A stretch of DNA of 64,000 nt from positions 62,001 to 126,000 of the IMG/VR virus record IMGVR_UViG_3300042465_007929; one strand, 5' to 3'. This document shows positions 1 through 64,000 of this stretch, piece after piece. The notes beneath the pieces were generated by a model. It did not search any database. It saw nothing but the letters and a program-made list of their open reading frames with translations, and was not told where the DNA came from. The stretch is from a virus. The number at the start of each line of letters is the position of its first letter. Positions within the stretch are counted from its first letter, which is position 1. Both the position numbers and the translations under genes were made by a program.

Positions 1-120
1 ATCATTTAAAATCTTCATTTCTCGCATATAAAAAAGACGCTTATCCTTCGTGGGAACAAGCGTCAGTCTAGAAAGAATATCTTTCTTGTTGATTTTTTTC
101 TTTGCTTTCTTTTTAGCCAC
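1..120 (-). CDS. N-terminus of an unidentified Lys-rich protein (runs off the left edge)
   Basis: An open frame of 40 codons starts with GTG at 118-120, overlaps the last codons of the GDP-mannose dehydratase gene and continues past position 1 without a stop. The product begins MAKKKAKKKINKKDILSRL, a strongly basic start, followed by VPTKDKRLFY. No family is recognised. The 8-base overlap with the upstream gene suggests translational coupling in the same minus-strand operon. The start could be wrong, because the only candidate is GTG and the rest of the gene is not visible. Confidence 0.5.
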   Translation of the reverse strand, partial: MAKKKAKKKINKKDILSRLTLVPTKDKRLFYMREMKILND

Positions 121-1159
121 GCCCTATTTTAAGCTCTTCAATGTCATTGTCAATCATTTTTTTCACAAGACCTTTAAAGTCTGTTTTGGGTTCCCAATCA
201 ATAAACGCTCTAGCGTTAGTTGAATCTCCCCATAAAAGCTCTACTTCTGCTGGTCTGTAAAATTTTGGATTAATTTTTACTACGGTTTTACTATTGACGA
301 TAAACTCTTCATCTTCTGGGTGTCCGGTAGTATTTCTCCATGATCCATTCAAACCTGCATACCAAAAAGCTAACTCTACAAATTCTCTAATAGAATGAGT
401 TTCATTGGATGATAGAACATATTCTTTTGGGGAATCTTGATTCAACATCAACCAAACTCCATTAATAAAATCTTCAGCATCGCTCCAATCTCTTTTCGCA
501 TCTAAGTTGCCAAGCTCAAGAGAATTATAGTCTTGTCCATTATCAATTGCATTTTTAATACGAGCAACTGATTTTGTGATTTTACGAGTAACAAACTCTT
601 CTCCCCTACGAGTGCCTTCGTGATTAAACAGCCAACCTTGGATTGCAAAAAGATTATAAGACTCCCTGTAAACCTTGACAAGGTGTCTTGCTGACGCTTT
701 GGATGCTCCATAAGGGCTTCTTGGGCGAAGAGGATGAGCTTCATCCTGCGGTACATAAGCGACATCTCCAAACTCTTCAGAAGATCCTGCGTTATAATAA
801 CGGCAATTCGGAGCAAACTTTCTGATAGCTTCTAATTGGTATAGAACTGCCATACAATTTGTATTCATATGATTAACTGGCATAGTCCAACTATTACCGA
901 CAAATGAATTAGCAGCAAAATTAATAAAATAATCTGGTTGTTCGATACGAATAACTTCCTCTACGTTTTGTGAATCTGTAATGTCTAAATCAATTAATTT
1001 AAATCTTGGATTATTTTTAAGATGGTCTATATTTTTATGATTAACAACGCTTAATCTTCTAACTCCAGCAATAACTGTATGCTCGGTATTTTCAAGAAGA
1101 AAATCAGCCATAAAACTTCCGTCTTGCCCTGTAACTCCTGTAATAATTATTTTTTTCAT
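113..1159 (-). CDS. gmd: GDP-mannose 4,6-dehydratase (extended SDR family)
   Basis: Predicted to convert GDP-D-mannose to GDP-4-keto-6-deoxymannose, the shared precursor of GDP-fucose and GDP-rhamnose. The 348-residue length is normal for the family. Visible signatures are the Rossmann start ITGVTGQDGSFMADFLL, the GSSEEFG catalytic region, the active-site YGASK, and a variant of the diagnostic NHESPRRG motif (NHEGTRRGEEFVTRKIT). It ends a minus-strand block of glycosyltransferases, including a fucosyltransferase-like gene, so its product probably feeds them. No GDP-fucose synthase is in the window; the host or the unseen flank would have to supply it. Its ATG overlaps the stop of a tiny upstream reading frame with a strong Shine-Dalgarno. 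Confidence 0.93.
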   Translation of the reverse strand: MKKIIITGVTGQDGSFMADFLLENTEHTVIAGVRRLSVVNHKNIDHLKNNPRFKLIDLDITDSQNVEEVIRIEQPDYFINFAANSFVGNSWTMPVNHMNTNCMAVLYQLEAIRKFAPNCRYYNAGSSEEFGDVAYVPQDEAHPLRPRSPYGASKASARHLVKVYRESYNLFAIQGWLFNHEGTRRGEEFVTRKITKSVARIKNAIDNGQDYNSLELGNLDAKRDWSDAEDFINGVWLMLNQDSPKEYVLSSNETHSIREFVELAFWYAGLNGSWRNTTGHPEDEEFIVNSKTVVKINPKFYRPAEVELLWGDSTNARAFIDWEPKTDFKGLVKKMIDNDIEELKIGRG

Positions 1160-1227
1160 TATTTATTATACAGTATAATCATTTTATCTATTTGATTTTC
1201 TATATATTTTCTTAAATTTATAATCAT
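1159..1227 (-). CDS. possible 22-codon leader peptide upstream of the dehydratase
   Basis: On the minus strand an AAGGAGG sequence lies six bases before an ATG at 1225-1227 (another in-frame ATG is two codons earlier). The frame runs 22 codons and its TAA shares bases with the dehydratase ATG (TAATG). The dehydratase has no Shine-Dalgarno of its own, so translation of the short frame may deliver ribosomes to it. The peptide (MIINLRKYIENQIDKM...) resembles no known family. This is inferred from signal placement only. Confidence 0.3.
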   Translation of the reverse strand: MIINLRKYIENQIDKMIILYNK

Positions 1228-1259
1228 CGCCATCCTCCTTGAAGGATAGATGTATTCGA

Positions 1260-2093
1260 TTAATAAGTATTTATAATTTCTGTGTTATGATAAATATTTC
1301 CGTGTTGATATATTATATCTTTGAAAAATAAAAACTTGTCCTTATTTTCTAGTGAATTTAAAGCTATATATCTTATTATATGATCTCCCCAACGATATTT
1401 ATAAATACCTGCTGTTTCATCTAAATATTTATAAAATAATTGATATTCACTCGAATTAAACCATTCTAAATTAAAAATTTCAAAATTAGTATAAAAAACT
1501 CTTCTATAATGAAATTCTTTTTCATTATTAAAAATTTTATCCTTATTAATTTTTTTGAAATATTTTTCTGAAATTTCCCATAAGTCTTTTATTACTGCTG
1601 GATGATCATGTTGTATATTAATGTATCCATAAATAGAATTATTTTTATTCATATCTAAAAATACATCTGATTTTATTTTATCTAAAATAAATGAATCAGT
1701 ATCTAATCTCCAAATATACTTATAGTCTTTAAGTATATCTTGTTTAAAAATTTCTCCAGTAAAAAAACGACACATATGTCTATATCCCATAGAAAATCCT
1801 ATATGATTTGAATCTTGTGGGTGAGGAAAGTATTCTGGTATTTCCGCTAAAATATCAGCATTATAATTTGGAATTTCAAAAGATATTTCTTGAAATATTA
1901 AATTAATTTTAAAAGTTTTAATTAAATTAGCTATTTCATATTTACAAAAGTCTTTTTCATGAAAACATATTACATCACATGGATAATCATCTAGATAAAA
2001 ATTAATTAAATTATTTAAACTAATTTTAAAATGATTTTTATCTTCTTCTGAATTATTTAATAAATAAACTATTGCGTTTTTCATAAAATCCAT
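1260..2093 (-). CDS. GT15-like (KRE2/MNT1-type) alpha-mannosyltransferase
   Basis: The 277-residue protein has the ordered motifs of glycosyltransferase family 15, known mainly from fungal alpha-1,2-mannosyltransferases: GYRHMCRFF (103-111), WRLDTDSF with the DxD-like metal site (128-135), YTNFEIFNLEWF (201-212), YKYRWGDHIIRYIAL (231-245) and FFKDIIYQHG (256-265). It would transfer mannose from GDP-mannose, the substrate of the nearby dehydratase. It lacks the N-terminal membrane anchor of the fungal enzymes, so it is probably cytosolic. It overlaps the upstream methyltransferase by 13 bases and is the last gene of the AT-rich operon. The family call is good; acceptor and product are unknown. 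Confidence 0.75.
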   Translation of the reverse strand: MDFMKNAIVYLLNNSEEDKNHFKISLNNLINFYLDDYPCDVICFHEKDFCKYEIANLIKTFKINLIFQEISFEIPNYNADILAEIPEYFPHPQDSNHIGFSMGYRHMCRFFTGEIFKQDILKDYKYIWRLDTDSFILDKIKSDVFLDMNKNNSIYGYINIQHDHPAVIKDLWEISEKYFKKINKDKIFNNEKEFHYRRVFYTNFEIFNLEWFNSSEYQLFYKYLDETAGIYKYRWGDHIIRYIALNSLENKDKFLFFKDIIYQHGNIYHNTEIINTY

Positions 2094-2701
2094 CCAATTT
2101 GATATCCTTCGAAATATTTTTTAGCTCCAATGTCTTCCATAAATTTATTTACATATTGAGATTTGCCTATCTTTCCATCTGTAAAAAATGCATCATGATC
2201 ATCAATAACTATAAGGGTTCCTTTATTTAATTTATTTATTAATGCACAAAGCTCTTTTAAATGATGCAGTTGCGATGGTATTGGATCATGTATTTCAACA
2301 TCAAAAGAGTCTAAATAAACAAAATCTATATTTTCTTTTATATTTAAATTCCACAAAAATTTAACTGAGTCGCTAACGGTTATTTCCGTTTTTTTAGAAA
2401 CCATTTTTTCAGCGTGTTCACAATTATCTTTAGATATATCTACGGATAGCACTTGACCATTATAATGATTAATAAATTCATCAAATAGATATGTGCTGCA
2501 TCCATCATCACCAAAACATAAATTTCCAAAAGACGCTCTCATGCATCCGGTTTCAATTATTGTATAAAAATTTTTATTTTTTAATTCAAGAAATTCAAAA
2601 ATTTTTAAGAATGAATCAGCTCTATTTCTTACTGGATTTCCATTGTTAGGTGTTAATAATTTATTGTAATACTTTTCTTTAAATATTTGAGAAAATTTCA
2701 T
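2081..2701 (-). CDS. class I SAM-dependent methyltransferase-like protein
   Basis: A 206-residue protein with a Rossmann-type methyltransferase layout: IIETGCMRASFGN (motif I region, residues ~50-62), GQVLSVDIS (acidic ribose-binding residue), NIDFVYLDSFD and GTLIVIDDHDAFF, as in small sugar or secondary-metabolite O-methyltransferases. It lies between glycosyltransferase genes with 4- and 13-base overlaps, so methylation of a glycan is likely. The substrate cannot be read from the sequence. DNA is very AT-rich, like the rest of the operon. Confidence 0.6.
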   Translation of the reverse strand: MKFSQIFKEKYYNKLLTPNNGNPVRNRADSFLKIFEFLELKNKNFYTIIETGCMRASFGNLCFGDDGCSTYLFDEFINHYNGQVLSVDISKDNCEHAEKMVSKKTEITVSDSVKFLWNLNIKENIDFVYLDSFDVEIHDPIPSQLHHLKELCALINKLNKGTLIVIDDHDAFFTDGKIGKSQYVNKFMEDIGAKKYFEGYQIGWIL

Positions 2702-3564
2702 ATGATATTGGAGTTTAAAAAAAATGGTTGAGTTGGAAAGCTAAAATTATAATTTGTATTTTTTAGCATGTATTTATCTGGCTGGTATATTATAAATTTA
2801 TTATAAGCTGATGCCGAAGAACAGAATGATGAATTTGATGATATTATATTTTTACTAAAAAAAAGACATAACCAGTCTATATGAAATTCATTATTGATAT
2901 ATGAGAAATTTAATTTTGGAAATTTTTGTTTTAAAAAATTTAAATTTTTAATAAAAGATCCATCTTCTGTAAATATATTTACATTTTTAATCCAAGGATA
3001 ATTTATTATCATATTTTCCAAGCATTCAATGTAATATGTCAGATCTAGTCTAATATCTCCAAATAATTTAGAGTAATAATATTGAAAATCCGTCCCTCTA
3101 TAATGCATAGAAATAGAATCATTTTCAAATAAATTGCTATATTTATGGTAGATATAATTTTTTACTTCTTCTTTGATAATTAATTTATTAAATATTTTTT
3201 TTGTTGGATAAAGTGGGCAATTATAAAACCAACCATTTAAAATGGAATTTGTTGGAAAATCTATTGATTTATTATATAGCAAATTAATAGAATTTATTAA
3301 ATTAGATTCATCTTGAGCTTTATAAGTATTTAAATCATCATCAAATAACTCAGAAAAAATATTTACGACATTGTTTGGCATCGATTCTTTATACTCTTCT
3401 AAATAAAATATTTTATCAAGATTTGAATCAACTGGTATTTTTAGATTTAAATTTTGTTTTTCACTCAAATTTAAACAAAACATTAAATGTAATATATGAT
3501 TTCCAAATGAGGCGTTTGGCCCATTTTGTAATAAATAATTAGGATTAAGAAATATATTTTTCAT
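2698..3564 (-). CDS. fucosyltransferase-like glycosyltransferase (GT11-like)
   Basis: The 288-residue protein opens with NGPNASFGNHILHLMF, resembling the GN-rich start of alpha-1,2-fucosyltransferases. It has SMHYRGTDF near residue 155, matching the HxRRGD-type donor motif, and IISSNSSFCSSASAY near the C-terminus, matching the SNSTFSWW-type motif. A GDP-fucose donor would fit the neighbouring GDP-mannose dehydratase. The motifs are degenerate, so the family call is tentative; a related GT-B O-fucosyltransferase-like enzyme is also possible. It overlaps both neighbours by four bases. Confidence 0.5.
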   Translation of the reverse strand: MKNIFLNPNYLLQNGPNASFGNHILHLMFCLNLSEKQNLNLKIPVDSNLDKIFYLEEYKESMPNNVVNIFSELFDDDLNTYKAQDESNLINSINLLYNKSIDFPTNSILNGWFYNCPLYPTKKIFNKLIIKEEVKNYIYHKYSNLFENDSISMHYRGTDFQYYYSKLFGDIRLDLTYYIECLENMIINYPWIKNVNIFTEDGSFIKNLNFLKQKFPKLNFSYINNEFHIDWLCLFFSKNIISSNSSFCSSASAYNKFIIYQPDKYMLKNTNYNFSFPTQPFFLNSNII

Positions 3565-5033
3565 AATATATTTAAAATTTTATTACATACTGAATTTATA
3601 GTAAAATATTTTTTATATATATATTTGCCATTTTCAAGCATTTTATTATATTGTTCATCAGAAATATTATTTAATATAATTTCTAAATTATCTATGTCAT
3701 TTTCTTTTATTAAAATACAAAAATCATTCCAGTCAATTTCATCATCAAATGGAGTAAAAAATTGATCTGATACATAAACTGGAATTGATCCTAATTGAAG
3801 TATTTCATAAAACCTAAATGAAGATCTTATATTGCCTCTAGGAGCTAATGAGAATTTTGATTTTTTTGTAATTTCTATAAAATTCTTAAATTCGTTTTCA
3901 GATATTAATGGGTTCCAACTTTTAATAGAAAAAAGAAAATTATTATTATTTTTAAATAAATTATAAATTTTATGTCTAATTGGATGAGTCATTGATCCAA
4001 CGAAAGAACATAAAATATCTTTATTTTGATATTTATTTTCAATATTCAATTCAGTTGTTATTAACGGGATTGGAATAATTTTACCGTTTCCATTTTCAGT
4101 ACATGAAAATACTAATGTATCTGGCGGCAAATTATATTTTACTCCATCATCGTGTTGAATGACTGTAAAATATTTTTTATCCTTTGGTAAAGAATCTAAA
4201 ATAAATTGAATATCAATTTTATGATTATCATTATATAATGTAGTCCAAAAAGCTGGTATATATTCTCTTTCTTTTAGATTGAAATTTTTAATATTTGTAT
4301 GATAAAAATCAAAAAACGAATGTTCTATATAATCTTTTACATTGCTATATGGAGGATATGTTGCATATTTAGGTGGATATGGAATTAGTAAATTCTCTTT
4401 TTCTTCTAAGAAATTAAATACAGAGTTCATTAAATCCGTTTTGTCTTTTAAATTTAATGTAAAATTTGCATGAAATATTTTCATATTAGAAGGGATATTA
4501 AAAGATTCTTTTTGTGAATACATTTTATTTTCCATTCCAATTGTATAAGTTCGTAAATCAAATAATTTCCATTTTAACGAAGAAAACTCTATACTATTTA
4601 ATAATGAATTTGCACAATGTTGATCGTCAATATGAAAACAGAGATTAGATAGTAGCTTATTAAAAAAATCAATTGTTATATCATTTTTAACACATGCAAA
4701 AAAACCCATGCATACTCCAGTAGAGTCCCATTGAAATGATATATCATTATTATCTAATGATTCTTTAATATAGTTATCTATATCAGAACATATTAAAATA
4801 TCACAATCTGAATGTATCATGATTTCACCATCATTACATTGATTTAAGCTATCAATAATATATTGTATTTTATTGATCATTGATTCTTGCCATCCATTAG
4901 AATGGTAATCTCCAGAACATTTTTGCTCTATTTTTCTAACAATTAAATCTAAATTGCAATTTTTAAAAAAAGATTTTAAAAAAAGATCTAATAAATGCTT
5001 ATGAGAATCGCTATAAAATGTAAAAAATTTCAT
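3561..5033 (-). CDS. two-domain glycosyltransferase: GT-A-like N-half fused to exostosin-like C-half
   Basis: 490 residues. The N-half (about 1-200) looks like a nucleotide-diphospho-sugar transferase, with IMIHSDCDILI as a DxD motif. The C-half (about 330-490) resembles exostosin/GT47 domains: CSFVGSMTHPIRHKIY, FSLAPRGNIRSSFRFYEIL, GSIPVYVSD and a DWNDFCILI tail. Such a fusion could add two sugars in sequence or work on one polymer. It overlaps both neighbours by four bases. The two domain types are seen; linkage and sugars are unknown. Confidence 0.6.
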   Translation of the reverse strand: MKFFTFYSDSHKHLLDLFLKSFFKNCNLDLIVRKIEQKCSGDYHSNGWQESMINKIQYIIDSLNQCNDGEIMIHSDCDILICSDIDNYIKESLDNNDISFQWDSTGVCMGFFACVKNDITIDFFNKLLSNLCFHIDDQHCANSLLNSIEFSSLKWKLFDLRTYTIGMENKMYSQKESFNIPSNMKIFHANFTLNLKDKTDLMNSVFNFLEEKENLLIPYPPKYATYPPYSNVKDYIEHSFFDFYHTNIKNFNLKEREYIPAFWTTLYNDNHKIDIQFILDSLPKDKKYFTVIQHDDGVKYNLPPDTLVFSCTENGNGKIIPIPLITTELNIENKYQNKDILCSFVGSMTHPIRHKIYNLFKNNNNFLFSIKSWNPLISENEFKNFIEITKKSKFSLAPRGNIRSSFRFYEILQLGSIPVYVSDQFFTPFDDEIDWNDFCILIKENDIDNLEIILNNISDEQYNKMLENGKYIYKKYFTINSVCNKILNIL

Positions 5034-5734
5034 TGATATTTATTTCTAATTAATAGTACCTCATTTATTGCTTTTTGTAAAGTATTTTGATTGCTAGAAA
5101 CTCCTAATGGATTTCTATAGTACAAACCAGATGTAATATCCATTTTACTTAATATACCACCCCCCTTTAATACTCTAAACCACATATCGTAATCTGCACC
5201 AGAAAAATATGATGTATTAAATATACCAAATCTATCATGAATAGATTTTCTCCATACAGGAAGACAGTGTGGAGAGTTGTGGATTAATTGATTTTCCAAA
5301 GTCCCATCTAATGCTTGATAAACCTCTTTAGATTGGCAGAATTCAAAAAATTCATTTTCTTTATAACTTATTATTGTCTGTCCATAACAAACATCTGATT
5401 CTAAATTTGATTCTAAAAACTCTACCTGCTTTTGAAGAGAATTATAAGATCTTCTATCATCAGTATTCCAATTCGTTAATAAATCTGAATTAGATAATTC
5501 TATGCCTTTATTCCAAGCTTCATAAACAGAACAATTCCCAATATTAATATATTTAATATTGGGATAAGATAGATAAGGCTCTATTGATAAATATTCGTTA
5601 TCTGGAGATCCAGCATCTAATAGCAAAAATTCACATTCATGAAATATAGACTGTCTTCTTATATCTTGTAAGAAATGATCAATAAATTGATTAGATTTAA
5701 AGATTGATACTATTACTGATACTCTATAGTTCAT
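5030..5734 (-). CDS. family 2 glycosyltransferase (GT-A fold)
   Basis: A 234-residue protein with classic GT2 features: YRVSVIVSIFKSNQFIDHFL at the start (beta-alpha nucleotide-binding unit), ECEFLLLDAGSPDNE, the AWNKGIELSNSDLLTNWNTDD segment carrying the metal-binding acidic pair, and GADYDMWFRVLK near the end as acceptor/catalytic region. It is the first gene of the five-gene AT-rich operon. Its start is preceded by an AT-rich stretch (TTTATAATC) without Shine-Dalgarno. It probably extends a host- or phage-surface glycan. Confidence 0.8.
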   Translation of the reverse strand: MNYRVSVIVSIFKSNQFIDHFLQDIRRQSIFHECEFLLLDAGSPDNEYLSIEPYLSYPNIKYINIGNCSVYEAWNKGIELSNSDLLTNWNTDDRRSYNSLQKQVEFLESNLESDVCYGQTIISYKENEFFEFCQSKEVYQALDGTLENQLIHNSPHCLPVWRKSIHDRFGIFNTSYFSGADYDMWFRVLKGGGILSKMDITSGLYYRNPLGVSSNQNTLQKAINEVLLIRNKYQ

Positions 5735-5753
5735 GCTAATGCATGATTATAAA

Positions 5754-6731
5754 TTAAATATTTTCTTCTTCAATAAATATTTTGACTTCTTGTAAGTCTG
5801 GATTTTCAACAAAAAGATCTTCTTGAGAGACAAATGTGGATTCATCCCAATTCCACTCTAATCCATCATCATCGCTTAAAAGAAACTCTTCGACAGAAGC
5901 TAAAGAAGATACTGGTTTTGAACTCCAGAATTTGCATGACCAGTAATTTGCTTTCCATTTTGGACCAACATTAGTATCACACTGATGTCTAGCTCTATAA
6001 TTCCTACGTCTTGCTGGATCATCACGTTTGATTTCCATATTTGGATCACCAAATTTAACAACTACAACATTACCTTTGTCATTTTTAACATAAACACCAA
6101 ATTTCTTATTAGATCCACTAGGAAGTCTAAAGGGTTTATTGAGTGTCTTTTTTTCTGCATCAGAAAATTCTAAATCTTCAGCTTCTTGATCTTGATTCCA
6201 AACTTCTATTCCAGCATAGATCAAATCTAATTTAGCCAAATCAAATTCAATATCTTGAAACTCCCAAAAAGATTCACCATCTCTTTCTATATAGTATAAA
6301 TCATGACCTTCCGCAACATCTTGGTCTGCTTTCTTATAAGAATCTTTAACTGATCCACCGCGAACCATTTTTAAAAACATATTGACTCTGGCCATCGCCC
6401 ATTGACCTCTGGTTTTTCCGGGTCTATGGCTAGATGAAAAAGCTCCAGAACCTCTACGATAAATTTTCTTTAATTGTGATAAAGTAACTTTTTTATCATA
6501 TTTTTCATTATGTTCTTTTACTTTGTTTTTTAAAGCTACAGTAATTTGTTCTGAAAAAGTAATAGAAGATGATTCTCCTGAAGACGCTGAATCTTTTTTA
6601 TTTTTTGATGATCCTCCTTTTCTTTCTTCTGGTTTAGCTGGTGTTTGAGCGTCACTTTTTGGACCCGAACGAGCAGCTTCAGAAGAATTAGAAAAAAACT
6701 CTTTTATTTTATCAGAAAAATCAAATTCCAT
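5754..6731 (-). CDS. conserved phage protein with two conserved modules (unknown role)
   Basis: 325 residues. After a low-complexity Ser/Lys/Glu linker (about 20-55) come two segments that recur in unrelated large phages as I recall them: KVTLSQLKKIYRRGSGAFSS...GKTRGQWAMARVNMFL (about 80-125) and KKFGVYVKNDKGNVVVVKFG...KRDDPARRRNYRARHQCD...YWSCKFW (about 205-275). The second has conserved Cys and many Arg, suggesting nucleic-acid or metal binding. The modules are often near head or maturation genes, but function is not established. An AGTGTAA motif lies 17 bases before the start, and it follows the nrdA gene by 24 bases. Confidence 0.7.
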   Translation of the reverse strand: MEFDFSDKIKEFFSNSSEAARSGPKSDAQTPAKPEERKGGSSKNKKDSASSGESSSITFSEQITVALKNKVKEHNEKYDKKVTLSQLKKIYRRGSGAFSSSHRPGKTRGQWAMARVNMFLKMVRGGSVKDSYKKADQDVAEGHDLYYIERDGESFWEFQDIEFDLAKLDLIYAGIEVWNQDQEAEDLEFSDAEKKTLNKPFRLPSGSNKKFGVYVKNDKGNVVVVKFGDPNMEIKRDDPARRRNYRARHQCDTNVGPKWKANYWSCKFWSSKPVSSLASVEEFLLSDDDGLEWNWDESTFVSQEDLFVENPDLQEVKIFIEEENI

Positions 6732-6741
6732 TATATTGTGC

Positions 6742-6748
6742 TTACACT
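6742..6748 (-). promoter_or_regulatory. AGTGTAA motif before the 325-residue protein gene
   Basis: AGTGTAA begins 17 bases before the ATG. It is one of a set of identically placed motifs upstream of non-early genes and is a candidate phage promoter element. Confidence 0.45.
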
Positions 6749-6755
6749 TTTTTTA

Positions 6756-8405
6756 TTAAGCTTCACATGTAGAACATGTATTAATTGATCTTGCTAATTC
6801 TTGCGAAGGATTGCTTGATCGCTGATAATAAAGACTTTTGATTCCTTGCTCCCAAGCAAAAATCATTAATTCATTGATATCTTTAGGTTTTGTGCTTGCG
6901 GGAACCATGATATTGAGGCTTTGTCCTTGATCAATATATTTTTGACGTTGAGCCGCTTGAATAACAATTTCTTTTTGGGAAATTTCTCCAAAAGTTTTAA
7001 ATACATCTTTTTCATCTTGAGTAAGGAATGAGAGGTGTTGAACTGAACCTCCATGAGAAAGAATATCTTTCCACACCTCTATTGTGTTCATATTCTTCTC
7101 TTTAAGAAGATTAGAAAGGTATGGATTCTTGTATGTAAACTTTCCTTTAGCAAGATCTTTTGTAAAGTAATTGCTATTAAGAGGCTCAATTGACGGAGAG
7201 ACTTGACCAAGAATAAATGAACTTGAAGTGGTTGGAGCTATAGCGAGCGTTGTAGAGTTTCTACGATTATAACCCTTGAGGAGTTCTGGTTCGCCAAAAA
7301 TACTAGCTAGTTCTTGAGTCGCTTTATCACTATTCTCACGAATAGTCTTCCAAATTTCAATATTTAGAAGTTTAGCTTCCATTGATTCAAAGCCAATGAG
7401 CTTTGATTGGAGCAAGGAGTGCCACCCAAGGACTCCAACGCCTAACGCTCTTTGGTTCATGGCAAATTTTCTTGGAGCCTCCATGAAGGCTACCCCTTCT
7501 GTCTTTTCGATAAATTCAGACATAACTGCATCCAAAAAATAAACAAGAGTTTCGATAGCGTCTGTGCCGATCATAGTGTCCCATCTTTCCAAGTTCAAAG
7601 AAGAAAGATTACAAACAAATGATTCATCTTCTTGATTAGAGAGGAAGATTTCTGAGCAAAGATTTGAATTATTAATTTTTAAACCTTTGTCTTTATAAAC
7701 TTGTGGAGCTTGGTTGTTAGCGTTATCAGAAAAGAAGATATATGGATATCCTGTTTCAAATCTCTTCTTGATCACTAAGCCCCAAATCTTTCTAAGATCT
7801 TTGTCTCCATCAATCATTTTTTGCATCCATTCATTAGACACACACACTCCAATTGACATTTCTTGAATTTCGTGTCCATCCCCACGGATTTTTAGGAATT
7901 CTTCAATATCTGGATGATCAATAGGAAGATATGCAGCAAATGATCCGCGACGAACGTTGCCTTGCGAAACTACATTCATGAGCTTATCATAAAGTTCCAT
8001 AAAATGAACTGAACCTGTAGATTCTCCGCCAGAATTAATTGAAGTGCCTCTTCCGCGAAGCTCTCCAAAATAAGCGGATGTTCCACCACCCATCTTTGTC
8101 ATTATGCCAACTTCAGAAAGTTTACCAAGGATTCCTGACATAGTATCTGGAATATATGATCCAAAACAAGAAATAGGAAGACCTCTTTTGCGTCCAAAAT
8201 TACTCCAGATTGGAGAAGAGAGAGAATAAAAGCCTTTAGCCATATAACTTTCAAATTTTTTAGCAAAACCATCAATGCCTAAATATTTTTCAGCAGTATT
8301 TGCAATATCAATAATTCTTTGTTCTGGAGTTTCTTCCTCGATAAGATATCCTCTTTCCAGAAACTTTCTGGAATCTTTGTTTAGCCAATAGTATTCGTTA
8401 GTCAT
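6756..8405 (-). CDS. nrdA: class I ribonucleoside-diphosphate reductase, alpha subunit
   Basis: Reduces ribonucleotides to deoxyribonucleotides together with NrdB. Visible active-site elements are PISCFGSYI and CNLSSLNLE (redox cysteine pair), NLCSEIFL (thiyl-radical Cys), SLYYQRSS (radical-transfer Tyr pair) and a C-terminal CSTCEA (shuttle cysteines). At 549 residues it is shorter than the E. coli type and has no N-terminal ATP cone, so allosteric activity control is probably missing, as in many phage enzymes. Start ATG lies just after the nrdB stop, so the two are translated from one message. Confidence 0.95.
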   Translation of the reverse strand: MTNEYYWLNKDSRKFLERGYLIEEETPEQRIIDIANTAEKYLGIDGFAKKFESYMAKGFYSLSSPIWSNFGRKRGLPISCFGSYIPDTMSGILGKLSEVGIMTKMGGGTSAYFGELRGRGTSINSGGESTGSVHFMELYDKLMNVVSQGNVRRGSFAAYLPIDHPDIEEFLKIRGDGHEIQEMSIGVCVSNEWMQKMIDGDKDLRKIWGLVIKKRFETGYPYIFFSDNANNQAPQVYKDKGLKINNSNLCSEIFLSNQEDESFVCNLSSLNLERWDTMIGTDAIETLVYFLDAVMSEFIEKTEGVAFMEAPRKFAMNQRALGVGVLGWHSLLQSKLIGFESMEAKLLNIEIWKTIRENSDKATQELASIFGEPELLKGYNRRNSTTLAIAPTTSSSFILGQVSPSIEPLNSNYFTKDLAKGKFTYKNPYLSNLLKEKNMNTIEVWKDILSHGGSVQHLSFLTQDEKDVFKTFGEISQKEIVIQAAQRQKYIDQGQSLNIMVPASTKPKDINELMIFAWEQGIKSLYYQRSSNPSQELARSINTCSTCEA

Positions 8406-8407
8406 AA

Positions 8408-9379
8408 TTAAAATAGATCGTCTTCTCCAAATGATTGATTTTTCTTAGAGTATTCAGTTGGGCGGCTATGAAAAAAATCAGTCATATTATTGCCCAAAAG
8501 CTCTTCATCGAACCATGTAGTAGATGATAGCAGATCTTGGTTAATTTCAAAGACTTTTTTGAATCCAATTTGAATTAATGATTCATTGATTCTATTTTTA
8601 ATAAATTCTTTAAGAATTGGGGCTGATAATGATTTCTCATCAATACCATTAATCATCCAATCAACAATTTTACTTTCAGATTCAAATGCTTGTTCTGCTT
8701 CATGAGCAATTCTTTCTTCAAGCTCAGAATCAAATAAATCTGGATATTCCTCACGAATAGTGTTGATAATTTTAATTCCAACTAAAGCGTGAATATTCTC
8801 TTCATTACGAGTATATTTAACTTGTTGGTCAGTATCTTTCATGACGTTTTTAAAACGAGCAAAATGATTAATAATGTAAAACTGAGAAAATAAAGAAACA
8901 TTCTCTACAAACAAAGTAAAAAGAATCAAAGCATAAAGATATTGCTTTTTAGAATCTTTATAAAATTTATGGGTGTATTTTCTAAGATATTTTACGCGAC
9001 CCTGAATCCACTCTAGCTTCAAGTTTTCTTCAAATATATCCTCAATGTCTAACACACTAAGAAGGCGTTCGTAAGCGTTATTATGAATAACTTCCACATT
9101 AGCCATAACATACCCAAGATCTTGAAGAGCTGGATGAGGAAGATTATCTCCAAGTTTTGCCCAAAATGTTTTTACAGCGACTTCAATTTGTCCAACGGCA
9201 GAAAGTGTTCTGACAATAATTTCTCTTTCCTGATCAGAAAGATTCACTTTAAATTGCTGAACATCACTTTTAAAATTGAATTCTTTATCAGTCCAAAAAC
9301 CATTATGCATGGCTTCAATAAATTGTTCTGTCCAAGGGTATTTATTTGGTTTTCTTGAGATTTGTTCTTCGAATATCAT
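8408..9379 (-). CDS. nrdB: class I ribonucleotide reductase, beta (radical) subunit
   Basis: The 323-residue ferritin-like protein supplies the diiron/tyrosyl radical for NrdA. The metal ligand pattern is present: EVIHNNAY (ExxH plus the radical Tyr), VENVSLFSQF, and NEENIHAL (second ExxH). The C-terminal end GEDDLF resembles the NrdA-binding tail. It is the first gene of the nrdB-nrdA operon and is preceded at 17 bases by AGTGTAA. It is transcribed away from the nucleotide/SSB operon across a 341-bp intergenic region. Confidence 0.95.
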   Translation of the reverse strand: MIFEEQISRKPNKYPWTEQFIEAMHNGFWTDKEFNFKSDVQQFKVNLSDQEREIIVRTLSAVGQIEVAVKTFWAKLGDNLPHPALQDLGYVMANVEVIHNNAYERLLSVLDIEDIFEENLKLEWIQGRVKYLRKYTHKFYKDSKKQYLYALILFTLFVENVSLFSQFYIINHFARFKNVMKDTDQQVKYTRNEENIHALVGIKIINTIREEYPDLFDSELEERIAHEAEQAFESESKIVDWMINGIDEKSLSAPILKEFIKNRINESLIQIGFKKVFEINQDLLSSTTWFDEELLGNNMTDFFHSRPTEYSKKNQSFGEDDLF

Positions 9380-9389
9380 AGCGTTATAG

Positions 9390-9396
9390 TTACACT
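9390..9396 (-). promoter_or_regulatory. AGTGTAA motif before nrdB
   Basis: AGTGTAA followed by CTATAACGCT and the nrdB ATG, spacing 17 bases. Same motif and placement as at capsid/tail genes; candidate phage promoter. Confidence 0.5.
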
Positions 9397-9447
9397 ATAA
9401 GGTGGAATCAAAAGATTGGCAAGTTGAAAATTTAAAAACTTTTTATC

Positions 9448-9476
9448 TTGACATTAAAAATAAAAGTGTGTATAAT
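9448..9476 (+). promoter_or_regulatory. strong sigma70-type promoter in the divergent region
   Basis: TTGACA (9448-9453), 17-bp spacer, TATAAT (9471-9476): a perfect consensus promoter reading right. It lies about 240 bp upstream of the dNMP kinase gene, so it would make a long leader or an RNA across the repeat-rich region, possibly a replication primer. Confidence 0.7.
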
Positions 9477-9479
9477 TGA

Positions 9480-9660
9480 AGATTCTTACAGATTACGTTA
9501 TTCTTTTTTCGATAACGATTCACAAATAAAATTAATAAAATATCTTATTTAATTCTTATACGATTACTCTTTAAATAAGATAAACGATTACGAATAAAGA
9601 TAACGATTTACGAATATAAATTAATATTATATTAATAACCGATTCTCGGTGCTTCGCGTT
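9480..9660 (+). other. AT-rich repeat region, possible replication origin
   Basis: The 341-bp gap between nrdB and the dNMP kinase has no credible gene. It holds several copies of ACGATTAC / ACGATTTACGAATA-like words (about 9492-9640) and an inverted repeat whose 12-bp arms (TATCTTATTTAA and its complement) flank about 18 bases near 9540-9585. AT content is very high. Iteron-like repeats between divergent DNA-metabolism operons, downstream of a perfect promoter, fit an origin, but this is inference. Confidence 0.4.
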
Positions 9661-9676
9661 ATATTTTATTTTTTAA

Positions 9677-9705
9677 TTGACATAATTATATATATTTAAT
9701 ATATT
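9677..9705 (+). promoter_or_regulatory. promoter of the dNMP kinase operon
   Basis: TTGACA (9677-9682), 17-bp AT spacer, TATATT (9700-9705). The ATG at 9721 lies 15 bases after the -10 box, giving a leader of about 9 nt and no Shine-Dalgarno. Confidence 0.65.
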
Positions 9706-9720
9706 AATTTTTAATCACTT

Positions 9721-10317
9721 ATGGACATTAATAAAAATATTATTGCAATCGGAGGAAATGCTCGATCAGGAAAAGATACATTAGGCAAAAATCTTGTATA
9801 TATTCTTAAAGAATATGGAATTAATGCAAAAACTTACTCTTTTGCTAGCCAATTAAAACAAGAAACAGATGAATTCCTGAAAAAAACATTAGGAATATCT
9901 GCTTTTACTGAAAACGATAATGAAAAAAATATTATTAGACCTTTCCTTGTTTTTTGGGGTACTGAAGTTCGACGAAAAAATGATGATCTTGTTTGGGTGA
10001 AGCAATTAGAAGATTCATTAACTTCTAATGAAGTCGCTATTATTACTGACCTTAGATTCCCTAATGAATTAAAATGGGTTAGAGATAATGAAGGACAGGT
10101 GATCTTCTTGTCAAGAATTCTTGAAGATGGCTCATTGGTTGAGCCAGCTAATGATTATGAATTAAAAAATAATATTAAAATCTCTGAAGAAGCAGATAAT
10201 AATTTCACTTGGTTCTCATCAAATAATGATGATTTGCTTAAATCATTAGCTAATGAAGTATTAGACAGTATATTAACAGAAGAAAGATTTGAATCATGGA
10301 AAGCGACTTGTCTTTAA
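9721..10317 (+). CDS. deoxynucleoside monophosphate kinase (T4 gp1-like)
   Basis: Phosphorylates dNMPs for phage DNA synthesis. The 198-residue P-loop protein has IAIGGNARSGKDTLGKNL (Walker A, residues ~8-25) and FWGTEVRRKNDDLVW, EVAIITDLRFPNELKWV (substrate and catalytic Asp/Arg region), as in phage dNMP kinases. It heads a plus-strand operon with a sigma-like factor, SSB and a glycosyltransferase; its end overlaps the next start by 22 bases. The near-leaderless promoter at 9677-9705 drives it. Confidence 0.85.
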   Translation: MDINKNIIAIGGNARSGKDTLGKNLVYILKEYGINAKTYSFASQLKQETDEFLKKTLGISAFTENDNEKNIIRPFLVFWGTEVRRKNDDLVWVKQLEDSLTSNEVAIITDLRFPNELKWVRDNEGQVIFLSRILEDGSLVEPANDYELKNNIKISEEADNNFTWFSSNNDDLLKSLANEVLDSILTEERFESWKATCL

Positions 10318-10868
10318 TTTGTAAAATTCAACAGGAAAATGATGAACAAAGTTTAATAGAACTTATAAATCGTCATTCTGGGATTTATACTACTATGGTT
10401 GGAAGATTCGCTTCTGGAAAAACAACTATTTTAGATAAAGATTTAATAATGGAAGATAAAAACTTTACAATTTATTCATCTGCTTTGAAATTTGATGCTT
10501 CGAGAGAAACAAAATTTTCTACCTATTTAGCGAATGAAACAAAATGGAAATGTTTAAATACTATTAATAAATTAAAAAAAAGAAAAGAATCATATATCGA
10601 TGATGATTTAAATTTTATTGAACCATATTGCGAAGATTTTATAGGAGAAATAGACAAAGAGGAAGCTCTAGAAGGTTTCAGAAAGCTTTTAGAAGAAGAA
10701 ACCGACGAAAGAGTGAAAAAAATCATTGACATGCGCTATAATAGCGATAATAATAAACTCATTGCATGGAAAATCATTGCTGAAGAAATGAAAATGAGTA
10801 TTCAGGGATGCATTAACATTCACAATAAATTTATCAATAAACACAAAAAAGAAATAAATTATGTATAA
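10296..10868 (+). CDS. sigma70-family-like RNA polymerase sigma factor
   Basis: 190 residues. A region-2-like segment is clear at about 57-90: FTIYSSALKFDASRETKFSTYLANETKWKCLN parallels the FDPSRGVKFSTYA core and promoter-melting helix of sigma70 proteins (quoted here in two parts: FTIYSSALKFDASRE and TKFSTYLANETKWKCLN). A basic linker (KKRKES) and a C-terminal helix-turn-helix candidate (about 145-185, IIDMRYN...AWKIIAEEMKMSIQG) resemble region 4. It is one of two sigma-like proteins in the window. Being in the early nucleotide operon, it may direct middle or late transcription. Confidence 0.7.
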   Translation: MESDLSLICKIQQENDEQSLIELINRHSGIYTTMVGRFASGKTTILDKDLIMEDKNFTIYSSALKFDASRETKFSTYLANETKWKCLNTINKLKKRKESYIDDDLNFIEPYCEDFIGEIDKEEALEGFRKLLEEETDERVKKIIDMRYNSDNNKLIAWKIIAEEMKMSIQGCINIHNKFINKHKKEINYV

Positions 10869-11256
10869 CACAATAGTAACAGTATGCCATCTTGTATCTG
10901 ATCCAGAACTCAAGACAATTGGAAGTGACAAAAAGGTTTGCAAGATGCGTGTTTGCGTTTCTGGGCAAAATGCTAAAACCAAAAACTTCATTGATGTTGA
11001 AGCTTGGGATAGACAAGCAGAAGTTTGCTCACAGTACCTCAAGAAGGGGCGAGAAGTCCTTATTCAAGGAGAACTATGCATGGATACATGGGAAAAGGAC
11101 GGAAAGAAGGCTAGCAAGCATTTTATTCGTGCAAATACCATCCAATTCTTAGGCGGCAATGGAGGAGAAAAGAAGGATGGTCAACCTCAAGGAGATTCAA
11201 AACAACAAACAAACTCCAAGTCATCTTTTTCTAGCGAGGAAGATGTGCCATTTTAA
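10861..11256 (+). CDS. ssb: single-stranded DNA-binding protein
   Basis: 131 residues with the bacterial SSB OB-fold pattern (MYNTIVTVCHLVSDPELK, FIDVEAWDRQAEVCSQYLKKGREV, IQGELCMDTWEKDGKK) followed by a Gly/Gln/Ser-rich linker and an acidic tip EEDVPF, the counterpart of the DDIPF tail that recruits replication proteins. Starts eight bases inside the sigma-like gene end, so it is co-translated. It coats ssDNA in phage replication. Confidence 0.9.
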   Translation: MYNTIVTVCHLVSDPELKTIGSDKKVCKMRVCVSGQNAKTKNFIDVEAWDRQAEVCSQYLKKGREVLIQGELCMDTWEKDGKKASKHFIRANTIQFLGGNGGEKKDGQPQGDSKQQTNSKSSFSSEEDVPF

Positions 11257-11259
11257 TTT

Positions 11260-12342
11260 ATGAAATTATTAGTAGAAGCTCCACTTAACTCTTTAAGTCT
11301 TGGGAATGTTGCCGTAAATATTCTTAAAGAATTAAAGAATAAAAACGTTGAAGTGGGTCTATTTCCAGTTGGAAATGTAGATATCCAAGCTTATGATTTA
11401 AGTAAAGATTTTACTGATTTCCTTCAACAATCTATCGATAATAGATATAAATTTCTTAAAAAAGAAATTCCATCTTTTAGGCTTTGGCATCTCAATGGTT
11501 CTGAAAATAGAAAAACATCTCAACAGCATTTGTTTACATTTTATGAATGTAACCAGCCTACTGATACTGAATTAGCGCTGGCAAAATTACAAGATACTGT
11601 ATTTTTTAGTTCAAGATACTCTCAAGAACAATTTACTACAAAGGGTTGTGATAATTGTTATTATGTTCCTCTAGGTTTTGATAAAACGTTTTTTAATACC
11701 CAAAAGAAATATCTAAATGATGTTATCCATTTTGGATTAATGGGTAAATTTGAAAAACGCAAACATACTGGAAGAATTATTCAAGCGTGGGCGAAAAAAT
11801 ATGGAAACAACAATAAGTATCAACTTACTTGTTGTGTGACAAATCCATTCTTTAAACCTGAAGATATGCAAGCAGTAATTCAAGGAGTGCTTGAAGGGAA
11901 AAGATATACTAATATTAATTTTCTTCCATATCTACAGAAAAACTCAGAAGTTAATGAACTGCTTAATGCTATCGATATTGATCTTACAGGATTAAGCGGA
12001 GGTGAAGGATGGAATCTTCCTGCATTTAATGCTACCTGTCTTGGTAAATGGAGCGTAGTTCTTAATGCTACTTCACATAAAGATTGGGCTACTGCTGAAA
12101 ATAGTATTTTAATTGAACCAGAAGGAGAGTTCGAATGTTATGATCAAGTTTTCTTCCAAAAAGGAGCTGAGTTTAATCAGGGAACATTTTATGGTTGGTC
12201 AGAAGAATCAGCGATTGCAGCAATGGAATTAGCTGAAACTAAAGTAGGACAAATTAACACACTAGGACAAAAATTGGGCGACAATATGTCTTATTCCAAT
12301 ACTGTAGACGCTATTTTAGCTAGTATTTATAAGGGAAATTGA
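11260..12342 (+). CDS. GT-B family glycosyltransferase
   Basis: 360 residues with a GT4-like arrangement: N-terminal NSLSLGNVAVNILKEL, the inter-domain VPLGFDKTFF, IHFGLMGKFEKRKHTGRIIQAW (start of the donor domain), and DLTGLSGGEGWNLPAFNATCLG, which matches the GEGFGLPxxEAMACG donor motif. It starts four bases after ssb and so is in the same operon, away from the left glycosyltransferase cluster. Placed with replication genes it could modify phage DNA or a protein, but a glycan substrate is equally possible. Confidence 0.75.
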   Translation: MKLLVEAPLNSLSLGNVAVNILKELKNKNVEVGLFPVGNVDIQAYDLSKDFTDFLQQSIDNRYKFLKKEIPSFRLWHLNGSENRKTSQQHLFTFYECNQPTDTELALAKLQDTVFFSSRYSQEQFTTKGCDNCYYVPLGFDKTFFNTQKKYLNDVIHFGLMGKFEKRKHTGRIIQAWAKKYGNNNKYQLTCCVTNPFFKPEDMQAVIQGVLEGKRYTNINFLPYLQKNSEVNELLNAIDIDLTGLSGGEGWNLPAFNATCLGKWSVVLNATSHKDWATAENSILIEPEGEFECYDQVFFQKGAEFNQGTFYGWSEESAIAAMELAETKVGQINTLGQKLGDNMSYSNTVDAILASIYKGN

Positions 12343-12373
12343 TTTGCACGATAATTGCTAATATATAAAATAC

Positions 12374-12709
12374 ATGAGTACATTACTTGAACAACTAGTC
12401 GGATCAGCCTCTTATGGTTGTACTACAAAAATTAATCAACAAAATATCTCTATTAAAAATACCGAACAAGGATTTACTGCTGAAGTTATTCTTCCCGGAT
12501 TTTCAAAAAAAGATGTTTCCATTTTTGCTGATGATAAAATTTTAGAAATCAATGCAAAAAATAATGAAAGAGGAGATGATCAATTTAGAATTAAACTTAA
12601 TGGATTGGTTTCTATTAAAGATATTTCTTCTAAACTTGAAAATGGAATCTTAACGTTATCTCTACCGAAGATATCATCTAAAGACAAAGTATCTATTAGT
12701 GTTGGTTGA
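12374..12709 (+). CDS. small heat-shock protein (Hsp20/alpha-crystallin)
   Basis: A 111-residue protein with an alpha-crystallin domain: GFTAEVILPGFSKKDVSIF, ILEINAKN, and the terminal LENGILTLSLPK motif of family members. It binds unfolded proteins and may assist virion assembly. The C-terminal IxI/V anchor is present as VSISVG. An AT-rich promoter-like stretch (TTGCAC ... TATATAAAAT) lies directly upstream, and a rho-independent terminator follows. Confidence 0.88.
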   Translation: MSTLLEQLVGSASYGCTTKINQQNISIKNTEQGFTAEVILPGFSKKDVSIFADDKILEINAKNNERGDDQFRIKLNGLVSIKDISSKLENGILTLSLPKISSKDKVSISVG

Positions 12710-12713
12710 TTTT

Positions 12714-12744
12714 AAAAGGGAGGTTGAAAAACCTCCCTTTTTTT
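12714..12744 (+). terminator. rho-independent terminator after hsp20
   Basis: AAAGGGAGGTT, GAAA loop, AACCTCCCTTT followed by a T run. It closes the 9721-12709 operon. Confidence 0.9.
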
Positions 12745-12756
12745 ATATAAAATATT

Positions 12757-13155
12757 ATGCCTCTATATACTTATTTCAGAGAATCTACAGAAGAGTTTAT
12801 TGATATCATGCAAGGAATGAATGATATTCATTTATACTCTGGAGAGTGTGGAACACAAGAAGATTGGAAAAGGGTGTTTTACTCTCCACAGATGGCTATG
12901 GATACTCAGATAGATCCATTCAGCTCAAAGCAGTTCAATGACCGCACAAGAGATAAGAAAGGCACTGTTGGGCATCTCTTAGACTATAGCGCTGAAATGA
13001 GCGATAAAAGAGCATCGCAAGCTGGAGGTATTGATCCAGTTAAACAAAAGTATTTTGAAAATTATTCAAAAGAGCGTATGGGAGCAAAACACCAGCTTGA
13101 AAAACAATCTTTTGAGGGCAAAAATTTTAAAGTAAATTATAATCAAAAAAATTAA
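12757..13155 (+). CDS. FmdB-like phage protein without the zinc ribbon
   Basis: 132 residues. The start MPLYTYFRESTEEFIDIMQG...WKRVFYSPQMAMD aligns by eye with phage relatives of FmdB regulatory proteins (MPxYxF...SxxE...SAPAIVS type), but the CxxC pairs of the true zinc ribbon are absent; only one Cys is present. The C-terminal half is basic and polar. TATAAAATATT precedes the ATG. Its 3' end overlaps the converging fibre gene by four bases. Role unknown. Confidence 0.6.
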   Translation: MPLYTYFRESTEEFIDIMQGMNDIHLYSGECGTQEDWKRVFYSPQMAMDTQIDPFSSKQFNDRTRDKKGTVGHLLDYSAEMSDKRASQAGGIDPVKQKYFENYSKERMGAKHQLEKQSFEGKNFKVNYNQKN

Positions 13156-15731
13156 AAAGAAGATAAGAATATTCTACCCCATCCAGATCCATTTATTCCA
13201 GTGCAAATATAAAGACCGCTTCCACTTACGGCTAATTGACCATAAGATCCAGATTGATTAGATAATCCGCTAAATCTTGGTAAAGTTACATATACGCCGC
13301 TAATATAATCTAATGATAAGGTATTTGAACCTTTTGAATTATGATCTCTATCTTGATAATCTGCAAATACAGCAGCTCCTGAATGACCAGATTCAATATT
13401 CACTCTACTTCCAATTCCAAAAGAATAAGATGAATTTATATTTCCAGAGATTCCATTAATTAATATAGAATAATCTCCAGAAATTATATTATTATTTCCT
13501 CCTATTATTTTTGATCTTGTTCCAGTAATTGAATTATTGGTTCCATTAAGGATTGTATTATAAGATCCAGAAATATTATTATTTAGCCCATTACCAATGA
13601 AAGAGCATAATCCAGAAGCTTTATTAGCGTTCCCATTGATTATGGTTGAATAACTTGAAATTGACTGATTACTTGAACCATTACTAATGAAAGAATATAT
13701 TCCAGAAGCCTTATTCAAGTTTCCATTAACTACTGTTGAATAACTACCAGTAGTTGAATTAGAATTGCCTTCTCCAATAAAATTATATTGACCATAACAT
13801 ACGTTATTTTGCCCTCCCCCAACAAAACTTAAACTTGCATTTTGCCAAATGTAATTGGTAGCTCCTCCTGCTATTGTTGAATTAGTTGCTTTATATATTT
13901 GGCTATTAGAACCGCCAATAATTGATGAATAATTAGTGGAATCTAATATTTTATTATTAAATCCTCCACCAATAAATGCAGAATCACCACCAGATATTTG
14001 ATTAGATTTTCCACCAACAATTGTTATATGGTCTCCAGAAAACCCAGAATTAGAAAACCCACCACCTATAGTTGCGAAAGATATTGTAGTACTATTTCCA
14101 GTTGGAGCTAAAATTCCATTAGAAGAGCCTCCCCCAATCGAACAACATGATGCATTGGTTTCTAAACTTCCAAAAATAGAATTATTTAATCCTGCAACTA
14201 TGTTCGACTTTGTTGCTCTAACTGTATTAGTGTCTCCCCCTAAAATACTTGAATATGATCCTTGTATTTTGTTTAAATACCCAGCACCTATTGTTGAATA
14301 AGCACCACTAGTAGAATTAGTGCTTCCACCTAGTATTGCTGAATAAATAATATTTTGAGAAGCTCCAGTTATTGAATTGCTAAATCCACCCGCGATAACA
14401 GCATCATCTCCAAATAATTTATTTCTATGTCCAGCCCCGATAAAAGATCTTTGCGCCCCTGAAATACTATTTTCAGCTCCTCCTATTATTGTAGAATAAG
14501 TTGATACTCCGCTATATTTATTCAAAGAGCCTACATAAATTTTTCCAGAAATTTGACAATCACCATTTATATTAACGCCTGTTAAATATGTTTTTATTCC
14601 TGAAATATTTTGGTTTCCAGTATTGAAAACACACATTCCAGATAAATCTAGTAACAAAGATCCAGTTGATAATAAATTATTATTTAAAGCTAGTCCAGAA
14701 CCACTAATAGTTGGTATGAATTCAAAACTTTTTAATCCAGATATTAATTGAGTTCCTGTTGTGTATACAACTGTAGACGGTAATTGGTTTGATGATAAGC
14801 TAAGAGAGTCTCCACTAATTAAAAATCCCGTTCCATTAAGAGTGGGTCTAGAATAGAAATTTTTAATTCCTGAAATATTTTGATCTCCAGTATTTATTAT
14901 AAAATTTGCATTTCCTAATTTTGGATTTTTTTCAAATGTTGTCGCTCCACTAATAAATGTTCCATTAAGATAATTAATAGTTAAAGTGTTTGATCCATTA
15001 GAATATTTATAATTGGCACTAGTACCATCTCCAAATACTGCTGCTCCTAAATCGCCAGAATATATTACGCATCTCTGACCTAACGCCACTGATCCATCAG
15101 AACGAGCTTGGTTTTGATAACCAGCCCCTACGAAAGAGCATACTCCAGAAGCTACATTCTCATCTCCTCCAGCAATAAATGATCTTGTTCCTAATGCTTT
15201 ATTATTTAAACCACCAACAATTGATGATTGATAACCAGTTACTTGATTATTTTGACCACCCCCAATAAAAGAATAATCCGAATTTAATGATATTTTATTA
15301 TTATCTCCACCTACAATCGATACTCCAAATCCAGATCCAGTATTATATTGTCCTCCCCCAATAAATGATGAATTATTTGTTAATCTATTCGCAAGACCAC
15401 CACCAATAGCGGAAAATGAATTTGTATAATTTGAAGAACCTCCACCAATAAATGAATTACCACCTCTTGTCGAATTTAAATATCCACCTACAATTATTGA
15501 ATTTTGTCCGCTTAAAGAATTATTTTGACCACCACCAACAAAAGAATTGTCGCCAGTTATTGAATTATTTAAACCTCCCCCAATAAAAGATAAATTAGAA
15601 GAGGCATTATTACTTACAGCTCCAAAAGAAATAGCATTTACATCGTTTCCATTTCCAAGAGTAACATGACTACCAGAAAGATTTAAAAGATATTGATAGG
15701 TTAAATTAACTGTATTTGGTCCTAAATTCAT
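13152..15731 (-). CDS. tail fibre/adhesin with YadA-head-like repeat array
   Basis: 859 residues made mostly of ~14-16-residue repeats of the type SFIGGGxxNxxxG (SFVGGGQNNSLSG, SIVGGDNNKISLN, and so on), in two long blocks (about 30-230 and 410-780) separated by repeats ending in NTGDQNISGIK. The GGG/NN spacing is that of left-handed parallel beta-roll heads in trimeric autotransporter adhesins and some phage fibres. The ends (NTLSLDYISGVYV, SGSGLYICTGINGSGWGRIF) look like fibre caps. It probably forms a trimeric receptor-binding fibre. An AGTGTAA motif lies 19 bases before its start. Confidence 0.8.
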   Translation of the reverse strand: MNLGPNTVNLTYQYLLNLSGSHVTLGNGNDVNAISFGAVSNNASSNLSFIGGGLNNSITGDNSFVGGGQNNSLSGQNSIIVGGYLNSTRGGNSFIGGGSSNYTNSFSAIGGGLANRLTNNSSFIGGGQYNTGSGFGVSIVGGDNNKISLNSDYSFIGGGQNNQVTGYQSSIVGGLNNKALGTRSFIAGGDENVASGVCSFVGAGYQNQARSDGSVALGQRCVIYSGDLGAAVFGDGTSANYKYSNGSNTLTINYLNGTFISGATTFEKNPKLGNANFIINTGDQNISGIKNFYSRPTLNGTGFLISGDSLSLSSNQLPSTVVYTTGTQLISGLKSFEFIPTISGSGLALNNNLLSTGSLLLDLSGMCVFNTGNQNISGIKTYLTGVNINGDCQISGKIYVGSLNKYSGVSTYSTIIGGAENSISGAQRSFIGAGHRNKLFGDDAVIAGGFSNSITGASQNIIYSAILGGSTNSTSGAYSTIGAGYLNKIQGSYSSILGGDTNTVRATKSNIVAGLNNSIFGSLETNASCCSIGGGSSNGILAPTGNSTTISFATIGGGFSNSGFSGDHITIVGGKSNQISGGDSAFIGGGFNNKILDSTNYSSIIGGSNSQIYKATNSTIAGGATNYIWQNASLSFVGGGQNNVCYGQYNFIGEGNSNSTTGSYSTVVNGNLNKASGIYSFISNGSSNQSISSYSTIINGNANKASGLCSFIGNGLNNNISGSYNTILNGTNNSITGTRSKIIGGNNNIISGDYSILINGISGNINSSYSFGIGSRVNIESGHSGAAVFADYQDRDHNSKGSNTLSLDYISGVYVTLPRFSGLSNQSGSYGQLAVSGSGLYICTGINGSGWGRIFLSSF

Positions 15732-15743
15732 AATCTATAATTT

Positions 15744-15750
15744 TTACACT
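15744..15750 (-). promoter_or_regulatory. AGTGTAA motif before the 859-residue fibre gene
   Basis: AGTGTAA begins 19 bases before the ATG and overlaps the stop codon of the upstream 553-residue tail gene, giving the fibre its own candidate promoter. Confidence 0.45.
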
Positions 15751-17405
15751 AAATTCCAAGCTATATTTAAGTTATTCCATAAATCATAAATATCATTCCA
15801 TTTATCAGCGTAAATAGTTTTTCTATTGATATAAAAACCTTTTTTATCTGTAATTTCCACATTAAACGATGCTTGAAATTTCATAATATTATTTATCGTT
15901 AATGAGTAATTAAAATTTTCTAATTTAGCATTTTCAAATTTATATTTTGATGTAGTATATTTTTGTTGATCAGAGCATGATACAATAAAATTGTATCCAG
16001 ATTCATTTGTAAATAATTTATTTATTTCTCCAGCATTAAATCCAGATACTAAAGATTCTATTGTTACGTTTGCATTAATTGGATATTGGAGTTTTCTATT
16101 AAAAATATAATTACTTCCTAATCCATATAAATCAACTCGATCAAAATTTATTGATAACCCAAATGATTGAAGAATAGGTTGAGATCCAGAAGATAATGCG
16201 ACTCCACCAACTTGTAAATCTTCCAAAGTAAATATACTATTATTAGATAAAGATACAGGCGGATTAAACTCTGTTCTATTATTTAAATCTCCACTTATAT
16301 ATCCAGAAACTAAACCAGAGTAATAAGAAGGCAAATCAAAAAATCCAGAAGTATTTATCGATCCATTTTGATTTATTGACGGTGTTGATACATCTAAATT
16401 ATTATTCAAATTATCAAATTTCATATTTGAACATGAATATTTAACAGAAACAATAGGTATTGCATTATTTGAAAAATTTAATGAATAATTCTTTAAATAA
16501 GAATCTCCAAATGATAAAACATCAAAACCAGAAAAACTACTTGGTAAAGATCCTTGTTTTTTTACTAAATCAAGTCCATCTCTACCGTCTTTATTATCTA
16601 TTACTAAATAAAAATTATTTTTTATTTTTTTTAAATCTGCAAAAGCATTTTCTTCTAAAGTGTTTTCGCCTTTAAACCCCATTAATAGTTCATTATTTAA
16701 ATAAGGACTTAAATAATAATCAAAAGAAAGATCTACATTAGGGGCTTTTATTAAATTATTAATACAATAATCTTGAGATCCTATTTGTCGTAATTTTTGT
16801 CTATCATTTTCAATTGAAAAATTACAATTTTGCACTAAAGAAAATAATCTTGGTTTTTCAAGATACTCAGAAACGGTTAAAGATGAATTTGTTGTTTTAA
16901 TATATCTCGTTGGCGATGTACCAGATTCAACTTGAGCGCCCCATGCATAAAAACTAAAAGGGCTTGCACCCGCTATTCCTCTTTGTATTTGAGGATAAAT
17001 ACTACCAATAGGTCTGTTGGCCCATACTTTAAAAAATCTTTTCCACTCTGTTGTAACATCACATCTTTGTTCCGCACTATTAAATCCTATATATATAATT
17101 TGTGGAGAGTCAGCTCTTAACCAAATAGAAAAAACATAATTCCCAGCGGTTGAAATAGATCTTCCTTGTTGTTCAACTCTACTATTAGCACTAACTCCAA
17201 AAGTTATTTTTTCGGCAGTTTGTGTATTAAATGGGCCATTAACATTTGTCTCTGTAATAGTAGGCCGATTATCTCCTAATAGAGTCCAATTATTGAATGA
17301 TTCACTATCAAAAAGAATGTTTGTCCTCTGTCTAGTTGTTGATCTATCTAGAGGATTAGTAATGCAAACAAATGCTGAATCGCTTTTAATTATTTGTCTT
17401 TTCAT
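15744..17405 (-). CDS. tail protein: CBM-like domain plus tail-tube-like domain
   Basis: 553 residues. Residues ~20-170 resemble the lectin/CBM-like beta-sandwich common in phage tail proteins (ILFDSESFNNWTLLGDN, YVFSIWLRADSP, FYAWGAQVESGTSPTRYI). The rest has two segments shared with the major tail protein: FGDSYLKNYSLNFSNNAIPI near 300 and LSINFDRVDLYGLG plus YPINANVTIESLVSG near 425-455. It is thus probably a distal tail or fibre-attachment protein built on the tube fold and carrying a sugar-binding domain. It directly follows the 438-residue gene. Confidence 0.65.
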   Translation of the reverse strand: MKRQIIKSDSAFVCITNPLDRSTTRQRTNILFDSESFNNWTLLGDNRPTITETNVNGPFNTQTAEKITFGVSANSRVEQQGRSISTAGNYVFSIWLRADSPQIIYIGFNSAEQRCDVTTEWKRFFKVWANRPIGSIYPQIQRGIAGASPFSFYAWGAQVESGTSPTRYIKTTNSSLTVSEYLEKPRLFSLVQNCNFSIENDRQKLRQIGSQDYCINNLIKAPNVDLSFDYYLSPYLNNELLMGFKGENTLEENAFADLKKIKNNFYLVIDNKDGRDGLDLVKKQGSLPSSFSGFDVLSFGDSYLKNYSLNFSNNAIPIVSVKYSCSNMKFDNLNNNLDVSTPSINQNGSINTSGFFDLPSYYSGLVSGYISGDLNNRTEFNPPVSLSNNSIFTLEDLQVGGVALSSGSQPILQSFGLSINFDRVDLYGLGSNYIFNRKLQYPINANVTIESLVSGFNAGEINKLFTNESGYNFIVSCSDQQKYTTSKYKFENAKLENFNYSLTINNIMKFQASFNVEITDKKGFYINRKTIYADKWNDIYDLWNNLNIAWNLV

Positions 17406-18721
17406 TATGTATTTCTTGGTATAACTCCCATTGTATCTTCGATTAAAGAGACTTCTAAATCGTTACTATTATGATATTTCCAAGTGTGCGTCCACTGTGG
17501 ACATGTAAAAAGCTTTGGTCTATTATATACAGATGGTATTTGATGCCTGAATCTTCTATAACCAGCTTTATTTTCTAAAAAATGAAGCATACACGTTAAT
17601 TGTTTGTTGCTTATATTCGAAAATTTATAGTTTAAATCTATCGGAGCGATATTATTTTTAGTTTTAATTCTAAGAGGGAATGAATTTTTAAATTCGAGTT
17701 TTTTTACATTTAATTTTACATCATTCTGTAATCCAACATCTGGTTGAAAAAAGAACTCTTGACTCCATTCTGGACCTTCAATCATCTCTAATATATAACC
17801 ACCAATAGAAGCATGGCTTTCTGGAAGATCATTCCATTTATTTGCCGCCGGACCCATATTTTGAACATAAATTGATGCATAGTCTTCACCATTAGAATCA
17901 TTTGGTTCTCCATTATTCCAATTTGAATACGAATCAAATACTCTTGATCCATCTATCCACCTCCAATCTCCTTCAAAATCTTTATCTGTAGCTCCAATCC
18001 ATAAACAATTAAAAGCATTTCCAGTGTATTGTGGGGCTTTATTATTTTTTTCTTCAGTATTTAAAACAGCCAATCTCCCACCTCTTCTTTCGGCATCATC
18101 TCTAGCTTGAGTCCAACTAAAATTTCCAGTTATTATTTGAAAAACATTTTCACTAGAATTTAAAACATTTAAATTATCTTTCTTGCAATACCAAAAATTA
18201 TTTAATTTATTTTTATTTCCATCTATATAAACTATATCATATTTTTTATATTGAACGCCTAATTCATAATTTTGAAAATTATAATTTAAAAAATTCATAT
18301 TAGACCAATTTAGTATAGTTGGCGATTGATCAATAGCTATATTTACAGCGAACTCATATCTATCATCATTAATATGATTAATTGCGTAATTATCAGAAAA
18401 TCCTAATAAATTTCTATAAACATTAAAATTATCTGGGACAAACTCAAATGAAATAATAGCACTTCTCGCTTCAAAGAAATTAACTAATCTTTGTGCATCG
18501 ATTTCATTAACATCATATTTTATATCAAATGAAGCTCTTAAATTATTAATAGAAGATGGTATAGTATTAAAATAAGAATCATCCGTCTCGTATGAAATGT
18601 TATTAGAAGAAAATTGAACTTTAGATCCATAAGAAGGAGTTAAATTAAATTCCGAAAGATTTTGCGGAGATATAAATCCAGATAAATTAACATCTCTATT
18701 ATAAAAAAGATCTTCACTCAT
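17405..18721 (-). CDS. minor tail protein with an inserted C-type lectin-like domain
   Basis: 438 residues. The N-terminal part (LTPSYGSKVQFSSN, INNLRASFDIKYDVNEIDA) and the C-terminal part (FKNSFPLRIKTKN, AGYRRFRHQIPSVYNRPK, WTHTWKYHNSNDLEVSLIE) look like the two repeats of a gpM-type minor tail protein. Between them, residues ~195-315 form a C-type lectin-like domain: FSWTQARDDAERRGGRLAVL, LWIGATDKDFEGDWRWIDG, WNNGEPNDSNGEDYASI, GGYILEM. This suggests a sugar-binding module inserted as a loop on the tail tip. Confidence 0.75.
   Translation of the reverse strand: MSEDLFYNRDVNLSGFISPQNLSEFNLTPSYGSKVQFSSNNISYETDDSYFNTIPSSINNLRASFDIKYDVNEIDAQRLVNFFEARSAIISFEFVPDNFNVYRNLLGFSDNYAINHINDDRYEFAVNIAIDQSPTILNWSNMNFLNYNFQNYELGVQYKKYDIVYIDGNKNKLNNFWYCKKDNLNVLNSSENVFQIITGNFSWTQARDDAERRGGRLAVLNTEEKNNKAPQYTGNAFNCLWIGATDKDFEGDWRWIDGSRVFDSYSNWNNGEPNDSNGEDYASIYVQNMGPAANKWNDLPESHASIGGYILEMIEGPEWSQEFFFQPDVGLQNDVKLNVKKLEFKNSFPLRIKTKNNIAPIDLNYKFSNISNKQLTCMLHFLENKAGYRRFRHQIPSVYNRPKLFTCPQWTHTWKYHNSNDLEVSLIEDTMGVIPRNT
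18044..18079 (-). repeat. 36-bp exact repeat inside lectin domain (copy 1)
   Basis: Identical to 19408-19443 in the neighbouring gene. Encodes the GGRLAVLNTEEKN core of the lectin domain; the next ~20 bases are also similar. Confidence 0.9.
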
Positions 18722-19905
18722 AAATGTCCGTTATAGTTAAGTGTTAATTTTAAAACTCCATCAGCAGAACTTGATAATTCTTGACTAATTAGACTTGCTT
18801 TTGGTATATTGATTGATTGTAGTATGTTACCAGTTCTTCCCGCTATTGATATATTAATATTTTTGTCTTCTTTAGAATAAATAAAATTAGAAGAACTAGA
18901 GATTAAATCTTCATCAAGTTCTATTTGAACTGAAGCCGAATACTCTATTGGAGGCAGTGTTTCTACGCGAATTGGCCCTAATTTTCTTTTTGCATTTAAA
19001 TCATAAAAATATCCAATCCCATAAATTGGTTTTCTATTGATTTTTAAAGAATAATCAAATCCAACAACTCTATTTGTTGAACTATAATCACAATTTATAG
19101 TTATAGATCCTTGATTTGGTACAAAAATTGGAGGAGGAGTACTCGATGGATACTCTATAATATAACCAGATGTAGTTTTCTGCCATAAATCACTTGCATC
19201 ATCCCATTTTCCATTACTATACCTTTGTAAATAATTTTGATCTCCAAATGTATTACTTGGTTCCGCATCATCCCAATTTGAATAGTTTCCATTGTAATTA
19301 GATCCACCACTAAAAAAAATAGTTTCATCTATCCACTTCCAAACTCCTTCTTCACTAACATCTGAGCCTCCAATCCACATACTTTGGCTATAAGGTGGAA
19401 CATTATCATTTTTTTCTTCAGTATTTAAAACAGCCAATCTCCCTCCTCTTTTTTGGGCATCTATTACCGCCTCATCCCAAGTATAAGAACCATAAATTAA
19501 TTGAAATCCAGAATTTAATAATAAATCTTCACTATTTATATCTCCAAATACTGAAAAATTACAAGTTACTTTAGGAACAGACCCAACAGCACAATTCACC
19601 ATGTATTCAGTAAGATATGCATTTTCAAATGTATAGTACTTATCATTATTTTCACCATACATTATGCTCCCATAAATTTTTGAAACTCCAGTATAATTAA
19701 GTATAGGATCTCTATATATCAGATTTCTAGAAATAGATACTGTTTTTTTAGTGTCTCCTTCTTGGGATGTTATTCCTTTTGAATAGCCAAGAGGCTTTAA
19801 TATTTTTAATTCTTGGTTATATGAAATATTGATAGAATCAATACCCAATATTTCTTGATTATTGATTAAAACTTTGGAATTATAATTTAAATTAGCATCA
19901 AACAT
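18718..19905 (-). CDS. tail-tube-like tail protein with an inserted C-type lectin-like domain
   Basis: 395 residues. N-part (1-125) with NAYLTEYMVNCAVGSVPKVT and C-part (270-395) with SLKINRKPIYGIG, IRVETLPPIEYSASVQI match the two halves of the major tail protein at 31388-32584. Residues ~135-253 are a C-type lectin-like domain (YTWDEAVIDAQKRGGRLAVL, MWIGGSDVSEEGVWKWIDE, NYSNWDDAEPSNTFGD, GYIIEYP). It overlaps the next gene by four bases and has AAGAAG as a weak Shine-Dalgarno. It is likely a tail-tip or decorating tube paralogue that binds glycans. Confidence 0.75.
   Translation of the reverse strand: MFDANLNYNSKVLINNQEILGIDSINISYNQELKILKPLGYSKGITSQEGDTKKTVSISRNLIYRDPILNYTGVSKIYGSIMYGENNDKYYTFENAYLTEYMVNCAVGSVPKVTCNFSVFGDINSEDLLLNSGFQLIYGSYTWDEAVIDAQKRGGRLAVLNTEEKNDNVPPYSQSMWIGGSDVSEEGVWKWIDETIFFSGGSNYNGNYSNWDDAEPSNTFGDQNYLQRYSNGKWDDASDLWQKTTSGYIIEYPSSTPPPIFVPNQGSITINCDYSSTNRVVGFDYSLKINRKPIYGIGYFYDLNAKRKLGPIRVETLPPIEYSASVQIELDEDLISSSSNFIYSKEDKNINISIAGRTGNILQSINIPKASLISQELSSSADGVLKLTLNYNGHL
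19408..19443 (-). repeat. 36-bp exact repeat inside lectin domain (copy 2)
   Basis: Identical to 18044-18079. Indicates recent duplication of, or gene conversion between, the two lectin-domain segments. Confidence 0.9.
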
Positions 19906-19906
19906 T

Positions 19907-22900
19907 TTAACTTCTTCTTAATACGCCTCCAAGTCTTTTTTCTTCTTGAATCACTTTAATAACAGCTTCTTTTATTTTTCTTGAAAGATTTTTATCCTGT
20001 TCTGATGATCCTTCAGATTTTGTTTCTTCTTTACCATTAGAAGCTACATTTACAGTTACACCTTTTCCTGATTCTTTAGAGGCTGCAATTAATTCGTCAA
20101 GTTTTGATATTAATTTATCATTAAGCTCTTTTGAGTCTTTGCCAGTATCAGATGTCCCAGAATTCATAGCATTTAAATTAGCCGGGCCAATTCTCTGCGC
20201 TGCTCCAGCATTCATGATGAATTCTCCACCTGAAAGCATCGTTGGAACAGTATCTATGCCTGATCTTTGCGGGATAGATCCTCCTGTAGCTTTCTTCGGC
20301 AATACTGAATAATTATAATCAGTATCACCTTCTGGGAGAGGTAATCCTTGTGTTGGCATATTATCTGGACCTAATATATTATTTTGTCCTAATGTATTAT
20401 TTAGACCTAATGTATTATTTGGCCCCAATCTATTAATGTCCAAACTTCCACTTGGTCCAGATATGTTCTTATAATCTGATGAGCCTAAAATTTGTTGTGC
20501 TATTTTTGGGTTATTAGATAGATAATTTTGATAATCTTTAAGACTTCCAACTTGAGATAATCCTATATTTCCAGTGAATAAATTCTTTAGACCACCTGCT
20601 TGAATTCCTCCGCCGATATTCCCACCACTAAATATTCCTTTTAATCCAGCACCTACCTGACCCATTCCTGTAGCTCCATCAGCTTTTGCGGCGGCAGAGG
20701 CAGCATTATATCCACTACTAGCAGCACTCCCAACAACGCTCACACCTGCCATAACAACAGCACTTATTAATGCTGTTTTTAAAGCTTTTTGTCTTTCTTT
20801 TATTGCATCTTTTCTAGCTTTTTCAATTGCCGCTTCCTGTTCCATCTGTTGTACATATAGATCAAGTGATTGACCTTTTGATTCGGCAATGGCTTGAGCC
20901 ATTGGTCCTTGCGTTCTTCCGAAATTAGTTAAAGCTACGCTTTCTCCTTCTAAACTTATTCCTGCGAAATTTGTTCCGCTTGTTATTACGTCTTTAGCTC
21001 CAGATGTATAAGCTTGAGATGCATAAGAAAGCAAATTGTTTTTACCGGAAATAGTCCCCTCTCCATAATATCCGGGCATATAAAAACCGCCTTGACCAGT
21101 TTGCATTGGAGATGATGAAGTTGTTTGAGATGGGCTTCCTAATCCACCAGAAGATATTTTATATTTATCTAAATCTCCTACTGCCCCTCCAGAGGCAAAA
21201 TGAGAGAGCGTACCATTATTTAATTTCTCCATGAATTTATTGCCATATTTTTGTACGGCTTTTTTATTCATAACAAATTCTCCACCCATAAGCATTGATG
21301 GAACATCATCCTTGGTTCCAGAACCGCCAGTAATTCTTCCGCCAGAAGCATAACCTTTGAAAAGAGAAGACCCAGCCTGTTGAAACATTGAAGTTGTGGA
21401 GTTAGCTAATTGACTAATACTAGCTTTAGTCATTTCATTCAAGAAGCTAGTAGCAGCGCTTCGAAGTGTGTCTTTTAAATCGCCACCCTTCATAATGATT
21501 GCTTCCATGGCTGTAGCCATGTTATCAGCAAACATCTGAGGTATTCTTTCACCTATGTTTCCAGCGAAATCTTCTACCTGCTTATTAAGGTTCGTCATTC
21601 CCTGTCCAAATCCTTCGCCAAATGTTCTTGGTCTAGACTCTAATGATCTTAAAGCTTTAGCTTCTTCTTCCGTAAGACCTCTTTCTTTATTTTTCGCTGT
21701 AGCCGCTTCAATCTGATTGGCTACACTCATAATTTGATTAACAGTAGAATCAATAGCTTCCTCTGTTTTTGCTCCTAATTTTATAGCCGCCGCCCTTGCT
21801 TCTGCATTTTTCTTCTCTGGTGAAATATTCAAACCTGCTATTGTTGATCCAGAAGACAAAATATCTGTTCCATATTTATCTCCAGTAGTAAATACGGATT
21901 TAACATTTTCCATTGGATTTCCTCCAAATTGATTTTTATAAATAGAAGAAACGCTTGGAATCCAATCTTTATTTGTATTTCTTGGATCATTTTTAGCGCC
22001 AACCGGAGAATAAATAGGGCCAATTTGAGCTATTGTTGATGCGTTTTTGTATGGACCCGATAAAGAAGTTAATGTTTTAGCTATTTTATCGATAGAATCT
22101 TCAACGGTAGATTGTTTTTTAACGCCATATTGATCTGAAATTCCCATGGCATTATTCCCTAATCTAAACGCCTGTGAAGTTCCACGCCCAGTTTCAAATT
22201 CAGATGCTGCCGCTAAAAATTTAGGATTTACTCCATATTTTTCTCCAGAAGATTGAAATGAAGCAGCATATTTTTTCAGCGGTTCTGAAAGATTTTTTTC
22301 TAAATCCGTTTTATTTCCAGCCGTAGAAGTTGCTGTAGTTGGTAATGACGTATTCTGTTTTAATTGCTCAGTTAAAGCTTTTGTTGCATCTACATTATCT
22401 TTTACAGCAGTTTCATTTTGCCCTAATGCTAATATATTTTTTTCAGTAAATGCATTTTTCCTTGCTTCAATAGCTATTTGATTTAATTCTCTATCGAGAT
22501 CATTTTTTTGTTTTAAATCAAAATATTTCTTTTCTATCTGTTCTCTTTTTGCTAAAATAGAAGCTGAGTCATACATACCAGCAAATGTTGCTGGTTGTTT
22601 TAATTCTATTTGTTTTTTAATGTCAATTCTTTGGGACTCACCCTCTAATACTATATTCTGTAAAGACTTTTTAGCTAAAATAGAATCAGATAACGTTTTC
22701 GCTTTTTCAAAAAGATTATTCTGTTCTCTTTGCAAATCATTTACATCTCTCTGGATTTTTTGACCAGCCATTTTCGCGGCATTTTCTTGATCTATTTTTA
22801 TTTTTCCTTTATCTAATAAAGTTACATATTCTAAAATAGCAGCATTCGCAGCTTCAGCTTGTTGCTTTGGTAAATTTAAAGATGCGCCAATTCTATCAAC

Positions 22901-25900
22901 AATTTCTTCTATTTTTGCAGTATCGACATTTTCAAATGCTATTTTTAATTCTTCTTGAGCGTTAGCTGCTCCATCTGTTATTTTTTGAAAAATAGTATTA
23001 AATTGTTTAGGATCAATAACAGCACTTTTCATAGATTCTTTTAAAGAACCACCTAATCCTTCTACCGCAGATGATTGATTTTTAATTATAGATATAGCTT
23101 TTTCATTTTCATTATTAGCATTTTCAATAGCTCTCTGTCTATCCGTATCAGTCAATGTTAAGTCTTTAGCAATACTTAATAAATCAGCTTGTTTGTTGAG
23201 AGCTTCATCCTCTAAATCATCTATCATAGTTCTATATAATGATTGAGCTTTTAAAGTAGTTAATAACTCTTTATATTTAATATTTAAATTATCTACGCCT
23301 TGTGATAGTTCAGATTGCGTTTGTTTTGATCTTGAAGAAAGTTCTGCCCATAATTGTTTTAATACATCAAATTGAGCTTTAGGATCTGTTTTTCCTCCTT
23401 TGGCCATTTCATCTCTTAGTGGTTTAAATGACTCATCATCTATATTTTTAGCTTTTTGAGTAAACTGCTCTCTAGTTAGACCCCCAATAGATTTGCCTAA
23501 ATCTGTGGATGGAGAAGTCATTCTTTTTATTGCTAAATCACCTGCTGAAAGATTATCTATTAATCCTGCAAATTGTAAAGATAGAGCTTCGATTTCTTCT
23601 TTAGTCAATTTTGTATCACCTGAAAAAGCACGAATTCTGTTTTGCAATTCACTTGTTGAAACTCCTGCGGCATTTGCTTCTGTGGTTATATCTTTTAATG
23701 ATTGTTTTAATTTTCCACTAATATCATCTACGATAGTAGCAGATACCGTAGATGCTACTACTGCTGGTCCAGATCTCATTCCTACTGATCCGCCTTTTCC
23801 ACCTTGCGCCGCTAGGAGATTAACCATTTTAGTGGTTTCGGTTTTCATTCCTTCAGAAATAATAGATTCGGCTGTTTTTTTAACTTCTTCTTGCCTATCT
23901 TTAGATAAACCAGATAAATTAATAGAAGCTTTAGACGCTGCATCCCCAACAGTTGCTAAAGATTTTGCAACTGATTTATTTATTCCATTGACTTCATTAT
24001 AAATTCCAGTTCCAATTTGCCAAGCAGCAGCTAAACCACCGATAGCAATTCCAGCAGGACCAAGAAATCCAGCGAATTTTGGTATAGCAGCAGCTAATCC
24101 TTGTAGCGCAAATACAGCAGTAGTTCCACTGGATAATCCATCTGAAACAATATTAGTGTATTTTGCGATTTCCGAACTAGAACCTGCTGTCGCAGCGCTT
24201 AATCCAGACATAGCAAGCTGAACAGCAAAAATAGTACCTAAATTATCTTTTTGTCCTTTATTTGTTTGGTCTGCTGAATCAGCAACCTTATCTAATGATG
24301 CAGCAGCTTTGTCAGCAGCAGAACTAATTGGTTCTGTTGACGATCCATCATTATTAGATGAATTTGTTGATGGTCTATATTTTGGATTTTGACCTTTAAA
24401 ACCAGCAAAATTAGGAATAAATCCTCCAGCAGCTCCATAAGCAGTTATATCAGCTCCTTCTTTTCTAGCTCTATTTATACCCTGCCAGCCTCCTGCTGGC
24501 TCATCACGACGATTAGCCACCATAAGACCCATGGGATTACCTGAGTTCTTTAAAGAGCTATTCTGATCAATGTAGACCTGACTAGGATCTAGTCCAGTGC
24601 CAATTTCTCTTGAGATGGCTTCTTTTAATGGATCAACAAAATTAGGGATATAACCAGAAGCTGATCTCCCAAAAGCTGGTTGAGGTTTTTTATCTCCATA
24701 TCCATTAATTTTTAATATTTTTCCAGCAGTAGAAGAAATAAGATCTGGACCAGCATTAGCTTTTGCTTCTAATCCTTTTCCAGCTTGTCCTCCTGTCACA
24801 CCAAACAATTCTCTTAATTGTGGATTAGTTCTAAAATCAATAAGTGAATTCCTATCTTGAGCTTTAAAATCTTTAAAATCATCATCTTTTAAAATACCAG
24901 CAATTCCCGCTTCAAAAATAGCTCCAGCAGTAGCAGTCAAAGATCCCTTATTAAGTAACGATTGGATTAATTCAATATTTGCTGGTTCTGGTAATACATT
25001 GCCAGATAAATCTTTTGCCATTTTTAAAGCAGCAGATGCTGAAACTTTCGACAATTGAGAAGTTAGTTTATCTGTAGATTTAAATTTTAAATTTTTATCA
25101 TTAACCCTAAAAATAGGAACATCAATTAAATATTTACTACTATTTGTTCGAGTTTCTGTTATTCTGCCTTCATTATCAGCATATCTAGATTCAGAAGTCC
25201 CAACTCCTCTTTCTCCAACAATCATTCCAAAATCTTTGCCGCCAGCATTAAGTCTCGCTAAACTCTCAAAAGATTTTTCTTTATTGAGTGCTTTTTCAGC
25301 ATTTTTTTCTGCTGTAGTTTTATATCCAGCATTACGAGCATCTTCTCTGCTAATATACTTAGGATCACTTGGATCTAAATTAATACGGCTACCTATTTGT
25401 TGTGCGCTTAATTTTTTTATATCAACAAAATTAGGAATAAATCCTCCAGCAGAATTAATTTTTTGTGCGCCAGATGGTAAACCAATTTTAGAAACCATAT
25501 CTTTGTTAAATATGGCAGACCCACCACTTCCACCATAATTATTAACAACGTATTCGCTGTCATTAGCTACCATTGTTCCAACTTTTCCACCACCAAAAGC
25601 GAAATTAGGAATAACAACAGGCTTATTGGATGAGTTTGCTCCACCAACACCACGTTTAATATCAAAACTTTCTTGAGCTACTGCTGGCATGTAACCTTCA
25701 GCAGAAGTTTTAACAGGGCTTCCGCCTCCAGCTTTGAATACAGCAGCCGCACCCGGAGCTAGCCTCTTGCCCATTTCGACAAATCTTTGCATTTCTGCAT
25801 TATTTTGTTTGAGAATATTGCCCAAAAGAGTCGCTTGTGCAACATGATTTCCTTCCAAACTTAAAACAGCTTTATGAATATTTTGATTCGTCATTAACGT

Positions 25901-27322
25901 ATTAGTTAATGATGATGCTAATGCATTAATTTCTTTTTGAGCTTGACCAATTCCAAAAAAGGCTTTTAAGCTTTCAGCTCCAAACGCAACTAACCCATAA
26001 GTTAATTTTGCAATAATTGCTCCAAAAATTACAAATCCGGGACCAGTGATAATGCCTGAAAGCCCTTTTATGATTCCGTTTGCAAGATCAGAACCTATTC
26101 CTTCGCCCTGTAATAAATCTTTTATATTAGTTGTTAAACTACTAAAAAATGATAAAATGTTTTTTAAACTATCTGTAACTCCAATTTCACCAAGAGTATT
26201 AGCTAATTCTTGTAAATTTACAGTTGCCTCGTTGATTGATGCTGCAAGAGTCTTATTGAGAGCTGTATTTCTTGCGTAAGCTTCATTACCAGCACTTGCC
26301 ATTGCTTGGGTAGCCCCCATGTATGTCGAAGTCTTACCAGTTAAGTCATCTAAAGCAGCAAGCAACGGTCCAATTTGGAAACCACCACCAATTTTTTCTG
26401 TGATATTTGCTTTTTGAATATCACTTAGACTATTCATCTTTTGAGCAAGATTTTCAATAAGTTTTGTAGCAGGAAGAATTCCGCCTTGCATATCAGTTAC
26501 GGCAGCGCCGACTTCTTGTAAAGCAGCTAAACTATCAGGTCTTTGAATTCTTGTAAAAATTGTTTTGAAAGCATTACCAATAACAGCTCCACCACGGGCT
26601 GTTTTTTCTTGAACAGCAGTGATAATGCCGCCAAGTTCATCAAGACTGACTCCAGCTTGTTGAGCGACGGACGCAGATCTCTTAAAGCCTTCTATAAGAT
26701 CTTTTTCTGAAACAGAGTATGCAGCAGCGGTCTTAGCTATTTTATTTAAAACTTCAGTAGTAGTGATTCCAGATTTTGAGAAAGAGTTTACAGCAGCAGT
26801 CAAGCCTTCAACCGCATTAGCCGCATCCATTCCAGAAAGTCTAGAAAGAACCATTGAGTCTTTTAGCCTCCTAAGAACTTCGTCAGATTTTAAACCCTGA
26901 CGACTTAATTCCAGCGCGGCTTCAGAAACAGTTTGAAATGAATTGCCAGTTTCTTTTGCGATACTAAATATATCATTTTTAAATTTATTAAGTTGAGCTG
27001 AACTAGCTCCCATAACAGAATTAATATTTGCTAAACTTTTCTCAACTTGAATTGTTACTGAGATCATCTCTTGGAAACCTCTAGTAATTGTTCCAAGGAT
27101 ACCAACAGAGGCTCCGAAAGCTAAAACGCGAGCATTAGCAGCTTCCATCGATTTTCCGAACTGATCAGCTTGACCAGTAATCCTACCTAATGGCTGAGAT
27201 ATTGAATCAATAGCCTTAGAGCTTGTACCCAAATCTATCTTAGCATTCTTTCCAGCTATATTCATAGCTCTTTGAATGCTTGCTTCTAAACCGACTACTA
27301 CTGCTTCTAGTTCTAATGGCAT
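19907..27322 (-). CDS. tail tape measure protein with a cell-wall hydrolase-like domain
   Basis: 2471 residues, the largest protein here. Residues 60-400 are the TP901-type core (AFGASVGILGTITRGFQEM, GNSFQTVSEAALELSRQGL, GLTAAVNSFSKSGITTTEVL). Five proline-aromatic motifs (GGFIPNF, SGYIPNF, VVIPNFAF, EGYMPA) occur at about 545-970. Residues ~1680-1810 resemble glucosaminidase/lysozyme domains (YGVNPKFLAAASEFETGRG, NNAMGIS, NTNKDWIPSVSSIY). Two MLxGGEFxMN motifs (about 2015 and 2367) are typical of tape measures. At about 0.15 nm per residue the tail would be roughly 370 nm long. Confidence 0.92.
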   Translation of the reverse strand: MPLELEAVVVGLEASIQRAMNIAGKNAKIDLGTSSKAIDSISQPLGRITGQADQFGKSMEAANARVLAFGASVGILGTITRGFQEMISVTIQVEKSLANINSVMGASSAQLNKFKNDIFSIAKETGNSFQTVSEAALELSRQGLKSDEVLRRLKDSMVLSRLSGMDAANAVEGLTAAVNSFSKSGITTTEVLNKIAKTAAAYSVSEKDLIEGFKRSASVAQQAGVSLDELGGIITAVQEKTARGGAVIGNAFKTIFTRIQRPDSLAALQEVGAAVTDMQGGILPATKLIENLAQKMNSLSDIQKANITEKIGGGFQIGPLLAALDDLTGKTSTYMGATQAMASAGNEAYARNTALNKTLAASINEATVNLQELANTLGEIGVTDSLKNILSFFSSLTTNIKDLLQGEGIGSDLANGIIKGLSGIITGPGFVIFGAIIAKLTYGLVAFGAESLKAFFGIGQAQKEINALASSLTNTLMTNQNIHKAVLSLEGNHVAQATLLGNILKQNNAEMQRFVEMGKRLAPGAAAVFKAGGGSPVKTSAEGYMPAVAQESFDIKRGVGGANSSNKPVVIPNFAFGGGKVGTMVANDSEYVVNNYGGSGGSAIFNKDMVSKIGLPSGAQKINSAGGFIPNFVDIKKLSAQQIGSRINLDPSDPKYISREDARNAGYKTTAEKNAEKALNKEKSFESLARLNAGGKDFGMIVGERGVGTSESRYADNEGRITETRTNSSKYLIDVPIFRVNDKNLKFKSTDKLTSQLSKVSASAALKMAKDLSGNVLPEPANIELIQSLLNKGSLTATAGAIFEAGIAGILKDDDFKDFKAQDRNSLIDFRTNPQLRELFGVTGGQAGKGLEAKANAGPDLISSTAGKILKINGYGDKKPQPAFGRSASGYIPNFVDPLKEAISREIGTGLDPSQVYIDQNSSLKNSGNPMGLMVANRRDEPAGGWQGINRARKEGADITAYGAAGGFIPNFAGFKGQNPKYRPSTNSSNNDGSSTEPISSAADKAAASLDKVADSADQTNKGQKDNLGTIFAVQLAMSGLSAATAGSSSEIAKYTNIVSDGLSSGTTAVFALQGLAAAIPKFAGFLGPAGIAIGGLAAAWQIGTGIYNEVNGINKSVAKSLATVGDAASKASINLSGLSKDRQEEVKKTAESIISEGMKTETTKMVNLLAAQGGKGGSVGMRSGPAVVASTVSATIVDDISGKLKQSLKDITTEANAAGVSTSELQNRIRAFSGDTKLTKEEIEALSLQFAGLIDNLSAGDLAIKRMTSPSTDLGKSIGGLTREQFTQKAKNIDDESFKPLRDEMAKGGKTDPKAQFDVLKQLWAELSSRSKQTQSELSQGVDNLNIKYKELLTTLKAQSLYRTMIDDLEDEALNKQADLLSIAKDLTLTDTDRQRAIENANNENEKAISIIKNQSSAVEGLGGSLKESMKSAVIDPKQFNTIFQKITDGAANAQEELKIAFENVDTAKIEEIVDRIGASLNLPKQQAEAANAAILEYVTLLDKGKIKIDQENAAKMAGQKIQRDVNDLQREQNNLFEKAKTLSDSILAKKSLQNIVLEGESQRIDIKKQIELKQPATFAGMYDSASILAKREQIEKKYFDLKQKNDLDRELNQIAIEARKNAFTEKNILALGQNETAVKDNVDATKALTEQLKQNTSLPTTATSTAGNKTDLEKNLSEPLKKYAASFQSSGEKYGVNPKFLAAASEFETGRGTSQAFRLGNNAMGISDQYGVKKQSTVEDSIDKIAKTLTSLSGPYKNASTIAQIGPIYSPVGAKNDPRNTNKDWIPSVSSIYKNQFGGNPMENVKSVFTTGDKYGTDILSSGSTIAGLNISPEKKNAEARAAAIKLGAKTEEAIDSTVNQIMSVANQIEAATAKNKERGLTEEEAKALRSLESRPRTFGEGFGQGMTNLNKQVEDFAGNIGERIPQMFADNMATAMEAIIMKGGDLKDTLRSAATSFLNEMTKASISQLANSTTSMFQQAGSSLFKGYASGGRITGGSGTKDDVPSMLMGGEFVMNKKAVQKYGNKFMEKLNNGTLSHFASGGAVGDLDKYKISSGGLGSPSQTTSSSPMQTGQGGFYMPGYYGEGTISGKNNLLSYASQAYTSGAKDVITSGTNFAGISLEGESVALTNFGRTQGPMAQAIAESKGQSLDLYVQQMEQEAAIEKARKDAIKERQKALKTALISAVVMAGVSVVGSAASSGYNAASAAAKADGATGMGQVGAGLKGIFSGGNIGGGIQAGGLKNLFTGNIGLSQVGSLKDYQNYLSNNPKIAQQILGSSDYKNISGPSGSLDINRLGPNNTLGLNNTLGQNNILGPDNMPTQGLPLPEGDTDYNYSVLPKKATGGSIPQRSGIDTVPTMLSGGEFIMNAGAAQRIGPANLNAMNSGTSDTGKDSKELNDKLISKLDELIAASKESGKGVTVNVASNGKEETKSEGSSEQDKNLSRKIKEAVIKVIQEEKRLGGVLRRS
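20367..20438 (-). repeat. four 18-bp tandem repeats in the tape measure gene
   Basis: In-frame imperfect repeats encode LGPNNT-LGLNNT-LGQNNI-LGPDNM near residue 2300. They are prone to slippage and may vary in copy number. Confidence 0.85.
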
Positions 27323-27340
27323 ATCCTTAAACCTCTGTGA

Positions 27341-27350
27341 TATTTACACA
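27341..27350 (-). promoter_or_regulatory. TGTGTAAATA motif before the tape measure gene
   Basis: Variant of the AGTGTAA motif 18-28 bases before the tape measure ATG, in the 38-bp gap after the upstream gene. A GAGG/AAGGA stretch closer to the ATG could serve as ribosome site. Confidence 0.35.
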
Positions 27351-27360
27351 GAAGTCTAAG

Positions 27361-28341
27361 TTAATAACCTGCCAATTTCATCATTTGTTCCATATCTAAT
27401 GAGCCGCCATTTTTAGCCAACTCATCACTTAAAATTATAGTTTTAGAATCCTTATTGCCCAAGGCAATCATGTCTTCTTTTGTTGCTCCAAAAATACTAG
27501 AAGCATCTGCATTATCATCAATCATATTTTTACCAGATGATTTATTTTTTTGCATATCTGAAAACATTAATAATTTTTCTGGATCATCTTTAATGTCATC
27601 AGGTATATCTTCAACATATTGGAAAATATTAAAAAACATTCTACCAAAAAGAGCCGTCTTTAACTGATAAACAGATAATTTTACTACAGCAATTCCATAA
27701 AAATCTCTTATATTTTCACATAAAGAAAGATACATGCTAAAGAATGGTCTTAATACAGCTTTTTGTAGATTAAGTTCGGAAAGCCTTTCTGATATTTCAT
27801 TCTGTTTTCTTGAAAAAAATAATATATCAACATCATCTAGTTCTGAAAATTCATCTTCGCTAAATAAATTAATTGTTAATTCTTTATCTTTGAAAATAAA
27901 ATAACGAAGCATCTCTTCAGATGATCTAGTAGAAGCGTAATCTTCGGCAGTCTTGCCAATAATTTCTTTCTTTTTATATTTAAGGCTAAAGACTTCAGAT
28001 TTTCTTTGCTCTATATCTTCAGCCATTGATAATTTCTGAGATGGTAGAAAGATGCTCTTTTGGGTCTGTATAAGATTTTTAATTTCGTCCTCAAGGATAG
28101 ATATTTTTAAATCATCATCTTCAGACCAAATATTATCAGCTTTAGTAGCAATGAGTCTTTCCTGCTCATTCTCTAAACCTTTTTTTTCAGCAATTTTTTT
28201 ATACTTTTCGTAGTACTTTTGTATATATCGCTGATCCCTAATATTAAAATGCTTAATATATACGGGGTCGCCATTATAGACGACCTCCGTATATCCATCA
28301 AACACTTCGCCTATTATTGAAATGTATAGCTCGTCATTCAA
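27361..28341 (-). CDS. probable tail assembly protein (second of pair)
   Basis: A 326-residue, charged, largely helical protein (EKKGLENEQERLIATKADNIW, LEDEIKNLIQTQKSIFLPSQ) of no recognised family. Its place just upstream of the tape measure and its 4-base overlap with the 251-residue gene match the position of tail assembly chaperones (lambda gpG/gpGT). It has an AAAGGAGAG Shine-Dalgarno within the upstream gene. A separate start rather than a fused frameshift product is indicated. Confidence 0.5.
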   Translation of the reverse strand: MNDELYISIIGEVFDGYTEVVYNGDPVYIKHFNIRDQRYIQKYYEKYKKIAEKKGLENEQERLIATKADNIWSEDDDLKISILEDEIKNLIQTQKSIFLPSQKLSMAEDIEQRKSEVFSLKYKKKEIIGKTAEDYASTRSSEEMLRYFIFKDKELTINLFSEDEFSELDDVDILFFSRKQNEISERLSELNLQKAVLRPFFSMYLSLCENIRDFYGIAVVKLSVYQLKTALFGRMFFNIFQYVEDIPDDIKDDPEKLLMFSDMQKNKSSGKNMIDDNADASSIFGATKEDMIALGNKDSKTIILSDELAKNGGSLDMEQMMKLAGY

Positions 28342-29093
28342 AGCTCTCCTTTTTCAAGTTTATCAATCAAAGCGTCAAAATCCTTTGGATCAGAAGCTTG
28401 GTTAAAGAACCAGAACGCAAGAATAGTTGAAGCTTTCTTAATTGCTGAAAAATAGAAAGAATCACCAGACTCTTCTTTTTGATAATAATCTTCCAACTTA
28501 TCTTCAAATGACTCTCCTTCAAAATAAGGAACAAAATCTTCCAACTTATCATCCATGATATATGTCAAATTAATAACATACCATAGAAGAAGTCTATTTT
28601 GAGCTTTGACATCCGCAGTATGATCAAAGAATGACTGAAAGTTTGACTCAATATCAATAATCTTTCTTTTTACAGAAGCTAAATTATTTTTTACAACTTC
28701 AAATCTTTTTGTTTGTTTCGGATCTTTTTTATCTGCCGATTCCAAACGAATATATTCATTTTGAAGATCTAAGATTTGCTTATAAAGATCTGTATAATTC
28801 TTTGCTTCGTCTTCACTAAAAATTCCTCCTGTATCGCTATACTTTTTTGCAAGCATAGCTTTAGTTAAAATGCCCTTCTTGACACATCTACTCATTTCAA
28901 CAGAATATTCTAATTCTGCCTCTTCAAGTTCGCGCCTAGATGGTCTTTTAATTTGAAACTCAATAGGGAAAGGTTCCTTTACTGTTTTCTTAATAGTGAC
29001 CTCTTCGCCTGTTTTACGATCCTTTTTGGATGTTTCTACCACTTTTTCGATTTCTTTATCAATCGAAAATTTATATAATGTTTTAATTTTCAT
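28338..29093 (-). CDS. probable tail assembly chaperone-like protein
   Basis: 251 residues, charged, with KTVKEPFPIEFQIKRPSRRELEEAELEYS near the start and a C-terminal FYFSAIKKASTILAFWFFNQ segment. No family is recognised with certainty. Gene order (before the tape measure, after tail genes) suggests a chaperone role. AAGGAAAAAGGA precedes the ATG. No convincing slippery heptamer is seen at the overlap with the following gene. Confidence 0.5.
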   Translation of the reverse strand: MKIKTLYKFSIDKEIEKVVETSKKDRKTGEEVTIKKTVKEPFPIEFQIKRPSRRELEEAELEYSVEMSRCVKKGILTKAMLAKKYSDTGGIFSEDEAKNYTDLYKQILDLQNEYIRLESADKKDPKQTKRFEVVKNNLASVKRKIIDIESNFQSFFDHTADVKAQNRLLLWYVINLTYIMDDKLEDFVPYFEGESFEDKLEDYYQKEESGDSFYFSAIKKASTILAFWFFNQASDPKDFDALIDKLEKGEL

Positions 29094-29109
29094 TCCTTTT
29101 TCCTTAATA

Positions 29110-29397
29110 TTATTTAAAAATAAATCCTACACTGTAATTATCTATCTCAGATTGTAAATTTCTAATAGATTCGTTACCATAATCTAAAATTCTTTTTCTA
29201 ATCCAAGCTATCTTTTCTTCTGTAAAATGATTAGCAGTATTAATTACTGGGTGATATTCTTCTGGAATGTTTTCGTAAAGTTTTTGGTAATGAAAATTAT
29301 GATCTTGTTTCATATCTTCAACCATAAGTAACATCATCTTAAATAAAGAAGAAACCTCTTCATTCGAACTTCTTGCCAAGCTTTTTTTCGCATTCAT
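29110..29397 (-). CDS. small unknown protein, first gene of the tail chaperone/tape measure operon
   Basis: A 95-residue, mostly helical protein (SSLFKMMLLMVEDMKQDHNFHYQKLYENIPEEY..., quoted in part) without known motifs. AAAGG lies just before the ATG and a GTGTATAAT promoter-like sequence about 25 bases upstream. It diverges from the 29446 gene across 48 bp, so it marks the start of a long minus-strand tail operon. Function unknown; a head-tail or tail-assembly helper is possible. Confidence 0.55.
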   Translation of the reverse strand: MNAKKSLARSSNEEVSSLFKMMLLMVEDMKQDHNFHYQKLYENIPEEYHPVINTANHFTEEKIAWIRKRILDYGNESIRNLQSEIDNYSVGFIFK

Positions 29398-29445
29398 ACC
29401 TTTGCCCTTATCTAATTATACACAAACAAGTGTAAAAATCTATAT
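29398..29445. promoter_or_regulatory. compact divergent promoter region
   Basis: On the minus strand TTGTGTATAATTAG precedes the 95-residue gene. On the plus strand AGTGTAAAAATC (from 29429) precedes the 29446 ATG by 17 bases. The two motifs nearly abut, so the two tail operons may be fired together. Confidence 0.5.
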
Positions 29446-29913
29446 ATGGCTGGATATTTAAATCAAAATGCATTAGATACTATTGTAAATTCTTTATTTA
29501 AAATGCACGACACTTTTGCAAGAAGTATTTTTGTTTTTAAAAATGGGAAAAAAACAGTTATAGCCACAAATAGTAATTATAATGCTATCTATGGGAAAAC
29601 CAATACAGGTTCTAGAGAAAATATAAAATATGATACAATATCAAAGGAATTCAAGGCTAGAATTTACTATACCCAAGAAGATCAAGAGTTTTTAGCTAGT
29701 GAAGGATCAGATCAATCAGGAACTCAAAACAAAATCATTTTGCCAAAAGGCTCTTTGAGAATTGTTGTAACTCTTGAAGCTTATTTATTTTTAAAAGAAG
29801 CACGAAGGGTTGATGTTGATGGTAAGGTTTTTGCCATTAAAAGCGGAGGTCATAGTTCTGGATTCCCATCTAATGAATTTTACCATTTCTACTTAACTCC
29901 AATAGATGAATAA
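29446..29913 (+). CDS. probable head-tail connector/neck protein
   Basis: 155 residues, start MAGYLNQNALDTIVNSLFKM, with an internal beta-rich segment (ARIYYTQEDQEFLA, LPKGSLRIVVTLEAYLFL). No family is certain. It is the first gene of a four-gene plus-strand block ending in the tail tube, a usual site for connector or completion proteins. It has no Shine-Dalgarno; the AGTGTAA motif lies 17 bases before the ATG. It ends sharing a base with the next start. Confidence 0.5.
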   Translation: MAGYLNQNALDTIVNSLFKMHDTFARSIFVFKNGKKTVIATNSNYNAIYGKTNTGSRENIKYDTISKEFKARIYYTQEDQEFLASEGSDQSGTQNKIILPKGSLRIVVTLEAYLFLKEARRVDVDGKVFAIKSGGHSSGFPSNEFYHFYLTPIDE

Positions 29914-30491
29914 TGGCTACTCTACCTTTAGATGTTAGATATTCTTTAAATAAGCAAGTAACTAAGTTACTGAAAAAAGAATTTGAAAAAGAAGCTTATA
30001 AAGAATTTAAAAAAATTAAAGAAGAATTAATTATTGAGTTTTTAAATCATCCAGTAACTCAAGAAATTAAAGCTGGGCCATCTGCAACAAATATAAGTGG
30101 CACTTTAAATGGAGTATCAAATCTTTTTGCATTTATAGGTTTTGAAGAATCTGATGATCCAATCAGCCCAATACTCGACTTATTAAATAATATACAAATG
30201 AATTATGCTGGTGAAATAAACATGGGTAATAAATTTAATGTAACAATCCCAGAACCTGCAAATATATTTTCTGTAACTCCAATGCCTTGGGCTTCAGGAA
30301 GAAGCTGGGCGGAAGGTATAGAAACTGGAATATCTGGATTAGGTTATCTCCTTAAAAGTGGTTTAAAATCTAGCAGATCAGGCGCTGCCATACAATCTAG
30401 TGTAAAAGTTAGAAGTGGCGGATTTAGAAACGTACAATATATTTCCGCTTTAATTAATAAATATAAAAAAAAGTTTGAAAAACTCAAATGA
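29913..30491 (+). CDS. unknown virion-block protein
   Basis: 192 residues, basic helical start (SLNKQVTKLLKKEFEKEAYKE) and a Gly/Ser-rich C-terminus (KSSRSGAAIQSSVKVRSGGF). No recognised domain. It sits between a connector-like gene and a gene in the tail-terminator position, with one-base and four-base overlaps, so a neck function is plausible. Not identifiable further. Confidence 0.5.
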   Translation: MATLPLDVRYSLNKQVTKLLKKEFEKEAYKEFKKIKEELIIEFLNHPVTQEIKAGPSATNISGTLNGVSNLFAFIGFEESDDPISPILDLLNNIQMNYAGEINMGNKFNVTIPEPANIFSVTPMPWASGRSWAEGIETGISGLGYLLKSGLKSSRSGAAIQSSVKVRSGGFRNVQYISALINKYKKKFEKLK

Positions 30492-31336
30492 TTGAACAAT
30501 TTCAGCACAGACTAACTAATTCATTTTTCTTATGGTTTGATAATTATCTTCTTACCAAAGGACAAGCATATACCAATACAACTGGAACCTTTTTCAATTA
30601 TGAAGATGAAAGATTAGATTCGACATATCGTGTATTTGGAAGCGCTTATAAACAATGGGTTAATGATAGTTCAATTTTGGGGGCAGAAATACCTTCTGGC
30701 GTTTATGCCAATAATTCTTATATTCCAAGAAGTTCAAATTTAATTTTAGATTTTGAAAATGGAAGAGTTTTATCTACAGGCTTATCCACAAATGCAAATA
30801 TTACAGGATCTTTTGCGATAAAGGATTTTAATGTTTATTTTTCTAATGAAACAGAAGAGGATTTAATTGTAGAAAATAAATACGATATTAATTCAAGAGT
30901 AATATTAAATGATGAAACATATATAATTCCATATGATTATGTCATTCCAGCGATTTTTCTTTCTGTCGAAAGTATGAATAACAAAAGTTTCGCATTAGGA
31001 GGTTTGGAGGAAACAAATATTAGAGCAAAAGCAGTTATTATTTCTGAAAATAATTATCAATTAGATGGTGCTTTATCTATTTTTGCAGATTCCAAAAATG
31101 AAGTTTTCGCTGGTATACCTATGGCAGATCATCCTTATAATGAATATAATGATTTAAAAACTGGGTTTTACTCTTACACAGATTTAAAAAATAAATACGA
31201 TAATGAAACTAAATTTTATATTAATAGTGTAAATACTTCGAAACTTACAGATAAATCTAGAAAATCATTAACTAGTGACATATATGTAGGATTCATAGAT
31301 TTCGACATACAACAACATCGCTATCGTCATCAATAA
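30488..31336 (+). CDS. unknown tail/neck protein upstream of the tail tube
   Basis: 282 residues, mainly beta and polar (FEDERLD-like YEDERLDSTYRVFGSAYKQW, ILDFENGRVLSTGLSTNANI, RAKAVIISENNYQLDGALSI). Position directly before the major tail protein fits a tail terminator or joining protein, as inference. It begins inside the previous gene's stop. Confidence 0.5.
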   Translation: MIEQFQHRLTNSFFLWFDNYLLTKGQAYTNTTGTFFNYEDERLDSTYRVFGSAYKQWVNDSSILGAEIPSGVYANNSYIPRSSNLILDFENGRVLSTGLSTNANITGSFAIKDFNVYFSNETEEDLIVENKYDINSRVILNDETYIIPYDYVIPAIFLSVESMNNKSFALGGLEETNIRAKAVIISENNYQLDGALSIFADSKNEVFAGIPMADHPYNEYNDLKTGFYSYTDLKNKYDNETKFYINSVNTSKLTDKSRKSLTSDIYVGFIDFDIQQHRYRHQ

Positions 31337-31387
31337 TCTTCACAAATCAATCAATCAACTGTAACAAATAACAAATAATCAACCATT

Positions 31388-32584
31388 ATGGCAAGAAATA
31401 GAGTAATTTATCAATCGGACGCACTTTATATTAGTGAAAACCCCGGATCAACAGCATCTGGAAAACACGCTCAATTAAGAAGAGTTCAAAGTGCAAACTA
31501 TAACTACACAATCAACCGTCAAGACGTTAATCAATTTGGGCAATTAGCTCGTATTGATTCTATTGTTATCGATGAACCTACAGTTGGTGTGGATCTCACT
31601 TATTACTTGGGTGACGGCTTCAATGAAAAAGCTTTAGAGCTTCAAGCTACTGGTAATCTAAGTACACAATTTGGTGGTGTTCATATGTCAGCCGCGCATA
31701 GTGGCCAAAATATTTATATTTTAACTACTGACGAAGGAGTTGATGCAAATACTCAAGATGCAGCATCAAGAGTGCTTGCTTCTGGAGCCACAGGATCAAG
31801 TATTATCGGCATTGGTAACGCTTACTTGACTAACTACAGTGTTGACTTTGCAGTTGGAGCAATTCCAACTGTTTCTGCGACATTTGAAGGTTTAAATATC
31901 ATGTCACAAGTTGGTATTGGCAGAACGACAGGTGCAGTTGGGAATATCGGCTACACAGGATTGTCAACTGCTGGAGTTAATGCAACTGCTGGTACAAAAT
32001 TAACAGATAAGGTCTCATTATTCTATGCTCAACCGGGTATCGTTTCTGGTACTATAGCTGGAGCTAGCGCTCCTACGGCTCTTCGTCCGGGAGATGTTAC
32101 AATAACCTTGAATACTGCTGGTTCTGGAATTTCAGATCATGGAAGTGCTTCATTCCCAGTCCAAAGTGCAACGATTACTCATCCATTTGCTAGAGAATCA
32201 ATCAATAAATTAGGATCAAGATTCGCTACAGCAAAAGTAGTGACGTTCCCAATTGTAGCTACTGTAGCTATCAAAGCAACATTAACTGATATTGTTGCAA
32301 GAAACCTTGCTGATATGTTAGATTCTAATGCAACTCAAGATATTACTATCGCTATAAAGAAGCCCGGAACTACTACTAATATTATACAATACAAGATAAC
32401 TTCTTGTAAGTTAGATTCCGAATCATTCTCTTCAAGCATTGGTTCTAATAAATCCGTTGATTTATCATTCTCTACTCAAATCGGTGGATCTAATGATACA
32501 GTAAATGGTATTTATGTAAGTGGTGTTTGCGATATTGATCCATTCAATGCTTCGGTTATCCCAGTTACTGGTGTTGCTCCTTAA
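31388..32584 (+). CDS. major tail (tube) protein
   Basis: 398 residues. MARNRVIYQSDALYISENPG, VNQFGQLARIDSIVIDEPTV and GNAYLTNYSVDFAVGAIPTV are typical of tail tube subunits. A second half (about 265-390) starts ITHPFARESINKLGSRF and contains TFPIVATVAIKATLTDIVA. Parts of both halves recur in three other tail proteins here. It is the last gene of the plus-strand block and is followed by a strong terminator. CTGTAACAAATAAC lies upstream of its ATG. Confidence 0.8.
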   Translation: MARNRVIYQSDALYISENPGSTASGKHAQLRRVQSANYNYTINRQDVNQFGQLARIDSIVIDEPTVGVDLTYYLGDGFNEKALELQATGNLSTQFGGVHMSAAHSGQNIYILTTDEGVDANTQDAASRVLASGATGSSIIGIGNAYLTNYSVDFAVGAIPTVSATFEGLNIMSQVGIGRTTGAVGNIGYTGLSTAGVNATAGTKLTDKVSLFYAQPGIVSGTIAGASAPTALRPGDVTITLNTAGSGISDHGSASFPVQSATITHPFARESINKLGSRFATAKVVTFPIVATVAIKATLTDIVARNLADMLDSNATQDITIAIKKPGTTTNIIQYKITSCKLDSESFSSSIGSNKSVDLSFSTQIGGSNDTVNGIYVSGVCDIDPFNASVIPVTGVAP

Positions 32585-32608
32585 TAGTCTACCTCAAATA
32601 GATAAACG

Positions 32609-32638
32609 AAAAACCCCACTGAAAAGTGGGGTTTTTTT
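32609..32638 (+). terminator. terminator after the tail tube gene
   Basis: AAAACCCCACT, GAAA, AGTGGGG and seven T. With A-run on the left it can also act for the converging minus-strand gene. Confidence 0.92.
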
Positions 32639-32662
32639 ATATACATATACTATAAATAAAAA

Positions 32663-33166
32663 TCAAATATACACAGAAGGAACATATGTATTAGATGTAT
32701 AAAATCCAGTCCACATTTCTCCTTCAATACCACCAAGTTGTCTTGGTTCTGCTCCATAAATATTATATTGGGCAACCAACTTATCAATATTAAGTTTAGC
32801 GTCTGTAGCCATACCCTTATAAACTTTTGATACTTCATTTTTATTAACAAAAGTAACTTGACTATCTGCGTCTTTAATCGATAAGATATTAGAACCATCA
32901 CTAGATTGTGATGAGCTTATAATCCCCCTCAAAGCGTTCCTAGCTTGTTTTGAATAATAATTATATAGATATAGTTCTTTGTGAATAGATTGAGCTTCTA
33001 TAGGCAGATTAGATCCATCTCCACTAAAATCTGAATAAAGCATAGTGTTTAATTTGCCTAAGTTGCTTTGAAGCCAACCACTAATTGCTGAAACAGTAGT
33101 TACTGTAGAGTCGCCATCAAATTCAAAAGAATATATATCAGAAGCTATAGCCCCAAAAGTGTTCAT
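32663..33166 (-). CDS. unknown head/connector-region protein
   Basis: 167 residues (AIASDIYSFEFDGDSTVTTV, ISGWLQSNLGKLNTMLYSDF, YNIYGAEPRQLGG). The SGWLQSNLGxLN segment resembles small head-tail connector proteins of large phages, as a tentative likeness. AGTGTAA is 15 bases before the ATG, with only ATATAGC between. It is last in the head gene block, converging with the tail tube gene. Confidence 0.5.
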   Translation of the reverse strand: MNTFGAIASDIYSFEFDGDSTVTTVSAISGWLQSNLGKLNTMLYSDFSGDGSNLPIEAQSIHKELYLYNYYSKQARNALRGIISSSQSSDGSNILSIKDADSQVTFVNKNEVSKVYKGMATDAKLNIDKLVAQYNIYGAEPRQLGGIEGEMWTGFYTSNTYVPSVYI

Positions 33167-33174
33167 GCTATATT

Positions 33175-33181
33175 TTACACT
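33175..33181 (-). promoter_or_regulatory. AGTGTAA motif before the 167-residue gene
   Basis: AGTGTAAAATATAGC directly followed by ATG. If TAAAAT is the -10 box, transcription would begin at about the start codon. Confidence 0.5.
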
Positions 33182-33186
33182 AAAAA

Positions 33187-33624
33187 TTAGAACTCGCCTA
33201 AGATTTTCAATGCTGCTGCTTGAACAGGATCATTAGGATCTAGGATAATGCTATTCACTTGATTAGGCATAATATTTCTATGATTATTTCTATTCACAGC
33301 GCGAAATTCTTTGATCAAAATATTTTTTAATGTTGATCTATCGTAATTTGAATTAATACCAACTCTTTGTGCTAATTTTTTCATATCAGCGTAATTCATT
33401 TCACGAAGATTTTCCTGAAAAAGATCTAATTCGTTAGTTCCAAATGGATTGATAGTATCAACGCCAAGCATGATCTCTAATTCTCTAGCTTTTTCTCTAA
33501 ATTCTTGAGTATTAGTTTCTCCAGAAGCTTTTAATTGTTCAATTCTTTCTAGAATGCCAACCTTTGGAGATTCTTCAATTTTGCCTGTAGAGATTTCAAT
33601 ATTTTTTGCTTTTATTTTAGCCAT
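33187..33624 (-). CDS. unknown head-region protein
   Basis: 145 residues, basic N-terminus (MAKIKAKNIEISTGK), a helical middle (GILERIEQLKASGETNTQEF) and MKKLAQRVGINSNYDRSTLKN, which has the look of a SAP/HeH-type helical motif. The C-terminus LDPNDPVQAAALKILGEF is amphipathic. Located after the capsid gene and its terminator. A head completion or DNA-contact role is possible but unproven. ATTGTAAATATTATTG lies upstream. Confidence 0.5.
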   Translation of the reverse strand: MAKIKAKNIEISTGKIEESPKVGILERIEQLKASGETNTQEFREKARELEIMLGVDTINPFGTNELDLFQENLREMNYADMKKLAQRVGINSNYDRSTLKNILIKEFRAVNRNNHRNIMPNQVNSIILDPNDPVQAAALKILGEF

Positions 33625-33660
33625 ATTATATTATATATAAAAACAATAATATTTACAATA

Positions 33661-33692
33661 AAAAAGGGCTACCCCCGAAGGAGTAGCCCTAA
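33661..33692 (-). terminator. terminator after the major capsid gene
   Basis: Minus strand: AGGGCTACTCC, TTCG, GGGGGTAGCCCT then T6. The stable tetraloop hairpin separates the capsid gene from the downstream head genes. Confidence 0.9.
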
Positions 33693-33705
33693 TTTAAACG
33701 ACATA

Positions 33706-34824
33706 TTAAGCAGAGATGCCAGAAGCAATCACGCCAACAAGTGCGCGATTGTCAAGAACCATACGGCCTTCTTCAAGAGAGCCGAAATAGCCGATCTTGT
33801 TTTGGCGAATGCTGTATTGGTCATCAGCGGTAAGATTGAACTCACTGCCATTTTCTGAATCAGTAGCAACTGCACGAACAAGTGATTCGCGGCTACGATC
33901 AAGACCAATGATGATTTCTTGTGAAGCACCAGCGAATGACGAGTACTTAGCATCAGAAACGCTATCAAAGATAGTGTTGAACTTTTGACCAGCACCGAGT
34001 TCATTGATTTCCATGATTGAAACACCATAAAACTCAGGAATACCTGCGGAGTTATAGATGTCTGTTCTCATCGATTCAGGAGCAGCAATGCCATCCGAAG
34101 TTGTACCGCCAGCAGGAGAGCCTTTAGTATTGATTGGGTTATAAGCCATTGCGCGAAGCTCTTGAACGACTTCAGGAGAGACGATAAGATCAGTGATGCC
34201 ACGGCTTGAACGAGAAACTGGAGTACCACCAGAAAAAGAAGTATTAATTCTCTTAGCAAGAGTAAAGAGTCTGTTTAAGTCGTCAAGCAAGAATCTGCCA
34301 TTAGTTCCAGCGGAAATAACGTGATTTTTACCGTTTGTAGTTGCACCAGCAAGAGCTGAAAGGATAAGATTAGCAGAAGTCTTTTCTTGCTTGGCTAAGA
34401 TTTCTTGAGCCATACGAGTAAAGGTTTTGCTAATGACATCCATTCTGCTTTTTGCAGCATAACGTCTATCGAAGCTGAGAGCAGAATCGAGAGTGTAAGT
34501 TGCAATCTTCATTTCTGAAGCAGTTGGTAAAACTTGGTTTTGTGGAAGACCACCAGCAACCGATTGGCTGTAGACTTGGATATAATCTTCGTCAGTAATG
34601 TCGTAGTAAAGATCAAGCGGGATGCTTGGATTATCTTCGGCATTAAATTGAAGAGTTGTGAATAAATTGCTAAGAGTTGGAGCGTTGTTGATAACTTCCG
34701 CTAACACTGGGCCGATAAATTCAGCCAATGCAACTTGAGCTTCATAAGCAACTGCACGATTCTTAGAAGCCATAGCTTTGATAAGCTCGACCTGTTCAGG
34801 AGTTCTTTTTAAAGTAATTTTCAT
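33706..34824 (-). CDS. major capsid protein (HK97-fold type)
   Basis: 372 residues. Order and content fit: N-arm (KRTPEQVELIKAMASKNRAV), LLANSTF-like ISKTFTRMAQEILAKQEKTS spine helix, P-domain ITDLIVSPEVVQELRAMAYN and A-domain YGVSIMEINELGAG, QEIIIGLDRSRESLVRAV, ending RMVLDNRALVGVIASG. Its codon choice is more GC-rich than the surrounding genes, as often in highly expressed genes. It lies after protease/scaffold and decoration-like genes and has its own terminator. Confidence 0.85.
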   Translation of the reverse strand: MKITLKRTPEQVELIKAMASKNRAVAYEAQVALAEFIGPVLAEVINNAPTLSNLFTTLQFNAEDNPSIPLDLYYDITDEDYIQVYSQSVAGGLPQNQVLPTASEMKIATYTLDSALSFDRRYAAKSRMDVISKTFTRMAQEILAKQEKTSANLILSALAGATTNGKNHVISAGTNGRFLLDDLNRLFTLAKRINTSFSGGTPVSRSSRGITDLIVSPEVVQELRAMAYNPINTKGSPAGGTTSDGIAAPESMRTDIYNSAGIPEFYGVSIMEINELGAGQKFNTIFDSVSDAKYSSFAGASQEIIIGLDRSRESLVRAVATDSENGSEFNLTADDQYSIRQNKIGYFGSLEEGRMVLDNRALVGVIASGISA

Positions 34825-34849
34825 TAAATTTTATTTTTTATTGTTAAGA

Positions 34850-35464
34850 TTATAAACCGAGGACGATCATTGCATAATTGCCAGCAAGTGAATCTGTGAT
34901 TGATGTTGGGCTAGTGCGTGAGCCAGTAGCCATAACAAGTCCGACTTTTGCAGCATCTGTTGCTAAACAACCTGTAAGCTTTCCGCTAACTGTTGAAAGC
35001 TTAACGCCTCCACCAAGAGTAAGAGCGCCGTTATATGCTGATGCTGTTACTGTGAAAAGTCCACGGGTAGCGACAGGAACAGCTTGTCCCGGAAGAACGC
35101 ATTGAAGTTCTTCACGCTTTTGTGGGTAATAAAGAAGTTTTTCTCCATTTTCATCAGCCTTAGCTGTTTGACGAAGAGTAACACCTAAAAGAGACTCTCC
35201 AGAAACCGCAGGTTTCACTTTGAGCGAAACACTTGGGTATTGGTTAGCTCCAACGAATGGATAATCAGTTTTGCCGAGATATGAATCTGTAGCATAAGTG
35301 ACTGGATCAAGGTTAAGGTCGCCAGCAGCAACAGAAACGAAAACGCCAGCATCGCCAGCTCCTGAATCTGTTGTTTGCTCGTTTGCATAACCAGCTCCGA
35401 GAGCGAACATGTTGATCACGTCGGTCTCGTTATATTGTCTGAATGGTAAAATACGAATTGCCAT
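34850..35464 (-). CDS. probable capsid decoration/stabilising protein
   Basis: 204 residues, Ala/Gly/Thr-rich and beta-like (RILPFRQYNETDVINMFALG, VKPAVSGESLLGVTLRQTAK, GLFTVTASAYNGALTLGGGV). It lies immediately upstream of the capsid gene and shares its richer codon choice, which suggests an abundant virion protein. Family recognition is not certain. Confidence 0.6.
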   Translation of the reverse strand: MAIRILPFRQYNETDVINMFALGAGYANEQTTDSGAGDAGVFVSVAAGDLNLDPVTYATDSYLGKTDYPFVGANQYPSVSLKVKPAVSGESLLGVTLRQTAKADENGEKLLYYPQKREELQCVLPGQAVPVATRGLFTVTASAYNGALTLGGGVKLSTVSGKLTGCLATDAAKVGLVMATGSRTSPTSITDSLAGNYAMIVLGL

Positions 35465-35498
35465 AATTTTGTTTAGTTATAAGATTGTTTGTTAAGAT

Positions 35499-37034
35499 TT
35501 ATGAGATTGTTACATTTTCACGCTTAAATGCTGATGCAAATTTCTCACGGAGAGAAACTGTTGCGCGTGATGATTGTTCATTCGAGCTTGAAAGTCCAGC
35601 TTCTGAAGATTCAACATTATCAAGAATTTCTTCTGATGAAATTTCAACTTCTTCTTCTTTTTCTTCAGGCTCTGTTGAAGCTAAAGACACTTTGCCAACA
35701 CGCTTTTCAACTTCTGCATTAATGCGAGCTTGAATTTCGGCTTCGAAAGCGGCTTTAGTTTCTTTGTCCTTTGATTTCCAAAGGATAGAAAGTTTATCTT
35801 GGAAAGAAGCAAAAGCTTCTTCAGCTAAATCAAGAGTTTTAAGTTCATTAGCAAGGAATTCCCTATCTTCGTCTTCAAGAGCATATTTTTGATCGATAAG
35901 ATCCATACGCTCATTAAAAGCTGCGATAGCTTCTTCTGCTTTTTTAGAAGCTTCAAAAGATTGAATTCTTTCTTGAGCTTCAGCTAACTGGACTTTCATA
36001 GAATCGACAGACTCTTTAAGTTCAGCGCGTTCATTAGCGATAGCTTCCTTTTCTGACTTAGCAGATTCAATATCATTGCGATATTGTTCATCCTTTTGCT
36101 TAATTGCTTCTGCAAAAGTGCTTGTCATAGAAGCGACCGCCTCTTCAGAAAACTTCTTTTCGACAAGAAGTTCCTTCAATTCCGAGATTACATTTTCGAA
36201 TTCCATGTTAATTTTCTTTTTAGTTGTTACATTAATAATATCACTTTGTGAAACTTTTTTTACAAATCTATCTCTTTTATCTATTATTTTTACAGAAATA
36301 GGTTCTTCATCCTTCATATAAATGCCTTTTACATTGGCGGCAGGATTTGTTGTGAAACCAATCCCTAATGGATATATCATTCCTTTGATTAATCTATAAA
36401 TGTTTTTGCCGTCTTTAGTTTTACCAGATCCACCATAAACTTTTAATAAACTTTTAAGTTCATCAACTTTTTTAGGGTCAGTAATAATTTCAGCATCATT
36501 TAAGTTTGTACTGCCAATGGCTAAATCATAATCAGTAAATCCAACTTCCCAGCTCGTGGAGATTTGTTGAAAATATGAATCTTTTGGGTTGGTAGATCTC
36601 TCAATTAAATTTACAAAATCTTTATTAGCGGAACGATAAACTACAGCTCCTAAAGCAATATTAAATGGATCTTTTTTTCCAACTAATTCTTCGGCAGTTA
36701 ATATTTGACTTGTATTATAATCGCTAAATCCAGCAGTGGCGATATGGCCAACAATTTTTTCTTTATTATGTTCAATATTAGTTGGTTTATGAATAAAGTT
36801 TTTAGTAAACGCTAAAGCGGTTTCAGTATCCATTCCATCTCCATTTTTATTAAACATATTGACAACTGCCGCATTAAAAGACACGCCAATTAAATCAATA
36901 TTTTGTTGGTAATCAATTCCTTGAGGAATTAAAGACTCAAGATTATCTAATGAAGCTTTTGAAATAAATGATGATTCATTAATTTCGCAAGCAATAATAG
37001 GGGCTTCAAAAGTTGTTGTATATTTATAATCCAT
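35499..37034 (-). CDS. probable prohead protease fused to scaffold
   Basis: 511 residues. The N-part (1-270) has FNAAVVNMFNKNGDGMDTET, KPTNIEHNKEKIVGHI (candidate catalytic His89/His97) and DYDLAIGSTNL, resembling phage prohead proteases. The C-part (about 275-445) is a long charged coiled coil (ELKELLVEKKFSEEAVASM, NERAELKESVDSMKVQLAE) typical of scaffolds, with an acidic tail. It lies between portal and capsid genes. The catalytic Ser was not placed. An internal ATG at 36206-36208 (MEFENVISEL) could make scaffold alone. Confidence 0.65.
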   Translation of the reverse strand: MDYKYTTTFEAPIIACEINESSFISKASLDNLESLIPQGIDYQQNIDLIGVSFNAAVVNMFNKNGDGMDTETALAFTKNFIHKPTNIEHNKEKIVGHIATAGFSDYNTSQILTAEELVGKKDPFNIALGAVVYRSANKDFVNLIERSTNPKDSYFQQISTSWEVGFTDYDLAIGSTNLNDAEIITDPKKVDELKSLLKVYGGSGKTKDGKNIYRLIKGMIYPLGIGFTTNPAANVKGIYMKDEEPISVKIIDKRDRFVKKVSQSDIINVTTKKKINMEFENVISELKELLVEKKFSEEAVASMTSTFAEAIKQKDEQYRNDIESAKSEKEAIANERAELKESVDSMKVQLAEAQERIQSFEASKKAEEAIAAFNERMDLIDQKYALEDEDREFLANELKTLDLAEEAFASFQDKLSILWKSKDKETKAAFEAEIQARINAEVEKRVGKVSLASTEPEEKEEEVEISSEEILDNVESSEAGLSSSNEQSSRATVSLREKFASAFKRENVTIS

Positions 37035-37042
37035 TTATAAGA

Positions 37043-37615
37043 TTACTTTTTATCAATGGAGCTTTTGTCAACAATATCTTTTTTAGAAAGCATAGTTGTT
37101 TTTTGTCCAGAAGCTTTTGCTTTTTTATCCTTCATAGCGCATGCGCTTTTTTCTTCATCGTCTTCCTCATCGTCTTCCTCATCAAGCATTTGGGCTTTTG
37201 TGGCGCATTTAGCTTTAGCAGCTTCTTCCTTCTTTTCACCGTCTTTAACTGCACTCTTTTCTTCTTTTTTATCTGAACCATTTTTATTCATCTTTTTTAA
37301 CATCATTTTTTGAATAAAAGGAGGAAGTTTTTTTTGCGCTGGAGTAAGTTCTCCCGCTTCTGTATTTTCAAGGATAATTGATTCATATGCTACGAATTGA
37401 GCAGCAGCTTCTTCAACAGTAGAAGCTTCAACTTCAGCAACATATGCCGCAACAAATTCTTGATAAGCCTTACTATCAGAATCGCTTCTTTTGGAGAGAG
37501 AAACTTCAAAATTACCACCAATAGTGGTTACAACTTTTTTAAGTGGGACTTTAACGTCACTTGGGTTAATTATCATTTGATTGACTATGGTATAAGATTG
37601 CTGATGAGTATACAT
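37043..37615 (-). CDS. charged head-region protein, possible internal/scaffold-like protein
   Basis: 190 residues. The C-terminal half is highly charged: KKEEKSAVKDGEKKEEAAKA, an acidic run DEEDDEEDDEEK, then a basic end. The N-half (LKKVVTTIGGNFEVSLSKRS, KLPPFIQKMMLKKMNK) is more ordered. It overlaps the portal gene 3' end by 50 bases in another frame. It may assist assembly or be cleaved inside the head; no family is recognised. Confidence 0.55.
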   Translation of the reverse strand: MYTHQQSYTIVNQMIINPSDVKVPLKKVVTTIGGNFEVSLSKRSDSDSKAYQEFVAAYVAEVEASTVEEAAAQFVAYESIILENTEAGELTPAQKKLPPFIQKMMLKKMNKNGSDKKEEKSAVKDGEKKEEAAKAKCATKAQMLDEEDDEEDDEEKSACAMKDKKAKASGQKTTMLSKKDIVDKSSIDKK

Positions 37616-39578
37616 CTAACTGGTGTTCGTCTGATATATTTAAAATATCATCGATAACTCCTAATTTTTCGATATTATCGAAATTATTTACACAAGAAAT
37701 TAATTCTTCGTTCCAATTTTCTAATTCAGTAGAACATATAACTGCTTCACAAAGTTTATCTAACATTTTTTCTTGATTTTTATTAAATCTTTTAATGTTT
37801 AATACTTCTTTTAAAGCGTCTTTTGCTGATGCTCTTGATTTTTCAATTTGTCCAATAGTTTCTTGGATTCCTTGTCTAGAGAAAGAGGCTTTAGTGATTG
37901 GAATTCCTGTTGTTCCTGCTGGACGACCTGCAACTTTATTAGTTTTATTGATTGCTGGGGCTTGAATACCAGCTTGCGCTCCTTTCGGAAGTTTTGGTGC
38001 TGGAGCAGGGATGACAGGCACTCCACCAACAATAGGATTATAATAACCCTTCTTTCTTTCCTCAATATAAGTCTCTTGAGCTGGTGTTAATTCTTCAGCT
38101 AATGGGAATTTTCCATTATGGAACATTTCAAGACCTTGTTGTGGAGTTAATACTCCAAGTTCAATCAATCTAGTTGCCGCTCTCATTAATTGAGTTTCAT
38201 CTCTCATATCGATGTCTTTAAATACGGCAGTTGGGTAAGATCTAAAACCTAAATCATTAGCTATTCTCTTAATTTCCTTTTGCAAGAAATCATTTAAGAA
38301 GGCGTATCTAGATTCTTTAAGTCGATCAGTAAAGATTTGAGCCTTTACTTCTGTTGCGCTATACTTCTCTTCACCAACGACAATATTCTGAAGACCTTGC
38401 TTAATATCTTCATTTAAAATTTTATATTTATCAGGCCCAAGGACTTTATTTAAGTCTGGAATGACAAAATTTGCTTTTGTAGTATAATCTGAAACTAAAA
38501 CACGACCAACGCTTTCATTTTTGAAAAGGTTTTGCATTGCATTTAAATTCTGAGGATTAATTCCACCCTTATCAGGCTCAGTTCCCATAGTTATAAGAAG
38601 AACTACATTTTCTACAGTTCTTGTAATAGCTTGATCCATTTTCTTGAGTTCAAGCTTTGCATTTATGTCTTCTAATACAGGATAACCAAATGGAATCGCA
38701 AATGGTTCGTAATCTTGTTTTTTATAGAATGAATATGATAATTTTTTAGGATCAATTTTAATCTTTAATCCATCTTTATAATAACTTCCATCCTTAATGG
38801 CCTTTTGTACTTGAGGTTCTAATCCATTAAAAATATCTTTATCTTCTTCGGTAACTGGATTTTGTAATCTAGCCATTTCATACTCTGAAAGAATTTTCTC
38901 AAACGCACCAACAGCAAAAGTTGAAGTTCTTTTAGCTACAACATCAAAAGGGTTTAATAAAATATATCTAACGGGTATTTGATTAATTATCTTGCCGTCT
39001 GGACCACTAGTGGAAGATAATTTCATAAAATCATTAACGGTGAATTTACCATCCACACGATATAAAAAAACATTACCACTGCGATAGTATTCTCTAAAAT
39101 ATTGATCTTTTAAATTCCAAATATTGATTTTTTTAAACCAATCTTCAAAAAATTCTCTACTTTTAGCTGTCCCACCTTCAAGAAATAAATCTGTATTAGC
39201 GAATTCAGACATAATATCAATTGCATTTCTAAAAACAGCAACATTTGCATAAGCTTTTTGGCAAAGTTCAATAGCATCTCTAACATGAATGCCATCAGAA
39301 GCGTATTTATAAGGAAGCATTCCCTTACGAATACTACTGAATCTATCAATAGTTTCAGCAACTGCCGCTCTATTAATTCTCGATTTAGTTTGAAGACCTC
39401 CATCTAATCCTCTTGAAGCGATTGATTCTTCTGCATAAGAAGCGTCTGAAACATAAAATGGTGCGCCTAGCAAATCAGGAGAAAAATTAGCCTGACTTTC
39501 ATGCATGATAGGTGTTTCTATTTGAGCATTAAACTTGCCCCAATAATCAGATTTTTTATTATAATTCCTCTTTGCCAT
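37566..39578 (-). CDS. portal protein
   Basis: 670 residues. Portal features: AIDIMSEFANTDLFLEGGTA, FFEDWFKKINIWNLKDQYFR, SGNVFLYRVDGKF, a long middle helix region (NAMQNLFKNESVGRVLVSDY), FTDRLKESRYAFLNDFLQKE, and LIELGVLTPQQGLEMFHNGK. It forms the ring through which the terminase packs DNA. It lies after the terminase gene. AGTGTAA is 20 bases before the ATG. Confidence 0.85.
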   Translation of the reverse strand: MAKRNYNKKSDYWGKFNAQIETPIMHESQANFSPDLLGAPFYVSDASYAEESIASRGLDGGLQTKSRINRAAVAETIDRFSSIRKGMLPYKYASDGIHVRDAIELCQKAYANVAVFRNAIDIMSEFANTDLFLEGGTAKSREFFEDWFKKINIWNLKDQYFREYYRSGNVFLYRVDGKFTVNDFMKLSSTSGPDGKIINQIPVRYILLNPFDVVAKRTSTFAVGAFEKILSEYEMARLQNPVTEEDKDIFNGLEPQVQKAIKDGSYYKDGLKIKIDPKKLSYSFYKKQDYEPFAIPFGYPVLEDINAKLELKKMDQAITRTVENVVLLITMGTEPDKGGINPQNLNAMQNLFKNESVGRVLVSDYTTKANFVIPDLNKVLGPDKYKILNEDIKQGLQNIVVGEEKYSATEVKAQIFTDRLKESRYAFLNDFLQKEIKRIANDLGFRSYPTAVFKDIDMRDETQLMRAATRLIELGVLTPQQGLEMFHNGKFPLAEELTPAQETYIEERKKGYYNPIVGGVPVIPAPAPKLPKGAQAGIQAPAINKTNKVAGRPAGTTGIPITKASFSRQGIQETIGQIEKSRASAKDALKEVLNIKRFNKNQEKMLDKLCEAVICSTELENWNEELISCVNNFDNIEKLGVIDDILNISDEHQLDVYSSAILYHSQSNDN

Positions 39579-39591
39579 AACTTATTATAAG

Positions 39592-39598
39592 TTACACT
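39592..39598 (-). promoter_or_regulatory. AGTGTAA motif before the portal gene
   Basis: AGTGTAACTTATAATAAGTT then ATG; TATAAT is embedded. Confidence 0.5.
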
Positions 39599-39635
39599 TC
39601 AAAGTATTAAAGTTGACTTTTAACTTTGAGCAAAG

Positions 39636-41495
39636 TTAAATGAACATTGGTTCAAATGTTGCCTGAATATTGCTAGCCTTTTGATTTATCATGTCAAAAT
39701 AAATAGGAACCATCCAATTACCAAGAACCAAAGCTGAATAAGAGTCTTTCCTAGCTTTATCTGCGCCTCTTTGTTTTTTTAAGTTATGAGGAAGATCAAA
39801 ACTTTGTGTTCCTTGGGCTGTAGTAGTAACTTGCACTAAAGCGCACTCTACTTTTATAAGATCAATCATATCTTTTTGATGCTCTACGAAATCAATCATT
39901 TTTGCACCGTCAGGCTGGTTATCTTCAAAACTTTTAGCAAATTTCAAATCTTTAATAGGGATAACAGCTTTTCTTTGTTTATGATAATCATCATTCATTG
40001 CAGATCCCGCAAAAAGAATATTTCTGTGGTCAAATGCAGCTTGAAGCGATTCATTTGCATATCTAATCCATTGAGAACTTGGCTTTCTTAAATAAACAAT
40101 CTTTTTAGTTTGTAAATTATATTGATTTCTAGCATCCCTCAATCCCTTATCATATTCTTGAAGATCATCAAAGTTCGCATCAATAGTATCCAACTTTATC
40201 CCCATCTGTTTAAAGATCTCACTTTCATTGCATGAATTCATGAATTGAACGCCACCATTATAGTCTCCAACAATAGATACAATATTAAAATTATTCAATA
40301 AATAAGCTAAATAAATAATATGACTCTTTAGGTTTGTCCCAGACATGGCGTAACTATGAACGACAATGCCCTTTGGCTTGTCTTTATCCCTTTTTATGAG
40401 TAACATAGCGAAATCGTCGGAACCCTCGCTCTCAGACCAAGATGGGTCAATTGCGAGTATGTATTCATCATCAGGTTCGCCAATAACTTCGACACTTTGA
40501 CCTTCTCCATCTGCAATGGTACAAGCCATCATCTTGCTAACTTTAAAATAACCAGAACTATCATCAGTAAATACAGCTCCAAACTCTCGATCAAACTGAG
40601 ATTCACTCATTGTCGCTTTTGCTTGGTTAATTAAGTTTTGGTCATACAATTGATCAGGCGCACAGTCATAACTAAAATGCATAATTGTTCTATGAGCGCC
40701 ATCTTGAGTGTTTTCATTAAGAATCAATGATTCATATTGAGAATATATTTTAAATAAATGCTCAAATCTATAAGATGCGGAAGATAAACCAATAATTTTG
40801 TTATTTGGCCATTGTTTTCTTTCTTCTTCTGTCATTTCGCCCATTTCAATTAGTTTTGTTTCTAAATCAAATATTTCTTGTCGTTCTGTAGGGTTTTCTA
40901 CGACAGAGAGGAAAGGCATAATAACTTCATTCAAAACTTTTTCAGGCATAAGTAAAAGTTCGTCGATAATCATTCGTTGGAAACGAAAACCACGAAGTTT
41001 TTCACCATCGCCAAGTGGCAAAGCAGTAATTTTACTTCTACCTATCTCCATTGTCCATTGGTCATTGCTTTTTGACACTCTAGTAATGGCTTGAGCAAGT
41101 AATTCTGCTTTAGGGCTTAGAGCTATCTCTTCAATCTTGTTGAAAATCATTTTTGCCTGACGAAATGATTTACTAATGATACCAATGTGAACTCCTTGAT
41201 GTAAAACAGCATCTAAAATAGCAAACACAGCAGTTGAGAAGGACTTACTCATACCGCGAGACCATATTCCTAAGAAATAATCTGTTTCCATCATAGCTTT
41301 AATAGACATATGTTGGAATGGGAATAATTTCACGCCAGTTAATAACTCAGAAGCAAAGGATGGGTTCTCTCTAAGGAATTTATAAAACAATATCTTAGCT
41401 TCATGCTCTTCGATATATCCTTCCGCATCCATTAACTCTTGGTTAATATTTGGAAATGTTTTTCTTCTTTTCTGTATACCCGGTTCCCAAGACAT
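39636..41495 (-). CDS. terL: terminase large subunit
   Basis: ATP-driven DNA packaging motor and nuclease, 619 residues. ATPase part: WSRGMSKS (residues 78-85) as variant Walker A, RMIIDELLLM (174-183) as Walker B with the catalytic Glu, and IIGLSSASYR as the coupling motif. Nuclease part: ILAIDPSWSESEGSDDFAML with the first catalytic Asp near residue 350, SIVGDYNGG, and a late Asp (DGAKMIDFVEH). Normal length for T4/SPP1-like large terminases. Followed by the portal gene. Confidence 0.93.
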   Translation of the reverse strand: MSWEPGIQKRRKTFPNINQELMDAEGYIEEHEAKILFYKFLRENPSFASELLTGVKLFPFQHMSIKAMMETDYFLGIWSRGMSKSFSTAVFAILDAVLHQGVHIGIISKSFRQAKMIFNKIEEIALSPKAELLAQAITRVSKSNDQWTMEIGRSKITALPLGDGEKLRGFRFQRMIIDELLLMPEKVLNEVIMPFLSVVENPTERQEIFDLETKLIEMGEMTEEERKQWPNNKIIGLSSASYRFEHLFKIYSQYESLILNENTQDGAHRTIMHFSYDCAPDQLYDQNLINQAKATMSESQFDREFGAVFTDDSSGYFKVSKMMACTIADGEGQSVEVIGEPDDEYILAIDPSWSESEGSDDFAMLLIKRDKDKPKGIVVHSYAMSGTNLKSHIIYLAYLLNNFNIVSIVGDYNGGVQFMNSCNESEIFKQMGIKLDTIDANFDDLQEYDKGLRDARNQYNLQTKKIVYLRKPSSQWIRYANESLQAAFDHRNILFAGSAMNDDYHKQRKAVIPIKDLKFAKSFEDNQPDGAKMIDFVEHQKDMIDLIKVECALVQVTTTAQGTQSFDLPHNLKKQRGADKARKDSYSALVLGNWMVPIYFDMINQKASNIQATFEPMFI

Positions 41496-41496
41496 A

Positions 41497-42414
41497 TTAT
41501 TTAATTTTCTTTGACCAAAAATATTGTATGTCTGTCTTCCATAAAGACTTACCTAATACCAATAATTTTGGAGTTAATTCCACACTTAGCTCTCTTGAGC
41601 CACTAAAAACGAATTGACAACAATCGCTATAATCTCTTTGTAAACTTCTCATGCTATGAAAAACATAATTAAGGTTAAATTTCTTATAACTTTGCTTATT
41701 ATATTCAGCCATACCGTGAAGAGGCGCTTCTATGACGATAAAAAGATAGCAACCTAAACTTCTGCAACGATCTAGCTCTTTTGAGAAACGAGCATAGGAA
41801 TTTGTAACTGTCGCACAGAAATCAGCAAAAGATTTTCTATCAACATGAGTATAATTATATAAATCACCACCAACAGCATAATCGCCTATGTCTAATTTCA
41901 TTATTTTAGACTTTTTAAATTTTAATGGTTGCTGTTCCCTAGTGTCTACAAGAATATTGACATTTGAATAATCATTCCAGAATTCTTTTGGCAATTTTTG
42001 ACCAAACATAGGTTCAACTAAACAATTTTTGCAAGCATCAGTATAACTGCCAAAATATTTTTTATAAACATCAATTTCTGGCAATCCATTGGTGATAAGT
42101 TCAATAGAACTTAAACCAGACTTTAAATTCTTGGATTTTATTTTCTTATTGAGTATTTCTCCTATATAGTTTTTTACTGCACCAAACGGTGCTGTATCAC
42201 ACCACTCCATTAATTGGTGCGGTTGAGAAAAATCTCGTTCAAAATAATCATCATAATTTTTAAATGGTAATAATTCACCAGTTAATTTGTTTTTGCGTTG
42301 AAAGTGTTTGACATAATAATCCCCAAGCAGCATATCGTGTTTTTTGATATGTGCATGAAGGCTTTTTAAAGCATCAAAGGATGCTTCGCACTCTTTACAG
42401 TTAAATAACATCAT
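41497..42414 (-). CDS. zinc-finger ERCC4-type (XPF-like) nuclease
   Basis: 305 residues. N-terminal C2H2-like finger CKECEASF...LHAHIKKH (Cys6, Cys9, His22, His26). Residues ~150-250 show the ERCC4 nuclease core: ILVDTREQQPLKF (Asp156, Arg158, Glu159), LDIGDYAVGG (Asp177), and VDRKSFADF (Asp191, Lys193, Asp197), matching GDxnERKx3D. It should cut branched or flapped DNA. It is one base from the terminase gene and overlaps the upstream gene by 14 bases, suggesting work on replication intermediates before packaging. Confidence 0.8.
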   Translation of the reverse strand: MMLFNCKECEASFDALKSLHAHIKKHDMLLGDYYVKHFQRKNKLTGELLPFKNYDDYFERDFSQPHQLMEWCDTAPFGAVKNYIGEILNKKIKSKNLKSGLSSIELITNGLPEIDVYKKYFGSYTDACKNCLVEPMFGQKLPKEFWNDYSNVNILVDTREQQPLKFKKSKIMKLDIGDYAVGGDLYNYTHVDRKSFADFCATVTNSYARFSKELDRCRSLGCYLFIVIEAPLHGMAEYNKQSYKKFNLNYVFHSMRSLQRDYSDCCQFVFSGSRELSVELTPKLLVLGKSLWKTDIQYFWSKKIK

Positions 42415-43450
42415 CTTGATTTACGCCTAAAACACGCGCCTTCCATTCCGCCATTCCTTCAAGACGATGAGCTTCTTCTTTGACTAGCGCCTTCTGCATT
42501 TCAGCAATACGCACCATGTTTTTGCGCTCATCTTGTTCTTGAAATAATTGAACTATTGATAAAATTGAAGCATTTTCCTTACTTCTGTTTTTCATTCTTT
42601 CTGCTCGATCACCTTGCAGTTTTTTAGTTAAATTTTCGATTCTAGTTTCGCACTGATGGTATTCACTACTTTTTGACTTAATAATTTCTGATAATCTATT
42701 AGTCATGTCGCTTTGATCATTAGCTTCATCAAATAATTCATTAAGTTTATTCAAATGCTTACTAACAACTTCTAGATTAATAATTTCTTTACAAACATTA
42801 AGGTAAAGATTGATTTCATCAGCAGTAAGATCGGGCTTATCCCAAGTTAAACGAATAAATTCCTGCTCGAAGAGTTCTCTATCATCTTTTGATAGATAAT
42901 TATTCATAACTCGAACAAAACGTGAGTTAGCAAGATTAATTGCAAGCTTTTCCACTCTGACTCTAAATTGTCTATTGAGCTTATCCTCTTCTAAATCTGA
43001 TCCAGTAGCATCATTGATTTTTTTGACGATTCTTGATGGAGATTTTGCTGGAATATAACTATTTAATAACCCAGAATCTTGCGACGGGACAATATCAGGA
43101 TTAATTTCCCTTAAAATATCTAAAACAGCTCGTTGTTCAATACTTAATGGCTTAATTTCCTTGTCTGGAAACAATAATTCTGCAATTCTTAACGAGGAAA
43201 GTCCAGATTGAGCCTGATTTATAATAAATTGCTTTTCTTGCTCAGTAAATTCAACCCCTTCTTTCTTTTCCTTCTTTGTTGTTTCAAAAGAAATTTCATT
43301 TTCGATCAAAAACTTTCTCACAAGTCGCCCTTCTTTAGCGCGACCATCTAATGATTCATTATTAAAGCATTTTTGAGTCAACTCTATTAAAGAATTAATC
43401 TTTGTGCCATTTTCTTTAAGAAATTGTTGTTGTTCTTCAGTCAGTTTCAT
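42401..43450 (-). CDS. unknown helical protein, terminase small subunit candidate
   Basis: 349 residues. N-terminal helices include TEQEKQFIINQAQSGLSSLRIAELLFPD, quoted here as QAQSGLSSLRIAELLFPD, which resembles a helix-turn-helix, and a C-terminal coiled coil (NRLSEIIKSKSSEYHQCETR, QGDRAERMKNRSKENAS). DNA-binding start plus oligomerising tail plus position before nuclease and TerL fit a small terminase subunit, but it is large for one. It could also be a transcription factor, being next to the sigma gene. Confidence 0.45.
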   Translation of the reverse strand: MKLTEEQQQFLKENGTKINSLIELTQKCFNNESLDGRAKEGRLVRKFLIENEISFETTKKEKKEGVEFTEQEKQFIINQAQSGLSSLRIAELLFPDKEIKPLSIEQRAVLDILREINPDIVPSQDSGLLNSYIPAKSPSRIVKKINDATGSDLEEDKLNRQFRVRVEKLAINLANSRFVRVMNNYLSKDDRELFEQEFIRLTWDKPDLTADEINLYLNVCKEIINLEVVSKHLNKLNELFDEANDQSDMTNRLSEIIKSKSSEYHQCETRIENLTKKLQGDRAERMKNRSKENASILSIVQLFQEQDERKNMVRIAEMQKALVKEEAHRLEGMAEWKARVLGVNQDDVI

Positions 43451-44150
43451 TGATTATAATGTCAAAGTTTCTAATTATCTCTTCAGCCTTCTTTTGAAAT
43501 ATAGATTTTAAGTTTTTTACTTGTCTATATCCTGCTTTTCTTTTTTTCTCATTAGTTTTATATCCCATATATGCAGCTACTTCTTCTTCTGAAGAATTTT
43601 GAAAAAATAACATAAGATATGCTTGATAATGAATTGCACTTAATTGTGTTGCCATATGTTCATTAAGTTTTGAAACAGATAAATCATAAGAAAAATCATT
43701 ATCTGGACGTGAACTTATTTCATTAATATGGTTTTCAGTGGAAACAGTAATTTTTAAATCTAATCCTGCTTTTTTTTGACTTGACCATTTATCATATAAT
43801 TTACATTGGTTATCTTGAATACCAGTTCGTGTTGCCGAACAGGTATTATCTCCCATATTAAATTGACACTTTACACAAGGACGAACATAGTTACCATAAT
43901 GGTTTCGAACAAGGTTTCGTATTTGATTGGATATAATCCTGCCAATCCAAGGCTCCAAAGGTCTAATCTGATCCCACATATCCCATTTTTTATGAATATG
44001 AATTTTAATGATTTGTTCAACGTCTTCAAAATCAAACCAATTAATAGCGTTTAGTTGCCATTTGTTTTTTTGCTTTTTAATTGCTGCATCAATTACATCA
44101 GAATAATCTTCGAATGTTTGTTTATCGTTTTTTTTCATCAATGAAGTCAT
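43437..44150 (-). CDS. zinc-binding sigma70-like factor (late sigma candidate)
   Basis: 237 residues. Residues 40-85 resemble sigma region 2 (FDFEDVEQIIKIHIHKKWDM, WIGRIISNQIRNLVRNHYGN). A CxxC...C...C insert follows (Cys92, Cys95, Cys104, Cys116), and the C-terminus (QAYLMLFFQNSSEEEVAAYMG, KAGYRQVKNLKSIFQKKAEE) resembles a region-4 helix-turn-helix. It lies in the terminase operon as late sigma factors often do. It may recognise the AGTGTAA motif shared by late genes. ATG choice is uncertain: Met1 or Met5. Confidence 0.7.
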   Translation of the reverse strand: MTSLMKKNDKQTFEDYSDVIDAAIKKQKNKWQLNAINWFDFEDVEQIIKIHIHKKWDMWDQIRPLEPWIGRIISNQIRNLVRNHYGNYVRPCVKCQFNMGDNTCSATRTGIQDNQCKLYDKWSSQKKAGLDLKITVSTENHINEISSRPDNDFSYDLSVSKLNEHMATQLSAIHYQAYLMLFFQNSSEEEVAAYMGYKTNEKKRKAGYRQVKNLKSIFQKKAEEIIRNFDIIINETD

Positions 44151-44460
44151 CTATTGATTTTCTACGACCACCATTATAAGCTTTTGTGCCGTCGCCAAAT
44201 AAACTGCCAAAAGTAAAAGAATGGTTTCCGCCATCAGACTCTACATCAACAGCCAATCTTTTAATATCAGGAACAAAATCTACTCCTGTTTCGTCTTCCT
44301 CTAAATCATCATATTCTTCTTGAATATTAACTTTAGATGGCGCAACATTTTTTGCAACAGATATAGAAGATAAGCCTGTACCGCATTTCGTGCAGAAATT
44401 TGGTTTAGCTAAACTATATTGGATCTTGTTGCCACAACTAGAACAAAAAATATGATTCAT
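44122..44460 (-). CDS. zinc-ribbon protein
   Basis: 112 residues. Starts FCSSCGNKIQYSLAKPNFCTKCG, given here as FCSSCGNK and NFCTKCG, two CxxC pairs forming a zinc ribbon, then a long acidic, probably disordered stretch (EEYDDLEEDETGVDFVPDI) and a basic end (GGRRKSIDDFIDEKKR). It overlaps the sigma gene by 29 bases. It may contact RNA polymerase or the sigma factor; that is inference from the neighbourhood. Confidence 0.65.
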   Translation of the reverse strand: MNHIFCSSCGNKIQYSLAKPNFCTKCGTGLSSISVAKNVAPSKVNIQEEYDDLEEDETGVDFVPDIKRLAVDVESDGGNHSFTFGSLFGDGTKAYNGGRRKSIDDFIDEKKR

Positions 44461-44571
44461 ACCTATACATTAAGTATAAATAGTAAACCATACTTTTTCA
44501 ATAATAAGACAAAAATATCTTTTAAATTAGCTTTTCGCAGCTTGAGCGTGATATGTTATTGTCAACTATAT

Positions 44572-44580
44572 TTACACACT
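44572..44580 (-). promoter_or_regulatory. AGTGTGTAAA motif upstream of the zinc-ribbon/sigma/terminase operon
   Basis: AGTGTGTAAATATA lies about 110 bases before the 44460 start, directly after the phoH stop. A second AT element (TACTATTTATACTTAATG) lies nearer the ATG. Confidence 0.35.
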
Positions 44581-44582
44581 AC

Positions 44583-45311
44583 TTAACCATTTAGTCTTTT
44601 AATAATAAATTTAAGTATTTGACTTCTAACAATATCTGATTCATTAAAAGTAAATGCACATATACCATTACTTTCTGAAACTGGATCATTAAAAATACTA
44701 AACATTTGATTAAATCCACCGCGACCATTAATATCACTTTGCATGAAATCGCCGCAGATGATTATCTTGGTATCTTCTCCTATGCGAGTAATTAGCGTTG
44801 TAAGCTCTTTGAATGTGAAGTTCTGAGCTTCATCAGCAACAATCAATTTATTATTCCAAGAAGCCCCTCTAAGGAAGTTAATTGGTGCGGCAGCAATTTT
44901 TTCCTGACCTTTCAAGAACGCCACATCTCCTGCATGAATGATTTCTTCAAGCTTATCATAAAGTGGCATTAGAAATGGATCAAACTTCTCAGAAATATCT
45001 CCCGGAAGTGAACCCAATCCCTTATCAGCACTTTCTGCAATACTTCTAATATATATTAAATCTTTTTCTTTGTTTTCTTGCATTATCTGCAATGCACCAT
45101 AAAGAGAAATATATGTTTTAGAAGTTCCTGCTGGACCCGAAATAAATATAATTTTATTTTCGGGGTTGAGAATTATATCTAATAAAGTTTTTTGTTTATC
45201 AGTGAATTTAAATTTTCTATTTTTGAATTTAATTGGTTGGTCCAGTATATTTTTAATATCTGGTAAATCAAACTCTTTCCTTTTTACCTTCGCAGCTTTT
45301 TTAATTGCCAT
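44583..45311 (-). CDS. phoH: PhoH-like ATPase
   Basis: 242 residues, P-loop NTPase of the PhoH family: FTDKQKTLLDIILNPENK, IIFISGPAGTSKTYISL (Walker A at 59-66), RSIAESADKGLGSLPGDISE, LIVADEAQNFTFKELTTLI (Walker B), and IIICGDFMQSDINGRGG. Such proteins are common in large phages and are thought to act on RNA, but the phage role is not settled. Good Shine-Dalgarno (AAAGGA) plus AGTGTAA 17 bases upstream. Confidence 0.9.
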   Translation of the reverse strand: MAIKKAAKVKRKEFDLPDIKNILDQPIKFKNRKFKFTDKQKTLLDIILNPENKIIFISGPAGTSKTYISLYGALQIMQENKEKDLIYIRSIAESADKGLGSLPGDISEKFDPFLMPLYDKLEEIIHAGDVAFLKGQEKIAAAPINFLRGASWNNKLIVADEAQNFTFKELTTLITRIGEDTKIIICGDFMQSDINGRGGFNQMFSIFNDPVSESNGICAFTFNESDIVRSQILKFIIKRLNG

Positions 45312-45321
45312 GTTCCTTTAA

Positions 45322-45328
45322 TTACACT
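45322..45328 (-). promoter_or_regulatory. AGTGTAA motif before phoH
   Basis: AGTGTAATTAAAGGAAC then ATG. The motif overlaps the stop codon of the Ig-domain gene and is followed here by a real Shine-Dalgarno, which argues that AGTGTAA is not a ribosome site. Confidence 0.5.
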
Positions 45329-48300
45329 ACAATTTCTTTGATTGATATTTGAGATGTTAAAATATCTCCTTCTTGAATAGTTTGTTGTTGACTTAATACA
45401 TGGGAACCGCTTGATACTTGTAATATTTCTGCGTATTTCTGAGAAAAATCGAAAGGATAGACTTTTATATCTTCAACTATTTTAGATCCAGAAAAATTAA
45501 TTAATGATGGAAGATTTGTTGAAGAAATATCCATTTGTTTTTCAATCGTATCTAGTGTTACTCTTGAAGGCGCAATAGAACCTATTTCATAAATAGGAGT
45601 TCTTCCACAATTTACAGTATATCTTATGCTACTTTTAACATCGCTTACCACGCCTTCCATAAAGTATGGATTTTCTACAGCCGTGTCCGTTCCAACTATA
45701 GCGCAATTAACTCCATTCACTATGCCGCTTGCAAAATTTAAAATGCCAGTGCCATCTATATTGAATCCAGATCCAGTAAATATACCATTAGTTGTTTCAA
45801 TATATGGGAATGGATAGTATTTTCCATCTAATGCTGTTTCTAATTGAGCGCCAAACACATAACATCCCGTAATATTCATTTGTTGTCCAGTAGGACTGAT
45901 TATTTGAACATCATTATTTAAATAATTATATCCTTTATAATTTTTATAACTGCCAGTAGTATTATTTTGATTGACATAATATGAATGATAATCTTCATAA
46001 TCTTGATTAAGGTTTCCCCAAGGTCTCACTGAATTACTAATTGAATAAGATGGAAGATTTCCGCTGGCCCCTAAAGACCCAAAAGAAAATCCATAAATAC
46101 CTTTATTTTTACCCGGCATAGTTACAGCTAATCTATACCATCCGCCGCCGCCACCTGTCATTAATTTTATTTGAGGATTTAAATCATAAAATTTATCAGG
46201 ACTACCATTGACAGCAACTATCCCGCTATTTAAATCAAAAATTGCATACTCTGATTGATATGGCCAATATTGATAATAATCATCATAATTATAAGCATTT
46301 AATTTGATATAAAAATATGGATTATTTTGTTTTTTAGCATGAATCGAGAAAATTACAGGCTCTTTATACTCTTCAAATCTATAATTTGAGTTTAATTTTG
46401 ATCTAATGAGGCTTGGTAAATTAACAGTGATAACGCCTCGATCTTCGGAGTTTTGAAGTACTCCACTATTTATAATTGCTGTAGCATTATAAAGTCCACT
46501 TGGCGATAATGTATTTGATACTCCTGTTCTAATTTCTACGCCATTCTTTTTGTATAAATAAATGTTATTATGATATGCAGTGAATTGATTTGAATAATGC
46601 AACAAATTTTGATCAACAAGTGTATTTTCTAAAAGCTTACATGATGTGATGATATCATTTCCTGTCAAAAATTTATTTGCAGAATCAATTATAATTGGAT
46701 CAATTGGAGGATCATAACAAATGAAATTAGCAGATAAAGTAGATGTTTTATATGGCTGAATATCTATATTATAACTGTCCAAATAGCAGCCAGAAAATAA
46801 AGTATTTCCAATTTTAAGCACATAAGCATCATTTCCTGTAGAATTAATAATGTTAGGGAAAGAGTCTAAATTATTATTAATATAAGAATTAAAAGATATC
46901 TTTGCTTGTAATGGCGATGAATGATAAAATTGATCATCTTGATCAACATTTCCACCTAAAACTCTTTTGGCTGAAGATGATGATGAGTAATCTATAGAAA
47001 CATTTGAAGCAGGAATATAACTATAATTTTCATTTGGTGGATCAAGATAATATGAATATAGATAACCAACTTTAACTATTCCAGTGCCTTCTAAATATGA
47101 AAGATCTGGAGTAAAATAATTCAAAGAATTTTCATTATTATCTATTGGTATTCTAGACGTTAGAGATGCTTTAATTATCCCCGAAGCAATTCCTGTGTTT
47201 ATAGCTTCTATAAATTGTTGAGCTGATGTACCTAATGCAGTAGTTGCAAAAGTTGATCCACCTGTAATATGTCTAAAAGAGCCAGTTGGTGCAGAATGAA
47301 TTGGGTTTTTAATTCCTGTGGCTATAAATTGAGGCGTATTATTATCATATATTGTCCAAGCATTATAGCCGCTATTGTAAGCAATAAAAACATCTCCATT
47401 AAGATCGGAATATCTTTGTTTGCCACTTATTGATATTCCAGATTCAGCATAATAAATATTATTTATATATCTCGCAGATCCAACATAATTACTTATTCTA
47501 AAAACTCCATAAGATGATGGGCTTACAGTGAGATTATAACTATTATTAGTTATTGTGGTTAAATAAGAACTTGTATTTGGGCCACTTGGATAAGATATTC
47601 TTATTTTTTTATTATTTATATCTTGTTTGGACAGTCTAGATTCTATTAAAACTGCATTATCAATATTTGTGCCGCGATTTGATATATTTCCGCCAAAATC
47701 TTCAATTATAGTGCTATAACTTTTTCCAGTTTCACCTTTACCAATATAAATGGGCAAATCTTGATAATTATAACTTCCATAAGGAATTCTTTTTGGCTCT
47801 TTCCAATAGAAATTAGAATCTATTGTTAATAATGCGGCTTTACTTTGTGTATAACCAAGAGTATTAGATACTATTACAGAATAATAACCATAATCATCTC
47901 TGCTAACATTTTCTATAAGTAAAGAAGGAGATCTTTTCCCATATAGTTTTATATTATTTTTATACCATTGATAATTAACTAGATCAGAGGTAGTTGTCAC
48001 ATAAAAACTAATTGTTTGCCCCATTGAAGATTCAATCGATTGAGGAGGAAATACTATTGTCGGATAAATTAATTCTGAATCAAATTTGGCAAATTCTGCT
48101 TCGCTATATCCAATATTGTTGGATATATATTCAACTTCAATGTCTGTAATAGCTTTTCTTTGAACTGTGACTATTGCCGCATTAGAATTTGTATGGCCAG
48201 CAGGATTAGTAATTCTTACCCAATATTTTCTATTTTCTCCATTTGCCCACCCTTTAGTTTGTATTGTAAGATTTGAAGAATTCGTTCCCACTGGATTATT

Positions 48301-50991
48301 AGTAACTCCCGATTCTCCTTGATACCATTGATAAGTTGGACTTATTGCTGAACATATAACACTAATTGTCGTAAATTCTAAAGTATCGCTTACTGTGATA
48401 TTTTGTGGCTGTGTCAACATTATTGGTATAGAATAAGTTGGAGGTGTATATGATATAACACTTATAATAATAGTATTTGAAGTTAAACCTATTGTATCAA
48501 TAGCGGTTGATATATTTACCCAGTAATTTGTAGATGCTATAATGCCCGATAAACTTAAAGTTGATGTGGCGGTAGTATTACTCGCATTTATTGTCTGCGT
48601 CGCAAGAAGATTTGATGTATCTCCAGAGTTTCCTCTATACCATTTGAATATGAATTGAGATGATGATCCTTTGGCTGTTGCTTCTAAAGTGAATGGGCTA
48701 TTGGCTCCTATAGTTTTATTGGCAATTATAGTTATTGTTTGTAAAGATTTTCCACCAACAGTTACTTTCGCTGATCTAGATTGACTCGTTAATGTTCCTT
48801 CTTCATCAGAATTTTGAGCAATGACATAATAATAATTATCGCCTACTTCAGAGTCTGTTAAATTAGTTAAAGATAAAGCTAATCCAGTAGCTCCATTAAT
48901 AAAATTGCTATTTTTATACCACTGATATGTTTGGGGCATTCCTCCTCCATCAATTATCGGTGTTAAAGTGACACCTCCATTATAAACACAAGATTGATCG
49001 GTTGGAGTAGTACTTCTAATATCAGGACGAAGTAAAGACGCTGCTACATTAACAACAGCACGATTACTTTCAACAGTTCCCATTTCATTTGCTACTTTTA
49101 CAAAATATTGCCCCGAACCAATAACTGGTGTTGTGAAAGTTAAGTTAGATGGTTTATTTACATCATTTACATTGCCAGTTGCATTAGGATATGCTACATT
49201 ATTTTGAAACCACTGATATGTTTGGGGGAATGATCCTGCTGTTGCAAAACTCAAATTAACAGAAGCCACGCCATTTGATCTTTTTATTTTTACTGATTGA
49301 GCTTGGGGATGAGTTGTAAAAGAAGCAGGAACCGGAGCTGATCTGACGAGAATAGAGCATTTTATAGAATCAATGCTTCTTGCTGCTTTTTGTGCATAAT
49401 TACTGCACTTAACATATATATTTAATCTGTCATATGTAATATTACTCAAAGTAAGTGATGCTGTTGTCGCACCAGCTATAGCGCTTGTTCCCTCGTACCA
49501 TTGATATGCTATAGGGGTAGTGCCTGAAGCTGTAACACTTAAAGTTGCAGATTTCCCAGTGATGACAGTAGTTGATGATGCTGGTTGTGAAGTTATTGAT
49601 ACAGCAATACTATTATCAACTGGTGGTATTGGCGGCGGTCTTACTGTGACATATGCACCCAACCATAGATCTGAAAAACTATTATAAATACGCACTGCAT
49701 AATTAGTGCTAGTAGTCAGAAGACTCGTTGTATAAGATGTACTAGTAGCTCCAGTAATCAAAACGCCATCGTCTTTATACCATTGATATTTAACATTAAA
49801 TCCTGCGGCTACAACACTTAATGTTGTATTAGTATTATAATCAATACTAACTGCTGCTGGTGCAGTAACAGCAGAAACTGGCGCATTTACAGAAATAACA
49901 CATGATGAATATTTGATATTAGTAGGATCATAGGTTGAAATTATTTTAACTGTATAACTAGTTTGGGCAGTTAATGCTGGAGTAGTATATGAATCTTCAT
50001 TAGCAGTTTTTGATGAGGATTCTCGAACCAAAGTCTCAGTTGTACCAACTACTTTATACCAAAGAAAAGAAGCCCCACCAGTTGAAGAAGTTTTAACAGT
50101 TAAAGTCGTGCTTGCTCCACTATTAATCGTAAGGCTAGATATGTTTTGGGTAATGGTTAATGGATCATAAGTCTTAACAGCAAATATTTGGTAAACAGCC
50201 ACAGCACTCCAACTATCAGAGTAAACCTTACAAATATAATCTTGAGTGGTTACTGTCGCCGCTGCATTAAATGTATATGCAGAAGATGTGGAAAGAATTG
50301 TTGCTTGTGAGTCTCTTTTGTACCAAGCATATTTTAATGTTTCAAAAGAACTTCCAACACAACTCAAACTAACAGAAGATCCACACGCAACTTCTTGTGA
50401 CTCTGCCGACCTTGAAGCTACCGTTATGGAATAAATCCTAATAGCAAAAGCTGGAATTTGTAAGTATGCGGTAGAAGCAACCTTTCTAGTCTTCCACTGC
50501 CTACCTGCGGTATAAGATTCACTTCTAATTGCAGTATTTTTAATTCTTACGCTTGCACTGCTAATTTGAGGATTCGTTATAGCTACATTACTCCAACTAG
50601 GTTGTTGTGAATCTAACCATTTAATTGTTGATGCCCCCAATACTGTTTCTGATGTTATATTATAAGGCGTTGTATCTGCATAAGTCCCATGAAAAGTCCA
50701 TGCGAAAGAACTAACCAATGGATTGCAATAATCCTCTAAGAGTCTTACATACATAGGGTGCTTTGCATCATATTCAGCTACACCATCATATTTAAACTCT
50801 GCTGATAATCTTATATTTTGCCCAACATAACAATCTGCATACCTATAACCATTTATATAATTATTAGTTATATCTATATAAGTTGCTCCATTATCTCTAC
50901 TAAAAAGCAATTTAACTAATGTAGGAGCTAAATTAAATCTCCTTATGCTTTCGGACCCAGCGCTTTGCCTCCATGAAAGTGGTGTCATCAT
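45322..50991 (-). CDS. giant tail/adhesin protein with tandem Ig-like domains
   Basis: 1889 residues. Residues ~200-1100 carry about nine Ig-like domains of ~85-100 residues, each with a YQWYK-type Trp strand and a Y(Y/F)VxxxN-type end (AYQWYEGTSAIAGATTASLT, QTYQWYKNSNFINGATGLAL, VNYQWYKNNIKLYGKRSPSL). Around 1330-1430 a tail-tube-like segment occurs (GNTLFSGCYLDSYNIDIQPY). Residues ~1470-1740 include a CBM-like sandwich (WYRLAVTMPGKNKGIYGFSF, CYVFGAQLETALDGKYYPFP). No signal peptide is seen, as expected for a virion protein. It probably is a host-binding tail appendage. Confidence 0.8.
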   Translation of the reverse strand: MMTPLSWRQSAGSESIRRFNLAPTLVKLLFSRDNGATYIDITNNYINGYRYADCYVGQNIRLSAEFKYDGVAEYDAKHPMYVRLLEDYCNPLVSSFAWTFHGTYADTTPYNITSETVLGASTIKWLDSQQPSWSNVAITNPQISSASVRIKNTAIRSESYTAGRQWKTRKVASTAYLQIPAFAIRIYSITVASRSAESQEVACGSSVSLSCVGSSFETLKYAWYKRDSQATILSTSSAYTFNAAATVTTQDYICKVYSDSWSAVAVYQIFAVKTYDPLTITQNISSLTINSGASTTLTVKTSSTGGASFLWYKVVGTTETLVRESSSKTANEDSYTTPALTAQTSYTVKIISTYDPTNIKYSSCVISVNAPVSAVTAPAAVSIDYNTNTTLSVVAAGFNVKYQWYKDDGVLITGATSTSYTTSLLTTSTNYAVRIYNSFSDLWLGAYVTVRPPPIPPVDNSIAVSITSQPASSTTVITGKSATLSVTASGTTPIAYQWYEGTSAIAGATTASLTLSNITYDRLNIYVKCSNYAQKAARSIDSIKCSILVRSAPVPASFTTHPQAQSVKIKRSNGVASVNLSFATAGSFPQTYQWFQNNVAYPNATGNVNDVNKPSNLTFTTPVIGSGQYFVKVANEMGTVESNRAVVNVAASLLRPDIRSTTPTDQSCVYNGGVTLTPIIDGGGMPQTYQWYKNSNFINGATGLALSLTNLTDSEVGDNYYYVIAQNSDEEGTLTSQSRSAKVTVGGKSLQTITIIANKTIGANSPFTLEATAKGSSSQFIFKWYRGNSGDTSNLLATQTINASNTTATSTLSLSGIIASTNYWVNISTAIDTIGLTSNTIIISVISYTPPTYSIPIMLTQPQNITVSDTLEFTTISVICSAISPTYQWYQGESGVTNNPVGTNSSNLTIQTKGWANGENRKYWVRITNPAGHTNSNAAIVTVQRKAITDIEVEYISNNIGYSEAEFAKFDSELIYPTIVFPPQSIESSMGQTISFYVTTTSDLVNYQWYKNNIKLYGKRSPSLLIENVSRDDYGYYSVIVSNTLGYTQSKAALLTIDSNFYWKEPKRIPYGSYNYQDLPIYIGKGETGKSYSTIIEDFGGNISNRGTNIDNAVLIESRLSKQDINNKKIRISYPSGPNTSSYLTTITNNSYNLTVSPSSYGVFRISNYVGSARYINNIYYAESGISISGKQRYSDLNGDVFIAYNSGYNAWTIYDNNTPQFIATGIKNPIHSAPTGSFRHITGGSTFATTALGTSAQQFIEAINTGIASGIIKASLTSRIPIDNNENSLNYFTPDLSYLEGTGIVKVGYLYSYYLDPPNENYSYIPASNVSIDYSSSSSAKRVLGGNVDQDDQFYHSSPLQAKISFNSYINNNLDSFPNIINSTGNDAYVLKIGNTLFSGCYLDSYNIDIQPYKTSTLSANFICYDPPIDPIIIDSANKFLTGNDIITSCKLLENTLVDQNLLHYSNQFTAYHNNIYLYKKNGVEIRTGVSNTLSPSGLYNATAIINSGVLQNSEDRGVITVNLPSLIRSKLNSNYRFEEYKEPVIFSIHAKKQNNPYFYIKLNAYNYDDYYQYWPYQSEYAIFDLNSGIVAVNGSPDKFYDLNPQIKLMTGGGGGWYRLAVTMPGKNKGIYGFSFGSLGASGNLPSYSISNSVRPWGNLNQDYEDYHSYYVNQNNTTGSYKNYKGYNYLNNDVQIISPTGQQMNITGCYVFGAQLETALDGKYYPFPYIETTNGIFTGSGFNIDGTGILNFASGIVNGVNCAIVGTDTAVENPYFMEGVVSDVKSSIRYTVNCGRTPIYEIGSIAPSRVTLDTIEKQMDISSTNLPSLINFSGSKIVEDIKVYPFDFSQKYAEILQVSSGSHVLSQQQTIQEGDILTSQISIKEIVV

Positions 50992-50994
50992 ACA

Positions 50995-51008
50995 TATATT
51001 TATACACT
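50995..51008 (-). promoter_or_regulatory. AGTGTATAAATATA motif before the Ig-domain gene
   Basis: Begins 17-20 bases before the ATG pair of the gene. Resembles both the AGTGTAA set and a T4-type late TATAAATA box. Confidence 0.5.
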
Positions 51009-51068
51009 ATTATTTTTATTTTTTTGAAATTCAACGGAAGAGTTTTTTTGATTTTTTTTACTTTTTTC

Positions 51069-51092
51069 AAAATACGGTCCCGTATTTTTTTT
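51069..51092. terminator. terminator-like hairpin in the leftward/rightward junction
   Basis: AAAATACGG and CCGTATTTT arms with a tiny loop and a T8 tail on the plus strand (A-rich on the other side). It lies in the 330-bp gap 50992-51324, which otherwise contains no gene, only a G-rich stretch, a TGTCAAGC element at about 51249 and the first early promoter. Confidence 0.5.
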
Positions 51093-51289
51093 CACTCTAC
51101 GTTTAGAGCTTTTGTAAATGAATGAATGAGAAAGTGAGAAAACTGTCCCCCCTCCGCTTCTGAAGATCTAACAGTCAAAAAGTTTTGAGTAATGGGGTGG
51201 GTCAGGGTAGGTCATGGGGCTAGCCATAAAGGGGGAGGGGGAGTATCCTGTCAAGCACAAAAATAAATCATTTTTTATGCAGAAAGTTC

Positions 51290-51318
51290 TTGTATGGCCG
51301 CACGTTTTTCTTTATGCT
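51290..51318 (+). promoter_or_regulatory. early promoter P1
   Basis: TTGTAT, N17, TATGCT; then TTGGGC and ATG at 51325. Six bases from -10 to ATG predict a leaderless mRNA. Confidence 0.7.
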
Positions 51319-51324
51319 TTGGGC

Positions 51325-51471
51325 ATGAGCAACACCGCTACACAATATCAGTTCGCAATCTACAACGGCGAAACCGTCCTCATCCTTGAGCAATTCGGAA
51401 TGAATGCTTGGGTTTCTTTCAACGAAGGGGAAGAGATGGAAGTCTCAATGTTCGACCTCTGCCTTATCTGA
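51325..51471 (+). CDS. small unknown protein, leaderless start
   Basis: 48 residues: MSNTATQYQFAIYNGETVLI, then LEQFGMNAWVSF and an acidic end. The start is chosen because it lies exactly at the predicted transcription start of P1; a longer frame from 51214 would run through the promoter. No recognised family. First gene of the small-gene region. Confidence 0.65.
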   Translation: MSNTATQYQFAIYNGETVLILEQFGMNAWVSFNEGEEMEVSMFDLCLI

Positions 51472-51489
51472 AATAAACGAAAATAAACC

Positions 51490-51518
51490 TTGCGGTTCTA
51501 CCCCGCATTTACTACATT
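51490..51518 (+). promoter_or_regulatory. early promoter P2
   Basis: TTGCGG, N17, TACATT; six bases (ATCCCC) to the ATG at 51525. Confidence 0.65.
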
Positions 51519-51524
51519 ATCCCC

Positions 51525-51683
51525 ATGCAAGACACTACTGCCCAACTCCTCGCTGACCTCGCTGCCGTTACCGCTCGCTTTGAAGCTCTCGCGCAACGCA
51601 CGGGCGAGAACGCGCAAGCGTTCATCGAAGGTCTGAAAGATGACAAAAAAAACCTTGAGAACATGAAAAAAGTTCTTGCCTAA
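51525..51683 (+). CDS. small helical protein, leaderless start
   Basis: 52 residues, MQDTTAQLLADLAAVTARFE...NLENMKKVLA: an Ala/Leu-rich, probably single coiled-coil helix. No family. Its last codons (GTTCTTGCC) hold the -35 region of the next promoter, so coding and promoter sequence are shared. Confidence 0.65.
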   Translation: MQDTTAQLLADLAAVTARFEALAQRTGENAQAFIEGLKDDKKNLENMKKVLA

Positions 51684-51704
51684 GCTCTCCCAATTCACTA
51701 CACT
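51676..51704 (+). promoter_or_regulatory. early promoter P3 (inside the 3' end of the previous gene)
   Basis: TTGCCT, N17, TACACT; six bases (ACGCAC) to ATG at 51711. The -35 overlaps the last codon and stop of the upstream gene. Confidence 0.7.
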
Positions 51705-51710
51705 ACGCAC

Positions 51711-51983
51711 ATGACCACTTCAGCTCTTCCCTTCCCAATCGGCACTCTCACGACGCAAGGCATCTTTATCGGTATGCAAGGCAAGCTCGCACGGTTTGAA
51801 AAGAATATCGGCACACGCACTAGCCCTTGCCTTTGCTCTCCTAAGCTCGCCCAAGTCATCACGCAAGAACAAGAAGACGCTCGCCTTGCTGCCGAGGACG
51901 CTTGCCGCACTCGTGGCTTCTGGGGTAACGCTACTGTCTTGCGCGGTGACGCTGCCCTTGCTGCCCTCGCTACCCTCGCCTAA
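51711..51983 (+). CDS. small unknown protein
   Basis: 90 residues (FPIGTLTTQGIFIGMQGKLA, ITQEQEDARLAAEDACRTRG, ending AALAALATLA). The first half could be a small beta domain, the second is helical and Ala-rich. No family known. Leaderless by the position of P3. Confidence 0.65.
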   Translation: MTTSALPFPIGTLTTQGIFIGMQGKLARFEKNIGTRTSPCLCSPKLAQVITQEQEDARLAAEDACRTRGFWGNATVLRGDAALAALATLA

Positions 51984-51986
51984 CCT
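51958..51986 (+). promoter_or_regulatory. early promoter P4
   Basis: TTGCTG (in the end of the preceding gene), N17, TAACCT; ATG at 52002 lies 15 bases on. Weaker match than the others. Confidence 0.45.
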
Positions 51987-52001
51987 CTACACACTACACA
52001 C

Positions 52002-52238
52002 ATGAAACAACCATTGACCAATAGAGAGAAAGCCACGCGCCTAGTGAATCGAGCCGTCAAGCTCTTGAGTGATAACGCCGTATGCCTTAGCGACCTAGCC
52101 GATACCTTTGATCTATGCGCTGGACTAGATGAACTAGAGGAGATGATGGCAGATAGATCTATCCCTATGTGCGACCTGCAAGACACCGCGCAAGACATAG
52201 CTTCCCAACTACTAGAAGAAGAAGGCTTCCCAGTCTAA
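52002..52238 (+). CDS. small acidic helical protein
   Basis: 78 residues: NREKATRLVNRAVKLLSDNA then CAGLDELEEMMADRSIPMCD and an acidic tail. All-helical in appearance, unknown family. Followed after 12 bases by another small gene, so the two are probably one transcript. Confidence 0.65.
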   Translation: MKQPLTNREKATRLVNRAVKLLSDNAVCLSDLADTFDLCAGLDELEEMMADRSIPMCDLQDTAQDIASQLLEEEGFPV

Positions 52239-52250
52239 CACCCAACACTT

Positions 52251-52457
52251 ATGCACCTAACGCAAGACAACCTCGAAACTCTATCACACATGGGCTTTCC
52301 TATGTATAGCGGATGTCGCAATGAAGCCGTCGCCTATGCAATAGAAGAGATGGGTATCTCACTAGATGAGATACTAGGCAAGCTATCAGATGACACCGTT
52401 CTAACAGCTATCTTCCAAAGCATACAAGTTATGGGTTTGATGCCATACAAGGATTAG
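52251..52457 (+). CDS. small unknown protein
   Basis: 68 residues, MHLTQDNLETLSHMGFPMYS...GISLDEILGKLSDDTVLTAI. The pattern (NLETLxxMGF...NEAVAYAIEEMG) looks like a UBA-type three-helix fold, as a visual likeness only. Second gene of the 52002 pair. Confidence 0.6.
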   Translation: MHLTQDNLETLSHMGFPMYSGCRNEAVAYAIEEMGISLDEILGKLSDDTVLTAIFQSIQVMGLMPYKD

Positions 52458-52532
52458 TATAAATCAAATGTATAGTATAACTCCTCCCCCATGTGGGGGC
52501 GGGGTATCTGTGCGCCTCATGTAACCGCCTCT

Positions 52533-52609
52533 GTAAGTCGCTGAATATCAACGAGTTACGGCGGCAGAGCCGCCCCGCCTCCATAAGTCGTTGATAATCA
52601 AGCAGTTAT
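52533..52609 (+). repeat. twin-palindrome element R1
   Basis: Palindromes at 52533-52559 and 52583-52609 (50 bp apart, consensus half-site AAGTCGTTGAT) flank a GC core (GGCGGCAGAGCCGCC). Promoter P5 begins 91 bp downstream. Confidence 0.9.
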
Positions 52610-52699
52610 GAAGGGAGAAAGATCATGCCCCGAAAGCTTTGTCAAGAAAAAAGTGCAGAAAAAATGAGAAAAAAAAGATGAAAAAGATCAAAAAAGATC

Positions 52700-52728
52700 T
52701 TGCGACAATCGGGCTTTTCAGTTACTCT
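52700..52728 (+). promoter_or_regulatory. early promoter P5
   Basis: AAAAAAGATC before TTGCGA, N17, TACTCT; CTGGGC then ATG at 52735 (six bases). Confidence 0.75.
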
Positions 52729-52734
52729 CTGGGC

Positions 52735-53064
52735 ATGGAAACACTCCTTACCACTACCGCCCCAAACCTGAAAGCCGCTTATACCGCTGTCCCTCTTGAG
52801 ACAACAACAAAAACAACAGAAGGAAAAGTTGTTACTTGCTACTACGCAAAAGAACAAATCGTTTGCGACTATGGCTACAATCAAATAACAACCTACGAAA
52901 TTGGCGACAGAATCAATGGTGAGTATCGCAAAGATGGACTTGTCCAAGCTGATACTTACGGTTGCCTCACGACTAAAACAATCCCTTGGGAAAAGATCGT
53001 TACCCGCGAATATATCACGGTGCGCGAATACAAAACCACCACTTGGGAAATTCTCGATAAATAA
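52735..53064 (+). CDS. unknown 109-residue protein, leaderless start
   Basis: METLLTTTAPNLKAAYTAVP start, Thr/Tyr-rich and beta-like (ICDYGYN-type IVCDYGYNQITTYEIGDRIN, REYITVREYKTTTWEILDK). The start at the predicted transcript start is preferred to an upstream in-frame ATG inside the promoter region. No family recognised; first gene after R1. Confidence 0.65.
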   Translation: METLLTTTAPNLKAAYTAVPLETTTKTTEGKVVTCYYAKEQIVCDYGYNQITTYEIGDRINGEYRKDGLVQADTYGCLTTKTIPWEKIVTREYITVREYKTTTWEILDK

Positions 53065-53077
53065 ACGAAAAAAGATC

Positions 53078-53106
53078 TTGCTACCTGCTAAAAATTAACC
53101 TAGAAT
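53078..53106 (+). promoter_or_regulatory. early promoter P6
   Basis: TTGCTA, N17, TAGAAT; CTGCTC then ATG at 53113. Confidence 0.7.
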
Positions 53107-53112
53107 CTGCTC

Positions 53113-53301
53113 ATGACTGAAACACTACTTACCACTACTGAATTGCTCGACCTCGCTTGGAACCTCTACGACATCGTGGAAAACAAAGGCAATCATCTTC
53201 TCGAAAGTCTTTTGATTGATGTTGAAAAAGAACACGGCGAAAAAGTCCGTAGTCAAATTGAATACCTCTTGGAAGTCGAATGCAACATTCAAGACATGTA
53301 A
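53113..53301 (+). CDS. small acidic protein, leaderless start
   Basis: 62 residues, MTETLLTTTELLDLAWNLYD...VEKEHGEKVRSQIEYLLEVE: helical and acidic. The first residues METLLTTT/MTETLLTTT are like those of the 52735 gene, perhaps a shared translation-start context. Unknown family. Confidence 0.65.
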   Translation: MTETLLTTTELLDLAWNLYDIVENKGNHLLESLLIDVEKEHGEKVRSQIEYLLEVECNIQDM

Positions 53302-53320
53302 AAAAAGATCAAAAAAGATC

Positions 53321-53349
53321 TTGCTATAAGCTCGAAACTGAACTAAAAT
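53321..53349 (+). promoter_or_regulatory. early promoter P7
   Basis: TTGCTA, N17, TAAAAT; AACGCC then ATG at 53356. Confidence 0.7.
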
Positions 53350-53355
53350 AACGCC

Positions 53356-53499
53356 ATGACCACCCAATACAACGAAATGTTCGCCAAGTTCCAAAACGGC
53401 CAAATCACCGAAAAAGTCTGGTTCGACTTCTGCTTCGAAACACTGAGCCAGATCATGGAGGATAACAAGGACGTTTTTGTTCGCTTGAAAAATTGCTAA
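53356..53499 (+). CDS. 47-residue unknown protein, leaderless start
   Basis: MTTQYNEMFAKFQNGQITEK then VWFDFCFETLSQIMEDNKDVF and a basic end. Helical. Too short for family assignment. It is followed by a terminator that ends the R1 cassette. Confidence 0.6.
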   Translation: MTTQYNEMFAKFQNGQITEKVWFDFCFETLSQIMEDNKDVFVRLKNC

Positions 53500-53510
53500 T
53501 GTCAAGGAAA

Positions 53511-53536
53511 ATCTTCCCGAAAGGGGAGGTTTTTTT
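53511..53536 (+). terminator. rho-independent terminator ending the R1 cassette
   Basis: ATCTTCCC, GAAA, GGGGAGGT plus T run. Confidence 0.85.
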
Positions 53537-53593
53537 ATGCAAAAATCTGAAAATAAATCTTGACTGGGGCAAAAATGCCTGAAAATAAAAAGT

Positions 53594-53672
53594 CATAAGT
53601 CGCTAATACTCAATGAGTTATGGCGGCGGGGCGGCAGCGCCGCTGTAAGTCGTTGATAATCAATGACTTATG
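53594..53672 (+). repeat. twin-palindrome element R2
   Basis: Palindromes 53594-53622 and 53645-53672 flank GGCGGGGCGGCAGCGCC. Preceded by TGAAAATAAAAAGTCATAAG, which also precedes R8 and nearly R3; followed by CAAGTACTA and a TGTCAAGCGAAAAAG element. Confidence 0.9.
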
Positions 53673-53751
53673 CAAGTACTAGGTGCGCCGTAGTTAGGAT
53701 CTGTCAAGCGAAAAAGTGAAAAAAATAAATAAAAAAAACACAAAAAAGATC

Positions 53752-53780
53752 TTGCGCGGGGTCGATTCTTTCGCTATACT
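53752..53780 (+). promoter_or_regulatory. early promoter P8
   Basis: TTGCGC, N17, TATACT; TTGGGC then ATG at 53787. The best match to the early consensus. Confidence 0.75.
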
Positions 53781-53786
53781 TTGGGC

Positions 53787-53861
53787 ATGCGAGGGAGTGA
53801 ACGCCCTTTCAGAAAAGGACTCTCGGAGCTGGCTAGGTTGCTGAGGATAAAGTCGGGGTAA
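53787..53861 (+). CDS. possible 24-residue leaderless peptide (or part of a structured RNA)
   Basis: ATG sits at the P8 start site and a basic 24-codon frame follows (MRGSERPFRKGLSELARLLR...). The same stretch can fold as RNA, so coding is uncertain. No other gene lies between P8 and P9. Confidence 0.35.
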   Translation: MRGSERPFRKGLSELARLLRIKSG

Positions 53862-53895
53862 GATCCCCCAAATCGTGCCACTGCTTTTCTGAAAA
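53787..53895 (+). ncRNA. candidate structured small RNA driven by P8
   Basis: CAGAAAAG near 53809 pairs perfectly with CTTTTCTG near 53884, closing a domain that contains a CTC-GAG hairpin and a GGGG-CCCC hairpin (GGGGTAAGATCCCC). It begins at the strongest early promoter and contains no long frame. No known RNA family was matched by eye. Confidence 0.4.
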
Positions 53896-53901
53896 AACTT
53901 C

Positions 53902-53930
53902 TTGCACTACCTCTCAAAATTAACTACTCT
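53902..53930 (+). promoter_or_regulatory. early promoter P9
   Basis: TTGCAC, N17, TACTCT; TTGCAC then ATG at 53937. Confidence 0.75.
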
Positions 53931-53936
53931 TTGCAC

Positions 53937-54086
53937 ATGGAAAACTATAAAGGATTCAAATTCGACTACGATCAAGGCTTCATCACTTTCTATCATCCAG
54001 ACATGGAAGAGGGGAATGGAGATTGGAGCGGTTCCGCTTCCTGCATGGAAGATGCAATGGAAATCATCGACGAAATGACTTTCTAA
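53937..54086 (+). CDS. 49-residue acidic protein, leaderless start
   Basis: MENYKGFKFDYDQGFITFYH then PDMEEGNGDWSGSASCMEDAM and EIIDEMTF. A short beta hairpin followed by an amphipathic helix is suggested. Unknown family. ATG fixed by P9. Confidence 0.6.
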   Translation: MENYKGFKFDYDQGFITFYHPDMEEGNGDWSGSASCMEDAMEIIDEMTF

Positions 54087-54106
54087 GATAAAATCTAAAA
54101 AAGATC

Positions 54107-54135
54107 TTGCCATAGGTAAAAAAACAAACTAAAAT
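54107..54135 (+). promoter_or_regulatory. early promoter P10
   Basis: TTGCCA, N17, TAAAAT; TTCGCC then ATG at 54142. Confidence 0.7.
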
Positions 54136-54141
54136 TTCGCC

Positions 54142-54336
54142 ATGACCTTGGAAGACCAAATCACCCGCAACTCGAAAGAGTGCCTCGACTATCTCGCATT
54201 CTCAAACTACGAATTCAATCGGATTCTCAACCCTGAGATTTCCCCTCAACGCTGGGGGCTTGTATACGGCGCGGAGCTTGTCGAGAAAATGGAAGCGGCA
54301 TTCCAAGCAAAAAAAATGTTGACAATAGACGTTTAA
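54142..54336 (+). CDS. 64-residue unknown protein, leaderless start
   Basis: MTLEDQITRNSKECLDYLAF, then RILNPEISPQRWGLVYGAEL and a helical end. No known family. The last codons (ATGTTGACAATAGAC) contain the -35 of P11. Confidence 0.6.
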   Translation: MTLEDQITRNSKECLDYLAFSNYEFNRILNPEISPQRWGLVYGAELVEKMEAAFQAKKMLTIDV

Positions 54337-54347
54337 AATTCTAAACT
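54319..54347 (+). promoter_or_regulatory. early promoter P11 (within the previous gene end)
   Basis: TTGACA, N17, TAAACT; TTCCCCGAC (nine bases) then ATG at 54357. Confidence 0.7.
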
Positions 54348-54356
54348 TTCCCCGAC

Positions 54357-54530
54357 ATGAAAAACGCAATCCTCGAAAGTCTCTTCCTGCTTCTCTGCTC
54401 TATCCTCTGCGGTGGATTCCTCTTTCTCATCGAATGCCCCGCTTGGCTTCAAAATGGTTTCTTTGCAATGATGGTTGCACCTGCTCTCTGGTTCATTCCT
54501 CAAAGAATTTTGAGCGAGATGAAAAAATAA
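54357..54530 (+). CDS. small membrane protein (57 residues)
   Basis: MKNAILESLFLLLCSILCGG FLFL forms one hydrophobic helix and FFAMMVAPALWFIPQRI a second; the end SEMKK is basic. Two membrane spans, both ends likely inside. The start and end resemble those of the 54-residue membrane protein at 55126. It might act on the host envelope or be holin-like, but no evidence shows lysis activity. Confidence 0.6.
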   Translation: MKNAILESLFLLLCSILCGGFLFLIECPAWLQNGFFAMMVAPALWFIPQRILSEMKK

Positions 54531-54531
54531 G

Positions 54532-54560
54532 TTGACCAACTCCGAAAAATTCGTTACTCT
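54532..54560 (+). promoter_or_regulatory. early promoter P12
   Basis: TTGACC, N17, TACTCT; TTCCCCGAC then ATG at 54570. Same nine-base gap sequence as P11. The -35 begins one base after the upstream stop codon. Confidence 0.7.
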
Positions 54561-54569
54561 TTCCCCGAC

Positions 54570-54752
54570 ATGAAAACCGCTACATTCCAAATCACTGTTC
54601 ACTTCCCGAAGGCTAAATGCTATGACACATTCCTGATTGATGCCTCTGGCATTCGCTGGGCAATCGAAAATGGATCAAAAGCTGTCCAGATGAAATATCC
54701 ATCCATGATTGAAAAAGCAGATTTTGAGATCGTAACAGCAGAAAAAGTTTGA
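54570..54752 (+). CDS. 60-residue unknown protein
   Basis: MKTATFQITVHFPKAKCYDT, IRWAIENGSKAVQMKYPSMI and FEIVTAEKV: alternation of beta, helix and beta strands, like small dodecin-type or host-modulating phage proteins (a loose likeness). Similar opening beta pattern to the 56420 gene. Its TGA lies inside the -35 of P13. Confidence 0.6.
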   Translation: MKTATFQITVHFPKAKCYDTFLIDASGIRWAIENGSKAVQMKYPSMIEKADFEIVTAEKV

Positions 54753-54777
54753 CACCTGCAAAAAAATCCTTTATTCT
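54749..54777 (+). promoter_or_regulatory. early promoter P13 (overlaps the previous stop codon)
   Basis: TTGACA, N17, TATTCT; the ATG at 54800 is 22 bases on, so this mRNA would have a leader of about 16 nt (AATAAATAAC, no Shine-Dalgarno). Confidence 0.65.
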
Positions 54778-54799
54778 CACCTCGCAACCAATAAATAAC

Positions 54800-55054
54800 A
54801 TGACACTGACCTATAATACCCCATCCGCTAAAATTGCATCCGATCTTGTCGGAAAGACCGTTCGCTATCTCTCGAACAAATCCAAGACAACTCCTTCGGG
54901 TGTTCGCGTTTTCAAAATTGAAAGCGTGGAAAATGTTGACTTCGCCGCCAAGACTGGCAAGCGTTATGTAACCGTCCTTGCAAAGGACATCGACGACGCA
55001 GGAACGCCCAAGTATCGCAACTTGCACCTTGCAGGAATCGACTTGATCGTCTGA
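54800..55054 (+). CDS. 84-residue unknown basic protein
   Basis: MTLTYNTPSAKIASDLVGKT, VFKIESVENVDFAAKTGKRY, VTVLAKDIDD, KYRNLHLAGIDLIV: a beta-rich fold resembling small SH3/WYL-like RNA- or DNA-binding domains only in pattern. Start set by spacing from P13. Function unknown. Confidence 0.65.
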   Translation: MTLTYNTPSAKIASDLVGKTVRYLSNKSKTTPSGVRVFKIESVENVDFAAKTGKRYVTVLAKDIDDAGTPKYRNLHLAGIDLIV

Positions 55055-55087
55055 AGAAAAAAAGTCCTAAGCAAGACGAAAAAAGGC

Positions 55088-55117
55088 TTGACTCAAACCT
55101 ATAAAAAATTCTAAACT
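55088..55117 (+). promoter_or_regulatory. early promoter P14
   Basis: TTGACT, N18, TAAACT; CTCCCGAC (eight bases) then ATG at 55126. Confidence 0.65.
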
Positions 55118-55125
55118 CTCCCGAC

Positions 55126-55290
55126 ATGAAAAACATTATCCTTACTGCTCTGTTCTCCGCTTCTCACATTCTCATCTTCATGGTTGCCCGTGAATATCTG
55201 AACATGAAGGGCGAGCTAAACTTTCTTGTGTTCTGGTCAATGCTTGGCGTGACATGGGCCGCAGCGATTCGCGCTGAGTTGAAAAAATAA
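55126..55290 (+). CDS. small membrane protein (54 residues)
   Basis: MKNIILTALFSASHILIFMV is a membrane helix; LNFLVFWSMLGVTWAAAI a second; ends IRAELKK. Layout, first and last residues and promoter match the 54357 membrane protein, so the two may be paralogues. Unknown role at the host membrane. Confidence 0.6.
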   Translation: MKNIILTALFSASHILIFMVAREYLNMKGELNFLVFWSMLGVTWAAAIRAELKK

Positions 55291-55313
55291 TTTCTGGTAT
55301 AGTGTGTTAGGGG

Positions 55314-55344
55314 GGCTGGTTTCTGCGTAGTGGCGGAAACCAGC
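55314..55344 (+). terminator. hairpin after the membrane protein gene
   Basis: GGCTGGTTTC and GAAACCAGC arms with a 12-base loop, then CTTTCCTGTTT. Weak T tail; terminator or RNA hairpin. Confidence 0.5.
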
Positions 55345-55413
55345 TTTCCTGTTTATGAAAAAATAATTAAAAAAAGTCTTGACAACCTGCCAGCGCGTCT
55401 GAAATAAAAAAGT

Positions 55414-55492
55414 CATAAGTCGCTAAGTATCAACGAGTTACAGAGGCGGGGCCGCAGCGTCGCCGTAAGTCGTTAATAATCAACGAGTTACG
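55414..55492 (+). repeat. twin-palindrome element R3
   Basis: Palindromes 55414-55441 and 55465-55492 (51 bp apart) flank GGCGGGGCCGCAGCGTCGCC. Preceded by TTGACA-N17-AAATAA and followed by TGTCAAGCAAAA. Confidence 0.9.
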
Positions 55493-55544
55493 ACATGTCA
55501 AGCAAAATAATAAAAAAATAATTAAAAAAAACATCAAAAAGTTC

Positions 55545-55573
55545 TTGTCATGGGGTCAGATCTTCTTTATTCT
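55545..55573 (+). promoter_or_regulatory. early promoter P15
   Basis: TTGTCA, N17, TATTCT; CTGGGC then ATG at 55580. Confidence 0.75.
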
Positions 55574-55579
55574 CTGGGC

Positions 55580-55918
55580 ATGAGCTTGCTCCCATTCCCA
55601 TCCGATTCCGCCGACTACGAAGAATATTGCTCCGTCATGGAGGCGATGGCTGACGAGGCCGAAGCGTCCGCGCCTGATCCTGAGCCTGTGCATTCCGATG
55701 CTCGTTACACCGATGCCGAACTCTACCCCGAATCCCAGTATGGGGGCGATGGCCCTTGGAATGCCGACGAGGAGTCGGATGAGCTTCGCGCCCGTGAGGA
55801 TGCCGACTACTATGCCTCCATGCACGAGTGCGAGAATGAACCAGAGGATCGCTACCTTGACTCCCAATGGGAGGATGCCAATGAGTACGGCATGGAGGGA
55901 TGCTGCGGAGATTTTTGA
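55580..55918 (+). CDS. highly acidic 112-residue protein (possible DNA mimic)
   Basis: About 34 Asp/Glu against four Arg and no Lys. MSLLPFPSDSADYEEYCSVM, DADYYASMHECENEPEDRYL and GMEGCCGDF show acid and Tyr-rich composition. Phage DNA-mimic inhibitors have similar charge and size, but no sequence match to Ocr, ArdA or Ugi is seen. GC-rich codons. Leaderless start after P15; only gene of the R3 cassette. Confidence 0.6.
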   Translation: MSLLPFPSDSADYEEYCSVMEAMADEAEASAPDPEPVHSDARYTDAELYPESQYGGDGPWNADEESDELRAREDADYYASMHECENEPEDRYLDSQWEDANEYGMEGCCGDF

Positions 55919-55936
55919 AAAAAAGTCTTGACACGC

Positions 55937-56013
55937 CTAACTCGTTGAATATCAGCGAGTTACGGCGGCGGGGCGGCGCAGCCCCCATAAGTCGTTGATA
56001 ATGAGTGACTTAC
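55937..56013 (+). repeat. twin-palindrome element R4
   Basis: Palindromes 55937-55963 and 55986-56013 (49 bp apart) flank GGCGGCGGGGCGGCGCAGCC. A third related palindrome follows at 56029-56055 (CTCATTGATGCTTAATGTGT). Confidence 0.9.
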
Positions 56014-56077
56014 AGAGATTTTGTTTTCCTAACTCATTGATGCTTAATGTGTTATCTCCTATTTGTGGCATAATAAT

Positions 56078-56188
56078 TTGCAGCCTATTTGGGCTATAAA
56101 AATTTGCAGCCTATTTGTCAAGAAAAAAATCACAGCCTGTTAGGAATTTATTTTCATATTTAAGCAATAAAAGATTGCAGCCTAAAAG
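56078..56188 (+). repeat. TTGCAGCCTA repeats upstream of the 56213 gene
   Basis: TTGCAGCCTATTT at 56078 and 56104 (26-bp tandem units containing AGCCTATTTGGGCT), CACAGCCTGTTAGG at 56131 and TTGCAGCCTAAAAG at 56175. The last copy forms the -35 of P16, so these may be operator sites. Confidence 0.75.
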
Positions 56189-56203
56189 AGTTTCTGTCAT
56201 TCT
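56175..56203 (+). promoter_or_regulatory. early promoter P16
   Basis: TTGCAG, N17, CATTCT; CTCCTTGCC (nine bases) then ATG at 56213. Confidence 0.55.
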
Positions 56204-56212
56204 CTCCTTGCC

Positions 56213-56407
56213 ATGACATTTAAAGAACTCCTAGAATTAGAATCCTCATTCGACTCCTGCTTTAACGAACTGGTTTATCAGTTGAAACAAAAAGGAATGG
56301 ATCGTGAATACTATGCACTACTCACAGAAAAATATCGGTCGTTGTCTGCTCAAATTGGCACACAATTAGATTTGATTTCTCTTGACGAACAACCATTGAA
56401 AGACTAA
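56213..56407 (+). CDS. 64-residue helical protein
   Basis: MTFKELLELESSFDSCFNEL, VYQLKQKGMDREYYALLTEK, ending DLISLDEQPLKD. Two or three helices; no family. First of six genes in the R4 cassette. Confidence 0.6.
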   Translation: MTFKELLELESSFDSCFNELVYQLKQKGMDREYYALLTEKYRSLSAQIGTQLDLISLDEQPLKD

Positions 56408-56419
56408 CCTATCCCTGCC

Positions 56420-56584
56420 ATGAAAACATTCATTAGCTCCGTTACAATCAACATCGAAATCCAAGCAGAGAATCTAATCGACGCTGAAGAGAAATTCTTT
56501 GAAATGGATTTCGCCATCACTCATCCCGACGGTCAAGAAGCCGATTGGACTTTTATCGAACAAGAAATGGAAGAAAAATACTAA
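56420..56584 (+). CDS. 54-residue acidic protein
   Basis: MKTFISSVTINIEIQAENLI, DAEEKFFEMDFAITHPDGQE, ADWTFIEQEMEEKY. One beta pair then helix, acidic end. Resembles small beta-alpha proteins such as the 54570 and 58472 products. Twelve bases after the previous stop. Confidence 0.6.
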   Translation: MKTFISSVTINIEIQAENLIDAEEKFFEMDFAITHPDGQEADWTFIEQEMEEKY

Positions 56585-56585
56585 T

Positions 56586-56738
56586 ATGAAACTACTAAAG
56601 AAAATCTACAACAGGATCAATCCTCCACCACCATCAATCTATGGCAAGAACATCTTTGTTCAAAAAAGTTGGTTGACAAAACAGATGGAAGATGCTGTGT
56701 TCAATCAAGCAAAGAATCAAATCTATCAACTCCGATAA
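56586..56738 (+). CDS. 50-residue basic protein
   Basis: MKLLKKIYNRINPPPPSIYG, KNIFVQKSWLTKQMEDAVFN, QAKNQIYQLR. Basic start with a tetraproline; unknown. Starts two bases after the previous stop (TAATATG), so it is probably coupled. A longer frame beginning at 56499 was rejected because it overlaps the previous gene. Confidence 0.55.
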   Translation: MKLLKKIYNRINPPPPSIYGKNIFVQKSWLTKQMEDAVFNQAKNQIYQLR

Positions 56739-56742
56739 TGTT

Positions 56743-56964
56743 ATGTACCTCGCAACTCTTATCCATAATCAATCTCTTGGCTGCATTTTCATGTGTGACA
56801 CTTTTGAAAAGGCACTCACAAAGGCTCATTCAATCGCTGTCAATACTCTTGATCGGGATCTGCTTGAAAATGAACTCTTTGATCTCGAAGAAACTGGAGA
56901 GATTTTCGTTGAATATGATGACGACAATCAATACACTTTCTGCGTGGCACTAATTGAAGACTAA
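56743..56964 (+). CDS. 73-residue acidic protein
   Basis: MYLATLIHNQSLGCIFMCDT, FEKALTKAHSIAVNTLDRDL, then EETGEIFVEYDDDNQYTFCV. Beta-alpha-beta with a strongly acidic second half, possibly a small regulatory fold. Start chosen just after the upstream stop at 56738. Unknown family. Confidence 0.6.
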   Translation: MYLATLIHNQSLGCIFMCDTFEKALTKAHSIAVNTLDRDLLENELFDLEETGEIFVEYDDDNQYTFCVALIED

Positions 56965-56977
56965 ATAAAAAAATAAT

Positions 56978-57175
56978 ATGAAAAAAGATAATACACTGAA
57001 GCGTTGGTTGAAACTTGGATGGTCTGCTAGCTGGACTGAGCGTGAAGACAAAGCGCACAAGGCAGGCATTCTCCTCGGAGTTAAGCAGGGTCTTGAAATG
57101 GCTCGACAAAAGGAAAATAATCGTAAGCGATTGAGTTATCAAAAAAAACTTGCAAACAAGTTGACTAGCGTTTAA
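56978..57175 (+). CDS. 65-residue basic protein
   Basis: MKKDNTLKRWLKLGWSASWT, EREDKAHKAGILLGVKQGLE, then NNRKRLSYQKKLANKLTSV: very basic, a single long helix likely; may bind nucleic acid. The final codons (ACTTGCAAACAAG) hold the -35 of P17. Confidence 0.6.
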   Translation: MKKDNTLKRWLKLGWSASWTEREDKAHKAGILLGVKQGLEMARQKENNRKRLSYQKKLANKLTSV

Positions 57176-57178
57176 TCT
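57150..57178 (+). promoter_or_regulatory. early promoter P17 (within the previous gene end)
   Basis: TTGCAA, N17, TAATCT; TCGCCC (six bases) then ATG at 57185. Confidence 0.65.
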
Positions 57179-57184
57179 TCGCCC

Positions 57185-57511
57185 ATGTCAGTAAATCCTC
57201 AAGAGGCGACACTCTATTGTCGTATGGAACTCAAAAGCTATGGCTTAAAAGATCATTCCATTGTGTGGCGCGAATGGTCACACACTCTTGGGGAAGCATG
57301 GCCCTCTAATAAAGAAATACATCTTAGCTTTAGATGTTTAAAAAATAAAGAATTGCTGATCGAAATCATAAAACATGAAATCGCTCATGTGTTAGACCAT
57401 AAAGAACGTGGAACATTTTTGCGTAATGGTCGCAATGACTTTCACGGCGCAAACTGGAAAAAATGGTGCAAGGTTGTTGGCGTAAGACCTAGAAGGTTTA
57501 TCCCTGTATAA
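57185..57511 (+). CDS. SprT-like zinc metallopeptidase
   Basis: 108 residues. IIKHEIAHVLDH (HExxH at residues 64-68) with NDFHGANWKKWCKVVG (third ligand probably His87) is the SprT-like zincin signature, lacking the C-terminal zinc ribbon of full SprT proteins. IVWREWSHTLGEAWPSNKEI is the usual strand-turn before it. SprT-like proteases cut DNA-bound or damaged proteins; the phage target is unknown. Leaderless by P17. Its TAA is inside the first palindrome of R5. Confidence 0.8.
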   Translation: MSVNPQEATLYCRMELKSYGLKDHSIVWREWSHTLGEAWPSNKEIHLSFRCLKNKELLIEIIKHEIAHVLDHKERGTFLRNGRNDFHGANWKKWCKVVGVRPRRFIPV

Positions 57512-57584
57512 GTCGTTGATTATCAACGAGTTGCGGGGGCGCGGGGGCAGAGCCGCCATAAGTCGTTGATTCTTAGCGAGTTAT
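57506..57584 (+). repeat. twin-palindrome element R5
   Basis: Palindromes 57506-57534 and 57557-57584 flank GGGGGCGCGGGGGCAGAGCC. The first arm supplies the stop codon of the SprT-like gene. A TGTCAAGCAAAAAAG element follows. Confidence 0.9.
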
Positions 57585-57653
57585 AAACAATTAATTTCTT
57601 AGCCCCAAAAGCTTGTCAAGCAAAAAAGAATTTTATTTTTTATCAAATAGTTC

Positions 57654-57681
57654 TTGCAGGTATGGGGCATTCTGTTATTCT
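57654..57681 (+). promoter_or_regulatory. early promoter P18
   Basis: TTGCAG, N16, TATTCT; TTGGTCGCA (nine bases) then ATG at 57691. Confidence 0.7.
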
Positions 57682-57690
57682 TTGGTCGCA

Positions 57691-58005
57691 ATGAACGAAC
57701 CCTACGAACACTATCTAACTAACGGAGTCGATCTTCGTATTCCGCTCCATGCTCGCGCATACCTTAAAGCAGCAAGCCATTATCTTTCCAGTTGGCCGCA
57801 AGATTGGAGTGCAGAGCGTCTTTCCCTTGCTATCATGGCAGACGAAGATGAACCAGAAAGCCAAGCATTGAAAGACCGTAAAGAAGTTAAAGTTTGGGAG
57901 GCTCTAGACAGAGTTTGGGAGAATCTAGAAACAACGGAAGACGCTGGGCTTTATGTTGAAACAATGATTGCTAATCTTGCAGAAGACTTTATCCTTTTCA
58001 AATAA
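57691..58005 (+). CDS. 104-residue unknown protein
   Basis: MNEPYEHYLTNGVDLRIPLH, ARAYLKAASHYLSSWPQDWS, then acidic IMADEDEPESQALKDRKEVK and helical end. No recognised family. First of a six-gene run with tight overlaps after R5; the other five have no own promoter, so they form one transcript. Confidence 0.65.
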   Translation: MNEPYEHYLTNGVDLRIPLHARAYLKAASHYLSSWPQDWSAERLSLAIMADEDEPESQALKDRKEVKVWEALDRVWENLETTEDAGLYVETMIANLAEDFILFK

Positions 58006-58006
58006 G

Positions 58007-58225
58007 ATGAAAAACACTTTAGAAAAACTCAACGAAGTAAAAACATTTCTCAATACTTTGCTTGACAGCTCAAACGAAGAAGCGATAGACTTGCTCGTCA
58101 ACTATGGCGAAGACATCGAAGAAACATTACAAAAAGCCATTAACCAAATAATCTTATCAAAAACAAATGATCTCTGTATACCTACAAAACAAAACATATT
58201 CGACCTTGATTGCAAAATTTGCTGA
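58007..58225 (+). CDS. 72-residue helical acidic protein
   Basis: MKNTLEKLNEVKTFLNTLLD, EEAIDLLVNYGEDIEETLQK, ending FDLDCKIC with a CxxC-like CKIC. ATG one base after the previous stop (TAAGATG). Unknown family. Confidence 0.6.
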   Translation: MKNTLEKLNEVKTFLNTLLDSSNEEAIDLLVNYGEDIEETLQKAINQIILSKTNDLCIPTKQNIFDLDCKIC

Positions 58226-58328
58226 TGACGAAATCTATCAGCTTTGCTTTCCTACTTTACAAAAAGAAGCTAGCACATATGGTTGGATCATCACCGAAAC
58301 GAAAGACGAGAACCCCTTAGAAGATTAA
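58167..58328 (+). CDS. 53-residue unknown protein overlapping its neighbour
   Basis: A frame beginning inside the 58007 gene: MISVYLQNKTYSTLIAKFAD, DEIYQLCFPTLQKEASTYGW, IITETKDENPLED. Composition is protein-like (beta-alpha) and it fills the gap up to the next gene, so it is more credible than the alternative 31-codon frame from 58227. It overlaps the previous gene by 59 bases. Confidence 0.5.
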   Translation: MISVYLQNKTYSTLIAKFADDEIYQLCFPTLQKEASTYGWIITETKDENPLED

Positions 58329-58332
58329 AAGC

Positions 58333-58500
58333 ATGAAACATTTAGTATTTACAGTTACAAACGGCTTTGTAGAATTTCGCATGGGCGGACGCATGGGGAG
58401 TCATCCCCTTGGGGACGATTCGCCAGATTGGGTTATCGACTACTTAATCAAAATAATCAATCCAGACACACATGAAATCATACGATCCAAAACGAATTAA
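58333..58500 (+). CDS. 55-residue unknown protein
   Basis: MKHLVFTVTNGFVEFRMGGR, MGSHPLGDDSPDWVIDYLIK, IINPDTHEIIRSKTN. Starts four bases after the previous stop and overlaps the next gene by 29 bases. Unknown; beta start and helical middle. Confidence 0.55.
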   Translation: MKHLVFTVTNGFVEFRMGGRMGSHPLGDDSPDWVIDYLIKIINPDTHEIIRSKTN

Positions 58501-58660
58501 AGTAAAGGCAACAGTTATCATTGACATGGAAATCAATGACGGCTATACCCTTGAGGAAGCAATCGACAATCTTGTAGTCAATATGCACTGCAATCATACA
58601 GATTCTGCTTATGTGTTTGATAGTGAATTAACCTCTTACCAACCCCTATATCAATTATGA
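58472..58660 (+). CDS. 62-residue unknown protein
   Basis: MKSYDPKRIKVKATVIIDME, INDGYTLEEAIDNLVVNMHC, then SAYVFDSELTSYQPLYQL. The KVKATVxxDxE...GYTLEEA pattern is that of small phage beta-alpha-beta proteins of unknown role. Stop overlaps next ATG (ATGA). Confidence 0.6.
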   Translation: MKSYDPKRIKVKATVIIDMEINDGYTLEEAIDNLVVNMHCNHTDSAYVFDSELTSYQPLYQL

Positions 58661-58833
58661 CTGAAGAAATGCAATATGTAATCAATAGCCCTTATACAAG
58701 CTATTGGTTGAGGAATGCAATCCAAGAATGTCTTGCGCGTGATGCGCTGGATGCAAGAGCAGATGCAAAACTATTGTTTAATCTTTTAAACGATAGGCTG
58801 AACGAAATGCTTGACAAACATAAATCTGTTTGA
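58657..58833 (+). CDS. 58-residue helical protein
   Basis: MTEEMQYVINSPYTSYWLRN, AIQECLARDALDARADAKLL, then NDRLNEMLDKHKSV. All-helical, resembles small phage proteins with the SPYTSYWLRxA motif that I recall but cannot name. Last gene of the R5 cassette. Confidence 0.6.
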   Translation: MTEEMQYVINSPYTSYWLRNAIQECLARDALDARADAKLLFNLLNDRLNEMLDKHKSV

Positions 58834-58845
58834 TTCTCTTCCCCT

Positions 58846-58923
58846 GTAAGTCGTTGAAACTCAGCGACTTATGGCGGCGGGGCGGCAGCGCCGTTGTAAC
58901 TCGTTGATAATGAGTGAGTTACG
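58846..58923 (+). repeat. twin-palindrome element R6
   Basis: Palindromes 58846-58873 and 58896-58923 (50 bp apart) flank GGCGGGGCGGCAGCGCCG, almost the core of R2. Followed, as in R2, by CAAGTACTA and TGTCAAGCGAAAAAG. Confidence 0.9.
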
Positions 58924-59001
58924 CAAGTACTAAGACAGTAGTAGTTGGCGGGTGTCAAGCGAAAAAGAAAAAAGAATTTTCAGAAAAGATCAAAAAAGAT
59001 G

Positions 59002-59030
59002 TTGCAGTCCCACTCATAACGGGTTAATCT
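59002..59030 (+). promoter_or_regulatory. early promoter P19
   Basis: TTGCAG, N17, TAATCT. Here the ATG (59069) is 38 bases on, so a leader of about 32 nt ending ACCAATAAAAAAT is predicted, without Shine-Dalgarno. Confidence 0.65.
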
Positions 59031-59068
59031 TTCCCCGTCTCCAGTAAACAACTAAACCAATAAAAAAT

Positions 59069-59809
59069 ATGTCACTTATCATCTCAAGCAACAAAGTATC
59101 CGCCGAACAACTCGCCAGCGTCTTCACGCCAGCGAAAACTGATTCGCATCAGCCAATCGCTCACTCTGTCCTTGTCGATATGACCCGCGAAGCTCTCGAC
59201 CGTGTTGGCTTGCAAATCCGCGAGGAAGAGCATGGTCTTGCCAATGGCGGCTTGAACTACTTTGGTGGCTTTGCCCTCAAAGGTTCCGACATCTATTCGG
59301 CGGAACGTGAAATCGTTCTTGGTCTTCGCAATTCAAACAATAAGCGTTTCGCTGCTTCGATCTGCCTTGGCAATCGCATGATGGTTTGCGAAAACCTTTG
59401 CTTCTCGTCTGACGTGAAGCTGTCCCGCACTCATACAACGCACATCATGCGCGATCTTCCGCGCATCATTGCCGATGCCATGAGCCGCGTTGTCACTTCA
59501 TGGAATGACATGGAACAACGCATCGAAAGCTACAAGAACACCGAAATTTCCAGCCGCCGCGCTGAAAACATTGTTGTTGACTTGGCCGATTCAAAGGCTT
59601 TGCCAATCCGTGAAATTTACAACACCATTCAGGAATTTCGCAACCCTCGCCATGAGGATTTCAAGGGCGGAACCTTGTGGAGTCTTTACAACGCCGTGAC
59701 TGAAAACCTCAAAGGTTCTTGCTTTACCAAACTGCCACAGCGCACGATGGTAACGCAAAGCATCTTTGATCGTATCGCAAAGCCAGCTCAAATTTTGGTC
59801 GAGGTCTGA
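59069..59809 (+). CDS. DUF932-like phage/plasmid protein
   Basis: 246 residues. SREIVLGLRNSNNKR-type segment (AEREIVLGLRNSNNKRFAAS), ICLGNRMMVCENLCFSSDVK, and HTTHIMRDLPRIIADAMSRV match the DUF932 family common on phages and plasmids, whose function is not established. Its length is somewhat short for the family. It is the only gene of the R6 cassette and has a terminator, implying strong independent expression. Codon use is GC-rich. Confidence 0.75.
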   Translation: MSLIISSNKVSAEQLASVFTPAKTDSHQPIAHSVLVDMTREALDRVGLQIREEEHGLANGGLNYFGGFALKGSDIYSAEREIVLGLRNSNNKRFAASICLGNRMMVCENLCFSSDVKLSRTHTTHIMRDLPRIIADAMSRVVTSWNDMEQRIESYKNTEISSRRAENIVVDLADSKALPIREIYNTIQEFRNPRHEDFKGGTLWSLYNAVTENLKGSCFTKLPQRTMVTQSIFDRIAKPAQILVEV

Positions 59810-59824
59810 TCCGTATGCCGCGAG

Positions 59825-59851
59825 CCTCGCCCCGAAAGGGGCGGGGTTTTT
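59825..59851 (+). terminator. terminator after the DUF932-like gene
   Basis: CGCCCC, GAAA, GGGGCG plus GGGTTTTT. Confidence 0.9.
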
Positions 59852-59877
59852 CGCGTTGTCAAGAAAAAACTTTCAGT

Positions 59878-59956
59878 CATAACTCACTAAGTATCAAGGA
59901 GTTACGGGGGCGCGGGGGCCGCGCTGTCCTAAGTCGTTGATAATCAACGAGTTACG
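59878..59956 (+). repeat. twin-palindrome element R7
   Basis: Palindromes 59878-59905 and 59929-59956 (51 bp apart) flank GGGGGCGCGGGGGCCGCGCT. TGTCAAG elements lie on both sides (59856 and 59990). Confidence 0.9.
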
Positions 59957-60024
59957 CTGTCAACAAAAAACATAAAAAATCTCCTGTCAAGTAAAATAAA
60001 ATAAAAAATAAATGCAGAAAAGTC

Positions 60025-60052
60025 TTGTGCATCTCTCGCGTTTTGCTAACCT
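60025..60052 (+). promoter_or_regulatory. early promoter P20
   Basis: TTGTGC, N16, TAACCT; GTGGGCCAC (nine bases) then ATG at 60062. Confidence 0.6.
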
Positions 60053-60061
60053 GTGGGCCAC

Positions 60062-60769
60062 ATGAACTTGCTCAACTCTGGAAACTCCAAAACTCGTAAA
60101 GGTGAAAAAAAAGGCTGGACGACGTTCGGCATTCACCTAGCTCCCGCCTCTCTGTCTGGTTTCAATGTTTGCGACTCGTCAAGTGCGGGTTGCCGTTGGG
60201 CTTGCCTCAACACTTCGGGGCGTGGCGCAATGTCTTCCGTGCAACGCGCACGAATTGCAAAAACAAAATTGTTCTTTACTGACAAGCGGCTTTTCATGTC
60301 GATGCTCTTCAAAGAAATCACAGCAGGAATTAAGAAATCCGCAAAGACTGGAATGCGTCCTTGTTTCCGTCTCAATCTGACTTCTGATCTGCCTTGGGAA
60401 AAAATAAAGTTCGATGGATGCACTGTCATGGAAGCATTCCCAAACGTGCAATTTTACGATTATTGCAAGTCACCAGAACGCATGACTAAATTTCTGGCGG
60501 GTGAAATGCCAGCAAACTATCACTTGACCTTTTCCCGCAGTGAAGAGAATGGCGATGTTGCTTTGGCTTTCCTCAAGTCTGGCGGCAATGTTGCAATGGT
60601 CTTTCGTAATTCTCTCCCCTCTTCTTACTTTGGCCATGAGGTAATCGACGGAGACGAAACCGATTTGCGCTTCCTCGACGGTTCGGGCAAGATCATTGGT
60701 CTGAAAGAAAAGGGTCTTGCTAAAAAAGACTCGACAGGCTTTGTCCTCGAACCTACACTTGCATCATGA
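60062..60769 (+). CDS. GP88-like phage protein with Cys cluster
   Basis: 235 residues. NSKTRKGEKKGWTTFGIHLA, GFNVCDSSSAGCRWACLNTS (Cys37, Cys44, Cys48), and RARIAKTKLFFTDKRLFMSM match the mycobacteriophage gene product 88-like family found in many phages. The Cys triad suggests a metal site; role unknown. The start is placed at the P20 transcript, three residues inside a longer open frame. Confidence 0.75.
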   Translation: MNLLNSGNSKTRKGEKKGWTTFGIHLAPASLSGFNVCDSSSAGCRWACLNTSGRGAMSSVQRARIAKTKLFFTDKRLFMSMLFKEITAGIKKSAKTGMRPCFRLNLTSDLPWEKIKFDGCTVMEAFPNVQFYDYCKSPERMTKFLAGEMPANYHLTFSRSEENGDVALAFLKSGGNVAMVFRNSLPSSYFGHEVIDGDETDLRFLDGSGKIIGLKEKGLAKKDSTGFVLEPTLAS

Positions 60770-60876
60770 AGCCTTGGCAATACCTGATTCTGTTTTTTAC
60801 TTTTCTGATTCTCGCTTTCCATCGAGACAGAAAAAACATCTTCAAGCGTGAACTTAACCCAGAAAATTTTGAATGA
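60766..60876 (+). CDS. 36-residue membrane peptide
   Basis: MKPWQYLILFFTFLILAFHR then DRKNIFKRELNPENFE: one membrane helix, positive-inside tail. Its ATG overlaps the previous stop (ATGA) and its stop overlaps the next ATG, so it is translationally linked on both sides. Confidence 0.55.
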   Translation: MKPWQYLILFFTFLILAFHRDRKNIFKRELNPENFE

Positions 60877-61070
60877 ACCTTTTTCAATTCATCGAAGATG
60901 TTGATGCTGGCAAGTTCTTTGTTTCTGCCGTGCATGATGGTTGCAGCGTAACAAACATTGCGATTTATCCCATAGTTGATTCTTTAGTATATCCTGCGCT
61001 ACTCATGGACTTGCATTCGATGCAGCCTCTGATTGATATGGTAGAGGATAAACTTGCGGAAGTTGCATGA
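60873..61070 (+). CDS. 65-residue unknown protein
   Basis: MNLFQFIEDVDAGKFFVSAV, HDGCSVTNIAIYPIVDSLVY, then helical acid end. No family. Last gene of the R7 cassette, followed by a terminator. Confidence 0.6.
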   Translation: MNLFQFIEDVDAGKFFVSAVHDGCSVTNIAIYPIVDSLVYPALLMDLHSMQPLIDMVEDKLAEVA

Positions 61071-61081
61071 GATAAAATTGT

Positions 61082-61106
61082 CCACCTCGCAAGAGGTGGC
61101 TTTTTT
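61082..61106 (+). terminator. terminator ending the R7 cassette
   Basis: CCACCTC, GCAA, GAGGTGG then CTTTTTT. Confidence 0.92.
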
Positions 61107-61163
61107 GTGAAAATTTCTTAAAATAATTCTTGACAAGCGAAAAAAGTTCTGAAAATAAAAAGT

Positions 61164-61241
61164 CATAAGTGACTCATTATCAACGAGTTAGGGAGGCGGG
61201 GCCGGGACGCGCCCGTAAGTCCTTTAGTATCAGTGAGTTAT
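61164..61241 (+). repeat. twin-palindrome element R8
   Basis: Palindromes 61164-61191 and 61215-61241 (51 bp apart) flank GGAGGCGGGGCCGGGACGCG. The arms are the most diverged of the family. P21 begins only 28 bp downstream. Confidence 0.85.
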
Positions 61242-61268
61242 AAAAGAAAAAAAATAATAAAAAACTTG

Positions 61269-61297
61269 TTGACGTTGTGAGCTGACTGGGTTAATCT
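61269..61297 (+). promoter_or_regulatory. early promoter P21
   Basis: TTGACG, N17, TAATCT; CTCCCCGTC (nine bases) then ATG at 61307. Confidence 0.75.
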
Positions 61298-61306
61298 CTC
61301 CCCGTC

Positions 61307-61600
61307 ATGAAAAAACTATTCTTTGAATACACGCTTGCTGCCTTTCCAATCTACGACGAAGGAAAGAAACTCTTTTCAGAAGTCATCGTCGAAGACGATA
61401 TGGATGACGATTGCATTCTTGAAACCATCTTTGCTTGGTGCAATAATGGATCGCGCAGAGAATGTCAAGCATTTCTTGATTCAAATCTTCGCTCTCTTTC
61501 CGTCGGTGATTATGTTACTATTGGCACTTGCTTTTCCGACGCTCGCAAGTATCGTTGTGAATCGCAGGGCTGGACTCACTTCCTTGCAAGACTCCACTAA
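61307..61600 (+). CDS. 97-residue unknown protein
   Basis: MKKLFFEYTLAAFPIYDEGK, VIVEDDMDDDCILETIFAWC, RSLSVGDYVTIGTCFSDARK, ending GWTHFLARLH. Looks like a small beta-alpha domain with an acidic loop. No recognised family. First of five genes in the R8 cassette. Confidence 0.65.
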   Translation: MKKLFFEYTLAAFPIYDEGKKLFSEVIVEDDMDDDCILETIFAWCNNGSRRECQAFLDSNLRSLSVGDYVTIGTCFSDARKYRCESQGWTHFLARLH

Positions 61601-61604
61601 TACC

Positions 61605-61982
61605 ATGAAACAAATCCAAGTATACTACAACTTCCGCAAAAAGCTTTTCTCCGTTCAAGAGAAGATCAATGGCAAGTGGAAGGTCGTTGAACACACAAAC
61701 GAAATCTTTATCCGTAATGCCACGTTCAAGGTGAGCGAGGCAGGGCGGCAAAGAGTAATCAAGGAGAAGCGCAAAAATGTTCATGCAAAGATCGTGGGTG
61801 AGCGTTTCCCATTCATCCCCAAGTCTTTTGTCTACCGCGACGAAGTTTCTTACAACCCTTACAAGGGACCAAACTTTATGGTAGTATCAGAACAAAAACC
61901 TCTTGACTGGGCAAAATATGTCACTATTCTCAACGGCAAGGTGATCGCACTGATCCCCGAATTCAAAGGAACAAGAATCTAA
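61605..61982 (+). CDS. 125-residue basic unknown protein
   Basis: MKQIQVYYNFRKKLFSVQEK, FIRNATFKVSEAGRQRVIKE, KRKNVHAKIVGERF, KYVTILNGKVIALIPEFKGT. The first half (YYNxRKxxFSVxxxxxGxWK) fits a recurrent phage protein pattern of unknown role. The ATG four bases after the upstream stop is chosen over longer frames that run through the previous gene. Confidence 0.65.
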   Translation: MKQIQVYYNFRKKLFSVQEKINGKWKVVEHTNEIFIRNATFKVSEAGRQRVIKEKRKNVHAKIVGERFPFIPKSFVYRDEVSYNPYKGPNFMVVSEQKPLDWAKYVTILNGKVIALIPEFKGTRI

Positions 61983-61993
61983 CAACTAAAACT

Positions 61994-62341
61994 ATGGGCC
62001 TCGATCAATACGCAAAAGTTCGCAATCCAAAAACGCAAGAAATGGAGGAGTTCCACTACTGGCGCAAACATAACGCTCTGCATGGGTGGATGGAAAATCT
62101 CTGGAAGTCCAAGGGTAATACTGGCGAGTTCAACTGCGAACCAGTCCAGCTTTCCCATGCCGATCTTGATTCACTCAAGAAGGATCTTATGGCAAGCAGC
62201 TTGCCAGAGACAAAAGGATTCTTTTTCGGTTCTGATAGCAACCTCGACGATTCGCGTCTGATGGATGACCTTCACTTCATCGCACAAGCAAAAGAACATC
62301 TTGACGTAGGGATGGAAGTCGCCTACGATTCTTGGTGGTAA
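61994..62341 (+). CDS. conserved phage/bacterial protein of the MGLDQY type
   Basis: 115 residues. MGLDQYAKVRNPKTQEMEEF, WRKHNALHGWMENLWKSKG, NCEPVQLSHADLDSL, LPETKGFFFGSD, and a C-terminal VAYDSWW are the fixed marks of a family widespread in phages, often mislabelled as phosphoglycerate kinase. Function is not known. The spacing and length match the family. Confidence 0.75.
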   Translation: MGLDQYAKVRNPKTQEMEEFHYWRKHNALHGWMENLWKSKGNTGEFNCEPVQLSHADLDSLKKDLMASSLPETKGFFFGSDSNLDDSRLMDDLHFIAQAKEHLDVGMEVAYDSWW

Positions 62342-62366
62342 GATAAATCTCCAACAAACAAACACT

Positions 62367-62633
62367 ATGATACAAATTGCACAAAAAATGACAATGTGGG
62401 AAGAGTTCAATATCGAAGACGATATGCAAGAATCTCTTTTGAGCTATCTCAAAGACTTTCCCAACGCCGATTATAATGACCTTTATAACTGGGCTTGTGA
62501 CAATGGTTGCGATCCAGAGTCTCACACTCTGGAAGGAACCGAAGAAGTTCTAACGCCAGAAGATAATGGTGGGCAATCTACTCTTGAAATCACCGCATTC
62601 CCAAACAATAAAATCATTTTTCAAAACGCATGA
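62367..62633 (+). CDS. 88-residue acidic protein
   Basis: MIQIAQKMTMWEEFNIEDDM, LKDFPNADYNDLYNWACDNG, then ITAFPNNKIIFQNA. Acidic; unknown. Stop overlaps the next ATG. Confidence 0.6.
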   Translation: MIQIAQKMTMWEEFNIEDDMQESLLSYLKDFPNADYNDLYNWACDNGCDPESHTLEGTEEVLTPEDNGGQSTLEITAFPNNKIIFQNA

Positions 62634-62800
62634 ACCACATTGACTTTATCATGGCCTACGAAGGTGGGGAAATCACAACAGAAGAAGAATTGATCGCTGG
62701 CTTTCAAGCTATGATCGACGACGGCTCTGTCTGGGAACTTCAAGGGTTCTATGGGCGAACTGCTCGCGGCTTGATTGATTGTGGCGATTGCCACGCATAA
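62630..62800 (+). CDS. 56-residue conserved small phage protein
   Basis: MNHIDFIMAYEGGEITTEEE, LIAGFQAMIDDGSVWELQGF, YGRTARGLIDCGDCHA. This IMAYExGE...WxLQGxYGRxAxxLIxxGxC pattern is common in phages as an uncharacterised small protein. Overlaps the previous stop by four bases. Last gene before R9. Confidence 0.7.
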   Translation: MNHIDFIMAYEGGEITTEEELIAGFQAMIDDGSVWELQGFYGRTARGLIDCGDCHA

Positions 62801-62813
62801 AAGCTTGACTCTC

Positions 62814-62891
62814 CTAACTCGTTGGTTATCAGCGAGTTATGGAGGCGCGGCCCCCTCTTCGTCATAACTCTTTGATTATCAGTGACTTATG
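62814..62891 (+). repeat. twin-palindrome element R9
   Basis: Palindromes 62814-62841 and 62863-62891 (49 bp apart) flank GGAGGCGCGGCCCCCTCTTC. Confidence 0.9.
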
Positions 62892-62897
62892 TCAATT

Positions 62898-62926
62898 CAT
62901 AAGTTGTTGATGCTTAGTGTGTTATG
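62898..62926 (+). repeat. third palindrome of R9, overlapping a promoter
   Basis: CATAAGTTGTTGATGCTTAG followed by its complementary half. It covers the -35 and spacer of the promoter at 62904-62932. A relative lies after R4 at 56029-56055. Confidence 0.8.
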
Positions 62927-62932
62927 TATAGT
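62904..62932 (+). promoter_or_regulatory. promoter inside the third palindrome
   Basis: TTGTTG, N17, TATAGT. Transcription would start near 62939, at the first GTTTATTTAG repeat. Confidence 0.55.
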
Positions 62933-62935
62933 ATT

Positions 62936-63138
62936 GTTTATTTAGATCATGGGTATTCACAGGTAGAAAAGAGTAGGGTAGCGTTGACGAACTCATCCGC
63001 CGACGCTACCCTTGCAGCATCACCATTGCCGCTTTACGTTAGTGAAAATTTGTTTATTTAGGTTCGTTTTATTCACAGGGAAAAATGGTAGGGAGTTTAT
63101 GAACTGAGGAAAACTAATGAAACCTCCTCCCTACCATT
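62936..63138 (+). ncRNA. two tandem hairpin-forming elements (candidate small RNAs)
   Basis: Two diverged units about 116 bp apart, each beginning GTTTATTTAG and containing TATTCACAGG then GTAGGG. Unit 1 has a 9-bp perfect stem (GGGTAGCGT, 62976-62984, with 63003-63011). Unit 2 has a 12-bp perfect stem (AATGGTAGGGAG, 63084-63095, with 63127-63138). No protein-coding frame is credible. The stems differ in sequence but keep position, which suggests RNA structure. Confidence 0.5.
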
Positions 63139-63193
63139 CTCACATTAAACCCAACGAAGCACCCCTGCATGTTGAGAAAGTTTAGAAAATGTT

Positions 63194-63270
63194 TGGTGAT
63201 TCAGACAGAACTCGAATCTGTAACCTACACATTAGAAGTGTGTTGCTCTATCCAATTGAGCTACTGAACC
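63194..63270 (-). tRNA. tRNA-Arg (anticodon UCU), CCA encoded
   Basis: Minus strand: acceptor GGTTCAG pairs with CTGAATC (one G-U), D arm GCTC/GAGC, anticodon arm ACACA/TGTGT with loop CTTCTAA, T arm ACAGA/TCTGT with loop TTCGAGT, discriminator A and encoded CCA. It reads AGA, the Arg codon favoured by the AT-rich late genes. Confidence 0.93.
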
Positions 63271-63331
63271 TTTATTTGGTGAATGAGAAATCGTAGATGG
63301 CTCACTCACTTGTAAATATAATAACGGATCT

Positions 63332-63598
63332 TTAGGCTTTTGTCAATTTAATTTTTGCCATATATTTCGCCCAGCTTCCTCCGTTATATTTGATTGCTGG
63401 TTCATCTAGATATTGGGTAGCTGCATCAAGCATAGCCTGAGCATAAAAGTATTTAGCTTCCCAGTAATTGGATGTCTTACCTTCGCGCCATGCTCCTACA
63501 CGTTCATCATATTGACGAATCTTAAAGTAGTGACCACGATTTTCAATCTCGACATTTTCCTTGGCATGTCGCACTGCTGCTGCTTTAGTTATCTTCAT
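63332..63598 (-). CDS. 88-residue unknown protein
   Basis: MKITKAAAVRHAKENVEIEN, RGHYFKIRQYDERVGAWREG, NYWEAKYFYAQAMLDAATQY, then a basic end (AKIKLTKA). Short beta hairpin with a helix; unknown family. It overlaps the upstream gene by 14 bases and is on the opposite strand to the small-gene cassettes, so it belongs to the next transcription unit. Confidence 0.6.
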   Translation of the reverse strand: MKITKAAAVRHAKENVEIENRGHYFKIRQYDERVGAWREGKTSNYWEAKYFYAQAMLDAATQYLDEPAIKYNGGSWAKYMAKIKLTKA

Positions 63599-64000
63599 CT
63601 TGTTTTTCGGTATAGATACTTCCTAGTGAATAGGTTTGAGAGTGATTAGAAATGTTTTGCATGAAGTTCTCCATGTTGACATTATTTGACATTATTTCAT
63701 TTGCGGTACGAATCGCAGCCTTAGTGAGTTTTAAAACAGATGCTTTAATCATTGTGACTTTTTCTTCTGCTTCATTTGTTTTATAGTGATTAACTGATGC
63801 CCAGTATTTATCCCACTCATTGTAGTATGCTCTCATAGTAAGAAGTTGTTTGAGCTTCTTGATGTTGGGCATATAGATTAGATGAGTGAAGTAATCGTCT
63901 GAGTGATTAGTGTTATACAGGTTCTCAGATAGAATAGCAAGACATTCTGCTTCTTCTTTGTTACCTACTAGCCCCACGGCAATACCCGCGCCATTATTTG
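63585..64000 (-). CDS. unknown protein, N-terminus beyond the right edge
   Basis: The frame stays open to position 64000: ...NNGAGIAVGLVGNKEEAECL, then LKQLLTMRAYYNEWDKYWAS and NISNHSQTYSLGSIYTEKQD at the end. A GTG at 63975-63977 is possible but the upstream codons look coding, so the gene is treated as partial. Gly-rich GAGIAVGLVGN may be near the true start. Unknown family. Confidence 0.6.
   Translation of the reverse strand, partial: NNGAGIAVGLVGNKEEAECLAILSENLYNTNHSDDYFTHLIYMPNIKKLKQLLTMRAYYNEWDKYWASVNHYKTNEAEEKVTMIKASVLKLTKAAIRTANEIMSNNVNMENFMQNISNHSQTYSLGSIYTEKQDEDN

Follow-up and report, generated by a model that had tools for sequence, protein, structure and literature searches.

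The window analysed here, a stretch of 64,000 nucleotides from a 140-kb phage genome (IMG/VR record IMGVR_UViG_3300042465_007929, positions 62,001 to 126,000), contains a block of small genes punctuated by nine copies of a twin-palindrome element. Each element, R1 to R9, is 75 bp long, with two 25-bp palindromes enclosing a GC-rich core of 25 bp. The palindromes are laid out as a 12-bp half-site, 1 bp and another 12-bp half-site. This layout is invariant in 9/9 elements, as is the centre-to-centre distance of the twin palindromes, which is exactly 50 bp. The elements and two additional degenerate palindromes are listed below, with no strand assigned; palindrome A of each element starts at the first coordinate given.

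52534..52608: R1, palindromes 52534-52558 and 52584-52608; GC core 52559-52583, inverted relative to most other copies
53596..53670: R2, palindromes 53596-53620 and 53646-53670; core 53621-53645; intrinsic terminator upstream at 53513-53529
55416..55490: R3, palindromes 55416-55440 and 55466-55490
55938..56012: R4, palindromes 55938-55962 and 55988-56012
56030..56054: third palindrome after R4, degenerate, with one good half-site
57509..57583: R5, palindromes 57509-57533 and 57559-57583; the first TAA in the first palindrome is the stop codon of ORF 57185-57511
58847..58921: R6, palindromes 58847-58871 and 58897-58921
59880..59954: R7, palindromes 59880-59904 and 59930-59954; between DUF932 and GP88 genes
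61166..61240: R8, palindromes 61166-61190 and 61216-61240; intrinsic terminator upstream at 61082-61099
62815..62889: R9, palindromes 62815-62839 and 62865-62889; 3' of the block's last plus-strand transcription unit
62900..62924: third palindrome after R9, degenerate

The initial annotation had reported nine copies, and all nine were recovered, each within at most 1-3 bp of its reported position. Its description of twin palindromes around a GC-rich core also holds, but its dimensions (elements of ~79 bp, palindromes of 27-29 bp, a spacing of 49-51 bp) are replaced by 75, 25 and exactly 50 bp. The half-site consensus, TAASTCRYTGAT, is broader than the one it proposed, AAGTCGTTGAT. A consensus search returned 35 matches where 1.75 were expected, a number reached in 0/100 shuffles. 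Confinement to a 10-kb region is borne out as well: scanned with a weight matrix, the remainder of the 140-kb phage genome yielded no further palindrome. The copies are 60-80% homologous to one another, and their core sequence turns over fast. In one family of repeats (D2, 159 nt), a terminator-element-promoter intergenic module is repeated as a whole. GC skew gives no clear replication origin at the block.

The elements are not peculiar to one phage. From IMG/VR loci with genes common to this phage, 248 distinct elements were gathered, and they are a recurrent feature of a large, little-known family of large, uncultured phages. Lack of conservation in related phages had been named as an observation that would count against the element; conservation is wide. 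The phage isolate and plasmid isolate collections searched contained no copy. Elements occur in both orientations (128/236 plus), and YR dinucleotides flank the palindromes on both sides. With all phages pooled, left flanks are A-rich and right flanks T-rich. The spacing is mostly constant inside one phage, usually at 50 bp and in other phages at 41-42, 51-53 or 58-60 bp; over all phages the classes are 34, 41-44, 48-54 and 58-60 bp, which are not in helical register. The spacing had been described as close to five helical turns, which does not hold: with 10.5 bp to a turn, 50 bp amounts to 4.76 turns, and the spacings of 41-42 or 58-60 bp in relatives mean that no helical phase is conserved.

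The elements are intergenic (0/215 lie within a gene), and they recur about every 1.1 kb. They occupy 146/227 tandem gaps and 18/26 convergent gaps, as opposed to 10/42 divergent ones (convergent versus divergent, p=3e-4; tandem versus divergent, p=2e-6). Because they are found in tandem and convergent gaps and rarely in divergent ones, this distribution points to an association with the 3' ends of transcription units. The block in the window follows the same pattern: no element lies ahead of its first plus-strand unit (ATG at 51326), and its last unit is followed by R9.

Selection acts on these elements as duplex DNA. In the window, the palindrome arms form 162 Watson-Crick pairs, compared with 167.7 +/- 3.8 when arms are shuffled; across the 248 elements the figures are 4474 and 4478.5 +/- 20. 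There is no covariation in either set, and within-phage tests made after orienting the elements were also negative. The tests covered all four arm pairings, the flanks and the core ends. Complementary core ends and flanks gave pooled z scores of 10.5 and up to 4.5, a signal that was rejected as a between-phage effect because its sign was reversed by within-phage shuffling. The arms of a palindrome thus vary independently, as expected if the DNA duplex itself is under selection rather than base pairing in an RNA or a cruciform, and the palindrome is a DNA-level dimer site. As a whole, the initial annotation's reading is partly supported. Its proposal of a dimeric protein acting at paired DNA sites is supported by the independently varying arms, the fixed half-site and the constancy of spacing within each phage.

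The likely protein family of the binder is suggested by the half-site itself. The IHF consensus is WATCARNNNNTTR (as quoted in PMC9519438 and PMC8407004), and the half-site TAASTCRYTGAK holds this consensus in reverse (YAANNNNYTGATW). Among 944 phage half-sites, scored against the E. coli consensus, Y1, A2, A3, Y8 and T9 are met in 99.8-100%, G10 in 86% and A11 in 90%, while about half lack a T at position 12. All 13 consensus positions are matched by 21/36 half-sites in the window. The 64-kb window has 35 exact matches to the IHF consensus; 21 of them fall inside the nine elements, which make up 1% of the DNA, with at least one in each; outside the elements the density is 0.22 per kb. All defined positions of E. 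coli IHF sites are found in the half-site, and the 9-bp spacing of IHF kinks would be symmetric around the palindrome centre. The phage element differs from such sites in its symmetry, with the consensus in both arms, in its pairing at a fixed distance and in an additional conserved TC. This TC, at half-site positions 5-6, is nearly invariant although the E. coli consensus has NNNN there, which indicates that the binder recognises more than IHF does and, like the T missing at position 12 in about half of the half-sites, counts against the IHF reading.

The best explanation, with a probability of about 0.5, is that the elements are paired sites for a host IHF-like protein and act as boundaries or insulators. 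Each 25-bp palindrome would be a symmetrised site for a dimer of the IHF/HU (DNABII) family, and two such predicted sites, set 50 bp from each other on either side of a GC-rich spacer, would make up one element. Phage G000 and seven related phage records contain no HU/IHF gene above the cut-off, so the dimer would most likely be supplied by the host; DNABII genes are present in the bacterial genomes searched. IHF introduces a bend of about 160 degrees and is also able to bridge DNA. Once bound, the dimers could draw the DNA between adjacent transcription units of the block into a compact nucleoprotein knot; the stretch separating one operon from the next would probably be folded or blocked by the host protein. 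Such a boundary may serve as a roadblock that limits read-through by RNA polymerase, and may also limit how far supercoiling spreads from one operon to the next, as has been proposed for the IHF-bound RIB/BIME elements found in E. coli where transcription units end. In simulation, IHF bridging can separate topological domains (PMC9519438). We infer a DNABII binder, simultaneous binding of two dimers and an insulating effect.

A precedent may be found in the RIB/BIME-1 elements of enterobacteria, in which two REP palindromes surround an IHF site. IHF binds these elements, which lie at transcription-unit 3' ends (PMC2817692, citing Boccard & Prentki 1993). Like them, the phage element is a short, composite, palindromic and intergenic element at 3' ends. 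Unlike them, it carries the IHF consensus in both arms of its palindromes and not between the palindromes, where the spacer is GC-rich; it lacks the REP tag, the RAYT and arm covariation; and it is restricted to one block of the genome, whereas RIB/BIME-1 elements are found over a whole chromosome.

If the IHF reading is right, the phage employs a host nucleoid protein as an operon boundary. IHF-type bending, DNA bridging and roadblocks to transcription could then be studied on hundreds of natural paired sites whose geometry is fixed, and the role of IHF at the 3' ends of transcription units could be tested on a short, defined sequence. A bolder version is tentative and less likely than not: that the phage family has built, from paired, symmetrised sites for a host IHF-like protein, a boundary system that splits an early-type gene block into ~1-kb insulated domains. 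Supercoiling and transcription would then be separate for each operon, a chromatin-insulator-like arrangement not known from phages. The element also serves as a sequence signature by which members of the family can be recognised in metagenomes.

Related sites occur in bacterial genomes, where their occurrence is patchy. In Fibrobacteraceae, single copies are dispersed. The DNABII genes of this family support the IHF explanation: 9/30 of them have an upstream half-site scoring above 11 on the matrix derived from the phages, a score reached in 0/1530 control windows; the nine matches fall in two paralogous groups and, the genomes being related, are not nine independent events. Upstream of these genes a lone half-site is the usual case, and their control could lie with a different regulator; both points count against a DNABII binder. 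Dispersed sites in Fibrobacter lie in 24 divergent, 13 tandem and 1 convergent gaps, a bias towards divergent promoters that is unlike the phages; in an Akkermansia MAG, dispersed single sites likewise favour divergent promoter regions. A Lentisphaeria MAG has 48 dispersed copies of the palindrome at <=2 mismatches (control 0), with the same YR flanks. In Verrucomicrobiota the palindrome was found in 7/114 genomes, one copy each; genomes of this group surely have HU/IHF. This scarcity and the divergent bias in Fibrobacter count against the IHF explanation. The Bacteroidales matches in the genome scan were set aside, as they look like ordinary bidirectional terminators after tRNA/tmRNA genes, with perfect stems and A and T runs.

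The patchy distribution, the operator-like placement of single sites in Fibrobacter and Akkermansia, and the TC in excess of the IHF consensus would also suit a sequence-specific regulator other than IHF/HU, of phage or host origin. The elements would be its operators, forming its regulon in the small-gene block, and would stop initiation or elongation between genes as mycobacteriophage stoperators do. This is a possible but less probable explanation. A spacing that is specific to each phage and mostly constant within it is expected of a co-evolving protein, and stoperators are also numerous and intergenic (PMC9283540). Against such a regulator, gaps with two promoters are depleted of elements in the phages, and the match to the IHF consensus would have to be a coincidence. 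Among the G000 proteins scanned, which are part of the gene set, those shared with relatives include no obvious regulator with a DNA-binding domain, and no cognate repressor was recognised. Stoperators of Cluster A mycobacteriophages (L5, TipsytheTRex) resemble the elements in their many copies, their short intergenic spaces and a proposed stop of elongation. Each stoperator is a lone asymmetric 13-mer that follows the direction of transcription and binds a phage repressor monomer, whereas the elements studied here are paired quasi-palindromes in one block, in both orientations, with no known repressor.

Two small proteins were considered in this connection. Among the block's small proteins, the one shared most widely (54800-55054) has a confidently predicted WYL-like domain (pLDDT 90; best Foldseek matches PafBC, CapW and BrxR, none below E 0.05) and was rejected as a binder, having no DNA-binding part. 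Another, beyond the window, has an AT-hook-like motif and only a poor model (pLDDT 66).

That the elements are RNA terminators or attenuators, with the palindromes and the GC stem forming a hairpin, is improbable. Predicted folds of whole elements are strong (-25 to -39 kcal/mol), the pooled flanks are A-rich on the left and T-rich on the right, and the core of the 58-60 bp class in other phages makes a good stem-loop, with z of about -2.4 and -1.4. However, the arms do not covary, and the core of the 50-bp class has no excess stability over shuffles (z -0.3). Most copies in the window have no T-run after the element. Terminator calling recognised 0/9 elements, finding terminators instead upstream of R2 and R8; several copies in this phage have a classical terminator immediately 5' of the element. 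An Rfam search gave no RNA family for the elements, its sole match being a tRNA at 63197-63270.

Even less likely is a REP/BIME-like family, in which an IS200/IS605-type (RAYT) transposase would have spread the palindromic repeats and these would work chiefly as hairpins in RNA or single-stranded DNA. REPs, too, are found close to 3' ends, in gaps that are unidirectional or convergent (PMC3733652), the copies here are paired, and palindromes are dispersed in some bacterial genomes. This explanation is weakened by the arms, since REP palindromes show complementary changes (PMC2817692). The flanks are YR on both sides, without the GTAG/CGTC tetranucleotide that tags one end of a REP (PMC3733652), the phage genome has no Y1 transposase (no PF01797 match), and positions are conserved between relatives. 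A REP/BIME or transposon end, which the initial annotation had named as a possible refutation, is thus not what was found: tag, arm covariation and REP transposase are all missing.

Promoter/stem-loop regulatory cassettes have been reported between early genes of T4-type phages and resemble the elements as repeated intergenic modules between small accessory genes, though the elements lack selection for a stem-loop. Recombination punctuation of this kind, with homologous or site-specific exchange shuffling small gene cassettes, would fit the D2 module but is equally doubtful, given copy homology of just 60-80%, rapid core turnover, no sign of breakpoints within palindromes and half-site geometry unlike tyrosine recombinase sites. 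The earlier suggestion of a recombination or replication element finds little support: half-sites flank no 2-bp or 6-8-bp crossover region, and the many copies per genome keep conserved positions beside conserved genes. For instance, the relatives L133, L135 and L137 all have R7 in the matching position. Gene content between elements varies among relatives, as cassette exchange would predict, and in L137 one gene has shifted to the other side of an element. All three relatives also have a third palindrome, 35-36 bp on.

The IMG/VR phage record (G000) is 139,990 bp long, and the window covers its positions 62001–126000. All nine of the twin-palindrome elements (R1–R9) claimed by the initial annotation were found there. 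In each, two 25-bp palindromes enclose a GC-rich core, also of 25 bp. These lengths are identical to the base in all nine elements, despite wide sequence differences in cores and arms. A consensus search returned 35 matches (1.75 expected), and core-to-core comparison showed the R1 core to be oriented opposite to most others. The claim that the elements are confined to one region held as well: a weight-matrix scan of other G000 DNA gave no match beyond the block. The scan also located a degenerate third palindrome after R4 and after R9.

A search of IMG/VR with a strict pattern for one palindrome gave more than 119 stretches; among those listed, many carry at least two palindromes 50 bp apart. 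Absence from related phages had been named as grounds for rejecting the element; instead, 248 distinct copies occur, on contigs sharing gene content with G000. Sites were gathered with a matrix built from the window elements, so weaker variants are under-sampled. Of the 248 unique elements, 146 have a centre spacing of 50 bp; in other phages it is 41–42, 51–53 or 58–60 bp. Each of six large records has about 35 to 50 genes in common with G000, among them those for DNA polymerase, helicase, terminase and clamp loader (named from phrog/Pfam matches, where obtained). In the large records the elements are confined to one stretch, for example 97–107 kb in G020 and 105–116 kb in G016. The interval between elements is about 1.1 kb (median coefficient of variation 0.36). 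The phage isolate and plasmid collections searched held no convincing copy.

One contig, L138, has no palindromes. Its GP88 protein is 74% identical, nearer than in many element-bearing contigs. At least 14 copies of ATAAAACGTTAG stand immediately ahead of its genes in place of the palindromes, and these look like promoters or operators of another kind.

The IHF consensus is WATCARNNNNTTR (PMC9519438, PMC8407004). The half-site, a 12-bp palindrome arm, reads ATCARYGASTTA on the opposite strand and contains all the best-defined consensus positions. Among 944 half-sites, Y1, A2, A3, Y8 and T9 are kept in 99.8–100%, and G10, A11 and T12 in 86%, 90% and 51%. Of 35 exact consensus matches in the window, 21 lie within elements, at least one in each of the nine. 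The consensus W is the palindrome centre, and the dyad of the IHF–DNA complex would also fall at W. In the IHF–DNA structure the kinks are 9 bp apart (PMC8421141). On this structural reasoning, each palindrome looks like a predicted two-sided IHF site.

Single palindromes are also scattered in bacteria: 48 at no more than two mismatches in a Lentisphaeria MAG, 13 in an Akkermansia MAG, 12 in a Verrucomicrobiales MAG, and others in Fibrobacter. A reversed-pattern control gave no copies. The Lentisphaeria copies have YR flanking dinucleotides and a T-rich outer flank, as in the phage elements. The palindrome is missing from most Verrucomicrobiota searched and present in 20 of 31 Fibrobacteraceae genomes; in one Fibrobacter genome a copy lies immediately upstream of an IHF-like gene. 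When the phage-derived half-site matrix was applied to the 80 bp before genes, scores above 11 were found ahead of 9 of 30 Fibrobacteraceae DNABII (IHF/HU family) genes, while none of 1530 control windows reached such a score. The nine belong to two paralogous groups and, because the genes are related, amount to a few independent cases. Many DNABII genes without the half-site apparently sit directly downstream of another gene. These observations support, short of proof, a self-regulating IHF/HU-family protein as the binder. The main alternative is some other regulator with a related site. It is kept in play by three things: TC is nearly invariant within the half-site, the Fibrobacter sites are biased towards promoters, and the distribution among bacteria is patchy. 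If the binder is of the IHF/HU family, the host would supply it, since no gene of this family scored above the cut-off in the phages searched. Two contigs of a Verrucomicrobiales MAG (L212 and L266) are members of the G000 phage family, a weak hint at the host.

If the palindromes acted as RNA or cruciform stems, a change in one arm would be mirrored in the other. No matched changes were seen in the window (162 Watson–Crick pairs versus 167.7 with arms shuffled among the 18 palindromes), and there was no pairing excess in the 248 elements of other phages (4474 versus 4478.5 expected). Single-position deviations in the latter were positive at positions 4 and 7 and negative at 8 and 12. With oriented elements and within-phage shuffles, every stem-forming pairing gives a negative value; such values may partly stem from mixed orientations, so the claim is limited to absent positive covariation. 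From sequence comparison, the arms are best read as duplex DNA. In the 50-bp class the stability of the GC core is not above that of its own shuffles, and a real stem-loop core occurs in the 58–60 bp class only. Complementary flanks and core ends seemed present in a pooled test and were lost under within-phage controls.

With a codon-based gene call, all 215 elements examined fall outside genes. Among gaps of 100 bp or more, elements occupy 64% of tandem, 69% of convergent and 24% of divergent ones. Sites for upstream activators or operators would give the reverse pattern; this one suggests 3' ends or boundaries. The first plus-strand unit in the window has no element ahead of its promoter (near 51.3 kb), and R9 follows the last such unit. 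The stop codon of the ORF at 57185–57511 is the first TAA of R5. Relatives keep elements at matching places around DUF932 and GP88, and gene content between other elements differs among them.

IHF is a strong DNA bender. The nearest functional precedent is RIB/BIME-1, which is repetitive, IHF-bound and found at 3' ends of transcription units (PMC2817692); in simulation, IHF bridges DNA into separate topological domains (PMC9519438). Because of this precedent, together with the bending and simulated bridging, the favoured role is that of a boundary or insulator, at which read-through would be roadblocked.

Other features of G000 and its relatives are as follows.
51214–62800: repeated promoter-like module, AAAAAAGATCTTGC/TTGT-N17-TATNCT (e.g. 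53750–53789, 55540–55582, 57650–57693), in which ATG comes only 6–9 nt past the -10 box, so that the mRNAs may be leaderless; many copies follow TGTCAAG and a stretch rich in A, and the first unit (51.25–51.33 kb) has the module and no palindrome element.
62934–63110 and 56057–56190: AT-rich direct repeats past the third palindromes of R9 and R4 respectively (TTGTTTATTTAG...TATTCACAGG; CCTATTTG...TTGCAG), containing DnaA-box-like TTATTCACA; a possible replication origin.
54800–55054 (+): small 84-aa protein found in 38 element-bearing loci and predicted, with high confidence, to consist of a WYL-like domain alone, its nearest folds being PafBC, CapW and BrxR; it may act on host WYL regulators as a decoy or as a partner that senses a ligand.
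43437–44150 (-): sigma-factor-like protein (phrog_1740, weak match) common to 38 element-bearing loci, adjoining PhoH, zinc-ribbon, ERCC4-nuclease and terminase genes.
L013 1443–1697 (-), past the window end: conserved small protein carrying a motif that resembles an AT-hook (KRRGRPAGSTSF in the relatives), adjoining a clamp-loader-like gene and present in five of six large relatives; its AlphaFold model is poor.
L009 156–392 and L013 14164–14400, at the record ends: near-identical, inexact copies of one 78-aa ORF, read as an imperfect terminal repeat; each contains half-site-like TAAGTCGTTAGT once.

In Bacteroidales loci (L163, L173, L177, L228, L235 and similar), tRNA and tmRNA genes are often followed by a perfect stem, TAAGTCGCTGA-N3-TCAGCGACTTA, flanked by an A run and a T run, which appears to be a recurrent, bidirectional, terminator-like sequence.

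Follow-up and report, generated by a model that had tools for sequence, protein, structure and literature searches.

On balance, and with modest confidence, we read this locus as a compact junction of DNA control sites where transcription units converge, rather than as a small-RNA gene controlled by a palindrome. It lies where the plus-strand early genes stop (reading frame 62631–62801) and minus-strand genes start (63332 onwards) in a 139,990-base IMG/VR virus entry, in which genes for terminase, DNA polymerase III alpha, DnaB helicase and primase were identified by profile. The window, meaning the whole stretch of 64,000 nucleotides analysed here, comprises bases 62001–126000 of that record, and positions are those of the window unless the record is named (Table 1). 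Replication and head proteins are common to the six long contigs compared (104–148 kb), with identities of roughly 22–79%. We consider the predicted family-wide paired operator described below a more interesting discovery than the RNA proposed earlier; the value for the locus itself lies in a correction, in that its repeated heads are probably DNA boxes and its hairpins are most likely part of the junction's tRNA side.

Table 1. Coordinates of the features discussed (window positions).
Feature	Position	Strand	Remarks
Island with all nine palindrome pairs	52534–62889		First palindromes at 52534, 53596, 55416, 55938, 57509, 58847, 59880, 61166 and 62815
Second composite site: palindrome pair, third palindrome (56030–56054) and box-like repeats	55938–56123		Upstream of a short plus-strand reading frame
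Palindrome 1 of pair, TAACTCGTTGGTTATCAGCGAGTTA	62815–62839		Same place kept in L014, L016, L018 and L017
25-bp linker between paired palindromes	62840–62864		G+C-rich, as in the family
Palindrome 2	62865–62889		Starts exactly 50 bp after palindrome 1
Third palindrome, TAAGTTGTTGATGCTTAGTGTGTTA	62900–62924		Good left half, degenerate right half
Weak promoter-like TTGTTG-N17-TATAGT	62904–62932	+	TTG element not kept in relatives
Box A, TTATTTAGATCATGGGTATTCACAG	62938–62962	+	25-bp bipartite repeat
Hairpin 1	62975–63012	-	10-bp stem, C.A mismatch, 6-bp stem with 2 G.U pairs; UUUU at 62970–62967 next on the minus strand
Small hairpin	63014–63032	-	Directly precedes hairpin 1 when read on the minus strand; L014 shows one compensatory change
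Box B, TTATTTAGGTTCGTTTTATTCACAG	63054–63078	+	25-bp bipartite repeat
Hairpin 2	63084–63138	-	Core stem, then UUUUU (63085–63081) on the minus strand; terminator-like but long loop; absent in L014/L015
tRNA-Arg, anticodon TCT	63194–63270	-	Just beyond the interval of the first-pass annotation, which did not use it
tRNA-Arg promoter TTGACA-N17-TATTAT	63318–63346	-	Conserved in L014/L015; variant in L018

Scanning the 140-kb contig with TAASTCGTTGATNATCAACGASTTA at up to 6 mismatches recovered 20 palindrome sites, against 1 in one mononucleotide shuffle, and these resolve into nine pairs, whose starts lie exactly 50 bp apart, plus two extra third sites (one at 62900). Such pairs are conserved in the relatives L014, L015, L016, L018 and L017, and each of the six long contigs holds 4–10 of them. 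A pattern scan of viral contigs yielded at least 119 stretches, which were pooled with earlier loci for pair counts, and the relatives together contain at least 345 distinct pairs: at least 269 spaced at 50 bp, at least 44 at 48, at least 19 at 51 and at least 13 at 49. This count required spacings of 48–51 bp, and an open count made without that requirement also peaks at 50. Paired palindromes at hundreds of distinct sites, and in six of six long contigs, point to an old, family-wide control system, and the 50-bp spacing rule leads directly to the prediction of a cooperative or tetrameric binder.

Two inverted copies of the half-site TAASTCGTTGA, each near one consensus, make up 582 distinct sites among the matches listed. 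Across these 582 palindromes (again among the matches listed) the arm positions are independent of one another, with paired counts equal to or below those of shuffles; positions 8, 10 and 12 pair less than in shuffles, and excess pairing is seen nowhere. Arms that do not covary argue for the DNA operator of a dimeric protein and against a hairpin, and we predict that the palindromes are operators through which such a protein would bind and control transcription. The linkers have a mean G+C content of 88% (269 linkers, among the matches listed), and folding them as hairpins gave no clear excess. Among the matches listed, 276 pairs had flanks of 300 bp, and in 193 of these at least one flank contains a promoter of the form TTG-N16-18-TAnnnT a short way ahead of a start codon, an arrangement present in 12% of random 300-mers. 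On the plus strand between 52700 and 61320, TTG-N17-TAnnnT ends about 6–8 nt before the ATG of several early genes, whose mRNAs are therefore predicted to have little or no leader. A promoter downstream of one palindrome pair leads into a 24-codon reading frame (53788–53865), at a place with no longer obvious gene.

A search for the binding protein among the conserved proteins gave no clear candidate. The paired module was found in none of the bacterial genomes searched, the named phages searched for the palindrome pair offered nothing convincing, and a literature search with the palindrome sequence turned up unrelated titles only. Single palindromes are present in Fibrobacter, Verrucomicrobiales, Chitinophagales, Microscillaceae and others. 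The Microscillaceae MAG Prado074 (6.8 Mb; L168, L185–L192) carries 589 copies of a palindrome of like form at up to 2 mismatches, the reversed control having 0; an exact pattern related to it occurs there in 300 copies and is absent from 147 other genomes drawn from its phylum.

At the locus itself, the third palindrome, already noticed in the first-pass annotation, is a genuine member of the family of the adjoining pair. It recurs at the equivalent position in L014, L015, L016, L018 and L017, its left half good and its right half degenerate across the relatives, as might be expected of a weaker third operator; third palindromes also occur in several relatives, mostly 34–44 bp from a pair. It had further been placed over a promoter, and it does cover the −35 element and most of the spacer of that sequence, but the promoter is the weaker part of the claim, matching only 8 of 12 consensus positions and falling below the scan cutoff. 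Its TTG-N16-18-TAnnnT form is absent from L014, L016, L018 and L017, and in L014 this holds even where hairpin 1 is kept. The sole promoter-scan match between 62600 and 63450 is on the minus strand (63346–63318, 11 of 12 consensus matches), and this promoter would read the tRNA-Arg and then both hairpins.

The heads of what had been described as ~116-bp tandem units do begin 116 bp apart, but strong identity is confined to one 25-bp box, TTATTTRG-N10-ATTCACAG, which is also found without hairpins; past the box, similarity between the window units is weak and extends over no more than about 25 nt (25 of 1000 dinucleotide shuffles are as good). The box occurs four times in the record, each time in intergenic DNA (window 62938 and 63054; record 127329 and 127363), against a shuffled mean of 0.35, and arrays of the same or similar boxes lie in intergenic DNA of relatives, including L016 and L018 at this very locus, where both hairpins are lacking. 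We regard the repeated heads, as a sequence family, as a candidate DNA site of a second kind. A search of viral contigs with the exact box pattern returned only three matches, in coding DNA and judged to be chance, and the T4-type late promoter TATAAATA was rejected as an explanation of the boxes, being rare upstream of late genes.

Past the window end, at record 127329–127420, a divergently oriented pair of GTGTAA motifs flanks two boxes, and a conserved basic protein of 91 aa is encoded downstream on the minus strand. GTGTAA is a candidate late promoter motif in its own right: many genes outside the early island, a large share of them structural, have it about 15 nt ahead of the start codon (for example upstream of the minus-strand genes starting at 39578 and 45311), and AAGTGTAA is about 42-fold enriched. 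GTGTAA-N6-14-ATG is found in the five other long contigs too. A minus-strand protein at 43437–44150, conserved in six of six long contigs, gives a weak match to sigma-70 region 2 (E 0.00025, below the curated cutoff) and is a candidate sigma factor for this motif.

Both stems of the first-pass annotation exist, and both fold significantly on either strand, in the window better on the minus strand (for the 77 nt around hairpin 1, −33.5 kcal/mol on the minus strand and −27.7 on the plus); for hairpin 1 of L014, energy and z-score are weaker on the minus than on the plus strand. When hairpin 1 and its small neighbour are compared between the window and L014, 22/22 and 21/22 pairs form on the minus strand, and 19/22 and 17/22 of the same pairs on the plus, a comparison that leans to the minus strand because the tested structure came from the minus-strand fold. 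Two of the five altered pairs are compensatory double changes; among one-sided changes, two keep the pair only on the minus strand and one only on the plus. The suggestion of a structured RNA is thus borne out to the extent of this little covariation with a relative, which fits the minus strand better than the strand originally proposed. The hairpins are lineage-specific, and the covariation is thin for that reason: beyond the window hairpin 1 is found only in the two near-identical relatives L014 and L015, and hairpin 2 in no relative. U-runs follow the hairpins on the minus strand only, U5 after hairpin 2 and U4 a short gap past hairpin 1. A terminator scan limited to loops of 3–8 nt reported none here; the hairpin 2 loop is outside that range, and the hairpin 1 U-run begins some nucleotides past its stem.

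The arrangement to which we lean, if only slightly, combines a triple operator and DNA boxes with adjoining tandem minus-strand hairpins that would serve the tRNA transcript as terminators or 3′ structures; in it, binding, regulation and termination are all predicted from sequence. At the head of many early transcription units in the phage family, a dimeric protein would occupy both 25-bp palindromes of a pair spaced at 50 bp, the third palindrome serving it as a weaker third operator, and the repeated unit starts would be two copies of another DNA site, the bipartite box. The hairpins would be read from the minus strand, by transcription from the promoter at 63346–63318 through the tRNA-Arg, hairpin 2 and then hairpin 1, and, each with a U-run after it, may act as tandem terminators or as protective 3′ structures. 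Termination at the hairpins would stop tRNA transcription from reaching the operator region and the convergent early genes.

It is conceivable, though rather unlikely, that the hairpins are not terminators but a stable structured minus-strand RNA with a function of its own, co-transcribed with the tRNA-Arg and processed from its transcript, such as a small stable phage RNA or a tRNA-like element that has degenerated. The hairpin 1 loop is unchanged in L014 and the stem carries compensatory changes there, and the folding z-scores in the window are about −3.5 to −4.6 on the minus strand. Hairpin 1 of L014 also has about 25 nt, or one arm, in common with hairpin 2 of the window (6 of 1000 shuffles are as good), with differing partner arms, so that an element may have been duplicated and its partner arms altered. 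However, conservation is about the same in the flanks as in the loop, and the structures are known only in this phage and L014/L015, a search with the hairpin 1 loop having found only those two relatives and other matches judged to be chance. Both hairpins are absent in L016 and L018 beside the same tRNA position, and Rfam models at gathering score matched only the tRNA and neither hairpin.

We consider improbable the proposal from which this work departed, namely a plus-strand small RNA of two tandem hairpins, starting at GTTTATTTAG and under the control of the third palindrome and the protein that binds it. TTGTTG-N17-TATAGT does conform to the loose form of early promoters in this phage, the palindrome overlaps it, L014, L016 and L018 have a TATA-like element close by, and the hairpins fold on the plus strand too. 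Yet this weak promoter has no counterpart in the relatives, GTTTATTTAG belongs to the repeated DNA box, which occurs without hairpins, and both the pair changes and the U-runs favour the minus strand, where a strong promoter would drive the tRNA-Arg toward the hairpins. Moreover, a plus-strand transcript from 62904–62932 would run antisense into and through the tRNA-Arg, no terminator having been found before it, and the decoy or regulator role suggested for such an RNA finds no support. That the palindromes and boxes instead form a replication origin or partition site, built of iterons and inverted repeats, seems very improbable to us: tandem short repeats do lie beside the palindromes, and TTATTCACA in box B presumably resembles a DnaA box, but nine separate pairs are spread over 10 kb, and most family sites have a promoter and start codon near at least one side. 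The control junction with minus-strand hairpins is thus the reading we retain. For the family as a whole we offer only tentatively the possibility that, throughout a family of large uncultivated phages, a protein reads two 25-bp palindromes 50 bp apart across a G+C-rich linker and controls an island of small early genes, that special loci have in addition a third operator and the other kind of 25-bp box, and that here a lineage-specific, tRNA-linked structured RNA lies between the boxes.

Several known systems bear comparison with this arrangement. In lambda OR1-OR2-OR3, two neighbouring operators are accompanied by a third close to the promoter, and our sites likewise consist of two adjacent operators with a third near a promoter, but differ in their 50-bp start-to-start spacing and their many copies per genome. 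The tRNA cluster of phage T4 includes small stable RNAs transcribed along with the tRNAs; here too structured RNA segments lie beside a phage tRNA gene, as predicted from sequence and with no Rfam match. On the minus strand, stems with a U-run after them recall intrinsic (Rho-independent) terminators, from which hairpin 2 differs in its long loop and hairpin 1 in a U-run displaced from the stem. REP elements fold as single-stranded DNA hairpins, and our palindromes are like REPs and BIMEs in being short and intergenic, here paired, and in that a similar palindrome occurs hundreds of times in one Microscillaceae genome; unlike those of REPs, however, the arms here do not covary, and in relatives the pairs lie at the same genome positions. 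Identity with REP elements, which have a conserved tag at one end according to the available part of the source (PMC3733652), was rejected, as it requires a conserved hairpin with covarying arms and the 582 sites among the matches listed show none. The stoperators of cluster A mycobacteriophages such as L5 are described, in the part of the source available, as asymmetric sites bound by a monomeric repressor (PMC9283540). Identity with them by that definition was likewise rejected: our sites are 25-bp palindromes in pairs 48–51 bp apart, with a G+C-rich linker and in one island, and no repressor was found. What they do have in common with L5 stoperators, as these appear in the same part of that source, is that many copies of one site are distributed through a phage genome (PMC9283540).
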